Source: Brachionus manjavacas (Eukaryota > Rotifera > Eurotatoria > Ploima > Brachionidae). From it: a stretch of 64,000 bases of DNA. The DNA lies in the NCBI GenBank assembly GCA_019054805.1, contig JAHQIY010000044.1:158701-222700 (forward strand), written 5' to 3'. A program made the position numbers and the translations under genes. Every line of letters starts with the position of its first letter. Position 1 is the first letter of the stretch. Positions 1 to 64,000 of this stretch are shown in pieces. The notes below the pieces were generated by a model. It ran no database searches. It was not told the DNA's origin and was given only the letters and a program-made list of their open reading frames with translations.

Positions 1-39
1 ACGAGCTCTACATATTGACTCGTACTTTTACAAATAATG

Positions 40-47
40 TATATAAA
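40..47 (+). promoter_or_regulatory. possible TATA box upstream of Wnt
   Basis: TATATAAA lies about 30 bases before the Wnt start codon. If it is used, the 5' leader would be only a few bases. In this AT-rich DNA such a string can occur by chance, and the true leader may extend left of the window or be trans-spliced. Confidence 0.25.
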
Positions 48-76
48 GTGTTGAAATTCTTTTAAAAAATACAATC

Positions 77-1229
77 ATGAAAAATTGGATATACCTCATT
101 TTTGTGCTGATGCCATTGTGCCACGCATCGCTCAGTTGGCTGTAAGAACCCGCCAATTTAAATTTTTTTCAAATTTTTTTAAATTTAACTTTTGAAACAG
201 ATCAATAGCACATGTCACACATTTGTCAAAAAATATGAGCCAAGCGCAAATTTGCGACAACTTGGCCGGATGGACCAACATACAAAAAAAATTCTGCCGC
301 GAACATTTTGACTTTATGGACATCATTTACCATGCAGCCAAAATTACTCTGTCCGAGTGTCAAAGCCAATTCAAAAGTCGAAGATGGAACTGTTCCACGT
401 CCAACAATCCAAATGTTTTTAATCGTCTACCAGAGTCTGGTTTACGAGAAGCTGCTTTTGTGTACGCATTGTCTTCAGCTGCTTTGACCTACTCAATAAC
501 AAGTGCATGCAGTGAGGGAAAATTGGCTGGCTGCAGTTGTGATGAGACAAAAAAAAGACCCATCAGAAATGGTCACTTGTGGTATGGGTACAAAATTATA
601 GATAAAAATTAAAAAAAAAAATATTTTTTTTTATTAAAAAAAGGTGTTCTGATAACATAGCGTATGGGATGGCAGTGGCCGAGAGTTTTTTGGACCCTCG
701 ACTGAGAAAAAGAGTAAATTTGTTGGTGGTCAACTTGCACAATTTTGAGACTGGTCGCAAAGTAATTGAAAAAAATATGAACAGACAATGTAAGTGTCAC
801 GGTGTTTCGGGTGCTTGTGAGATTAAGACTTGTTGGCGATCGATGCCTTCTTTTTCGCTCATTGGAACAAAGCTAAAAGAAAAGTATGATGCAGCAGTAC
901 AGGTCAATGTGGAGAGAAAAATGAACCGGAAAAGAGTGGTGGCGCGGAATAGAGCACTGACTAGTTTGTCTAAAAATGAATTGGTTTATGTTAGAAATAG
1001 CCCGGATTTTTGCAGACCGATTCCGCGGCTTGCCACCTATGGCACTAGGGATCGAGTTTGTAACAAGACATCTCGAGGCATTGACAGTTGTGATTTGTTG
1101 TGTTGCGGTCGGCCGTATGTCACTCAGCTTGAAGTGGTTTCGTACAAATGTAATTGTACATTTAAATGGTGCTGTTCAGTCATTTGTAAAGAGTGTAAAA
1201 AAATTCAAGAGGTAACAAGATGTAGATAA
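77..1229 (+). CDS. Wnt-family secreted signalling ligand, Wnt4-like (three exons)
   Basis: The exon model is 77-141, 201-587 and 644-1229, giving 345 residues and a TAA stop. The ATG at 77 opens a hydrophobic signal peptide (MKNWIYLIFVLM). Both introns are GT-AG, and joining them restores Wnt hallmarks: RRWNCS with its N-glycosylation site, the junction reading WYGCSDNIAYG, and CKCHGVSGAC with the serine (about residue 206) that is lipid-modified in Wnts for Frizzled binding. The cysteine-rich C-terminus ends in Cys-Arg, as usual. By family knowledge the product is palmitoleoylated in the ER, carried by Wntless and secreted to bind Frizzled/LRP receptors. The length is normal for the family (about 350-400). 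The Wnt4 assignment rests on ACSEGKLAGCSCD, SDNIAYGMA and CNKTSRGIDSCDLLCCGR and is moderate. Family membership is near certain. A phylogeny could move it to another subfamily. Confidence 0.93.
142..200 (+). other. Wnt intron 1 (59 bp)
   Basis: The intron starts GTAAGA and ends TTTTGAAACAG. It interrupts a codon after its second base (ct|a) and separates the signal-peptide exon from the mature-protein exon. The splice is inferred from frame continuity and family alignment; no transcript was seen. Confidence 0.8.
588..643 (+). other. Wnt intron 2 (56 bp)
   Basis: The intron starts GTACAA and ends AAAAAAAG. It contains in-frame stops, so it must be removed. Splicing at these sites rebuilds the invariant Wnt sequence GCSDN across the junction, which makes this assignment strong. 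Confidence 0.9.
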
Positions 1230-1402
1230 GACAAGTGCTTAGATCTCAGTGTGTATTTTGTTTATCTATTAAAAACAATTGGTACATTTTTTGTTTGATC
1301 CATTCAATTAGTTAAGAATATGTTTTTACAAGTGACCTCAATTATTTTTTTTTTGATAAATTTATTTAATTTTTTTTGTAATTTAAATAATTCAATTTTT
1401 TG

Positions 1403-1408
1403 AATAAA
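1403..1408 (+). terminator. candidate poly(A) signal for Wnt
   Basis: AATAAA lies 174 bases after the Wnt stop codon. It is the first canonical hexamer I found downstream, but AT-rich sequence makes chance matches likely. Confidence 0.4.
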
Positions 1409-1666
1409 ATTTTTTGATAGAAAGTTTTGAACCATTAATTAAAAAGGATCACGTGTCCTCACTACTAGTAAAACTATCTTGACTACTTTAAAATTTTTTG
1501 CTGCTATTTAAATTAATAATATTTAGGTTTTCTAAGCTTCTTATCAGATATCTAATTTGCAAGCAATAAAAAATATTATTTCTTTAAAAGTATTTTTAAA
1601 TCAGTCAAAAATTTAAATTTTTATTTAAATTAGTTTTTTCTTGATTTTTATTTTTGATTTTTTAAA

Positions 1667-1750
1667 TCTGAAGGAGCTTATTTTTTATTTTATTTTTAAT
1701 CTGAAAGAGCTTTAGCTCGGCTCAGATAAAACAAATAAATAAATAAATAA
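1667..1750 (+). mobile_element. LINE 3'-end fragments with AAAT-type tail
   Basis: The motif TCTGAARGAGCTTTAGCTCGG, followed by ACAAATAAATAAATAAATAA, occurs at 1699-1750. A shorter broken copy (TCTGAAGGAGCTTA) lies just before it at 1667-1680. The same motif and tail end the reverse-transcriptase remnant at 7631-7676, so both loci appear to carry 3' ends of one non-LTR family. No coding part remains here, which implies heavy 5' truncation. Confidence 0.6.
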
Positions 1751-2238
1751 TTATTTTATCAGTCAATTAATTTATTTGTCATCAAATTTAGTTTTTTTGT
1801 CAGTCCATTAATTGATGTCCAAAAGAAATTTAATGTTAATTTATTTTTTTTTACGCCAATTTATTTAAAATTATGGTAAAATATTTTTGCTTTAAACTGA
1901 ATCAAATTATTAAAGTTCTTACACAAATCATCGATCTGCATCTTAAGAATTAAGCAGTCCAAAAACAAAAATCTCAAAAAAAAAACCAAGCATCTAAGAA
2001 TTTTACTAAAGCAATATAAAAAATAGAAATAAATGCTCATTTTTAAAATTTAAATAATTTGAATTGAGAAAAAAAAATTGAAAAATTCTTCTTAATAAAA
2101 TTGATAATTTTTTTGACATAGATTTACTGCTACAAAAAATTGAATACCAATGAAATCTGCATAGATAAACTACGACTGTATTTTGCCCAAAAGAACGAAG
2201 ACTGTCCTTTATTCATTGATCAGTTGTCATAAAATGGA

Positions 2239-2447
2239 TCAATTTTGTAGCGTCGATCAGTCTTTTCAAAGTAAAATTGATATATATTTTTCTTTTAAAT
2301 CTTTTTTTTATTTTTAATTAATAATAATTATTTTTGTGTCTGAGATAATTTCAATTTTGTAGCGTCGATCAGTCTTTTCAAAGTAAAATTGATATATATT
2401 TTTCTTTTAAATCTTTTTTTTATTTTTAATTAATAATAATTATTTTT
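2239..2447. repeat. two-copy direct repeat, about 97 bp, period 112 bp
   Basis: The stretch beginning TCAATTTTGTAGCGTCGATC at 2239 is repeated almost exactly from 2351. Both copies continue through the same AT-rich tract ending TAATAATTATTTTT. A spacer of about 15 bases (GTGTCTGAGATAATT) separates them. The near identity suggests a recent local duplication. Confidence 0.85.
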
Positions 2448-3891
2448 ATCATAAAAATAATAAATAAGTTATTTATTATTTTTATTCAAATTCAATTACT
2501 TTCTATTTTTAAAAAACTAAAAACTTTTTTTTATTTTAATCATTTTTTTTACAATAATTGGGTTTAAACGAAGGCGTTAGCCTTTCGGACGTACATGGGG
2601 ATCACTCCCAAATTATATTTTAAATAAAAAAATAAATAATAAAAAATAATTCCTAAAAATAAAATTTGTTTTTTAATTTTTTTCTTCCCATTCTTTAACA
2701 TGCAAATTTGATTAATACGATGTCTATTTTTTTCGCCCAAACACATCCTATTAGCCAGACTCGACTTTATTGCTTCGAATTTTGAAAAAGTTTCGAAAAA
2801 AAATTTCGCACTGATAAAAAATTATTTCTCATTTTGGAAGGGTGCAAAATTCCCTACGGTCAAAATTAGCAAAAAAATGAACTTTTAGATAAAATCAAAC
2901 ACCTGGGGCAATGTTAAAAAAGACTCATTTAAAAGACTATCATATGTGTATTTAATAAAAGTCGAAAGTACGAAATATAATTACAAATTACTCAAGCTCA
3001 TTCTAAATGTCAGCCTTGGAACTTGAAAATGAAAAATTTTATTTTCAACAAAAAAATCGAAATAAATCAAGCTAAAGTTTTTTCGCACTAAATTTAAATT
3101 TTGTTTTGTTAAAAAAAGACAAATTGTAAAACAATTAAGGCCATTTGAAATTTTGCCTTTTTAAAAATTTCTCCAAACATTAAATTAAAATTGAGATTTA
3201 AATTTTTTCCAATTAAAAAATAAGATAAAAGTATAAAAAAAACAATCTTATCAATAAAATAAAATTAATTATCATAAGCATTCATTTTACTCTGAATATT
3301 TTGTTTTAAAAATAAACGCAATTTCCGACACCTTTGGAAAAAAGAGTCCGCTGAAACAAAATTTTCAAAATCTTAGTTCTTTGACTTAAAAAAAAGCTCC
3401 TTCACAAAAAATACATAATAATAAGTGTGTATTTTATGAAAAAAATTGCTAAATAAAAATTTTCTCGGATCGAACTTGAACATACGGCCGACAAAAAAAG
3501 AAAAAAAATCCAAATTATCTCAGACACCAATGTGTATAAATATATTGAATGCATTTAAGAAAATTAATTTGTATAATCAAACACATTGAGCTCAGCAAGC
3601 TCACACTAAAGTGTGCACCAAAACCATGTAAAGACTAAAAAACTAGCATTTCAATTTCTGTGTCGTTTATTTCACATGAAAGAAAAAAAACATTTTCTTT
3701 TCACCAAGCATTGGCACAGCTCATTTCTCTCTTAAATGGGACCCGAGGCCAAAGCAAATACTTTTAGATGATCCATTTAGATTGCGACATGGTTGACTGC
3801 TTTGCTTAATTGGCCAATCTAATGACAAACATTTATCATGTCAATAAATCGAACTTACATTAGATAGGTCAAACCATGGCAGCATTTTTCC

Positions 3892-3899
3892 TATAAATA
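3892..3899 (+). promoter_or_regulatory. probable TATA box of the CARM1 gene
   Basis: TATAAATA lies 56 bases upstream of the CARM1 ATG. Normal spacing would put transcription start near 3920-3930 and leave a leader of about 20-25 bases. The surrounding 100 bases are less AT-rich than the rest of the spacer, which makes this a better candidate than most AT strings nearby. Confidence 0.45.
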
Positions 3900-3947
3900 C
3901 TTGACTTTTGCTAACCATAGATCATCAAATTTTAGAAAAGCCAAATC

Positions 3948-6469
3948 ATGAGCCAAAGCCTCAAAATCGACTTCGTCATCCTCAGCAAGCTGGACAAGGA
4001 GGGCAACCTGAATTTGCTTCACGCCAAGCCGCTCTCACTAGAGCTCCTCAACCAAGTGCCCGACTCGGCGCTCATTTTTTCCGAGGACAAAAAAACCAGC
4101 CTGTTCAAGTACACCATAGGCAAGGAGGTCGAGTACGCCAAACTGGGCACCAACAAAGTCATCATCAACACCAACACGGACAGCATCAGCATCCAATTTG
4201 CCAAAGAGTGCGAAAAGTGCGAATTTCTGGCCACACTGAGCGAAATTCGCAATGGCAAAAAGAACTCTTTGTTCGAGCAGCGCACCGAAGAGTCATCGGC
4301 AGTGCAGTACTTCCAGTTCTACTCGCTGCTTTCTCAGCAGCAGAATATGATGCAGGACTATGTGCGCACCGCGACCTATCAGCGCGCCATCTTCGACAAC
4401 TCTGTGGACTTTGAGGGCAAAGTGGTGTTGGACGTGGGCGCCGGCTCAGGCATCCTGTCATTTTTTGCGGCACAGGCAGGCGCAGCTAAAGTGTACGCAG
4501 TCGAGGCCAGCTCAATGGCGCAGCATGCCACTTCTCTGGTCAAAGCAAATGGCATGTCCGGTAAAATAAAGGTGATAGCGGGCAAAATCGAGGACATCGA
4601 TCTGCCCGAGAAGGTGGACGTGATCATATCGGAGCCTATGGGCTACATGCTGCTCAATGAACGCATGCTCGAGAGTTATCTGCATGCCAAGAAGTTTTTG
4701 AAGCCGAATGGCAAAATGTACCCCACTCAGGGCGATCTGTATGTGGCTCCGTTCACTGACGAAGCGTTGTTTATGGAACAGGCCGCCAAAGCTAACTTTT
4801 GGACCCAGAATTCTTTCTATGGCATCGACTTGAGCGCACTCAAGCCTGTCGCTTTTGAAGAGTACTTTAAACAGCCTGTGGTGGACACTTTCGACCCGAG
4901 GATTATTATTTCACCGCCGGTCAAGCACACCTTTGACTTTTTGACCGCCACTGAAGAAGATTTGCTGAGCATTGAGATTCCGGTCAAGTTTGATGTGCAG
5001 GCTGCATCGGTGGTCCACGGTCTAGCTTTCTGGTTTGACGTGGCTTTCATTGGAACCACGTAAGTTCAGTTTTTTATATAAAAATAGAATCAATTTTTAT
5101 TTTTTTAGTTTTATTAATTAAAAATTTAGGATGAAAAGTTTTAATTAAGTGGCAGTCATATAAAAATTTTATTGTTAATAGGATTTAATTTCTTCTAATT
5201 GATTCTGTATAAAGATATTTTTGTTTATAAATAGAAATATTTAGATGAATGGATATGGACGATTTGTTGTACAAAAAAATTCAGACTTATACAGGCTGAA
5301 AAGAAGGTTTATTTGATTCAAGCTGAAGCTAGAGTCATTGTCTTTAAATTATTAAAAAAAATTCAAAATTTGAGTCAAGGATTAAAAATTAAGTGACAAA
5401 AAAATATTATTAAAAGAGTAAATTTTTATAGCTTATAAAACATTTTTTCTGTAACCATTAAAAGATAATTTGGTGACTGGCATTTAAACACAATGTTTAA
5501 TAAATGTTTTAAAAGAAATTTCCAATTTGATTATTAAGATTTTAAATTTTTGGAAAACAGTTTTTTTTATTTAAACTTAAAATAATGAATTTAAAAAAAA
5601 ATTTCCGCCATGACAAATAGATATAATTTTTACCCAACAAAAAATATTTTAAAACTCTTACTATGTTTTTTAAAAACAAAATCAAAATTTTAATTACAAA
5701 AAAGTTTTGTTTTTTAAGTAATTAATCAAGTTTCATTTGGTTATTTGGTTAATATAAGTTAAAAAAAAACACGTGACCAGCAAAAATTTTTTAATTCTTT
5801 TTTATAAATTTTTTGCCAAGAATCTCGATCAGCTTGAAAATCAGCTTCAAGTTTCAAAATTCTTTATAAAATAAAATAGAATTTATTTTATTTATTTAAT
5901 TGTCTTATTAAAAAAATACTTAATTAATAATTGATAAGCAAGAAAATTAATTTATCTCCTATTTTCCTTTAAGGACTCAAACATGGCTTTCAACTGCACC
6001 GACTCAGCCACTTACCCACTGGTACCAGGTTCGTTGCTTGTTTCCACAGCCTTTTTTGGTCACTCGAGCAGCTCAGCTTGTAGGCAAAGTGAGCCTCAAG
6101 ACTAATAAGAGACAAAGCTATGACGTTTCGATGATGGTCACTGTCGAAGGATCGACCCAAGTATTCTCAAACACTCTGGACTTGAAAAATCCCTACTTTA
6201 GATACAACGGCCAGGTGGCACTGCCTGCCGGACACTTTCACGAATCTCCCACTGAATATTACTTGAACCAGTATTCGACAATGGTCAATCAGAGTCAAGG
6301 ATACCAACAGCAATCTCAAGGTGAGTAAATTTTGCCATTTTGATATTTTTGTTTTAAATTTTTTTTAGATAATTTAAGCAATCAATTAGCGGACACCCAG
6401 TTTTTTAATGGATCGCATAAAAATGGACACAGTAATCATGTCGAAAAAACTGCTCACGCTGCTCATTAA
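3948..6469 (+). CDS. CARM1: CARM1/PRMT4-type protein arginine methyltransferase (three exons)
   Basis: The exon model is 3948-5059, 5974-6320 and 6369-6469, giving 519 residues and a TAA stop. By family knowledge it asymmetrically dimethylates arginines on histone H3 and on transcription and splicing factors, using S-adenosylmethionine, mainly in the nucleus. Residues 1 to about 105 match the position of the CARM1-specific N-terminal PH-like domain. [15 protein letters not shown] and [12 protein letters not shown] are near-diagnostic for CARM1. The SAM-binding motif [10 protein letters not shown] is near 160-168, the double-E loop [11 protein letters not shown] has Glu229 and Glu238, and THW is at 385-387. 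Exon joins are in frame; exon 2 continues [16 protein letters not shown] as in animal CARM1. The tail after the catalytic barrel is short and rich in Gln, Asn and His, so the protein is about 90 residues shorter than the 608-residue human one. Identification is very secure. Confidence 0.96.
5060..5973 (+). other. CARM1 intron 1 (914 bp)
   Basis: The intron starts GTAAGT and ends TTTCCTTTAAG, and splits a Thr codon after its second base. It is by far the longest intron in the window. It is AT-rich, and I see no gene, RNA or clear mobile element in it. Confidence 0.9.
6321..6368 (+). other. CARM1 intron 2 (48 bp)
   Basis: The intron starts GTGAGT and ends TTTTTTTTAG. It splits a codon after its first base. 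Splicing opens a 33-codon terminal exon that ends in TAA at 6467. Without splicing, the frame stops within three codons (at 6326-6328). The position lies past conserved sequence, so support comes from splice signals and frame only. Confidence 0.75.
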
Positions 6470-6633
6470 ATTTTAAATAGTCAATTGAAATTAAAGGTGA
6501 AAATTTTGAGAAAATTTACTTCAACTATTTAGATTTTAAATTAGAGTAGTTTTTTTTTAAACTTTTTTTCGTAATTTTATAAGCATCAAATAAGCTTATA
6601 TTTGAATTGGACATGTTTTTTTCTCTTAATTTA

Positions 6634-6639
6634 AATAAA
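6634..6639 (+). terminator. candidate poly(A) signal for CARM1
   Basis: AATAAA lies about 165 bases after the CARM1 stop. Two further hexamers follow at 6713 and 6774, so the site actually used is uncertain. Confidence 0.35.
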
Positions 6640-7050
6640 TTGAAATTTTTTTTTATTTAAAGTAATTAAAAATTTATAACATTTTTAAAATTATACAGAT
6701 TATTTTTTAACAAATAAAAAATTAATTTCGATATTTTGATCTAAATTCATCTTCTTCTAGATCTTTGAAATTTAATAAACATTTTTGCTTTCACAAAAAA
6801 AAAAACATTCAACTTTTAAATTTAATTAACTAAAGCTGTTTTATAAATAAGGAATTGTAGGTGTAGGAATTTTCAGTGGGTGAAATATCTATTTTTGAGA
6901 AAATAAATCTTTTATCTTAAAGTATTCTTTATTCACGAAAAACTTGAAGTTTAAACTATAAAAATGCATTAAAAAAGCAAAAGATGTAAAAAAAAATCAT
7001 CAAAAATAGTTTCAGTTTTTTTAAAAAATTTGCTTTGAAATGACCAACTC

Positions 7051-7120
7051 TTTGTCAGTCCATTAATTGAAAGCCTTTTTTATATACAAGGGTTTAAATT
7101 AAAAGAAATTTAATGGTCGT
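7051..7120. repeat. small dispersed repeat, second copy near 1796-1835
   Basis: TTTGTCAGTCCATTAATTGA and, downstream, AAAAGAAATTTAATG occur in the same order here and near 1796-1835. The spacing is longer here (about 30 bases against a few). CCATTAATT and AATTTAATGG near the two ends are roughly inverted to each other, as in a short MITE-like element. That reading is speculative with two copies. Confidence 0.4.
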
Positions 7121-7191
7121 GTTCAGTAGTCTTTTCTAGCTAAAAAAAAGAGAGTGATAATCTTAACTTAAAAATTTATGGAAACAGGATA

Positions 7192-7676
7192 ATGAACCAA
7201 AAAGAAATCAAGTTTCTTGGTATAAAATTTGATTCTAAGTTAAACTTTAATATACTAGTAGACGAAATTAAAGAACGCTGCAACAAAAGGCTAAATATTA
7301 TTAAGATATTGTCAAACGAAAAATGGGGTCTCAATCAAAACACACTTGGAAATTTATATAAATCTTTAGTCGGATCGATTTTAGACTATTCTTTTCCTTG
7401 CTTTAATTCATTTTCAGAAAATAATATCAAAAAACTACAAGCAATTCAGAATACAGCAGTAAGATCTATCTTTAAGTTAAAATATGATACTCCCTCCAAC
7501 ATCGTAACAATCTTTTCCAATTTATATCTTTTCAACTTTCATTTTTTTAGCTTATTTACTCTATTTTGATTCTTTTTTTTTATCTCATTTTATTAACTTT
7601 AATTTTATTTTTATTTTATTTTTTAACTTATTCTGAAGGAGCTTTAGCTCGGTAAAGAAAACAAATAAATAAATGG
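7192..7676 (+). mobile_element. 5'-truncated non-LTR retrotransposon (LINE), end of reverse transcriptase plus 3' tail
   Basis: A frame from 7192 to 7569 (125 codons) contains KFLGIKFDSKLNF, LYKSLVGSILDYS and LQAIQNTAVRSIFKLKYDTP. These match the C-terminal thumb region of reverse transcriptases of Jockey/CR1-like LINEs. The palm and catalytic YxDD motif, endonuclease and ORF1 are all absent, so the copy is dead. After the stop comes a T-rich 3' untranslated stretch, then TCTGAAGGAGCTTTAGCTCGG and an ACAAATAAATAAAT tail ending near 7676. The normal C-terminus may also be shortened, because the frame runs into T-rich sequence soon after the conserved block. Clade assignment is from motif memory only. 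Confidence 0.85.
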
Positions 7677-7875
7677 TTTAAAATAAAATAAGTAGAATTA
7701 AATAACTATTAAAAAATAACTATTTTTTTAACCAATTTATGAAAAAAAACAACTTTTTTAAATTTTCGATTTTTCGAAAAAAAAAACATCTTTCAAAAAT
7801 TTTGAATTTTGAATTGGCCGTTTTGAATTTTACCAAATTTAACCAAAATTATCTCAAAATCCTGAAAACTTACGC

Positions 7876-7986
7876 AATTTTTCGTAAAATACCTCTTTCT
7901 CACTTTTCGGATTTTGCGTTAATTTACGTAAAATGTGGTAAAATTTTGTTAATTAACGATATTTTACGTAATTTTTCGTAAAATAC
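7876..7986. repeat. short direct and inverted repeats around TTACGTAA
   Basis: AATTTTTCGTAAAATAC is present at 7876-7892 and 7970-7986. TTACGTAAAAT at 7924-7934 and ATTTTACGTAA at 7961-7971 can form an 11-bp stem with a 26-base loop. The pattern could be a miniature element remnant or a chance product of low complexity. Confidence 0.55.
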
Positions 7987-8433
7987 TGTTATCAAATCAC
8001 CACTGTATGTTTCAATTTTATTTTGTTGTCATATGAACTAATATAAATTAATTAATTTTTTTTGATAAACTAAAAATTCTTTAGATAAATTTCATCTTCT
8101 AGAATATTATCCTCTAATATTTTTTTAATAGTTTTTTTTATATATAAAATAAGCGTGATAAAAAATAATTGAAAAAAATATAGAAAAGACTGCTAAACTT
8201 AGGTTCTAACATATGCCAAAAAAATAGTTGAGTCTATTTTTAGATGATTTTTTTTTCTTTATCTTTTTCCTTACAGTTTCTTTTATTTTTCTTTCAAAAA
8301 TTTTTAAAAGAAAGAAAGAAAAAATATTCGAGCAAAAGCTAGATAAAAGGAATAGTTGACGAAGAAGACGGCTATCAATTAGTTTTTCAAAAAAAAAAAC
8401 TGAAAAATATTAATAAAATTGTATCCTTAAGTA

Positions 8434-8439
8434 TTTATT
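8434..8439 (-). terminator. candidate poly(A) signal for CDP-diacylglycerol synthase
   Basis: AATAAA on the minus strand (TTTATT on plus) lies 14 bases past the stop codon. This is plausible for very short 3' untranslated regions, but the flanking AT-rich DNA offers many chance hexamers. Confidence 0.4.
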
Positions 8440-8452
8440 TACAAAATCAAAC

Positions 8453-9592
8453 TTAATTAATAATATCTTCAAAATGAGTCTTTAAGAATTCAACTTTTTT
8501 ATCGTTGGGTTCTGTAAGAAAGCTTTGATAGTTCACAGCCCCAATAGGCTCATAAATTATGTAATTGATATAGAAATAAATAAAAGTTTGATACAAAAAT
8601 TGGCAGTCAAGTCTGTCCAATATGCCTCCATGTCCAGGTATAGTGCTTCCGAAATCTTTGATATCATAAGCCCTTTTAAAACCACTGGCAAAAAATCCGC
8701 CAAAAGGTCCCAATGTTGAGGCCAAAAACGAAAAAACAAAAGCATGAAACTGGAATGGCTCAATGAAAATTTCAACTCTCTCTAAAATGGTGTAATTTCT
8801 AGGTCGAAATATTTCACCAATTTGACATTGATCTACCACAAACCAGTTTTGCAAATAATCATATTTTAGTGGACACAAAAAAAAATTAAATTTGCACATA
8901 TACGCAGATAAAGAGTAGCCAAATACAAGACTTAGTATCAAGGCACCTAAAAAACCTTCCCATGTTTTTCTTGGAGATACTTCGATAAGTTTGTGCCTAC
9001 CGCACACTTTGCCAATAATATAAGCCGCTACGTCATTGAATATTATAGTTATAAGTGGCAGCAGAAACCAAATAAGGCCTTTGGAAAAATACTTTATGCT
9101 CATGGCGTCAGGTATAACCAAAACTCCAGTACATAGATGTACATATCCGAGCATTGAATATTGCTTAAAGTAATTTAATTTATCTAGTTTTGCTACAAAA
9201 ATGACCAGTCCGAATATGTAGAAAGAGAAGCACAATAGTCCGTGATACTTTATGATGGGTTTTAGAAAAAAGTGCATTTGGAGATCTTGACCAAATTCGT
9301 CATAAATCGATTGTCCGATGAAGGCATAAGCGCCGAGCAGATACAAGAACCAACTGAGTGTAGAAACATGCCAAAGGTGTTCACATTTGTAGGATTTTAG
9401 ACCTATCTTTAATAACTCGTCAAACGATTTGGTAATTGATAGAATATTGCAAACAAAAATGGGCACTGGTCCCATGTATATGACCATAATGAAGCCGACT
9501 GCCATTGCAAGTCCGGATATTGTTCGGATTAATGGATTTTTTAGCAAATAACTTGAATGAACGTGGTCTTCTTTTAGAGGCTGGACTTTCAT
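8453..9592 (-). CDS. CDP-diacylglycerol synthase (phosphatidate cytidylyltransferase), eukaryotic CDS1/2 type
   Basis: By family knowledge this integral ER-membrane enzyme converts phosphatidic acid and CTP to CDP-diacylglycerol, the precursor of phosphatidylinositol and cardiolipin. The family signature is complete near residues 303-329: SGFKRAYDIKDFG followed by STIPGHGGILDRLD. Several hydrophobic membrane spans precede it, and SPRKTWEGFLGA is also typical. The ATG at 9592 gives 379 residues. The open frame extends to 9652 but only from a TTG, so I chose the ATG. Animal homologues have about 445-460 residues with a longer hydrophilic N-terminus, so this one is short at the front. The gene is one uninterrupted exon. 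An unrecognised upstream exon cannot be excluded. Confidence 0.93.
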   Translation of the reverse strand: MKVQPLKEDHVHSSYLLKNPLIRTISGLAMAVGFIMVIYMGPVPIFVCNILSITKSFDELLKIGLKSYKCEHLWHVSTLSWFLYLLGAYAFIGQSIYDEFGQDLQMHFFLKPIIKYHGLLCFSFYIFGLVIFVAKLDKLNYFKQYSMLGYVHLCTGVLVIPDAMSIKYFSKGLIWFLLPLITIIFNDVAAYIIGKVCGRHKLIEVSPRKTWEGFLGALILSLVFGYSLSAYMCKFNFFLCPLKYDYLQNWFVVDQCQIGEIFRPRNYTILERVEIFIEPFQFHAFVFSFLASTLGPFGGFFASGFKRAYDIKDFGSTIPGHGGILDRLDCQFLYQTFIYFYINYIIYEPIGAVNYQSFLTEPNDKKVEFLKTHFEDIIN

Positions 9593-10813
9593 GTTAAATA
9601 TTAAAGAATTTTTATTTAATTTTAAATTAAATTTATAATTTATGAATTTCAAAAACTATTTTTATTAGTGTTATTTTTAGAGTGTTTTTTTGGGCAGGAC
9701 AAAGTTATTCCTTATGTGAAATAAAAGAGAATAAAAGAGATTTAAATTTTAAATTACACTTTTTATTGATATTTATTAGGGATGTTATTTTTTTTAAATG
9801 ATAGAATAACTTTCCCTACCAAAAATAAAAATTTTAGAGAAACAAAATTTTAGAGTTTTTAAAACTTTATTTTAAAATTATTTAAAATCCAAAAAATATT
9901 AGTTTATTGAGTTCAGTAAGCGAAGCGATGGGATTACCTTGTAGGAAATTTTAAATACAGTTGTTAAATTTTTGTTGAGGGTAATGAATTGAAAAAATGA
10001 AAATTAATTTTTCTTAATATCTTTTAAATTTTTTATCTATAAAATATTAAAGAATATTTCTTTGTCTAATATATTTTTTTAACAATTTAAGCTGAAACTT
10101 AAATACTGAATATTTGTATGTTATTTGCACGATAATTTTAATTGTATTAGCTGAACTAAATTTTAAATAAATCCATAATAGTTTTTAATAGCTAATATAC
10201 TTTTTCAGTCGAAATTCAGGTTATAGTTTAAAAAGGAATGGATTTAATACTATTTAACCATTTCAAATTTTGTTTGAATGAGAGGGTGCAATTTCGAAAG
10301 AAAAAATTAAAAAAGTAAATTTTATTTTGAATTAAACTAAATTGAGATAAAAAGAATATTTTAAAAATTTTACAAAAATTGTGGTTTTTGGCTTTAGTGC
10401 AGTACAAAATACGAAAAATTTTTACTATATTTAATTTTTAATTAAAAAAATACTTTTCTTCTTTTTAGGCTAAATTATATAATTTAAAAAAAAATCTCTT
10501 AATTTAATAAAGCCAAAAGTTAATAATTCGGGAATAAAAGCAATCTAATTCGTTTTTTATTTTATGTAAAAACAAGAAAAAAGATTAATAAAAATTATCT
10601 TCATTTTAATTAAATTTTTATATCTTTAAAAAAGTTAATAGCCACTTTTCTTTTGGTCGAATGGTCATTTTTCTAAATTTCAAATTTAAAGTAAATCTCA
10701 AAATCTAAAAAATGCTCGTTTAAAAATTATTCAAAAATTAACAAAATTTTTAGATTAGATTTTTTTATGACCAAAAATATCAACTGTTAAAAATTAGCTA
10801 ATTTATAAAAAAT
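9593..10813. other. AT-rich spacer between two minus-strand genes
   Basis: About 1.2 kb, almost wholly A and T, with long poly-A and poly-T runs. It should contain the promoter of the CDP-diacylglycerol synthase at its left end and the 3' end of the upstream gene at its right. I see no coding sequence, RNA gene or clear repeat. Confidence 0.6.
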
Positions 10814-10818
10814 TTATT
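10813..10818 (-). terminator. poly(A) hexamer overlapping the stop codon
   Basis: On the minus strand the gene ends GAT GAA TAA ATT, so AATAAA is formed by the last Glu codon plus the stop. If it is used, the 3' untranslated region would be only about 10-30 bases. Confidence 0.35.
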
Positions 10819-11770
10819 CATCAGGTTCAGTTTTAATTGTTATAATATTGTTTGCATCATTTATTGTGTCATTACATTTGGAGGAAACAACACGTCTTTT
10901 TTTTGTCATATTTGGCTCACCACAAAATTGGTCACTCTCAAAACCAGCCCAATTATTTAACAAAAATTTAAAAGCCTCCAGCTTTTTGTTCGGACACTCA
11001 GAAACACTATAAAAACAACTACAATTTAATCTATCTTCAGTGAACAAAATTTTTTTATGATTATCATGAAATATTGAACACTTTTTACACAATGACAATT
11101 TTTCCAACCTTGACTTTATTGCGTGATTAATTTTTCCAAACAGAGAACAAACTTCACAATTTTCTATAAAAATAAATCTAGTAAATTTTTCATTGTATAT
11201 AATTTTTACTTTTCATTCTAAAACTTGCCGGGACAATCATTTGAGACTGACTGGGTTGAACAAATATTTGGTTAGTAGTCGACACCAGGTTCTCTCGCTC
11301 GATCCGAACTGAATTTTGTTGGTTAAAGCATTTTGTTTGGCAATTGATTAAAAAATCATTTATAAATTCAAATTTAGATGCTAAAAAAATTTTTCTCTCA
11401 TTCATAATCTGTGAGATTTGAGCCTGACTTTGCTTCATCTGAGACTCCAATTCGTTTAGCGAACTTGGATTTGTATTAGAGTAATTGATCTGCTCCTCTA
11501 AATGGTTTATATAAGCTTTGGCAATCGACTGCTGGACTTGATGCATCTCGGACAGCCTCTAAATAAGACAGTTCAGCAAGGATAAAGTGTGATTTTTAAG
11601 CTTACTGATGCAAATCTGGTTATATCTGAATTTATTGATAGAAGTTCATTTTTTAAAAGTCTGAGATTGCTTTGGATTGAGTCATGGTTTTCTGGAGATA
11701 ATTTACTTGTCAGCTGATTAATGGCGTTCCTATATAGCTTTAGAACACTAATTTGCATTATCTCTTCCAT
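10814..11770 (-). CDS. unidentified coiled-coil and cysteine-cluster protein (three exons)
   Basis: The exon model on the minus strand is 11770-11606, 11558-11210 and 11163-10814, giving 287 residues. Both short introns (47 and 46 bp) have GT-AG ends and joining them keeps one frame. Residues 1 to about 130 are mostly helical and Gln/Asn/Leu/Glu-rich, with likely coiled coil. Residues 174-200 read C-x2-C-x19-C-x2-C, followed by Cys219, Cys221 and Cys228, so a zinc-binding fold is possible. The tail has a basic KKRR (259-262, possible nuclear signal) and ends IKTEPDE, which fits a sumoylation consensus. I do not recognise the family. A nuclear or chromatin-linked role is inference. The longer frame to 11779 starts with TTG, so the ATG at 11770 is preferred. 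Confidence 0.72.
11164..11209 (-). other. intron 2 of the unidentified minus-strand gene (46 bp)
   Basis: Read on the minus strand, the intron starts GTAAAAATT and ends TTTTTATAG. It splits a Lys codon after its first base and joins SFRMK to KNCEVCSLFGK, so the cysteine cluster sits at the start of exon 3. Confidence 0.7.
11559..11605 (-). other. intron 1 of the unidentified minus-strand gene (47 bp)
   Basis: Read on the minus strand, the intron starts GTAAGC and ends CTTATTTAG. It lies between codons and joins RFAS to RLSEMHQVQQ. It is needed because exon 1 soon meets a stop. Confidence 0.7.
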
Positions 11771-12249
11771 CTTAAACAACCCAAAGCTGTTGATAGAGTG
11801 CTCAAATAATTATTTTACTCTTGAAAATTATAATAATTCAAATTGATAACATGATTAATATTTTTTTACTTAATATTAATAAAAATGTTGACGAGACTTT
11901 TGTCCTATTTAAAATAAATTATTTATTGGCGATTTTCAAGATTATTTAATATTGCTGGGCACCAATTTCAAAATGTTCAATGCAGTCAAAGATAAAAAAT
12001 AGAAGAAAATTTTTTTTTTAAGATTTTTTTCCACAAGAAGTCAAAAAGAGATTCATAAGATCTTGTTTTTATTTAAAATCAAACAAATTCACTTCTTTAG
12101 TAAAAAAGAAACAAAGACGAAAAAAAAGTAATTAAAGATAAAAATTAAGAAAAGACAAAAAAACCTTTTAAGTTTAATTAAAAATTTTCTTTTCTCTTAA
12201 AAGTTTGATTAAGCATCAAACTGATTTGTTCAGAAAAAATTATTATTTA
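11771..12249. other. AT-rich flank between the last gene and the satellite array
   Basis: About 480 bases of A/T-rich sequence that should hold the promoter of the minus-strand gene. No gene, RNA or mobile element was recognised. Confidence 0.6.
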
Positions 12250-12319
12250 ACATGTCATTAGATAAACCTCCCATTTTATCAAATCTCATAATTCTTATTG
12301 TTTTTGAAAATAATTTTCT
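12250..12319 (+). repeat. decayed satellite-like boundary sequence
   Basis: ACATGTCATTAG (12250-12261) equals the start of a normal monomer. It is followed at 12267-12281 by CCTCCCATTTTATCA, close to the CCTCCCATTTTTTCA found just before the second core of each monomer. At 12302-12319 a further 18 bases (TTTTGAAAATAATTTTCT) match the AT-rich middle of the monomer and abut the first full unit. This looks like a scrambled, eroded edge of the array. Confidence 0.55.
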
Positions 12320-12876
12320 GTCATTAGCTCTTGCTTGCAAGCCTCCTTGCCCCGGCCGCTAGGCATCTGCATCATAACCGCCCCTCCTCATTTTCTCATC
12401 CGGACTTGGGACCGGCCAAAGGTAGAGTTAGCAGCTTTGCATTTTTATTTTGAAAATAATTTTCTTTAGATTCAAAATATTGGTTAAAAACAAATTGATC
12501 TAAAGAAAAATTACCTTATTCTTTTGTTGCTGTAAGTCTAAAAGACTATTTTTTCAAATAAAAGTTTTTGTTTTCTTTTCTCTCAACCTTTTGACAAAAC
12601 TCATCATTTATGTGCTGATTAGTCTCCCTCCCATTTTTTCATCCGGACTTGGGACCGGCATCGGTATGGTTACGACTCAACAATCTGCCGCCAAAGTTAC
12701 TATGGGACGTTCATCATAAACAGCGCCACTCATCCGAGCACTTAATGGCTGCGAACTCGACAACTATTTAGACTAGCTTGGAACCACAAACCAAGCGTAT
12801 CTATAGATGGATACAAGCATATCCAAAAAAAGTTACTTAACTTTTTTCACTAAGTACTAAGGGTCTGCCAGACATG

Positions 12877-13432
12877 TCATTAGCTCTTGCTTGCAAGCCT
12901 CCTTGCCCCGGCCGCTAGGCATCTGCATCATAACCGCCCCTCCTCATTTTCTCATCCGGACTTGGGACCGGCCAAAGGTAGAGTTAGCAGCTTTGCATTT
13001 TTATTTTGAAAATAATTTTCTTTAGATTCAAAATATTGGTTAAAAACAAAATGATCTAAAGAAAAATTACCTTATTCTTTTGTTGCTGTAAGTCTAAAAG
13101 ACTATTTTTTCAAATAAAAGTTTTTGTTTTCTTTTCTCTCAACCTTTTGACAAAACTCATCATTTATGTGCTGATTAGTCTCCCTCCCATTTTTTCATCC
13201 GGACTTGGGACCGGCATCGGTATGGTTACGACTCAACAATCTGCCGCCAAAGTTACTATGGGACGTTCATCATAAACAGCGTTACTCATCCGAGCACTTA
13301 ATGGCTGCGAACTCGACAACTATTTAGACTAGCTTGGAACCACAAACCAAGCGTATCTATAGATGGATACAAGCATATCCAAAAAAAGATACTTAACTTT
13401 TTTCACTAAGTACTAAGGGTCTGCCAGACATG
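12877..13432 (+). repeat. representative satellite monomer (unit 2)
   Basis: This unit maps the internal landmarks. Core 1 is 12956-12971 and core 2 is 13199-13214, a spacing of 243 bp. A 12-bp stem, TTTTCTTTAGAT (13016-13027) with ATCTAAAGAAAA (13054-13065), has a 26-base loop in the AT-rich part. Three small palindromes follow in the last 110 bp: GCTTGG/CCAAGC (13332-13352), GTATC/GATAC (13353-13370) and GTCTGCCAGAC (13419-13429). Unit 2 also carries private variants (ACAAAATGATC, AGCGTTACTC) shared with unit 32. Confidence 0.9.
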
Positions 13433-16208
13433 TCATTAGCTCTTGCTTGCAAGCCTCCTTGCCACGGCCGCTAGGCATCTGCATCATAACCGCCCCTCCT
13501 CATTTTCTCATCCGGACTTGGGACCGGCCAAAGGTAGAGTTAACAGCTTTGCATTTTTATTTTGAAAATAATTTTCTTTAGATTCAAAATATTGGTTAAA
13601 AACAAATTGATCTAAAGAAAAATTACCTTATTCTTTTGTTGCTGTAAGTCTAAAAGACTATTTTTTTCAAATAAAAGTTTTTGTTTTCTTTTCTCTCAAC
13701 CTTTTGACAAAACTCATCATTTATGTGCTGATTAGTCTCCCTCCCATTTTTTCATCCGGACTTGGGACCGGCATCGGTATGGTTACGACTCAACAATCTG
13801 CCGCCAAAGTTACTATGGGACGTTCATCATAAACAGCGCCACTCATCCGAGCACTTAATGGCTGCGAACTCGACAACTATTTAGACTAGCTTGGAACCAC
13901 AAACCAAGCGTATCTATAGATGGATACAAGCATATCCAAAAAGATACTTAACTTTTTTCACTAAGTACTAAGGGTCTGCCAGACATGTCATTAGCTCTTG
14001 CTTGCAAGCCTCCTTGCCCCGGCCGCTAGGCATCTGCATCATAACCGCCCCTCTTCATTTTCTCATCCGGACTTGGGACCGGCCAAAGGTAGAGTTAGCA
14101 GCTTTGCATTTTTATTTTGAAAATAATTTTCTTTAGATTCAAAATATTGGTTAAAAACAAATTGATCTAAAGAAAAATTACCTTATTCTTTTGTTGCTGT
14201 AAGTCTAAAAACTATTTTTTTCAAATAAAAGTTTTTGTTTTCTTTTCTCTCAATCTTTTGACAAAACTCATCATTTATGTGCTGATTAGTCTCCCTCCCA
14301 TTTTTTCATCCGGACTTGGGACCGGCATCGGTATGGTTACGACTCAACAATCTGCCGCCAAAGTTACTATGGGACGTTCATCATAAACAGCGTTACTCAT
14401 CCGAGCACTTAATGGCTGCGAACTCGACAACTATTTAGACTAGCTTGGAACCACAAACCAAGCGTATCTATAGATGGATACAAGCATATCCAAAAAAAGA
14501 TACTTAACTTTTTTCACTAAGTACTAAGGGTCTGCCAGACATGTCATTAGCTCTTGCTTGCAAGCCTCCTTGCCCCGGCCGCTAGGCATCTGCATCATAA
14601 CCGCCCCTCCTCATTTTCTCATCCGGACTTGGGACCGGCCAAAGGTAGAGTTAGCAGCTTTGCATTTTTATTTTGAAAATAATTTTCTTTAGATTCAAAA
14701 TATTGGTTAAAAACAAATTGATCTAAAGAAAAATTACCTTATTCTTTTGTTGCTGTAAGTCTAAAAGACTATTTTTTTCAAATAAAAGTTTTTGTTTTCT
14801 TTTCTCTCAACCTTTTGACAAAACTCATCATTTATGTGCTGATTAGTCTCCCTCCCATTTTTTCATCCGGACTTGGGACCGGCATCGGTATGGTTACGAC
14901 TCAACAATCTGCCGCCAAAGTTACTATGGGACGTTCATCATAAACAGCGTTACTCATCCGAGCACTTAATGGCTGCGAACTCGACAACTATTTAGACTAG
15001 CTTGGAACCACAAACCAAGCGTATCTATAGATGGATACAAGCATATCCAAAAAAGATACTTAACTTTTTCACTAAGTACTAAGGGTCTGCCAGACATGTC
15101 ATTAGCTCTTGCTTGCAAGCCTCCTTGCCCCGGCCGCTAGGCATCTGCATCATAACCGCCCCTCCTCATTTTCTCATCCGGACTTGGGACCGGCCAAAGG
15201 TAGAGTTAGCAGCTTTGCATTTTTATTTTGAAAATAATTTTCTTTAGATTCAAAATATTGGTTAAAAACAAATTGATCTAAAGAAAAATTACCTTATTCT
15301 TTTGTTGCTGTAAGTCTAAAAGACTATTTTTTTCAAATAAAAGTTTTTGTTTTCTTTTCTCTCAACCTTTTGACAAAACTCATCATTTATGTGCTGATTA
15401 GTCTCCCTCCCATTTTTCATCCGGACTTGGGACCGGCATCGGTATGGTTACGACTCAACAATCTGCCGCCAAAGTTACTATGGGACGTTCATCATAAACA
15501 GCGTGACTCATCAGAGCACTTAATGGCTGCGAACTCGACAACTTTTTAGACTAGCTTGGAACCACAAACCAAGCGTATCTATAGATGGATACAAGCATAT
15601 CCAAAAAAAGATACTTAACTTTTTTCACTAAGTACTAAGGGTCTGCCAGACATGTCATTAGCTCTTGCTTGCAAGCCTCCTTGCCCCGGCCGCTAGGCAT
15701 CTGCATCATAACCGCCCCTCCTCATTTTCTCATCCGGACTTGGGACCGGCCAAAGGTAGAGTTAGCAGCTTTGCATTTTTATTTTGAAAATAATTTTCTT
15801 TAGATTCAAAATATTGGTTAAAAACAAATTGATCTAAAGAAAAATTACCTTATTCTTTTGTTGCTGTAAGTCTAAAAACTATTTTTTTCAAATAAAAGTT
15901 TTTGTTTTCTTTTCTCTCAATCTTTTGACAAAACTCATCATTTATGTGCTGATTAGTCTCCCTCCCATTTTTTCATCCGGACTTGGGACCGGCATCGGTA
16001 TGGTTACGACTCAACAATCTGCCGCCAAAGTTACTATGGGACGTTCATCATAAACAGCGCCACTCATCCGAGCACTTAATGGCTGCGAACTCGACAACTA
16101 TTTAGACTAGCTTGGAACCACAAACCAAGCGTATCTATAGATGGATACAAGCATATCCAAAAAGATACTTAACTTTTTTCACTAAGTACTAAGGGTCTGC
16201 CAGACATG

Positions 16209-16744
16209 TCATTAGCTCTTGCTTGCAAGCCTCCTTGCCCCGGCCGCTAGGCATCTGCATCATAACCGCCCCTCCTCATTTTCTCATCCGGACTTGGGAC
16301 CGGCCAAAGGTAGAGTTAGCAGCTTTGCATTTTTATTTTGAAAATAATTTTCTTTAGATTCAAAATATTGGTTAAAAAACAAATTGATCTAAAGAAAAAT
16401 TACCTTATTCTTTTGTTGCTGTAAGTCTAAAAGACTATTTTTTTCAAATAAAAGTTTTTGTTTTCTTTTCTCTCAACCTTTTTACAAAACTCATCATTTA
16501 TGTGCTGATTAGTCTCCCTCCCATTTTTTCATCCGGACTTGGGACCGGCATCGGTATGGTAACGACTCAACAATCTGCCGCCAAAGTTACTATGGGACGT
16601 TCATCATAAACAGCGCCACTCATCCGAGCACTTAATGGCTGCGAACTCGATAACTATTTAGACTAGCTTGGAACCACAAACCAAGCATATCCAAAAAAAG
16701 ATACTTAACTTTTTTCACTAAGTACTAAGGGTCTGCCAGACATG
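16209..16744 (+). repeat. satellite unit 8 with 22-bp deletion
   Basis: The unit is 536 bp. It reads ACCAAGCATATCC where others have a 22-bp insert containing the GTATC/GATAC palindrome. The missing piece is flanked in normal units by the direct repeat CAAGC, so slippage or microhomology deletion fits. The same deletion is in the unit at 17858-18392. Confidence 0.9.
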
Positions 16745-17857
16745 TCATTAGCTCTTGCTTGCAAGCCTCCTTGCCCCGGCCGCTAGGCATCTGCATCATA
16801 ACCGCCCCTCTTCATTTTCTCATCCGGACTTGGGACCGGCCAAAGGTAGAGTTAGCAGCTTTGCATTTTTATTTTGAAAATAATTTTCTTTAGATTCAAA
16901 ATATTGGTTAAAAAACAAATTGATCTAAAGAAAAATTACCTTATTCTTTTGTTGCTGTAAGTCTAAAAGACTATTTTTTCAAATAAAAGTTTTTGTTTTC
17001 TTTTCTCTCAACCTTTTGACAAAACTCATCATTTATGTGCTGATTAGTCTCCCTCCCATTTTTTCATCCGGACTTGGGACCGGCATCGGTATGGTTACGA
17101 CTCAACAATCTGCCGCCAAAGTTACTATGGGACGTTCATCATAAACAGCGTGACTCATCAGAGCACTTAATGGCTGCGAACTCGACAACTTTTTAGACTA
17201 GCTTGGAACCACAAACCAAGCGTATCTATAGATGGATACAAGCATATCCAAAAAAAGATACTTAACTTTTTTCACTAAGTACTAAGGGTCTGCCAGACAT
17301 GTCATTAGCTCTTGCTTGCAAGCCTCCTTGCCCCGGCCGCTAGGCATCTGCATCATAACCGCCCCTCCTCATTTTCTCATCCGGACTTGGGACCGGCCAA
17401 AGGTAGAGTTAGCAGCTTTGCATTTTTATTTTGAAAATAATTTTCTTTAGATTCAAAATATTGGTTAAAAACAAATTGATCTAAAGAAAAATTACCTTAT
17501 TCTTTTGTTGCTGTAAGTCTAAAAACTATTTTTTTCAAATAAAAGTTTTTGTTTTCTTTTCTCTCAATCTTTTGACAAAACTCATCATTTATGTGCTGAT
17601 TAGTCTCCCTCCCATTTTTTCATCCGGACTTGGGACCGGCATCGGTATGGTTACGACTCAACAATCTGCCGCCAAAGTTACTATGGGACGTTCATCATAA
17701 ACAGCGCCACTCATCCGAGCACTTAATGGCTGCGAACTCGACAACTATTTAGACTAGCTTGGAACCACAAACCAAGCGTATCTATAGATGGATACAAGCA
17801 TATCCAAAAAAAGATACTTAACTTTTTTCACTAAGTACTAAGGGTCTGCCAGACATG

Positions 17858-18392
17858 TCATTAGCTCTTGCTTGCAAGCCTCCTTGCCCCGGCCGCTAGG
17901 CATCTGCATCATAACCGCCCCTCCTCATTTTCTCATCCGGACTTGGGACCGGCCAAAGGTAGAGTTAGCAGCTTTGCATTTTTATTTTGAAAATAATTTT
18001 CTTTAGATTCAAAATATTGGTTAAAAAACAAATTGATCTAAAGAAAAATTACCTTATTCTTTTGTTGCTGTAAGTCTAAAAGACTATTTTTTTCAAATAA
18101 AAGTTTTTGTTTTCTTTTCTCTCAACCTTTTTACAAAACTCATCATTTATGTGCTGATTAGTCTCCCTCCCATTTTTTCATCCGGACTTGGGACCGGCAT
18201 CGGTATGGTAACGACTCAACAATCTGCCGCCAAAGTTACTATGGGACGTTCATCATAAACAGCGCCACTCATCCGAGCACTTAATGGCTGCGAACTCGAT
18301 AACTATTTAGACTAGCTTGGAACCACAAACCAAGCATATCCAAAAAAGATACTTAACTTTTTTCACTAAGTACTAAGGGTCTGCCAGACATG
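17858..18392 (+). repeat. satellite unit 11, copy of the deletion unit
   Basis: The unit is 535 bp, with the same 22-bp deletion and the same three private substitutions as the unit at 16209. It therefore descends from that unit, or the reverse, rather than from an independent deletion. Confidence 0.9.
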
Positions 18393-21300
18393 TCATTAGC
18401 TCTTGCTTGCAAGCCTCCTTGCCCCGGCCGCTAGGCATCTGCATCATAACCGCCCCTCTTCATTTTCTCATCCGGACTTGGGACCGGCCAAAGGTAGAGT
18501 TAGCAGCTTTGCATTTTTATTTTGAAAATAATTTTCTTTAGATTCAAAATATTGGTTAAAAAACAAATTGATCTAAAGAAAAATTACCTTATTCTTTTGT
18601 TGCTGTAAGTCTAAAAGACTATTTTTTTCAAATAAAAGTTTTTGTTTTCTTTTCTCTCAACCTTTTGACAAAACTCATCATTTATGTGCTGATTAGTCTC
18701 CCTCCCATTTTTTCATCCGGACTTGGGACCGGCATCGGTATGGTTACGACTCAACAATCTGCCGCCAAAGTTACTATGGGACGTTCATCATAAACAGCGC
18801 CACTCATCCGAGCACTTAATGGCTGCGAACTCGACAACTATTTAGACTAGCTTGGAACCACAAACCAAGCGTATCTATAGATGGATACAAGCATATCCAA
18901 AAAAAGATACTTAACTTTTTCACTAAGTACTAAGGGTCTGCCAGACATGTCATTAGCTCTTGCTTGCAAGCCTCCTTGCCCCGGCCGCTAGGCATCTGCA
19001 TCATAACCGCCCCTCTTCATTTTCTCATCCGGACTTGGGACCGGCCAAAGGTAGAGTTAGCAGCTTTGCATTTTTATTTTGAAAATAATTTTCTTTAGAT
19101 TCAAAATATTGGTTAAAAAACAAATTGATCTAAAGAAAAATTACCTTATTCTTTTGTTGCTGTAAGTCTAAAAGACTATTTTTTTCAAATAAAAGTTTTT
19201 GTTTTCTTTTCTCTCAACCTTTTGACAAAACTCATCATTTATGTGCTGATTAGTCTCCCTCCCATTTTTTCATCCGGACTTGGGACCGGCATCGGTATGG
19301 TTACGACTCAACAATCTGCCGCCAAAGTTACTATGGGACGTTCATCATAAACAGCGCCACTCATCCGAGCACTTAATGGCTGCGAACTCGACAACTATTT
19401 AGACTAGCTTGGAACCACAAACCAAGCGTATCTATAGATGGATACAAGCATATCCAAAAAAGATACTTAACTTTTTCACTAAGTACTAAGGGTCTGCCAG
19501 ACATGTCATTAGCTCTTGCTTGCAAGCCTCCTTGCCCCGGCCGCTAGGCATCTGCATCATAACCGCCCCTCCTCATTTTCTCATCCGGACTTGGGACCGG
19601 CCAAAGGTAGAGTTAGCAGCTTTGCATTTTTATTTTGAAAATAATTTTCTTTAGATTCAAAATATTGGTTAAAAACAAATTGATCTAAAGAAAAATTACC
19701 TTATTCTTTTGTTGCTGTAAGTCTAAAAGACTATATTTTTCAAATAAAAGTTTTTGTTTTCTTTTCTCTCAACCTTTTGACAAAACTCATCATTTATGTG
19801 CTGATTAGTCTCCCTCCCATTTTTTCATCCGGTCTTGGGACCGGCATCGGTATGGTTACGACTCAACAATCTGCCGCCAAAGTTACTATGGGACGTTCAT
19901 CATAAACAGCGTTACTCATCCGAGCACTTAATGGCTGCGAACTCGACAACTATTTAGACTAGCTTGGAACCACAAACCAAGCGTATCTATAGATGGATAC
20001 AAGCATATCCAAAAAAGATACTTAACTTTTTTCACTAAGTACTAAGGGTCTGCCAGACATGTCATTAGCTCTTGCTTGCAAGCCTCCTTGCCCCGGCCGC
20101 TAGGCATCTGCATCATAACCGCCCCTCCTCATTTTCTCATCCGGACTTGGGACCGGCCAAAGGTAGAGTTAGCAGCTTTGCATTTTTATTTTGAAAATAA
20201 TTTTCTTTAGATTCAAAATATTGGTTAAAAACAAATTGATCTAAAGAAAAATTACCTTATTCTTTTGTTGCTGTAAGTCTAAAAGACTATTTTTTTCAAA
20301 TAAAAGTTTTTGTTTTCTTTTCTCTCAACCTTTTGACAAAACTCATCATTTATGTGCTGATTAGTCTCCCTCCCATTTTTTCATCCGGACTTGGGACCGG
20401 CATCGGTATGGTTACGACTCAACAATCTGCCGCCAAAGTTACTATGGGACGTTCATCATAAACAGCGCCACTCATCCGAGCACTTAATGGCTGCGAACTC
20501 GACAACTATTTAGACTAGCTTGGAACCACAAACCAAGCGTATCTATAGATGGATACAAGCATATCCAAAAAAGATACTTAACTTTTTCACTAAGTACTAA
20601 GGGTCTGCCAGACATGTCATTAGCTCTTGCTTGCAAGCCTCCTTGCCCCGGCCGCTAGGCATCTGCATCATAACCGCCCCTCCTCATTTTCTCATCCGGA
20701 CTTGGGACCGGCCAAAGGTAGAGTTAGCAGCTTTGCATTTTTATTTTGAAAATAATTTTCTTTAGATTCAAAATATTGGTTAAAAACAAATTGATCTAAA
20801 GAAAAATTACCTTATTCTTTTGTTGCTGTAAGTCTAAAAGACTATTTTTTTCAAATAAAAGTTTTTGTTTTCTTTTCTCTCAACCTTTTGACAAAACTCA
20901 TCATTTATGTGCTGATTAGTCTCCCTCCCATTTTTTCATCCGGTCTTGGGACCGGCATCGGTATGGTTACGACTCAACAATCTGCCGCCAAAGTTACTAT
21001 GGGACGTTCATCATAAACAGCGCCACTCATCCGAGCACTTAATGGCTGCGAACTCGACAACTTTTTAGACTAGCTTGGAACCACAAACCAAGCGTATCTA
21101 TAGATGGATACAAGCATATCCAAAAAAAGATACTTAACTTTTTTCACTAAGTACTAAGGGTCTGCCAGACATGTCATTAGCTCTTGCTTGCAAGCCTCCT
21201 TGCCCCGGCCGCTAGGCATCTGCATCATAACCGCCCCTCCTCATTTTCTCATCAGGACTTGGCACCGGCCAAAGGTAGAGTTAGCAGCTTTGCATTTTTA

Positions 21301-24300
21301 TTTTGAAAATAATTTTCTTTAGATTCAAAATATTGGTTAAAAACAAATTGATCTAAAGAAAAATTACCTTATTCTTTTGTTGCTGTAAGTCTAAAAGACT
21401 ATTTTTTTCAAATAAAAGTTTTTGTTTTCTTTTCTCTCAACCTTTTGACAAAACTCATCATTTATGTGCTGATTAGTCTCCCTCCCATTTTTTCATCCGG
21501 ACTTGGGACCGGCATCGGTATGGTTACGACTCAACAATCTGCCGCCAAAGTTACTATGGGACGTTCATCATAAACAGCGCCACTCATCCGAGCACTTAAT
21601 GGCTGTGAACTCGACAACTATTTAGACTAGCTTGGAACCACAAACCAAGCGTATCTATAGATGGATACAAGCATATCCAAAAAGATACTTAACTTTTTTC
21701 ACTAAGTACTAAGGGTCTGCCAGACATGTCATTAGCTCTTGCTTGCAAGCCTCCTTGCCCCGGCCGCTAGGCATCTGCATCATAACCGCCCCTCCTCATT
21801 TTCTCATCCGGACTTGGGACCGGCCAAAGGTAGAGTTAGCAGCTTTGCATTTTTATTTTGAAAATAATTTTCTTTAGATTCAAAATATTGGTTAAAAACA
21901 AATTGATCTAAAGAAAAATTACCTTATTCTTTTGTTGCTGTAAGTCTAAAAGACTATTTTTTTCAAATAAAAGTTTTTGTTTTCTTTTCTCTCAACCTTT
22001 TGACAAAACTCATCATTTATGTGCTGATTAGTCTCCCTCCCATTTTTTCATCCGGTCTTGGGACCGGCATCGGTATGGTTACGACTCAACAATCTGCCGC
22101 CAAAGTTACTATGGGACGTTCATCATAAACAGCGCCACTCATCAGAGCACTTAATGGCTGCGAACTCGACAACTTTTTAGACTAGCTTGGAACCACAAAC
22201 CAAGCGTATCTATAGATGGATACAAGCATATCCAAAAAAAGATACTTAACTTTTTTCACTAAGTACTAAGGGTCTGCCAGACATGTCATTAGCTCTTGCT
22301 TGCAAGCCTCCTTGCCCCGGCCGCTAGGCATCTGCATCATAACCGCCCCTCCTCATTTTCTCATCCGGACTTGGGACCGGCCAAAGGTAGAGTTAGCAGC
22401 TTTGCATTTTTATTTTGAAAATAATTTTCTTTAGATTCAAAATAATGGTTAAAAACGAATTGATCTAAACAAAAATTACCTTATTCTTTTGTTGCTGTAA
22501 GTCTTAAAGACTATTTTTTTCAAATAAAAGTTTTTGTTTTCTTTTCTCTCAACCTTTTGACAAAACTCATCATTTATGTGCTGATTAGTCTCCCTCCCAT
22601 TTTTCATCCGGACTTGGGACCGGCATCGGTATGGTTACGACTCAACAATCTGCCGCCAAAGTTACTATGGGACGTTCATCATAAACAGCGCCACTCATCC
22701 GAGCACTTAATGGCTGCGAACTCGACAACTATTTAGACTAGCTTGGAACCACAAACCAAGCGTATCTATAGATGGATACAAGCATATCCAAAAAAGATAC
22801 TTAACTTTTTTCACTAAGTACTAAGGGTCTGCCAGACATGTCATTAGCTCTTGCTTGCAAGCCTCCTTGCCCCGGCCGCTAGGCATCTGCATCATAACCG
22901 CCCCTCCTCATTTTCTCATCCGGACTTGGGACCGGCCAAAGGTAGAGTTAGCAGCTTTGCATTTTTATTTTGAAAATAATTTTCTTTAGATTCAAAATAT
23001 TGGTTAAAAACGAATTGATCTAAACAAAAATTACCTTATTCTTTTTGTTGCTGTAAGTCTAAAAGACTATTTTTTCAAATAAAAGTTTTTGTTTTCTTTT
23101 CTCTCAACCTTTTGACAAAACTCATCATTTATGTGCTGATTAGTCTCCCTCCCATTTTTTCATCCGGACTTGGGACCGGCATCGGTATGGTTACGACTCA
23201 ACAATCTGCCGCCAAAGTTACTATGGGACGTTCATCATAAACAGCGCCACTCATCCGAGCACTTAATGGCTGCGAACTCGACAACTATTTAGACTAGCTT
23301 GGAACCACAAACCAAGCGTATCTATAGATGGATACAAGCATATCCAAAAAAGATACTTAACTTTTTCACTAAGTACTAAGGGTCTGCCAGACATGTCATT
23401 AGCTCTTGCTTGCAAGCCTCCTTGCCCCGGCCGCTAGGCATCTGCATCATAACCGCCCCTCCTCATTTTCTCATCCGGACTTGGGACCGGCCAAAGGTAG
23501 AGTTAGCAGCTTTGCATTTTTATTTTGAAAATAATTTTCTTTAGATTCAAAATATTGGTTAAAAACAAATTGATCTAAAGAAAAATTACCTTATTCTTTT
23601 GTTGCTGTAAGTCTAAAAGACTATTTTTTCAAATAAAAGTTTTTGTTTTCTTTTCTCTCAACCTTTTGACAAAACTCATCATTTATGTGCTGATTAGTCT
23701 CCCTCCCATTTTTTCATCCGGACTTGGGACCGGCATCGGTATGGTTACGACTCAACAATCTGCCGCCAAGGTTACTATGGGACGTTCATCATAAACAGCG
23801 CCACTCATCCGAGCACTTAATGGCTGCGAACTCGACAACTATTTAGACTAGCTTGGAACCACAAACCAAGCGTATCTATAGATGGATACAAGCATATCCA
23901 AAAAAAGATACTTAACTTTTTTCACTAAGTACTAAGGGTCTGCCAGACATGTCATTAGCTCTTGCTTGCAAGCCTCCTTGCCCCGGCCGCTAGGTATCTG
24001 CATCATAACCGCCCCTCCTCATTTTCTCATCCGGACTTGGGACCGGCCAAAGGTAGAGTTAGCAGCTTTGCATTTTTATTTTGAAAATAATTTTCTTTAG
24101 ATTCAAAATATTGGTTAAAAACAAATTGATCTAAAGAAAAATTACCTTATTCTTTTGTTGCTGTAAGTCTAAAAGACTATTTTTTCAAATAAAAGTTTTT
24201 GTTTTCTTTTCTCTCAACCTTTTGACAAAACTCATCATTTATGTGCTGATTAGTCTCCCTCCCATTTTTTCATCCGGACTTGGGACCGGCATCGGTATGG

Positions 24301-27300
24301 TTACGACTCAACAATCTGCCGCCAAAGTTACTATGGGACGTTCATCATAAACAGCGCCACTCATCCGAGCACTTAATGGCTGCGAACTCGACAACTATTT
24401 AGACTAGCTTGGAACCACAAACCAAGCGTATCTATAGATGGATACAAGCATATCCAAAAAAAGATACTTAACTTTTTTCACTAAGTACTAAGGGTCTGCC
24501 AGACATGTCATTAGCTCTTGCTTGCAAGCCTCCTTGCCCCTGCCGCTAGGCATCTGCATCATAACCGCCCCTCCTCATTTTCTCATCCGGACTTGGGACC
24601 GGCCAAAGGTAGAGTTAGCAGCTTTGCATTTTTATTTTGAAAATAATTTTCTTTAGATTCAAAATATTGGTTAAAAACAAATTGATCTAAAGAAAAATTA
24701 CCTTATTCTTTTGTTGCTGTAAGTCTAAAAGACTATTTTTTTCAAATAAAAGTTTTTGTTTTCTTTTCTCTCAACCTTTTGACAAAACTCATCATTTATG
24801 TGCTGATTAGTCTCCCTCCCATTTTTTCATCCGGACTTGGGACCGGCATCGGTATGGTTACGACTCAACAATCTGCCGCCAAGGTTACTATGGGACGTTC
24901 ATCATAAACAGCGCCACTCATCCGAGCACTTAATGGCTGCGAACTCGACAACTATTTAGACTAGCTTGGAACCACAAACCAAGCGTATCTATAGATGGAT
25001 ACAAGCATATCCAAAAAAAGATACTTAACTTTTTTCACTAAGTACTAAGGGTCTGCCAGACATGTCATTAGCTCTTGCTTGCAAGCCTCCTTGCCCCGGC
25101 CGCTAGGCATCTGCATCATAACCGCCCCTCCTCATTTTCTCATCCGGACTTGGGACCGGCCAAAGGTAGAGTTAGCAGCTTTGCATTTTTATTTTGAAAA
25201 TAATTTTCTTTAGATTCAAAATATTGGTTAAAAACGAATTGATCTAAACAAAAATTACCTTATTCTTTTGTTGCTGTAAGTCTAAAAACTTATTTTTCAA
25301 ATAAAAGTTTTTGTTTTCTTTTCTCTCAACCTTTTGACAAAACTCATCATTTATGTGCTGATTAGTCTCCCTCCCATTTTTTCATCCGGACTTGGGACCG
25401 GCATCGGTATGGTTACGACTCAACAATCTGCCGCCAAGGTTACTATGGGACGTTCATCATAAACAGCGCCACTCATCCGAGCACTTAATGGCTGCGAACT
25501 CGACAACTATTTAGACTAGCTTGGAACCACAAACCAAGCGTATCTATAGATGGATACAAGCATATCCAAAAAAAGATACTTAACTTTTTTCACTAAGTAC
25601 TAAGGGTCTGCCAGACATGTCATTAGCTCTTGCTTGCAAGCCTCCTTGCCCCGGCCGCTAGGCATCTGCATCATAACCGCCCCTCCTCATTTTCTCATCC
25701 GGACTTGGGACCGGCCAAAGGTAGAGTTAGCAGCTTTGCATTTTTATTTTGAAAATAATTTTCTTTAGATTCAAAATATTGGTTAAAAACAAATTGATCT
25801 AAAGAAAAATTACCTTATTCTTTTGTTGCTGTAAGTCTAAAAGACTATTTTTTTCAAATAAAAGTTTTTGTTTTCTTTTCTCTCAACCTTTTGACAAAAC
25901 TCATCATTTATGTGCTGATTAGTCTCCCTCCCATTTTTTCATCCGGTCTTGGGACCGGCATCGGTATGGTTACGACTCAACAATCTGCCGCCAAAGTTAC
26001 TATGGGACGTTCATCATAAACAGCGCCACTCATCAGAGCACTTAATGGCTGCGAACTCGACAACTTTTTAGACTAGCTTGGAACCACAAACCAAGCGTAT
26101 CTATAGATGGATACAAGCATATCCCAAAAAAAGATACTTAACTTTTTCACTAAGTACTAAGGGTCTGCCAGACATGTCATTAGCTCTTGCTTGCAAGCCT
26201 CCTTGCCCCGGCCGCTAGGCATCTGCATCATAACCGCCCCTCCTCATTTTCTCATCCGGACTTGGGACCGGCCAAAGGTAGAGTTAGCAGCTTTGCATTT
26301 TTATTTTGAAAATAATTTTCTTTAGATTCAAAATATTGGTTAAAAACAAATTGATCTAAAGAAAAATTACCTTATTCTTTTGTTGCTGTAAGTCTAAAAG
26401 ACTATTTTTTTCAAATAAAAGTTTTTGTTTTCTTTTCTCTCAACCTTTTGACAAAACTCATCATTTATGTGCTGATTAGTCTCCCTCCCATTTTTTCATC
26501 CGGACTTGGGACCGGCATCGGTATGGTTACGACTCAACAATCTGCCGCCAAGGTTACTATGGGACGTTCATCATAAACAGCGCCACTCATCCGAGCACTT
26601 AATGGCTGCGAACTCGACAACTATTTAGACTAGCTTGGAACCACAAACCAAGCGTATCTATAGATGGATACAAGCATATCCAAAAAAAGATACTTAACTT
26701 TTTTCACTAAGTACTAAGGGTCTGCCAGACATGTCATTAGCTCTTGCTTGCAAGCCTCCTTGCCCCGGCCGCTAGGCATCTGCATCATAACCGCCCCTCC
26801 TCATTTTCTCATCCGGACTTGGGACCGGCCAAAGGTAGAGTTAGCAGCTTTGCATTTTTATTTTGAAAATAATTTTCTTTAGATTCAAAATATTGGTTAA
26901 AAACAAATTGATCTAAAGAAAAATTACCTTATTCTTTTGTTGCTGTAAGTCTAAAAGACTATTTTTTCAAATAAAAGTTTTTGTTTTCTTTTCTCTCAAC
27001 CTTTTGACAAAACTCATCATTTATGTGCTGATTAGTCTCCTCCCATTTTTTCATCCGGACTTGGGACCGGCATCGGTATGGTTACGACTCAACAATCTGC
27101 CGCCAAGGTTACTATGGGACGTTCATCATAAACAGCGCCACTCATCCGAGCACTTAATGGCTGCGAACTCGACAACTATTTAGACTAGCTTGGAACCACA
27201 AACCAAGCGTATCTATAGATGGATACAAGCATATCCAAAAAAAGATACTTAACTTTTTTCACTAAGTACTAAGGGTCTGCCAGACATGTCATTAGCTCTT

Positions 27301-30300
27301 GCTTGCAAGCCTCCTTGCCCCGGCCGCTAGGTATCTGCATCATAACCGCCCCTCCTCATTTTCTCATCCGAACTTGGGACCGGCCAAAGGTAGAGTTAGC
27401 AGCTTTGCATTTTTATTTTGAAAATAATTTTCTTTAGATTCAAAATATTGGTTAAAAACAAATTGATCTAAAGAAAAATTACCTTATTCTTTTGTTGCTG
27501 TAAGTCTAAAAGACTATTTTTTCAAATAAAAGTTTTTGTTTTCTTTTCTCTCAACCTTTTGACAAAACTCATCATTTATGTGCTGATTAGTCTCCTCCCA
27601 TTTTTTCATCCGGACTTGGGACCGGCATCGGTATGGTTACGACTCAACAATCTGCCGCCAAGGTTACTATGGGACGTTCATCATAAACAGCGCCACTCAT
27701 CCGAGCACTTAATGGCTGCGAACTCGACAACTATTTAGACTAGCTTGGAACCACAAACCAAGCGTATCTATAGATGGATACAAGCATATCCAAAAAAAGA
27801 TACTTAACTTTTTCACTAAGTACTAAGGGTCTGCCAGACATGTCATTAGCTCTTGCTTGCAAGCCTCCTTGCCCCGGCCGCTAGGCATCTGCATCATAAC
27901 CGCCCCTCCTCATTTTCTCATCCGGACTTGGGACCGGCCAAAGGTAGAGTTAGCAGCTTTGCATTTTTATTTTGAAAATAATTTTCTTTAGATTCAAAAT
28001 ATTGGTTAAAAACAAATTGATCTAAAGAAAAATTACCTTATTCTTTTGTTGCTGTAAGTCTAAAAGACTATTTTTTTCAAATAAAAGTTTTTGTTTTCTT
28101 TTCTCTCAACCTTTTGACAAAACTCATCATTTATGTGCTGATTAGTCTCCCTCCCATTTTTTCATCCGGACTTGGGACCGGCATCGGTATGGTTACGACT
28201 CAACAATCTGCCGCCAAAGTTACTATGGGACGTTCATCATAAACAGCGCCACTCATCCGAGCACTTAATGGCTGCGAACTCGACAACTATTTAGACTAGC
28301 TTGGAACCACAAACCAAGCGTATCTATAGATGGATACAAGCATATCCAAAAAAAGATACTTAACTTTTTCACTAAGTACTAAGGGTCTGCCAGACATGTC
28401 ATTAGCTCTTGCTTGCAAGCCTCCTTGCCCCGGCCGCTAGGCATCTGCATCATAACCGCCCCTCCTCATTTTCTCATCCGGACTTGGGACCGGCCAAAGG
28501 TAGAGTTAGCAGCTTTGCATTTTTATTTTGAAAATAATTTTCTTTAGATTCAAAATATTGGTTAAAAACGAATTGATCTAAACAAAAATTACCTTATTCT
28601 TTTGTTGCTGTAAGTCTAAAAGACTATTTTTTTCAAATAAAAGTTTTTGTTTTCTTTTCTCTCAACCTTTTGACAAAACTCATCATTTATGTGCTGATTA
28701 GTCTCCCTCCCATTTTTTCATCCGGACTTGGGACCGGCATCGGTATGGTTACGACTCAACAATCTGCCGCCAAGGTTACTATGGGACGTTCATCATAAAC
28801 AGCGCCACTCATCCGAGCACTTAATGGCTGCGAACTCGACAACTATTTAGACTAGCTTGGAACCACAAACCAAGCGTATCTATAGATGGATACAAGCATA
28901 TCCAAAAAAAGATACTTAACTTTTTTCACTAAGTACTAAGGGTCTGCCAGACATGTCATTAGCTCTTGCTTGCAAGCCTCCTTGCCCCGGCCGCTAGGCA
29001 TCTGCATCATAACCGCCCCTCCTCATTTTCTCATCCGGACTTGGGACCGGCCAAAGGTAGAGTTAGCAGCTTTGCATTTTTATTTTGAAAATAATTTTCT
29101 TTAGATTCAAAATATTGGTTAAAAACAAATTGATCTAAAGAAAAATTACCTTATTCTTTTGTTGCTGTAAGTCTAAAAGACTATTTTTTTCAAATAAAAG
29201 TTTTTGTTTTCTTTTCTCTCAACCTTTTGACAAAACTCATCATTTATGTGCTGATTAGTCTCCCTCCCATTTTTTCATCCGGACTTGGGACCGGCATCGG
29301 TATGGTTACGACTCAACAATCTGCCGCCAAAGTTACTATGGGACGTTCATCATAAACAGCGCCACTCATCCGAGCACTTAATGGCTGCGAACTCGACAAC
29401 TATTTAGACTAGCTTGGAACCACAAACCAAGCGTATCTATAGATGGATACAAGCATATCCAAAAAAAGATACTTAACTTTTTCACTAAGTACTAAGGGTC
29501 TGCCAGACATGTCATTAGCTCTTGCTTGCAAGCCTCCTTGCCCCGGCCGCTAGGCATCTGCATCATAACCGCCCCTCCTCATTTTCTCATCCGGACTTGG
29601 GACCGGCCAAAGGTAGAGTTAGCAGCTTTGCATTTTTATTTTGAAAATAATTTTCTTTAGATTCAAAATATTGGTTAAAAACAAAATGATCTAAAGAAAA
29701 ATTACCTTATTCTTTTGTTGCTGTAAGTCTAAAAGACTATTTTTTTCAAATAAAAGTTTTTGTTTTCTTTTCTCTCAACCTTTTGACAAAACTCATCATT
29801 TATGTGCTGATTAGTCTCCCTCCCATTTTTTCATCCGGACTTGGGACCGGCATCGGTATGGTTACGACTCAACAATCTGCCGCCAAAGTTACTATGGGAC
29901 GTTCATCATAAACAGCGTTACTCATCCGAGCACTTAATGGCTGCGAACTCGACAACTATTTAGACTAGCTTGGAACCACAAACCAAGCGTATCTATAGAT
30001 GGATACAAGCATATCCAAAAAAAGATACTTAACTTTTTTCACTAAGTACTAAGGGTCTGCCAGACATGTCATTAGCTCTTGCTTGCAAGCCTCCTTGCCA
30101 CGGCCGCTAGGCATCTGCATCATAACCGCCCCTCCTCATTTTCTCATCCGGACTTGGGACCGGCCAAAGGTAGAGTTAGCAGCTTTGCATTTTTATTTTG
30201 AAAATAATTTTCTTTAGATTCAAAATATTGGTTAAAAACAAATTGATCTAAAGAAAAATTACCTTATTCTTTTGTTGCTGTAAGTCTAAAAGACTATTTT

Positions 30301-33300
30301 TTTCAAATAAAAGTTTTTGTTTTCTTTTCTCTCAACCTTTTGACAAAACTCATCATTTATGTGCTGATTAGTCTCCCTCCCATTTTTTCATCCGGACTTG
30401 GGACCGGCATCGGTATGGTTACGACTCAACAATCTGCCGCCAAAGTTACTATGGGACGTTCATCATAAACAGCGCCACTCATCCGAGCACTTAATGGCTG
30501 CGAACTCGACAACTATTTAGACTAGCTTGGAACCACAAACCAAGCGTATCTATAGATGGATACAAGCATATCCAAAAAAAGATACTTAACTTTTTCACTA
30601 AGTACTAAGGGTCTGCCAGACATGTCATTAGCTCTTGCTTGCAAGCCTCCTTGCCCCGGCCGCTAGGCATCTGCATCATAACCGCCCCTCCTCATTTTCT
30701 CATCCGGACTTGGGACCGGCCAAAGGTAGAGTTAGCAGCTTTGCATTTTTATTTTGAAAATAATTTTCTTTAGATTCAAAATATTGGTTAAAAACAAATT
30801 GATCTAAAGAAAAATTACCTTATTCTTTTGTTGCTGTAAGTCTAAAAGACTATTTTTTTCAAATAAAAGTTTTTGTTTTCTTTTCTCTCAACCTTTTGAC
30901 AAAACTCATCATTTATGTGCTGATTAGTCTCCCTCCCATTTTTTCATCCGGACTTGGGACCGGCATCGGTATGGTTACGACTCAACAATCTGCCGCCAAA
31001 GTTACTATGGGACGTTCATCATAAACAGCGTTACTCATCCGAGCACTTAATGGCTGCGAACTCGACAACTATTTAGACTAGCTTGGAACCACAAACCAAG
31101 CGTATCTATAGATGGATACAAGCATATCCAAAAAAGATACTTAACTTTTTCACTAAGTACTAAGGGTCTGCCAGACATGTCATTAGCTCTTGCTTGCAAG
31201 CCTCCTTGCCCCGGCCGCTAGGCATCTGCATCATAACCGCCCCTCCTCATTTTCTCATCCGGACTTGGGACCGGCCAAAGGTAGAGTTAGCAGCTTTGCA
31301 TTTTTATTTTGAAAATAATTTTCTTTAGATTCAAAATATTGGTTAAAAACAAATTGATCTAAAGAAAAATTACCTTATTCTTTTGTTGCTGTAAGTCTAA
31401 AAGACTATTTTTTTCAAATAAAAGTTTTTGTTTTCTTTTCTCTCAACCTTTTGACAAAACTCATCATTTATGTGCTGATTAGTCTCCCTCCCATTTTTTC
31501 ATCCGGACTTGGGACCGGCATCGGTATGGTTACGACTCAACAATCTGCCGCCAAAGTTACTATGGGACGTTCATCATAAACAGCGTTACTCATCCGAGCA
31601 CTTAATGGCTGCGAACTCGACAACTATTTAGACTAGCTTGGAACCACAAACCAAGCGTATCTATAGATGGATACAAGCATATCCAAAAAAAGATACTTAA
31701 CTTTTTCACTAAGTACTAAGGGTCTGCCAGACATGTCATTAGCTCTTGCTTGCAAGCCTCCTTGCCCCGGCCGCTAGGCATCTGCATCATAACCGCCCCT
31801 CCTCATTTTCTCATCCGGACTTGGGACCGGCCAAAGGTAGAGTTAGCAGCTTTGCATTTTTATTTTGAAAATAATTTTCTTTAGATTCAAAATATTGGTT
31901 AAAAACAAATTGATCTAAAGAAAAATTACCTTATTCTTTTGTTGCTGTAAGTCTAAAAGACTATTTTTTTCAAATAAAAGTTTTTGTTTTCTTTTCTCTC
32001 AACCTTTTGACAAAACTCATCATTTATGTGCTGATTAGTCTCCTCCCATTTTTTCATCCGGACTTGGGACCGGCATCGGTATGGTTACGACTCAACAATC
32101 TGCCGCCAAAGTTACTATGGGACGTTCATCATAAACAGCGCCACTCATCCGAGCACTTAATGGCTGCGAACTCGACAACTATTTAGACTAGCTTGGAACC
32201 ACAAACCAAGCGTATCTATAGATGGATACAAGCATATCCAAAAAAGATACTTAACTTTTTTCACTAAGTACTAAGGGTCTGCCAGACATGTCATTAGCTC
32301 TTGCTTGCAAGCCTCCTTGCCCCGGCCGCTAGGCATCTGCATCATAACCGCCCCTCCTCATTTTCTCATCCGGACTTGGGACCGGCCAAAGGTAGAGTTA
32401 GCAGCTTTGCATTTTTATTTTGAAAATAATTTTCTTTAGATTCAAAATATTGGTTAAAAACAAATTGATCTAAAGAAAAATTACCTTATTCTTTTGTTGC
32501 TGTAAGTCTAAAAGACTATTTTTTTCAAATAAAAGTTTTTGTTTTCTTTTCTCTCAACCTTTTGACAAAACTCATCATTTATGTGCTGATTAGTCTCCCT
32601 CCCATTTTTTCATCCGGACTTGGGACCGGCATCGGTATGGTTACGACTCAACAATCTGCCGCCAAAGTTACTATGGGACGTTCATCATAAACAGCGCCAC
32701 TCATCCGAGCACTTAATGGCTGCGAACTCGACAACTATTTAGACTAGCTTGGAACCACAAACCAAGCGTATCTATAGATGGATACAAGCATATCCAAAAA
32801 AGATACTTAACTTTTTTCACTAAGTACTAAGGGTCTGCCAGACATGTCATTAGCTCTTGCTTGCAAGCCTCCTTGCCCCGGCCGCTAGGCATCTGCATCA
32901 TAACCGCCCCTCCTCATTTTCTCATCCGGACTTGGGACCGGCCAAAGGTAGAGTTAGCAGCTTTGCATTTTTATTTTGAAAATAATTTTCTTTAGATTCA
33001 AAATATTGGTTAAAAACAAATTGATCTAAAGAAAAATTACCTTATTCTTTTGTTGCTGTAAGTCTAAAAACTATTTTTTTCAAATAAAAGTTTTTGTTTT
33101 CTTTTCTCTCAACCTTTTGACAAAACTCATCATTTATGTGCTGATTAGTCTCCCTCCCATTTTTCATCCGGACTTGGGACCGGCATCGGTATGGTTACGA
33201 CTCAACAATCTGCCGCCAAAGTTACTATGGGACGTTCATCATAAACAGCGCCACTCATCCGAGCACTTAATGGCTGCGAACTCGACAACTATTTAGACTA

Positions 33301-36300
33301 GCTTGGAACCACAAACCAAGCGTATCTATAGATGGATACAAGCATATCCAAAAAAAGATACTTAACTTTTTCACTAAGTACTAAGGGTCTGCCAGACATG
33401 TCATTAGCTCTTGCTTGCAAGCCTCCTTGCCCCGGCCGCTAGGCATCTGCATCATAACCGCCCCTCCTCATTTTCTCATCCGGACTTGGGACCGGCCAAA
33501 GGTAGAGTTAGCAGCTTTGCATTTTTATTTTGAAAATAATTTTCTTTAGATTCAAAATATTGGTTAAAAACAAATTGATCTAAAGAAAAATTACCTTATT
33601 CTTTTGTTGCTGTAAGTCTAAAAGACTATTTTTTTCAAATAAAAGTTTTTGTTTTCTTTTCTCTCAACCTTTTGACAAAACTCATCATTTATGTGCTGAT
33701 TAGTCTCCCTCCCATTTTTTCATCCGGACTTGGGACCGGCATCGGTATGGTTACGACTCAACAATCTGCCGCCAAAGTTACTATGGGACGTTCATCATAA
33801 ACAGCGCCACTCATCCGAGCACTTAATGGCTGCGAACTCGACAACTATTTAGACTAGCTTGGAACCACAAACCAAGCGTATCTATAGATGGATACAAGCA
33901 TATCCAAAAAAAGATACTTAACTTTTTTCACTAAGTACTAAGGGTCTGCCAGACATGTCATTAGCTCTTGCTTGCAAGCCTCCTTGCCCCGGCCGCTAGG
34001 CATCTGCATCATAACCGCCCCTCCTCATTTTCTCATCCGGACTTGGGACCGGCCAAAGGTAGAGTTAGCAGCTTTGCATTTTTATTTTGAAAATAATTTT
34101 CTTTAGATTCAAAATATTGGTTAAAAAACAAATTGATCTAAAGAAAAATTACCTTATTCTTTTGTTGCTGTAAGTCTAAAAGACTATTTTTTTCAAATAA
34201 AAGTTTTTGTTTTCTTTTCTCTCAACCTTTTGACAAAACTCATCATTTATGTGCTGATTAGTCTCCCTCCCATTTTTTCATCCGGACTTGGGACCGGCAT
34301 CGGTATGGTTACGACTCAACAATCTGCCGCCAAAGTTACTATGGGACGTTCATCATAAACAGCGCCACTCATCAGAGCACTTAATGGCTGCGAACTCGAC
34401 AACTTTTTAGACTAGCTTGGAACCACAAACCAAGCGTATCTATAGATGGATACAAGCATATCCAAAAAAGATACTTAACTTTTTTCACTAAGTACTAAGG
34501 GTCTGCCAGACATGTCATTAGCTCTTGCTTGCAAGCCTCCTTGCCCCGGCCGCTAGGCATCTGCATCATAACCGCCCCTCCTCATTTTCTCATCCGGACT
34601 TGGGACCGGCCAAAGGTAGAGTTAGCAGCTTTGCATTTTTATTTTGAAAATAATTTTCTTTAGATTCAAAATATTGGTTAAAAACAAATTGATCTAAAGA
34701 AAAATTACCTTATTCTTTTTGTTGCTGTAAGTCTAAAAGACTATTTTTTTCAAATAAAATTTTTTGTTTTCTTTTCTCTCAACCTTTTGACAAAACTCAT
34801 CATTTATGTGCTGATTAGTCTCCTCCCATTTTTTCATCCGGACTTGGGACCGGCATCGGTATGGTTACGACTCAACAATCTGCCGCCAAAGTTACTATGG
34901 GACGTTCATCATAAACAGCGCCACTCATCCGAGCACTTAATGGCTGCGAACTCGACAACTATTTAGACTAGCTTGGAACCACAAACCAAGCGTATCTATA
35001 GATGGATACAAGCATATCCAAAAAAAGATACTTAACTTTTTCACTAAGTACTAAGGGTCTGCCAGACATGTCATTAGCTCTTGCTTGCAAGCCTCCTTGC
35101 CCCGGCCGCTAGGCATCTGCATCATAACCGCCCCTCCTCATTTTCTCATCCGGACTTGGGACCGGCCAAAGGTAGAGTTAGCAGCTTTGCATTTTTATTT
35201 TGAAAATAATTTTCTTTAGATTCAAAATATTGGTTAAAAAACAAATTGATCTAAAGAAAAATTACCTTATTCTTTTGTTGCTGTAAGTCTAAAAGACTAT
35301 TTTTTTCAAATAAAAGTTTTTGTTTTCTTTTCTCTCAACCTTTTGACAAAACTCATCATTTATGTGCTGATTAGTCTCCCTCCCATTTTTTCATCCGGAC
35401 TTGGGACCGGCATCGGTATGGTAACGACTCAACAATCTGCCGCCAAAGTTACTATGGGACGTTCATCATAAACAGCGCCACTCATCCGAGCACTTAATGG
35501 CTGCGAACTCGACAACTATTTAGACTAGCTTGGAACCACAAACCAAGCGTATCTATAGATGGATACAAGCATATCCAAAAAAAGATACTTAACTTTTTTC
35601 ACTAAGTACTAAGGGTCTGCCAGACATGTCATTAGCTCTTGCTTGCAAGCCTCCTTGCCCCGGCCGCTAGGCATCTGCATCATAACCGCCCCTCTTCATT
35701 TTCTCATCCGGACTTGGGACCGGCCAAAGGTAGAGTTAGCAGCTTTGCATTTTTATTTTGAAAATAATTTTCTTTAGATTCAAAATATTGGTTAAAAAAC
35801 AAATTGATCTAAAGAAAAATTACCTTATTCTTTTGTTGCTGTAAGTCTAAAAGACTATTTTTTTCAAATAAAAGTTTTTGTTTTCTTTTCTCTCAACCTT
35901 TTGACAAAACTCATCATTTATGTGCTGATTAGTCTCCCTCCCATTTTTTCATCCGGACTTGGGACCGGCATCGGTATGGTTACGACTCAACAATCTGCCG
36001 CCAAAGTTACTATGGGACGTTCATCATAAACAGCGCCACTCATCCGAGCACTTAATGGCTGCGAACTCGACAACTATTTAGACTAGCTTGGAACCACAAA
36101 CCAAGCGTATCTATAGATGGATACAAGCATATCCAAAAAAAGATACTTAACTTTTTTCACTAAGTACTAAGGGTCTGCCAGACATGTCATTAGCTCTTGC
36201 TTGCAAGCCTCCTTGCCCCGGCCGCTAGGCATCTGCATCATAACCGCCCCTCCTCATTTTCTCATCCGGACTTGGGACCGGCCAAAGGTAGAGTTAGCAG

Positions 36301-39300
36301 CTTTGCATTTTTATTTTGAAAATAATTTTCTTTAGATTCAAAATATTGGTTAAAAACAAATTGATCTAAAGAAAAATTACCTTATTCTTTTGTTGCTGTA
36401 AGTCTAAAAGACTATTTTTTTCAAATAAAAGTTTTTGTTTTCTTTTCTCTCAACCTTTTGACAAAACTCATCATTTATGTGCTGATTAGTCTCCCTCCCA
36501 TTTTTTCATCCGGACTTGGGACCGGCATCGGTATGGTTACGACTCAACAATCTGCCGCCAAAGTTACTATGGGACGTTCATCATAAACAGCGCCACTCAT
36601 CCGAGCACTTAATGGCTGCGAACTCGACAACTATTTAGACTAGCTTGGAACCACAAACCAAGCGTATCTATAGATGGATACAAGCATATCCAAAAAAGAT
36701 ACTTAACTTTTTCACTAAGTACTAAGGGTCTGCCAGACATGTCATTAGCTCTTGCTTGCAAGCCTCCTTGCCCCGGCCGCTAGGCATCTGCATCATAACC
36801 GCCCCTCCTCATTTTCTCATCCGGACTTGGGACCGGCCAAAGGTAGAGTTAGCAGCTTTGCATTTTTATTTTGAAAATAATTTTCTTTAGATTCAAAATA
36901 TTGGTTAAAAACAAATTGATCTAAAGAAAAATTACCTTATTCTTTTGTTGCTGTAAGTCTAAAAGACTATTTTTTTCAAATAAAAGTTTTTGTTTTCTTT
37001 TCTCTCAACCTTTTGACAAAACTCATCATTTATGTGCTGATTAGTCTCCCTCCCATTTTTTCATCCGGACTTGGGACCGGCATCGGTATGGTTACGACTC
37101 AACAATCTGCCGCCAAAGTTACTATGGGACGTTCATCATAAACAGCGCCACTCATCCGAGCACTTAATGGCTGCGAACTCGACAACTATTTAGACTAGCT
37201 TGGAACCACAAACCAAGCGTATCTATAGATGGATACAAGCATATCCAAAAAAAGATACTTAACTTTTTCACTAAGTACTAAGGGTCTGCCAGACATGTCA
37301 TTAGCTCTTGCTTGCAAGCCTCCTTGCCCCGGCCGCTAGGCATCTGCATCATAACCGCCCCTCCTCATTTTCTCATCCGGACTTGGGACCGGCCAAAGGT
37401 AGAGTTAGCAGCTTTGCATTTTTATTTTGAAAATAATTTTCTTTAGATTCAAAATATTGGTTAAAAACAAATTGATCTAAAGAAAAATTACCTTATTCTT
37501 TTGTTGCTGTAAGTCTAAAAGACTATTTTTTTCAAATAAAAGTTTTTGTTTTCTTTTCTCTCAACCTTTTGACAAAACTCATCATTTATGTGCTGATTAG
37601 TCTCCTCCCATTTTTTCATCCGGACTTGGGACCGGCATCGGTATGGTTACGACTCAACAATCTGCCGCCAAAGTTACTATGGGACGTTCATCATAAACAG
37701 CGCCACTCATCCGAGCACTTAATGGCTGCGAACTCGACAACTATTTAGACTAGCTTGGAACCACAAACCAAGCGTATCTATAGATGGATACAAGCATATC
37801 CAAAAAAGATACTTAACTTTTTCACTAAGTACTAAGGGTCTGCCAGACATGTCATTAGCTCTTGCTTGCAAGCCTCCTTGCCCCGGCCGCTAGGCATCTG
37901 CATCATAACCGCCCCTCCTCATTTTCTCATCCGGACTTGGGACCGGCCAAAGGTAGAGTTAGCAGCTTTGCATTTTTATTTTGAAAATAATTTTCTTTAG
38001 ATTCAAAATATTGGTTAAAAACAAATTGATCTAAAGAAAAATTACCTTATTCTTTTGTTGCTGTAAGTCTAAAAGACTATTTTTTTCAAATAAAAGTTTT
38101 TGTTTTCTTTTCTCTCAACCTTTTGACAAAACTCATCATTTATGTGCTGATTAGTCTCCCTCCCATTTTTTCATCCGGACTTGGGACCGGCATCGGTATG
38201 GTTACGACTCAACAATCTGCCGCCAAAGTTACTATGGGACGTTCATCATAAACAGCGCCACTCATCCGAGCACTTAATGGCTGCGAACTCGACAACTATT
38301 TAGACTAGCTTGGAACCACAAACCAAGCGTATCTATAGATGGATACAAGCATATCCAAAAGAGATACTTAACTTTTTTCACTAAGTACTAAGGGTCTGCC
38401 AGACATGTCATTAGCTCTTGCTTGCAAGCCTCCTTGCCCCGGCCGCTAGGCATCTGCATCATAACCGCCCCTCCTCATTTTCTCATCCGGACTTGGGACC
38501 GGCCAAAGGTAGAGTTAGCAGCTTTGCATTTTTATTTTGAAAATAATTTTCTTTAGATTCAAAATATTGGTTAAAAACAAATTGATCTAAAGAAAAATTA
38601 CCTTATTCTTTTGTTGCTGTAAGTCTAAAAGACTATTTTTTTCAAATAAAAGTTTTTGTTTTCTTTTCTCTCAACCTTTTGACAAAACTCATCATTTATG
38701 TGCTGATTAGTCTCCCTCCCATTTTTTCATCCGGACTTGGGACCGGCATCGGTATGGTTACGACTCAACAATCTGCCGCCAAAGTTACTATGGGACGTTC
38801 ATCATAAACAGCGCCACTCATCCGAGCACTTAATGGCTGCGAACTCGACAACTATTTAGACTAGCTTGGAACCACAAACCAAGCGTATCTATAGATGGAT
38901 ACAAGCATATCCAAAAGAAGATACTTAACTTTTTTCACTAAGTACTAAGGGTCTGCCAGACATGTCATTAGCTCTTGCTTGCAAGCCTCCTTGCCCCGGC
39001 CGCTAGGCATCTGCATCATAACCGCCCCTCCTCATTTTCTCATCCGGACTTGGGACCGGCCAAAGGTAGAGTTAGCAGCTTTGCATTTTTATTTTGAAAA
39101 TAATTTTCTTTAGATTCAAAATATTGGTTAAAAACAAATTGATCTAAAGAAAAATTACCTTATTCTTTTGTTGCTGTAAGTCTAAAAGACTATTTTTTCA
39201 AATAAAAGTTTTTGTTTTCTTTTCACTCAACCTTTTGACAAAACTCATCATTTATGTGCTGATTAGTCTCCTCCCATTTTTTCATCCGGACTTGGGACCG

Positions 39301-42300
39301 GCATCGGTATGGTTACGACTCAACAATCTGCCGCCAAAGTTACTATGGGACGTTCATCATAAACAGCGCCACTCATCCGAGCACTTAATGGCTGCGAACT
39401 CGACAACTATTTAGACTAGCTTGGAACCACAAACCAAGCGTATCTATAGATGGATACAAGCATATCCAAAAAAGATACTTAACTTTTTTCACTAAGTACT
39501 AAGGGTCTGCCAGACATGTCATTAGCTCTTGCTTGCAAGCCTCCTTGCCCCGGCCGCTAGGCATCTGCATCATAACCGCCCCTCCTCATTTTCTCATCCG
39601 GACTTGGGACCGGCCAAAGGTAGAGTTAGCAGCTTTGCATTTTTATTTTGAAAATAATTTTCTTTAGATTCAAAATATTGGTTAAAAACAAATTGATCTA
39701 AAGAAAAATTACCTTATTCTTTTGTTGCTGTAAGTCTAAAAGACTATTTTTTTCAAATAAAAGTTTTTGTTTTCTTTTCTCTCAACCTTTTGACAAAACT
39801 CATCATTTATGTGCTGATTAGTCTCCCTCCCATTTTTTCATCCGGACTTGGGACCGGCATCGGTATGGTTACGACTCAACAATCTGCCGCCAAAGTTACT
39901 ATGGGACGTTCATCATAAACAGCGCCACTCATCCGAGCACTTAATGGCTGCGAACTCGACAACTATTTAGACTAGCTTGGAACCACAAACCAAGCGTATC
40001 TATAGATGGATACAAGCATATCCAAAAGAGATACTTAACTTTTTTCACTAAGTACTAAGGGTCTGCCAGACATGTCATTAGCTCTTGCTTGCAAGCCTCC
40101 TTGCCCCGGCCGCTAGGCATCTGCATCATAACCGCCCCTCCTCATTTTCTCATCCGGACTTGGGACCGGCCAAAGGTAGAGTTAGCAGCTTTGCATTTTT
40201 ATTTTGAAAATAATTTTCTTTAGATTCAAAATATTGGTTAAAAACAAATTGATCTAAAGAAAAATTACCTTATTCTTTTGTTGCTGTAAGTCTAAAAGAC
40301 TATTTTTTTCAAATAAAAGTTTTTGTTTTCTTTTCTCTCAACCTTTTGACAAAACTCATCATTTATGTGCTGATTAGTCTCCTCCCATTTTTTCATCCGG
40401 ACTTGGGACCGGCATCGGTATGGTTACGACTCAACAATCTGCCGCCAAAGTTACTATGGGACGTTCATCATAAACAGCGCCACTCATCCGAGCACTTAAT
40501 GGCTGCGAACTCGACAACTATTTAGACTAGCTTGGAACCACAAACCAAGCGTATCTATAGATGGATACAAGCATATCCAAAAGAGATACTTAACTTTTTT
40601 CACTAAGTACTAAGGGTCTGCCAGACATGTCATTAGCTCTTGCTTGCAAGCCTCCTTGCCCCGGCCGCTAGGCATCTGCATCATAACCGCCCCTCCTCAT
40701 TTTCTCATCCGGACTTGGGACCGGCCAAAGGTAGAGTTAGCAGCTTTGCATTTTTATTTTGAAAATAATTTTCTTTAGATTCAAAATATTGGTTAAAAAC
40801 AAATTGATCTAAAGAAAAATTACCTTATTCTTTTGTTGCTGTAAGTCTAAAAGACTATTTTTTTCAAATAAAAGTTTTTGTTTTCTTTTCTCTCAACCTT
40901 TTGACAAAACTCATCATTTATGTGCTGATTAGTCTCCTCCCATTTTTTCATCCGGACTTGGGACCGGCATCGGTATGGTTACGACTCAACAATCTGCCGC
41001 CAAAGTTACTATGGGACGTTCATCATAAACAGCGCCACTCATCCGAGCACTTAATGGCTGCGAACTCGACAACTATTTAGACTAGCTTGGAACCACAAAC
41101 CAAGCGTATCTATAGATGGATACAAGCATATCCAAAAAAAGATACTTAACCTTTTTCACTAAGTACTAAGGGTCTGCCAGACATGTCATTAGCTCTTGCT
41201 TGCAAGCCTCCTTGCCCCGGCCGCTAGGCATCTGCATCATAACCGCCCCTCCTCATTTTCTCATCCGGACTTGGGACCGGCCAAAGGTAGAGTTAGCAGC
41301 TTTGCATTTTTATTTTGAAAATAATTTTCTTTAGATTCAAAATATTGGTTAAAAACAAATTGATCTAAAGAAAAATTACCTTATTCTTTTGTTGCTGTAA
41401 GTCTAAAAGACTATTTTTTTCAAATAAAAGTTTTTGTTTTCTTTTCTCTCAACCTTTTGACAAAACTCATCATTTATGTGCTGATTAGTCTCCCTCCCAT
41501 TTTTTCATCCGGACTTGGGACCGGCATCGGTATGGTTACGACTCAACAATCTGCCGCCAAAGTTACTATGGGACGTTCATCATAAACAGCGCCACTCATC
41601 CGAGCACTTAATGGCTGCGAACTCGACAACTATTTAGACTAGCTTGGAACCACAAACCAAGCGTATCTATAGATGGATACAAGCATATCCAAAAAAAGAT
41701 ACTTAACCTTTTTCACTAAGTACTAAGGGTCTGCCAGACATGTCATTAGCTCTTGCTTGCAAGCCTCCTTGCCCCGGCCGCTAGGCATCTGCATCATAAC
41801 CGCCCCTCCTCATTTTCTCATCCGGACTTGGGACCGGCCAAAGGTAGAGTTAGCAGCTTTGCATTTTTATTTTGAAAATAATTTTCTTTAGATTCAAAAT
41901 ATTGGTTAAAAACAAATTGATCTAAAGAAAAATTACCTTATTCTTTTGTTGCTGTAAGTCTAAAAGACTATTTTTTTCAAATAAAAGTTTTTGTTTTCTT
42001 TTCTCTCAACCTTTTGACAAAACTCATCATTTATGTGCTGATTAGTCTCCCTCCCATTTTTTCATCCGGACTTGGGACCGGCATCGGTATGGTTACGACT
42101 CAACAATCTGCCGCCAAAGTTACTATGGGACGTTCATCATAAACAGCGCCACTCATCCGAGCACTTAATGGCTGCGAACTCGACAACTATTTAGACTAGC
42201 TTGGAACCACAAACCAAGCGTATCTATAGATGGATACAAGCATATCCAAAAAAAGATACTTAACTTTTTTCACTAAGTACTAAGGGTCTGCCAGACATGT

Positions 42301-45300
42301 CATTAGCTCTTGCTTGCAAGCCTCCTTGCCCCGGCCGCTAGGCATCTGCATCATAACCGCCCCTCCTCATTTTCTCATCCGGACTTGGGACCGGCCAAAG
42401 GTAGAGTTAGCAGCTTTGCATTTTTATTTTGAAAATAATTTTCTTTAGATTCAAAATATTGGTTAAAAACAAATTGATCTAAAGAAAAATTACCTTATTC
42501 TTTTGTTGCTGTAAGTCTAAAAGACTATTTTTTTCAAATAAAAGTTTTTGTTTTCTTTTCTCTCAACCTTTTGACAAAACTCATCATTTATGTGCTGATT
42601 AGTCTCCCTCCCATTTTTTCATCCGGACTTGGGACCGGCATCGGTATGGTTACGACTCAACAATCTGCCGCCAAAGTTACTATGGGACGTTCATCATAAA
42701 CAGCGCCACTCATCCGAGCACTTAATGGCTGCGAACTCGACAACTATTTAGACTAGCTTGGAACCACAAACCAAGCGTATCTATAGATGGATACAAGCAT
42801 ATCCAAAAAAGATACTTAACTTTTTCACTAAGTACTAAGGGTCTGCCAGACATGTCATTAGCTCTTGCTTGCAAGCCTCCTTGCCCCGGCCGCTAGGCAT
42901 CTGCATCATAACCGCCCCTCCTCATTTTCTCATCCGGACTTGGGACCGGCCAAAGGTAGAGTTAGCAGCTTTGCATTTTTATTTTGAAAATAATTTTCTT
43001 TAGATTCAAAATATTGGTTAAAAACAAATTGATCTAAAGAAAAATTACCTTATTCTTTTGTTGCTGTAAGTCTAAAAGACTATTTTTTTCAAATAAAAGT
43101 TTTTGTTTTCTTTTCTCTCAACCTTTTGACAAAACTCATCATTTATGTGCTGATTAGTCTCCTCCCATTTTTTCATCCGGACTTGGGACCGGCATCGGTA
43201 TGGTTACGACTCAACAATCTGCCGCCAAAGTTACTATGGGACGTTCATCATAAACAGCGCCACTCATCCGAGCACTTAATGGCTGCGAACTCGACAACTA
43301 TTTAGACTAGCTTGGAACCACAAACCAAGCGTATCTATAGATGGATACAAGCATATCCAAAAAAGATACTTAACTTTTTCACTAAGTACTAAGGGTCTGC
43401 CAGACATGTCATTAGCTCTTGCTTGCAAGCCTCCTTGCCCCGGCCGCTAGGCATCTGCATCATAACCGCCCCTCCTCATTTTCTCATCCGGACTTGGGAC
43501 CGGCCAAAGGTAGAGTTAGCAGCTTTGCATTTTTATTTTGAAAATAATTTTCTTTAGATTCAAAATATTGGTTAAAAACAAATTGATCTAAAGAAAAATT
43601 ACCTTATTCTTTTGTTGCTGTAAGTCTAAAAGACTATTTTTTTCAAATAAAAGTTTTTGTTTTCTTTTCTCTCAACCTTTTGACAAAACTCATCATTTAT
43701 GTGCTGATTAGTCTCCTCCCATTTTTTCATCCGGACTTGGGACCGGCATCGGTATGGTTACGACTCAACAATCTGCCGCCAAAGTTACTATGGGACGTTC
43801 ATCATAAACAGCGCCACTCATCCGAGCACTTAATGGCTGCGAACTCGACAACTATTTAGACTAGCTTGGAACCACAAACCAAGCGTATCTATAGATGGAT
43901 ACAAGCATATCCAAAAAAGATACTTAACTTTTTTCACTAAGTACTAAGGGTCTGCCAGACATGTCATTAGCTCTTGCTTGCAAGCCTCCTTGCCCCGGCC
44001 GCTAGGCATCTGCATCATAACCGCCCCTCCTCATTTTCTCATCCGGACTTGGGACCGGCCAAAGGTAGAGTTAGCAGCTTTGCATTTTTATTTTGAAAAT
44101 AATTTTCTTTAGATTCAAAATATTGGTTAAAAACAAATTGATCTAAAGAAAAATTACCTTATTCTTTTGTTGCTGTAAGTCTAAAAGACTATTTTTTTCA
44201 AATAAAAGTTTTTGTTTTCTTTTCTCTCAACCTTTTGACAAAACTCATCATTTATGTGCTGATTAGTCTCCCTCCCATTTTTTCATCCGGACTTGGGACC
44301 GGCATCGGTATGGTTACGACTCAACAATCTGCCGCCAAAGTTACTATGGGACGTTCATCATAAACAGCGCCACTCATCCGAGCACTTAATGGCTGCGAAC
44401 TCGACAACTATTTAGACTAGCTTGGAACCACAAACCAAGCGTATCTATAGATGGATACAAGCATATCCAAAAAAAGATACTTAACTTTTTCACTAAGTAC
44501 TAAGGGTCTGCCAGACATGTCATTAGCTCTTGCTTGCAAGCCTCCTTGCCCCGGCCGCTAGGCATCTGCATCATAACCGCCCCTCCTCATTTTCTCATCC
44601 GGACTTGGGACCGGCCAAAGGTAGAGTTAGCAGCTTTGCATTTTTATTTTGAAAATAATTTTCTTTAGATTCAAAATATTGGTTAAAAACAAATTGATCT
44701 AAAGAAAAATTACCTTATTCTTTTGTTGCTGTAAGTCTAAAAGACTATTTTTTCAAATAAAAGTTTTTGTTTTCTTTTCTCTCAACCTTTTGACAAAACT
44801 CATCATTTATGTGCTGTTTAGTCTCCTCCCATTTTTTCATCCGGACTTGGGACCGGCATCGGTATGGTTACGACTCAACAATCTGCCGCCAAAGTTACTA
44901 TGGGACGTTCATCATAAACAGCGCCACTCATCCGAGCACTTAATGGCTGCGAACTCGACAACTATTTAGACTAGCTTGGAACCACAAACCAAGCGTATCT
45001 ATAGATGGATACAAGCATATCCAAAAAAGATACTTAACTTTTTCACTAAGTACTAAGGGTCTGCCAGACATGTCATTAGCTCTTGCTTGCAAGCCTCCTT
45101 GCCCCGGCCGCTAGGCATCTGCATCATAACCGCCCCTCCTCATTTTCTCATCCGGACTTGGGACCGGCCAAAGGTAGAGTTAGCAGCTTTGCATTTTTAT
45201 TTTGAAAATAATTTTCTTTAGATTCAAAATATTGGTTAAAAACAAATTGATCTAAAGAAAAATTACCTTATTCTTTTGTTGCTGTAAGTCTAAAAGACTA

Positions 45301-48300
45301 TTTTTTTCAAATAAAAGTTTTTGTTTTCTTTTCTCTCAACCTTTTGACAAAACTCATCATTTATGTGCTGATTAGTCTCCCTCCCATTTTTTCATCCGGA
45401 CTTGGGACCGGCATCGGTATGGTTACGACTCAACAATCTGCCGCCAAAGTTACTATGGGACGTTCATCATAAACAGCGCCACTCATCCGAGCACTTAATG
45501 GCTGCGAACTCGACAACTATTTAGACTAGCTTGGAACCACAAACCAAGCGTATCTATAGATGGATACAAGCATATCCAAAAAAGATACTTAACTTTTTCA
45601 CTAAGTACTAAGGGTCTGCCAGACATGTCATTAGCTCTTGCTTGCAAGCCTCCTTGCCCCGGCCGCTAGGCATCTGCATCATAACCGCCCCTCCTCATTT
45701 TCTCATCCGGACTTGGGACCGGCCAAAGGTAGAGTTAGCAGCTTTGCATTTTTATTTTGAAAATAATTTTCTTTAGATTCAAAATATTGGTTAAAAACAA
45801 ATTGATCTAAAGAAAAATTACCTTATTCTTTTGTTGCTGTAAGTCTAAAAGACTATTTTTTTCAAATAAAAGTTTTTGTTTTCTTTTCTCTCAACCTTTT
45901 GACAAAACTCATCATTTATGTGCTGATTAGTCTCCCTCCCATTTTTTCATCCGGACTTGGGACCGGCATCGGTATGGTTACGACTCAACAATCTGCCGCC
46001 AAAGTTACTATGGGACGTTCATCATAAACAGCGCCACTCATCCGAGCACTTAATGGCTGCGAACTCGACAACTATTTAGACTAGCTTGGAACCACAAACC
46101 AAGCGTATCTATAGATGGATACAAGCATATCCAAAAAAGATAATTAACTTTTTTCACTAAGTACTAAGGGTCTGCCAGACATGTCATTAGCTCTTGCTTG
46201 CAAGCCTCCTTGCCCCGGCCGCTAGGCATCTGCATCATAACCGCCCCTCCTCATTTTCTCATCCGGACTTGGGACCGGCCAAAGGTAGAGTTAGCAGCTT
46301 TGCATTTTTATTTTGAAAATAATTTTCTTTAGATTCAAAATATTGGTTAAAAACAAATTGATCTAAAGAAAAATTACCTTATTCTTTTGTTGCTGTAAGT
46401 CTAAAAGACTATTTTTTTCAAATAAAAGTTTTTGTTTTCTTTTCTCTCAACCTTTTGACAAAACTCATCATTTATGTGCTGATTAGTCTCCCTCCCATTT
46501 TTTCATCCGGACTTGGGACCGGCATCGGTATGGTTACGACTCAACAATCTGCCGCCAAAGTTACTATGGGACGTTCATCATAAACAGCGCCACTCATCCG
46601 AGCACTTAATGGCTGCGAACTCGACAACTATTTAGACTAGCTTGGAACCACAAACCAAGCGTATCTATAGATGGATACAAGCATATCCAAAAAAGATACT
46701 TAACTTTTTTCACTAAGTACTAAGGGTCTGCCAGACATGTCATTAGCTCTTGCTTGCAAGCCTCCTTGCCCCGGCCGCTAGGCATCTGCATCATAACCGC
46801 CCCTCCTCATTTTCTCATCCGGACTTGGGACCGGCCAAAGGTAGAGTTAGCAGCTTTGCATTTTTATTTTGAAAATAATTTTCTTTAGATTCAAAATATT
46901 GGTTAAAAACAAATTGATCTAAAGAAAAATTACCTTATTCTTTTGTTGCTGTAAGTCTAAAAGACTATTTTTTTCAAATAAAAGTTTTTGTTTTCTTTTC
47001 TCTCAACCTTTTGACAAAACTCATCATTTATGTGCTGATTAGTCTCCCTCCCATTTTTTCATCCGGACTTGGGACCGGCATCGGTATGGTTACGACTCAA
47101 CAATCTGCCGCCAAAGTTACTATGGGACGTTCATCATAAACAGCGCCACTCATCCGAGCACTTAATGGCTGCGAACTCGACAACTATTTAGACTAGCTTG
47201 GAACCACAAACCAAGCGTATCTATAGATGGATACAAGCATATCCAAAAAAAGATACTTAACTTTTTTCACTAAGTACTAAGGGTCTGCCAGACATGTCAT
47301 TAGCTCTTGCTTGCAAGCCTCCTTGCCCCGGCCGCTAGGCATCTGCATCATAACCGCCCCTCCTCATTTTCTCATCCGGACTTGGGACCGGCCAAAGGTA
47401 GAGTTAGCAGCTTTGCATTTTTATTTTGAAAATAATTTTCTTTAGATTCAAAATATTGGTTAAAAACAAATTGATCTAAAGAAAAATTACCTTATTCTTT
47501 TGTTGCTGTAAGTCTAAAAGACTATTTTTTTCAAATAAAAGTTTTTGTTTTCTTTTCTCTCAACCTTTTGACAAAACTCATCATTTATGTGCTGATTAGT
47601 CTCCCTCCCATTTTTTCATCCGGACTTGGGACCGGCATCGGTATGGTTACGACTCAACAATCTGCCGCCAAAGTTACTATGGGACGTTCATCATAAACAG
47701 CGCCACTCATCCGAGCACTTAATGGCTGCGAACTCGACAACTATTTAGACTAGCTTGGAACCACAAACCAAGCGTATCTATAGATGGATACAAGCATATC
47801 CAAAAAAGATACTTAACTTTTTTCACTAAGTACTAAGGGTCTGCCAGACATGTCATTAGCTCTTGCTTGCAAGCCTCCTTGCCCCGGCCGCTAGGCATCT
47901 GCATCATAACCGCCCCTCCTCATTTTCTCATCCGGACTTGGGACCGGCCAAAGGTAGAGTTAGCAGCTTTGCATTTTTATTTTGAAAATAATTTTCTTTA
48001 GATTCAAAATATTGGTTAAAAACAAATTGATCTAAAGAAAAATTACCTTATTCTTTTGTTGCTGTAAGTCTAAAAGACTATTTTTTTCAAATAAAAGTTT
48101 TTGTTTTCTTTTCTCTCAACCTTTTGACAAAACTCATCATTTATGTGCTGATTAGTCTCCTCCCATTTTTTCATCCGGACTTGGGACCGGCATCGGTATG
48201 GTTACGACTCAACAATCTGCCGCCAAAGTTACTATGGGACGTTCATCATAAACAGCGCCACTCATCCGAGCACTTAATGGCTGCGAACTCGACAACTATT

Positions 48301-51300
48301 TAGACTAGCTTGGAACCACAAACCAAGCGTATCTATAGATGGATACAAGCATATCCAAAAAAAGATACTTAACTTTTTTCACTAAGTACTAAGGGTCTGC
48401 CAGACATGTCATTAGCTCTTGCTTGCAAGCCTCCTTGCCCCGGCCGCTAGGCATCTGCATCATAACCGCCCCTCCTCATTTTCTCATCCGGACTTGGGAC
48501 CGGCCAAAGGTAGAGTTAGCAGCTTTGCATTTTTATTTTGAAAATAATTTTCTTTAGATTCAAAATATTGGTTAAAAACAAATTGATCTAAAGAAAAATT
48601 ACCTTATTCTTTTGTTGCTGTAAGTCTAAAAGACTATTTTTTTCAAATAAAAGTTTTTGTTTTCTTTTCTCTCAACCTTTTGACAAAACTCATCATTTAT
48701 GTGCTGATTAGTCTCCTCCCATTTTTTCATCCGGACTTGGGACCGGCATCGGTATGGTTACGACTCAACAATCTGCCGCCAAAGTTACTATGGGACGTTC
48801 ATCATAAACAGCGCCACTCATCCGAGCACTTAATGGCTGCGAACTCGACAACTATTTAGACTAGCTTGGAACCACAAACCAAGCGTATCTATAGATGGAT
48901 ACAAGCATATCCAAAAAAGATACTTAACTTTTTTCACTAAGTACTAAGGGTCTGCCAGACATGTCATTAGCTCTTGCTTGCAAGCCTCCTTGCCCCGGCC
49001 GCTAGGCATCTGCATCATAACCGCCCCTCCTCATTTTCTCATCCGGACTTGGGACCGGCCAAAGGTAGAGTTAGCAGCTTTGCATTTTTATTTTGAAAAT
49101 AATTTTCTTTAGATTCAAAATATTGGTTAAAAACAAATTGATCTAAAGAAAAATTACCTTATTCTTTTGTTGCTGTAAGTCTAAAAGACTATTTTTTTCA
49201 AATAAAAGTTTTTGTTTTCTTTTCTCTCAACCTTTTGACAAAACTCATCATTTATGTGCTGATTAGTCTCCCTCCCATTTTTTCATCCGGACTTGGGACC
49301 GGCATCGGTATGGTTACGACTCAACAATCTGCCGCCAAAGTTACTATGGGACGTTCATCATAAACAGCGCCACTCATCCGAGCACTTAATGGCTGCGAAC
49401 TCGACAACTATTTAGACTAGCTTGGAACCACAAACCAAGCGTATCTATAGATGGATACAAGCATATCCAAAAAAGATACTTAACTTTTTTCACTAAGTAC
49501 TAAGGGTCTGCCAGACATGTCATTAGCTCTTGCTTGCAAGCCTCCTTGCCCCGGCCGCTAGGCATCTGCATCATAACCGCCCCTCCTCATTTTCTCATCC
49601 GGACTTGGGACCGGCCAAAGGTAGAGTTAGCAGCTTTGCATTTTTATTTTGAAAATAATTTTCTTTAGATTCAAAATATTGGTTAAAAACAAATTGATCT
49701 AAAGAAAAATTACCTTATTCTTTTGTTGCTGTAAGTCTAAAAGACTATTTTTTTCAAATAAAAGTTTTTGTTTTCTTTTCTCTCAACCTTTTGACAAAAC
49801 TCATCATTTATGTGCTGATTAGTCTCCTCCCATTTTTTCATCCGGACTTGGGACCGGCATCGGTATGGTTACGACTCAACAATCTGCCGCCAAAGTTACT
49901 ATGGGACGTTCATCATAAACAGCGCCACTCATCCGAGCACTTAATGGCTGCGAACTCGACAACTATTTAGACTAGCTTGGAACCACAAACCAAGCGTATC
50001 TATAGATGGATACAAGCATATCAAAAAAAAGATACTTAACTTTTTTCACTAAGTACTAAGGGTCTGCCAGACATGTCATTAGCTCTTGCTTGCAAGCCTC
50101 CTTGCCCCGGCCGCTAGGCATCTGCATCATAACCGCCCCTCCTCATTTTCTCATCCGGACTTGGGACCGGCCAAAGGTAGAGTTAGCAGCTTTGCATTTT
50201 TATTTTGAAAATAATTTTCTTTAGATTCAAAATATTGGTTAAAAACAAATTGATCTAAAGAAAAATTACCTTATTCTTTTGTTGCTGTAAGTCTAAAAGA
50301 CTATTTTTTTCAAATAAAAGTTTTTGTTTTCTTTTCTCTCAACCTTTTGACAAAACTCATCATTTATGTGCTGATTAGTCTCCTCACATTTTTTCATCCG
50401 GACTTGGGACCGGCATCGGTATGGTTACGACTCAACAATCTGCCGCCAAAGTTACTATGGGACGTTCATCATAAACAGCGCCACTCATCCGAGCACTTAA
50501 TGGCTGCGAACTCGACAACTATTTAGACTAGCTTGGAACCACAAACCAAGCGTATCTATAGATGGATACAAGCATATCCAAAAAAAGATACTTAACTTTT
50601 TCACTAAGTACTAAGGGTCTGCCAGACATGTCATTAGCTCTTGCTTGCAAGCCTCCTTGCCCCGGCCGCTAGGCATCTGCATCATAACCGCCCCTCCTCA
50701 TTTTCTCATCCGGACTTGGGACCGGCCAAAGGTAGAGTTAGCAGCTTTGCATTTTTATTTTGAAAATAATTTTCTTTAGATTCAAAATATTGGTTAAAAA
50801 CAAATTGATCTAAAGAAAAATTACCTTATTCTTTTGTTGCTGTAAGTCTAAAAGACTATTTTTTTCAAATAAAAGTTTTTGTTTTCTTTTCTCTCAACCT
50901 TTTGACAAAACTCATCATTTATGTGCTGATTAGTCTCCCTCCCATTTTTTCATCCGGACTTGGGACCGGCATCGGTATGGTTACGACTCAACAATCTGCC
51001 GCCAAAGTTACTATGGGACGTTCATCATAAACAGCGCCACTCATCCGAGCACTTAATGGCTGCGAACTCGACAACTATTTAGACTAGCTTGGAACCACAA
51101 ACCAAGCGTATCTATAGATGGATACAAGCATATCCAAAAAAAGATACTTAACTTTTTTCACTAAGTACTAAGGGTCTGCCAGACATGTCATTAGCTCTTG
51201 CTTGCAAGCCTCCTTGCCCCGGCCGCTAGGCATCTGCATCATAACCGCCCCTCCTCATTTTCTCATCCGGACTTGGGACCGGCCAAAGGTAGAGTTAGCA

Positions 51301-54300
51301 GCTTTGCATTTTTATTTTGAAAATAATTTTCTTTAGATTCAAAATATTGGTTAAAAAAAACAAATTGATCTAAAGAAAAATTACCTTATTCTTTTGTTGC
51401 TGTAAGTCTAAAAGACTATTTTTTTCAAATAAAAGTTTTTGTTTTCTTTTCTCTCAACCTTTTGACAAAACTCATCATTTATGTGCTGATTAGTCTCCTC
51501 CCATTTTTTCATCCGGACTTGGGACCGGCATCGGTATGGTTACGACTCAACAATCTGCCGCCAAAGTTACTATGGGACGTTCATCATAAACAGCGCCACT
51601 CATCCGAGCACTTAATGGCTGCGAACTCGACAACTATTTAGACTAGCTTGGAACCACAAACCAAGCGTATCTATAGATGGATACAAGCATATCCAAAAAA
51701 AGATACTTAACTTTTTTCACTAAGTACTAAGGGTCTGCCAGACATGTCATTAGCTCTTGCTTGCAAGCCTCCTTGCCCCGGCCGCTAGGCATCTGCATCA
51801 TAACCGCCCCTCCTCATTTTCTCATCCGGACTTGGGACCGGCCAAAGGTAGAGTTAGCAGCTTTGCATTTTTATTTTGAAAATAATTTTCTTTAGATTCA
51901 AAATATTGGTTAAAAACAAATTGATCTAAAGAAAAATTACCTTATTCTTTTGTTGCTGTAAGTCTAAAAGACTATTTTTTCAAATAAAAGTTTTTGTTTT
52001 CTTTTCTCTCAACCTTTTGACAAAACTCATCATTTATGTGCTGATTAGTCTCCCTCCCATTTTTTCATCCGGACTTGGGACCGGCATCGGTATGGTTACG
52101 ACTCAACAATCTGCCGCCAAAGTTACTATGGGACGTTCATCATAAACAGCGCCACTCATCCGAGCACTTAATGGCTGCGAACTCGACAACTATTTAGACT
52201 AGCTTGGAACCACAAACCAAGCGTATCTATAGATGGATACAAGCATATCCAAAAAAAGATACTTAACTTTTTTTCACTAAGTACTAAGGGTCTGCCAGAC
52301 ATGTCATTAGCTCTTGCTTGCAAGCCTCCTTGCCCCGGCCGCTAGGCATCTGCATCATAACCGCCCCTCCTCATTTTCTCATCCGGACTTGGGACCGGCC
52401 AAAGGTAGAGTTAGCAGCTTTGCATTTTTTTTTTTAAAAAAAATTTTCTTTAGATTCAAACTATTGGTTAAAAACAAATTGATCTAAAGAAAAATTACCT
52501 TATTCTTTTGTTGCTGTAAGTCTAAAAGACTATTTTTTCAAATAAAAGTTTTTGTTTTCTTTTCTCTCAACCTTTTGACAAAACTCATCATTTATGTGCT
52601 GATTAGTCTCCCTCCCATTTTTTCATCCGGACTTGGGACCGGCATCGGTATGGTTACGACTCAACAATCTGCCGCCAAAGTTACTATGGGACGTTCATCA
52701 TAAACAGCGCCACTCATCCGAGCACTTAATGGCTGCGAACTCGACAACTATTTAGACTAGCTTGGAACCACAAACCAAGCGTATCTATAGATGGATACAA
52801 GCATATCCAAAAAAGATACTTAACTTTTTTCACTAAGTACTAAGGGTCTGCCAGACATGTCATTAGCTCTTGCTTGCAAGCCTCCTTGCCCCGGCCGCTA
52901 GGCATCTGCATCATAACCGCCCCTCCTCATTTTCTCATCCGGACTTGGGACCGGCCAAAGGTAGAGTTAGCAGCTTTGCATTTTTATTTTGAAAATAATT
53001 TTCTTTAGATTCAAAATATTGGTTAAAAACAAATTGATCTAAAGAAAAATTACCTTATTCTTTTGTTGCTGTAAGTCTAAAAGACTATTTTTTTCAAATA
53101 AAAGTTTTTGTTTTCTTTTCTCTCAACCTTTTGACAAAACTCATCATTTATGTGCTGATTAGTCTCCTCCCATTTTTTCATCCGGACTTGGGACCGGCAT
53201 CGGTATGGTTACGACTCAACAATCTGCCGCCAAAGTTACTATGGGACGTTCATCATAAACAGCGCCACTCATCCGAGCACTTAATGGCTGCGAACTCGAC
53301 AACTATTTAGACTAGCTTGGAACCACAAACCAAGCGTATCTATAGATGGATACAAGCATATCCAAAAAAAGATACTTAACTTTTTTCACTAAGTACTAAG
53401 GGTCTGCCAGACATGTCATTAGCTCTTGCTTGCAAGCCTCCTTGCCCCGGCCGCTAGGCATCTGCATCATAACCGCCCCTCCTCATTTTCTCATCCGGAC
53501 TTGGGACCGGCCAAAGGTAGAGTTAGCAGCTTTGCATTTTTATTTTGAAAATAATTTTCTTTAGATTCAAAATATTGGTTAAAAACAAATTGATCTAAAG
53601 AAAAATTACCTTATTCTTTTGTTGCTGTAAGTCTAAAAGACTATTTTTTTCAAATAAAAGTTTTTGTTTTCTTTTCTCTCAACCTTTTGACAAAACTCAT
53701 CATTTATGTGCTGATTAGTCTCCCTCCCATTTTTTCATCCGGACTTGGGACCGGCATCGGTATGGTTACGACTCAACAATCTGCCGCCAAAGTTACTATG
53801 GGACGTTCATCATAAACAGCGCCACTCATCCGAGCACTTAATGGCTGCGAACTCGACAACTATTTAGACTAGCTTGGAACCACAAACCAAGCGTATCTAT
53901 AGATGGATACAAGCATATCCAAAAAAAGATACTTAACTTTTTCACTAAGTACTAAGGGTCTGCCAGACATGTCATTAGCTCTTGCTTGCAAGCCTCCTTG
54001 CCCCGGCCGCTAGGCATCTGCATCATAACCGCCCCTCCTCATTTTCTCATCCGGACTTGGGACCGGCCAAAGGTAGAGTTAGCAGCTTTGCATTTTTATT
54101 TTGAAAATAATTTTCTTTAGATTCAAAATATTGGTTAAAAACAAATTGATCTAAAGAAAAATTACCTTATTCTTTTGTTGCTGTAAGTCTAAAAGACTAT
54201 TTTTTTCAAATAAAAGTTTTTGTTTTCTTTTCTCTCAACCTTTTGACAAAACTCATCATTTATGTGCTGATTAGTCTCCCTCCCATTTTTTTCATCCGGA

Positions 54301-57300
54301 CTTGGGACCGGCATCGGTATGGTTACGACTCAACAATCTGCCGCCAAAGTTACTATGGGACGTTCATCATAAACAGCGCCACTCATCCGAGCACTTAATG
54401 GCTGCGAACTCGACAACTATTTAGACTAGCTTGGAACCACAAACCAAGCGTATCTATAGATGGATACAAGCATATCCAAAAAAAGATACTTAACTTTTTC
54501 ACTAAGTACTAAGGGTCTGCCAGACATGTCATTAGCTCTTGCTTGCAAGCCTCCTTGCCCCGGCCGCTAGGCATCTGCATCATAACCGCCCCTCCTCATT
54601 TTCTCATCCGGACTTGGGACCGGCCAAAGGTAGAGTTAGCAGCTTTGCATTTTTATTTTGAAAATAATTTTCTTTAGATTCAAAATATTGGTTAAAAACA
54701 AATTGATCTAAAGAAAAATTACCTTATTCTTTTGTTGCTGTAAGTCTAAAAGACTATTTTTTTCAAATAAAAGTTTTTGTTTTCTTTTCTCTCAACCTTT
54801 TGACAAAACTCATCATTTATGTGCTGATTAGTCTCCTCCCATTTTTTCATCCGGACTTGGGACCGGCATCGGTATGGTTACGACTCAACAATCTGCCGCC
54901 AAAGTTACTATGGGACGTTCATCATAAACAGCGCCACTCATCCGAGCACTTAATGGCTGCGAACTCGACAACTATTTAGACTAGCTTGGAACCACAAACC
55001 AAGCGTATCTATAGATGGATACAAGCATATCCAAAAAAAGATACTTAACTTTTTCACTAAGTACTAAGGGTCTGCCAGACATGTCATTAGCTCTTGCTTG
55101 CAAGCCTCCTTGCCCCGGCCGCTAGGCATCTGCATCATAACCGCCCCTCCTCATTTTCTCATCCGGACTTGGGACCGGCCAAAGGTAGAGTTAGCAGCTT
55201 TGCATTTTTATTTTGAAAATAATTTTCTTTAGATTCAAAATATTGGTTAAAAACAAATTGATCTAAAGAAAAATTACCTTATTCTTTTGTTGCTGTAAGT
55301 CTAAAAGACTATTTTTTTCAAATAAAAGTTTTTGTTTTCTTTTCTCTCAACCTTTTGACAAAACTCATCATTTATGTGCTGATTAGTCTCCCTCCCATTT
55401 TTTCATCCGGACTTGGGACCGGCATCGGTATGGTTACGACTCAACAATCTGCCGCCAAAGTTACTATGGGACGTTCATCATAAACAGCGCCACTCATCCG
55501 AGCACTTAATGGCTGCGAACTCGACAACTATTTAGACTAGCTTGGAACCACAAACCAAGCGTATCTATAGATGGATACAAGCATATCCAAAAAAGATACT
55601 TAACTTTTTCACTAAGTACTAAGGGTCTGCCAGACATGTCATTAGCTCTTGCTTGCAAGCCTCCTTGCCCCGGCCGCTAGGCATCTGCATCATAACCGCC
55701 CCTCCTCATTTTCTCATCCGGACTTGGGACCGGCCAAAGGTAGAGTTAGCAGCTTTGCATTTTTATTTTGAAAATAATTTTCTTTAGATTCAAAATATTG
55801 GTTAAAAACAAATTGATCTAAAGAAAAATTACCTTATTCTTTTGTTGCTGTAAGTCTAAAAGACTATTTTTTTCAAATAAAAGTTTTTGTTTTCTTTTCT
55901 CTCAACCTTTTGACAAAACTCATCATTTATGTGCTGATTAGTCTCCCTCCCATTTTTTCATCCGGACTTGGGACCGGCATCGGTATGGTTACGACTCAAC
56001 AATCTGCCGCCAAAGTTACTATGGGACGTTCATCATAAACAGCGCCACTCATCCGAGCACTTAATGGCTGCGAACTCGACAACTATTTAGACTAGCTTGG
56101 AACCACAAACCAAGCGTATCTATAGATGGATACAAGCATATCCAAAAAAAGATACTTAACTTTTTTTCACTAAGTACTAAGGGTCTGCCAGACATGTCAT
56201 TAGCTCTTGCTTTGCAAGCCTCCTTGCCCCGGCCGCTAGGCATCTGCATCATAACCGCCCCTCCTCATTTTCTCATCCGGACTTGGGACCGGCCAAAGGT
56301 AGAGTTAGCAGCTTTGCATTTTTATTTTGAAAATAATTTTCTTTAGATTCAAAATATTGGTTAAAAACAAATTGATCTAAAGAAAAATTACCTTATTCTT
56401 TTGTTGCTGTAAGTCTAAAAGACTATTTTTTTCAAATAAAAGTTTTTGTTTTCTTTTCTCTCAACCTTTTGACAAAACTCATCATTTATGTGCTGATTAG
56501 TCTCCCTCCCATTTTTTCATCCGGACTTGGGACCGGCATCGGTATGGTTACGACTCAACAATCTGCCGCCAAAGTTACTATGGGACGTTCATCATAAACA
56601 GCGCCACTCATCCGAGCACTTAATGGCTGCGAACTCGACAACTATTTAGACTAGCTTGGAACCACAAACCAAGCGTATCTATAGATGGATACAAGCATAT
56701 CCAAAAAGATACTTAACTTTTTCACTAAGTACTAAGGGTCTGCCAGACATGTCATTAGCTCTTGCTTGCAAGCCTCCTTGCCCCGGCCGCTAGGCATCTG
56801 CATCATAACCGCCCCTCCTCATTTTCTCATCCGGACTTGGGACCGGCCAAAGGTAGAGTTAGCAGCTTTGCATTTTTATTTTGAAAATAATTTTCTTTAG
56901 ATTCAAAATATTGGTTAAAAACAAATTGATCTAAAGAAAAATTACCTTATTCTTTTGTTGCTGTAAGTCTAAAAGACTATTTTTTTCAAATAAAAGTTTT
57001 TGTTTTCTTTTCTCTCAACCTTTTGACAAAACTCATCATTTATGTGCTGATTAGTCTCCCTCCCATTTTTTCATCCGGACTTGGGACCGGCATCGGTATG
57101 GTTACGACTCAACAATCTGCCGCCAAAGTTACTATGGGACGTTCATCATAAACAGCGCCACTCATCCGAGCACTTAATGGCTGCGAACTCGACAACTATT
57201 TAGACTAGCTTGGAACCACAAACCAAGCGTATCTATAGATGGATACAAGCATATCCAAAAAAGATACTTAACTTTTTTCACTAAGTACTAAGGGTCTGCC

Positions 57301-60300
57301 AGACATGTCATTAGCTCTTGCTTGCAAGCCTCCTTGCCCCGGCCGCTAGGCATCTGCATCATAACCGCCCCTCCTCATTTTCTCATCCGGACTTGGGACC
57401 GGCCAAAGGTAGAGTTAGCAGCTTTGCATTTTTATTTTTGAAAATAATTTTCTTTAGATTCAAAATATTGGTTAAAAAACAAATTGATCTAAAGAAAAAT
57501 TACCTTATTCTTTTGTTGCTGTAAGTCTAAAAGACTATTTTTTTCAAATAAAAGTTTTTGTTTTCTTTTCTCTCAACCTTTTGACAAAACTCATCATTTA
57601 TGTGCTGATTAGTCTCCCTCCCATTTTTTCATCCGGACTTGGGACCGGCATCGGTATGGTTACGACTCAACAATCTGCCGCCAAAGTTACTATGGGACGT
57701 TCATCATAAACAGCGCCACTCATCCGAGCACTTAATGGCTGCGAACTCGACAACTATTTAGACTAGCTTGGAACCACAAACCAAGCGTATCTATAGATGG
57801 ATACAAGCATATCCAAAAAAAGATACTTAACTTTTTTCACTAAGTACTAAGGGTCTGCCAGACATGTCATTAGTTCTTGCTTGCAAGCCTCCTTGCCCCG
57901 GCCGCTAGGCATCTGCATCATAACCGCCACTCCTCATTTTCTCATCCGGACTTGGGACCGGCCAAAGGTAGAGTTAGCAGCTTTGCATTTTTATTTTGAA
58001 AATAATTTTCTTTAGATTCAAAATATTGGTTAAAAACAAATTGATCTAAAGAAAAATTACCTTATTCTTTTGTTGCTGTAAGTCTAAAAGACTATTTTTT
58101 TCAAATAAAAGTTTTTGTTTTCTTTTCTCTCAACCTTTTGACAAAACTCATCATTTATGTGCTGATTAGTCTCCTCCCATTTTTTCATCCGGACTTGGGA
58201 CCGGCATCGGTATGGTTACGACTCAACAATCTGCCGCCAAAGTTACTATGGGACGTTCATCATAAACAGCGCCACTCATCCGAGCACTTAATGGCTGCGA
58301 ACTCGACAACTATTTAGACTAGCTTGGAACCACAAACCAAGCGTATCTATAGATGGATACAAGCATATCCAAAAAAGATACTTAACTTTTTCACTAAGTA
58401 CTAAGGGTCTGCCAGACATGTCATTAGCTCTTGCTTGCAAGCCTCCTTGCCCCGGCCGCTAGGCATCTGCATCATAACCGCCCTCCTCATTTTCTCATCC
58501 GGACTTGGGACCGGCCAAAGGTAGAGTTAGCAGCTTTGCATTTTTATTTTGAAAATAATTTTCTTTAGATTCAAAATATTGGTTAAAAACAAATTGATCT
58601 AAAGAAAAATTACCTTATTCTTTTGTTGCTGTAAGTCTAAAAGACTATTTTTTTCAAATAAAAGTTTTTGTTTTCTTTTCTCTCAACCTTTTGACAAAAC
58701 TCATCATTTATGTGCTGATTAGTCTCCCTCCCATTTTTTCATCCGGACTTGGGACCGGCATCGGTATGGTTACGACTCAACAATCTGCCGCCAAAGTTAC
58801 TATGGGACGTTCATCATAAACAGCGCCACTCATCCGAGCACTTAATGGCTGCGAACTCGACAACTATTTAGACTAGCTTGGAACCACAAACCAAGCGTAT
58901 CTATAGATGGATACAAGCATATCCAAAAAAGATACTTAACTTTTTTCACTAAGTACTAAGGGTCTGCCAGACATGTCATTAGCTCTTGCTTGCAAGCCTC
59001 CTTGCCCCGGCCGCTAGGCATCTGCATCATAACCGCCCCTCCTCATTTTCTCATCCGGACTTGGGACCGGCCAAAGGTAGAGTTAGCAGCTTTGCATTTT
59101 TATTTTGAAAATAATTTTCTTTAGATTCAAAATATTGGTTAAAAACGAATTGATCTAAAGAAAAATTACCTTATTCTTTTGTTGCTGTAAGTCTAAAAGA
59201 CTATTTTTTTCAAAAAAAGTTGTTGTTTTCATTTCTCTCAACCTTTTGACAAAACTCATCATTTATGTGCTGATTAGTCTCACTCCCATTTTTTCATCCG
59301 GACTTGGGACCGGCATCGGTATGGTTACGACTCAACAATCTGCCGCCAAAGTTACTATGGGACGTTCATCATAAACAGCGCCACTCATCCGAGCACTTAA
59401 TGGCTGCGAACTCGACAACTATTTAGACTAGCTTGGAACCACAAACCAAGCGTATCTATAGATGGATACAAGCATATCCAAAAGAGATACTTAACTTTTT
59501 TCACTAAGTACTAAGGGTCTGCCAGACATGTCATTAGCTCTTGCTTGCAAGCCTCCTTGCCCCGGCCGCTAGGCATCTGCATCATAACCGCCCCTCCTCA
59601 TTTTCTCATCCGGACTTGGGACCGGCCAAAGGTAGAGTTAGCAGCTTTGCATTTTTATTTTGAAAATAATTTTCTTTAGATTCAAAATATTGGTTAAAAA
59701 CGAATTGATCTAAAGAAAAATTACCTTATTCTTTTGTTGCTGTAAGTCTAAAAGACTATTTTTTCAAATAAAAAGTTTTTGTTTTCTTTTCTCTCAACCT
59801 TTTGACAAAACTCATCATTTATGTGCTGATTAGTCTCCTCCCATTTTTTCATCCGGACTTGGGACCGGCATCGGTATGGTTACGACTCAACAATCTGCCG
59901 CCAAAGTTACTATGGGACGTTCATCATAAACAGCGCCACTCATCCGAGCACTTAATGGCTGCGAACTCGACAACTATTTAGACTAGCTTGGAACTTCACA
60001 AAACCAAGCGTATCTATAGATGGATACAAGCATATCCAAAAAAAGATACTTAACTTTTTTCACTAAGTACTAAGGGTCTGCCAGACATGTCATTAGCTCT
60101 TGCTTGCAAGCCTCCTTGCCCCGGCCGCTAGGCATCTGCATCATAACCGCCCCTCCTCATTTTCTCATCCGGACTTGGGACCGGCCAAAGGTAGAGTTAG
60201 CAGCTTTGCATTTTTATTTTGAAAATAATTTTCTTTAGATTCAAAATATTGGTTAAAAACGAATTGATCTAAAGAAAAATTACCTTATTCTTTTTGTTGC

Positions 60301-62876
60301 TGTAAGTCTAAAAGACTATTTTTTTCAAATAAAAGTTTTTGTTTTCTTTTTCTCTCAACCTTTTGACAAAACTCATCATTTATGTGCTGATTAGTCTCCC
60401 TCCCATTTTTTCATCCGGACTTGGGACCGGCATCGGTATGGTTACGACTCAACAATCTGCCGCCAAAGTTACTATGGGACGTTCATCATAAACAGCGCCA
60501 CTCATCCGAGCACTTAATGGCTGCGAACTCGACAACTATTTAGACTAGCTTGGAACCACAAACCAAGCGTATCTATAGATGGATACAAGCATATCCAAAA
60601 AAAGATACTTAACTTTTTTCACTAAGTACTAAGGGTCTGCCAGACATGTCATTAGTTCTTGCTTGCAAGCCTCCTTGCCCCCGGCCGCTAGGCATCTGCA
60701 TCATAACCGCCCCTCCTCATTTTCTCATCCGGACTTGGGACCGGCCAAAGGTAGAGTTAGCAGCTTTGCATTTTTATTTTGAAAATAATTTTCTTTTAGA
60801 TTCAAAATATTGGTTAAAAACGAATTGATCTAAAGAAAAATTACCTTATTCTTTTGTTGCTGTAAGTCTAAAAGACTATTTTTTTCAAATAAAAGTTTTT
60901 GTTTTCTTTTCTCTCAACCTTTTGACAAAACTCATCATTTATGTGCTGATTAGTCTCCCTCCCATTTTTTCATCCGGACTTGGGACCGGCATCGGTATGG
61001 TTACGACTCAACAATCTGCCGCCAAAGTTACTATGGGACGTTCATCATAAACAGCGCCACTCATCCGAGCACTTAATGGCTGCGAACTCGACAACTATTT
61101 AGACTAGCTTGGAACCACAAACCAAGCGTATCTATAGATGGATACAAGCATATCCAAAAAAGATACTTAACTTTTTCACTAAGTACTAAGGGTCTGCCAG
61201 ACATGTCATTAGCTCTTGCTTGCAAGCCTCCTTGCCCCGGCCGCTAGGCATCTGCATCATAACCGCCCCTCCTCATTTTCTCATCCGGACTTGGGACCGG
61301 CCAAAGGTAGAGTTAGCAGCTTTGCATTTTTATTTTGAAAATAATTTTCTTTAGATTCAAAATATTGGTTAAAAACAAATTGATCTAAAGAAAAAATTAC
61401 CTTATTCTTTTGTTGCTGTAAGTCTAAAAGACTATTTTTTTCAAATAAAAGTTTTTGTTTTCTTTTCTCTCAACCTTTTGACAAAACTCATCATTTATGT
61501 GCTGATTAGTCTCCCTCCCATTTTTTCATCCGGACTTGGGACCGGCATCGGTATGGTTACGACTCAACAATCTGCCGCCAAAGTTACTATGGGACGTTCA
61601 TCATAAACAGCGCCACTCATCCGAGCACTTAATGGCTGCGAACTCGACAACTATTTAGACTAGCTTGGAACCACAAACCAAGCGTATCTATAGATGGATA
61701 CAAGCATATCCAAAAAAGATACTTCACTTTTTTCACTAATTACTAAGGGTCTGCCAGACATGTCATTAGCTCTTGCTTGCAAGCCTCCTTGCCCCGGCCG
61801 CTAGGCATCTGCATCATAACCGCCCCATCCCATTTTCTCATCCGGACTTGGGACCGGCCAAAGGTAGAGTTAGCAGCTTTGCATTTTTATTTTGAAAATA
61901 ATTTTCTTTAGATTCAAAATATTGGTTAAAAACAAATTGATCTAAAGAAAAATTACCTTATTCTTTTGTTGCTGTAAGTCTAAAAGACTATTTTTTTCAA
62001 ATAAAAGTTTTTGTTTTCTTTTCTCTCAACCTTTTGACAAAACTCATCATTTATGTGCTGATTAGTCTCCCTCCCATTTTTTCATCCGGACTTGGGACCG
62101 GCATCGGTATGGTTACGACTCAACAATCTGCCGCCAAAGTTACTATGGGACGTTCATCATAAACAGCGCCACTCATCCGAGCACTTAATGGCTGCGAACT
62201 CGACAACTATTTAGACTAGCTTGGAACCACAAACCAAGCGTATCTATAGATGGATACAAGCATATCCAAAAGAGATACTTAACTTTTTTCACTAAGTACT
62301 AAGGGTCTGCCAGACATGTCATTAGCTCTTGCTTGCAAGCCTCCTTGCCCCGGCCGCTAGGCATCTGCATCATAACCGCCCCTCCTCATTTTCTCATCCG
62401 GACTTGGGACCGGCCAAAGGTAGAGTTAGCAGCTTTGCATTTTTATTTTGAAAATAATTTTCTTTAGATTCAAAATATTGGTTAAAAACAAATTGATCTA
62501 AAGAAAAATTACCTTATTCTTTTGTTGCTGTAAGTCTAAAAGACTATTTTTTTCAAATAAAAGTTGTTGTTTTCATTTCTCTCAACCTTTTGACAAAACT
62601 CATCATTTATGTGCTGATTAGTCTCACTCCCATTTTTTCATCCGGACTTGGGACCGGCATCGGTATGGTTACGACTCAACAATCTGCCGCCAAAGTTACT
62701 ATGGGACGTTCATCATAAACAGCGCCACTCATCCGAGCACTTAATGGCTGCGAACTCGACAACTATTTAGACTAGCTTGGAACCACAAACCAAGCGTATC
62801 TATAGATGGATACAAGCATACCCAAAAATAAGATACTTAACTTTTTTCACTAAGTACTAAGGGTCTGCCAGACATG

Positions 62877-64000
62877 TCATTAGCTCCTTGCTTGGCAAGC
62901 CTCCTTTGCTCCCGGCCAGGCTGCTAGGCATCTGCATCATAACCGCCCCTCACTCATTTTCTCATCCGGACTTGGGACCGGCCAAAGGTAGAGTTAGCAG
63001 CTTTGCATTTTTTATTTTGAAAATAATTTTTCTTTAGATTCAAAATATTGGTTAAAGAAACGAATTGATCTAAAGAAAAAATTACTCTTGTATTCTTTTG
63101 TTGCTGTAAGTCTAAAAGACTATTTTTTTCAAATAAAAGTTTTTGTTTTTCATTTCTCTCAACCTTTTTGACAAACCAACTCATCATTTATGTGCTGATT
63201 AGTCTCCTCTCCATTTTTTTCATCCCGGACTTGGGACCGGCATCGGTATGGTTACGACTCAACAATCTGCCGCCAAAGTTACTATGGGACGTTCATCATA
63301 AACAGCGCCACTCATCCGAGCACTTAATGGCTGCGGAACTCGACAACTATTTAGACTAGCTTGGAACCACAAACCAAGCGTATCTATAGATGGATACAAG
63401 CATATCCAAAAAAAGATACTTAACTTTTTCACTAAGTACTAAGGGTCTGCCAGACATAAGTCATTAGCTCTTGCTTGCAAGCCTCCTTGCCCCCGGCCAA
63501 GCTAGGCATCTGCATCATAACCGCCCCTCCTCATTTTCTCTCATCCGGACTTGGGACCGGCCAAAGGTAGAGTTAGCAGCTTTGCAGGGCTTTTTTATTT
63601 TGAAAATAATTTTCTTTTTAGATTCAAAATATTGGTTAAAAACAAATTGATTCTAAAGAAAAAATTACCTTATTCTTTTTGTTGCTGTAAGTCTAAAAGA
63701 CTATTTTTTTCAAATAAAAGTTTTTGTTTTCTTTTCTTCCAACCTTTTGACAAAACTCATCATTTATGTGATTATTAGTCTCCCTCCCATTTTTTCATCC
63801 GGACTTGGGACCGGCATCGGTATGGTTACGACTCAACAATCTGCCGCCAAAGGCTATGGTGGACGTTCATCATAAACAGCGCCACTCATCCGAGCAATTC
63901 TTAATGGCTGCGAACTCGACAACTATTTAGACTAGCTTGGAACCACAAACCAAGCGTAGTATCTATAGATGGATACAAGCATATCCAAAAAAGATACTTA
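62877..64000 (+). repeat. degenerate last two satellite units
   Basis: Compared with the rest of the array, these units have many 1-5 base changes, mostly insertions: AGCTCCTTGCTTGGCAAGCC, CCGGCCAGGCTGCTAGG, CAGACATAAGTCATT, TTTGCAGGGCTTTTTT, GAGCAATTCTTAATGG and GCGTAGTATC. The overall monomer plan is intact. The change is abrupt at about 62,880. Read error at a poorly covered contig end is the simplest explanation; real divergence at an array edge is the alternative. Confidence 0.8.

Follow-up and report, generated by a model that had tools for sequence, protein, structure and literature searches.

A Brachionus manjavacas satellite with a RAGATH-11 RNA between two twister ribozyme motifs in almost every monomer

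Introduction

The hammerhead ribozymes of animal satellite DNA, known from a newt report of 1987, have reportedly been a puzzle ever since, and retrozymes are said to be the proposed answer. The locus described here was found in a window of 64,000 nucleotides (the whole stretch of DNA that was analysed) of the rotifer Brachionus manjavacas, and its main feature is a long tandem satellite array. The closest described systems are the metazoan hammerhead retrozymes and satellites of newt, Schistosoma and Dolichopoda (PMC7229834, PMC7761336, PMC4918200). As far as the available portions of these papers go, the array resembles them in that an RNA of a few hundred nucleotides is expected, RtcB is the likely ligase and no coding capacity is seen. 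Unlike the hammerhead retrozymes, the array carries a twister in place of the hammerhead, has two ribozymes per monomer around a conserved RAGATH-11 domain and has linkers that differ between modules; its circles are a prediction, and nine dispersed copies, whose exact ends are uncertain, yielded no target-site duplications. The array shares with retrozymes the feature of a short, non-coding tandem repeat with ribozyme motifs, although the ribozyme class differs. Since the layout is that of retrozymes but the hammerhead is absent, we do not file the family as a retrozyme; by analogy, it may work like one.

Two other systems are relevant. Small circular RNAs from metatranscriptomes also bear twisters in RNAs of a few hundred nucleotides; in the accessible text of that study (PMC8216279), they have a hairpin ribozyme on the opposite strand, whereas in the array nothing was seen on the opposite strand and the unit is genomic DNA. 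In Brachionus asplanchnoidis, rotiSat1 and rotiSat2 are abundant satellites with 154- and 143-bp monomers (PMC8447722, available in part). Like the array, they are large and of raised G+C content in an AT-rich animal genome; the portion of that paper at hand mentions no ribozyme, and they are set apart from the array by description only. Twisters are treated in PMC10085705 and PMC4918200, in whose available portions the present arrangement does not occur.

Results

A sequence-only reading of the window had described a large, homogeneous, one-direction satellite with a 556-bp monomer over at least 51.7 kb, without a conserved reading frame and in AT-rich gene surroundings, and our analysis bore this out. 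Unique sequence gives way to the tandem array (12320..64000; RNA sense, minus strand) at base 12,320, and the array continues from there to the contig end, as delimited by the Rfam scan and by the periodicity analysis, which gave a peak period of 556 bp. All 93 TW1 cut motifs in the array (TW1 is introduced below) face the same direction, and the 92 units between these cuts are mostly 556 bp (33 units), 555 bp (20) or 557 bp (19) long, with extremes of 535 and 579 bp; the mean pairwise identity of the units was 98.7% in 500 sampled pairs. The G+C content is 38–40% in the array versus approximately 25% in most of the left flank, whose 12.3 kb hold genes for a Wnt, a CARM1-like arginine methyltransferase and a CTP_transf_1 protein as identified by Pfam. 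No open reading frame of more than 50 amino acids was present in the stretch tested (20,000–22,300).

Because the window's right end is also the end of its contig (C44; 222,700 bp), the length of the array is a lower bound. The first 43.6 kb or so of another contig, C18, consist of this array, likewise oriented, so that, judged by sequence, the two contig ends may belong to a single array of ~95 kb or more. The identity of the last two C44 units was 0.974 and 0.952 to the array consensus versus 0.922–0.948 to the two units at the C18 start; since they are no closer to the C18 start than to the consensus, contiguity of the two contigs is unproved. That one contig ends, and another begins, in a long stretch of homogeneous repeats would fit a structural satellite, centromeric, subtelomeric or belonging to an accessory chromosome, to which the RNA motifs described below would be irrelevant. 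We consider this highly improbable, given that the genome contains several arrays of different period, including an oppositely oriented one at C44:126–132 kb, ~40 kb from the window array of the same contig, as well as scattered copies.

Scanning both strands of the window against Rfam returned 93 matches, all of them to RAGATH-11 (RF03148) and all on the minus strand. These matches span model positions 1–116 of 116 and score 92.2–104.3 bits versus a gathering score of 79.4, as represented by the copy at 12697..12817 (minus strand, 104.3 bits). A permissive Rfam scan of 12,280–13,450 added four twister-P1 matches on the minus strand, one at 44.9 and one at 41.3 bits in each monomer. The first type-P1 twister motif, TW1, is represented by 12934..12990 (minus strand; 44.9 bits, E 2e-8), with a predicted cut just before base 12985 in the minus-strand reading, and by 12378..12434 in the left-most monomer (minus strand; 44.9 bits; predicted cut just before base 12429). 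The second, TW2, is represented by 12622..12676 (minus strand; 41.3 bits, E 2.2e-7), with a predicted cut just before base 12671 in the minus-strand reading. Outside 12,280–13,450, twister counts are motif-based, not model-based: all cores lie on the minus strand of the array, 184 exact twister cores plus one variant (185) and 92 exact RAGATH cores, and the motif search found neither core to the left of the array. The two Rfam scans, of the window and of 12,280–13,450, detected no RNA motif on the plus strand and no hammerhead. In RNA order, the unit reads TW1, ~116 nt, RAGATH-11, TW2, an AT-rich linker of ~187 nt and the next TW1, the linker differing between arrays and being placed at 12435..12621 (no strand assigned) from the Rfam match positions and the array comparison. 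As judged by these matches, the monomer places one RAGATH-11 RNA between two type-P1 twister ribozyme motifs. The sequence-only reading had recognised no known satellite; the repeat does stand as a satellite, and the genome contains several of its arrays, but this content of its minus strand had been overlooked.

The predicted cuts split an array transcript into pieces of mostly 312–314 nt and 242–244 nt. We lean towards the view that the satellite is a tandem-amplified, small RNA-forming and retrozyme-like unit, whose transcripts self-cleave and whose RNA is perhaps circularised, with dispersed copies arising via RNA and arrays via DNA. A minus-strand transcript of the array would cut itself twice per monomer and would thereby free an RNA of ~313 nt that contains the TW1 core and RAGATH-11 and bears a 5'-hydroxyl and a 2',3'-cyclic phosphate; the representative predicted RNA lies between the TW1 and TW2 cuts (12672..12985, minus strand, 314 nt). 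The second product would be an AT-rich spacer RNA of ~243 nt. Array transcripts probably cut themselves into such small RNAs, and these may close into circles, as their ends would be substrates of RtcB and the host RtcB ligase could join them, as in the case of hammerhead retrozymes. A gene for RtcB is indicated by two adjacent matches on contig C5, with E-values of 2.7e-112 and 8e-35 and scores above the cut-off, which we read as two exons. Dispersed copies would have spread through RNA, and arrays would have formed later by DNA-level amplification of the unit together with some local flank.

We examined whether the predicted RNA could pair at its termini. Four dispersed copies (L013, L073, L028 and L083) were checked, and in all of them the ends can re-form a 7-bp P1, in which the 3' end of the RNA pairs with the strand downstream of TW1 so that the two ends are brought together; the chance of this in one fixed register is 0.001, a value that applies to a pairing first spotted by eye and to four related copies. 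In the three arrays checked, 0 bp of P1 was re-formed. The minimum-energy fold of the released RNA pairs both ends together at an unremarkable energy (z of −1.38 against windowed shuffles), and the AT-rich spacer had a z of −2.67 by the same measure.

The assignment of the two ribozyme motifs was examined by covariation. Matches to the twister-P1 model (RF03160) score 30.9–51.4 bits (E 0.0073 to 9e-9), and none reaches the gathering score of 67.2. The array motifs are like type P1 in the U|AA cut site and in the expected order of P1, P2, P4 and the pseudoknots T1 and T2, and unlike it in having no P3 hairpin, a longer A-rich stretch between P4 and P2 and scores below the cut-off. P1, P2 and T2 were taken to be the helices that define a twister, and U|AA was assumed to be the cut site. 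Aligned at a fixed U|AA register, the sequences retrieved contained 437 matches, with some places counted more than once as loci overlap; these reduced to 30 distinct sets of helix strands, none of which was dropped. Pairing in cis was 4.00 of 5 versus 2.78 permuted for P1, 2.73 of 3 versus 2.29 for P2, and 1.87 of 2 versus 1.64 for T2; for each helix, 0 of 20,000 permutations reached the cis value, which is no strict probability since the copies are related. Hand-chosen sets (24 and 12, excluding some one-off variants with broken helices) led to the same conclusion. Furthermore, P1 is fully different between separate loci (GGUCC/GGAUC, CAUCA/UGAUG and GCUGC/GCGGU), and T2 switches from GC/GC to AC/GU. 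P1, P2 and T2 are kept by compensating changes across diverged copies, and the predicted twister folds are supported by covariation. Among window copies found by anchor, the tested helices are intact in 82 of 92 TW1 and 63 of 90 TW2 (three more anchors could not be assigned, and the TW2 check skipped the pair next to the cut, a G-A mismatch). One G of the conserved GGG is missing from 19 TW2 copies of the window array versus 70 with the full motif, so that some copies of TW2 may lack activity.

The RAGATH-11 copies are full-length matches far over the cut-off of RF03148, and they differ from that model in an upstream AAAGUUAAG, an enclosing helix in dispersed copies and a fixed downstream twister partner. 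The AAAGUUAAG motif lies just upstream of the first hairpin of the Rfam model in most copies. Flanks could be measured in 13 loci. In 10 of these (L075, L077, L078, L079, L083, L084, L085, L087, L013 and L024), the sequences flanking AAAGUUAAG and the 3' end of the model form a helix of 6–12 pairs, G-U allowed; the helix is short elsewhere, with 3 pairs in L026 and 1 each in L080 and L089. With L076, L081 and L082 (which do not have the AAAGUUAAG motif) and L009 (a near-duplicate of L013) excluded, 0 of 20,000 permutations of the partners reached the mean helix length, and 1 of 20,000 did so for the nine diverged copies alone. The satellite-type copy in this test was L089, in which the enclosing helix is absent; the window's own copies lay outside the test. 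We conclude from these pairings that RAGATH-11 has, in dispersed copies, a covarying enclosing helix beyond the Rfam model.

Next, the abundance of the motifs was assessed in the 114-Mb assembly. Exact RAGATH-11 cores numbered 770, and exact pairs, in which a twister start and core come after a RAGATH-11 tail, numbered 717 (0 in the reversed control for both), and there were 1,443 exact twister cores (control 0). The patterns behind 717 and 770 differ, so that their ratio is only rough, and the majority of the counts come from arrays, with many further copies dispersed. The search revealed other arrays and dispersed copies, with which the reading of the satellite as a single-locus assembly artefact falls. 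RAGATH-11 and twister-P1 were found in 0 of 14 control genomes, and hammerhead type I had no genome-wide match in a search run without a positive control. In viral contigs, 22 stretches contained the 17-letter RAGATH-11 core (15 fixed bases) and 0 of 22 the downstream GAACGT, and they were judged to be chance. The one match in bacterial and archaeal contigs (L092) was likewise judged by eye to be chance, as the rest of the motif was absent from the 300 bases viewed.

Copies on contigs C9, C11, C12 and C27 share an element of ~530–730 bp in otherwise different flanks, in which TW1 and TW2 are ~400 nt apart and RAGATH-11 lies just before TW2. For one copy on C17 (L083), similarity stops near the outer P1 strands, as judged by eye. 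Fifteen further places (L075–L089) were picked among the first matches listed; RAGATH-11 was found at E ≤ 0.01 in 14 of them, and a twister at E ≤ 0.01 in 6 (L079, L083, L084, L086, L087 and L088, the last with a twister only). By eye, the twisters of L075, L076 and L085 are decayed, and L077, L078, L080, L081, L082 and L089 have none. No target-site duplication was found in nine dispersed copies; the longest words shared by the two flanks were 5–7 nt versus a mean of 6.8 and a maximum of 11 for mismatched flanks, with the exact ends of the elements being uncertain.

The dispersed copies also bear on a possible non-LTR origin, in which the module would be the 5' end or 5' UTR of an autonomous retrotransposon of this class, comparable to truncated RTE twisters, and the satellite would derive from such ends. 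RTE 5'-end twisters are mentioned as work in preparation in the available part of PMC7761336, and fragments of the same LINE lie downstream of the module or twister in the C12 group (L013) and in L088. However, this LINE is present in great numbers (7,210 candidates at first look, 150 of which were scored), two long copies of it (L105 and L106, 6.5 kb each) contain no twister/RAGATH-11 motif or Rfam match at E ≤ 0.1, and 11 other copies (L094–L104) show no motif with 1.5-kb flanks included. We regard such an origin as very unlikely overall; the absence of the module from these two long and 11 other copies rejects it for one LINE family only.

Finally, one unit each was compared from four arrays, namely the window consensus, C44:126–132 kb (554 bp), C18:191–194 kb (541 bp) and C24 (642 bp). 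The segment that begins at the TW1 cut and closes with the P1 of TW2 is 365 bp in each of the four units and 94.3–99.5% identical, and the linkers are 192, 189, 176 and 277 bp, respectively. Linker identities of 0.90, 0.77 and 0.80 among the first three arrays indicate that these linkers are related, so that the contrast between module and linker rests on C24 and the dispersed copies. The C24 linker was 0.47–0.49 identical to the other three, versus shuffled means of 0.44–0.45 and maxima of 0.464–0.479 (20 shuffles each). By this comparison, the conserved module between arrays is bounded by the two ribozymes, and the unrelated linkers speak for amplification of the arrays as DNA and against rolling-circle copying of RNA.

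Within the window array, the non-consensus fraction was 0.0073 for the core versus 0.0041 for the linker; because conservation of the core does not exceed that of the linker, there is no sign in this array of present selection on the core. Such equal homogeneity would fit a satellite maintained purely at the DNA level, derived from an old ribozyme-bearing insertion and homogenised by unequal exchange or gene conversion, with the ribozymes as passengers. The same explanation would cover the spread across the array of the TW2 allele that lacks one G, the amplification of linkers along with the core, and the absence of target-site duplications from the nine copies. It does not readily account for conservation between arrays that ends at the two ribozymes, for compensating changes that keep the helices in diverged copies, or for the intact helices counted above in the window, and we consider it rather unlikely.

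Discussion

In the literature searched, which did not extend to the original RAGATH and twister papers, we found no RAGATH-11 paper and no account of a twister/RAGATH-11 satellite, and an animal satellite of twisters bounding RAGATH-11 is thus without a description there. The retrozyme-like model that we favour has its basis in the RAGATH-11 matches, the twister folds supported by covariation, the ribozyme-bounded module, the dispersed copies and the RtcB gene, from which we infer transcription, cleavage, circularisation and RNA-mediated movement.

A more far-reaching and distinctly tentative proposal, doubtful as it stands, is that animals harbour a family of RNA replicons with RAGATH-11 as their cargo, in which a ribozyme-bounded circle would be copied into DNA at many sites and satellites would arise as by-products. 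If so, RAGATH-11 would be the feature that the copying enzyme or the ligase recognises, and this orphan RNA would gain its first biological setting. With an animal host and a constant twister partner, RAGATH-11 becomes an RNA whose function can be tested. If the retrozyme-like model is true, ribozyme-bounded small RNAs would be a general source of satellites, and the logic of retrozymes would have been reached from an unrelated ribozyme.

Left flank and left edge of the array

At the left edge of the satellite array of ~556-bp monomers, 18 bp of linker, the AT-rich sequence that separates successive core modules, lies immediately outside the array (window 12300-12320) and adjoins a truncated core; either the edge monomer has suffered a deletion or this is a microhomology junction. 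Farther out in the left flank, a 112-bp unit is duplicated in tandem with a 100% match at window 2239-2447, where the surrounding DNA is AT-rich. In addition, an ORF at window 7192-7566, for which no Pfam match was obtained, resembles by eye the 3' portion of a LINE that is abundant in this genome; the LINE family, that of genomic locus L088, has 7,210 first-look candidates in the genome.

Other arrays and dispersed copies

The satellite family also forms a smaller array on the window's contig, ~40 kb from the window's array and in the opposite orientation (C44:126309-131687). On contig C24, a short unit of 327 bp (L050:906-1233) within the array of 642-bp units carries a twister and lacks RAGATH-11.

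Among the dispersed, non-array copies, one RAGATH-11 copy lies at most ~0.4 kb from a U5 snRNA (L084:556-668), and another lies within the same distance of a tRNA (L075:585-656). At L073 (contig C9) and L074 (contig C11), repeats spaced 5.67 and 5.70 kb apart, with 99.6-99.7% identity, each contain one dispersed element, and LINE-like ORFs are present. Furthermore, RAGATH-11 occurs without a twister at L077 (contig C4) and L078 (contig C6), where the enclosing helix, a pairing that flanks RAGATH-11 outside the Rfam model, comprises 11 and 10 Watson-Crick pairs, respectively. At these two loci, the RAGATH-11 domain looks as if it were free-standing.
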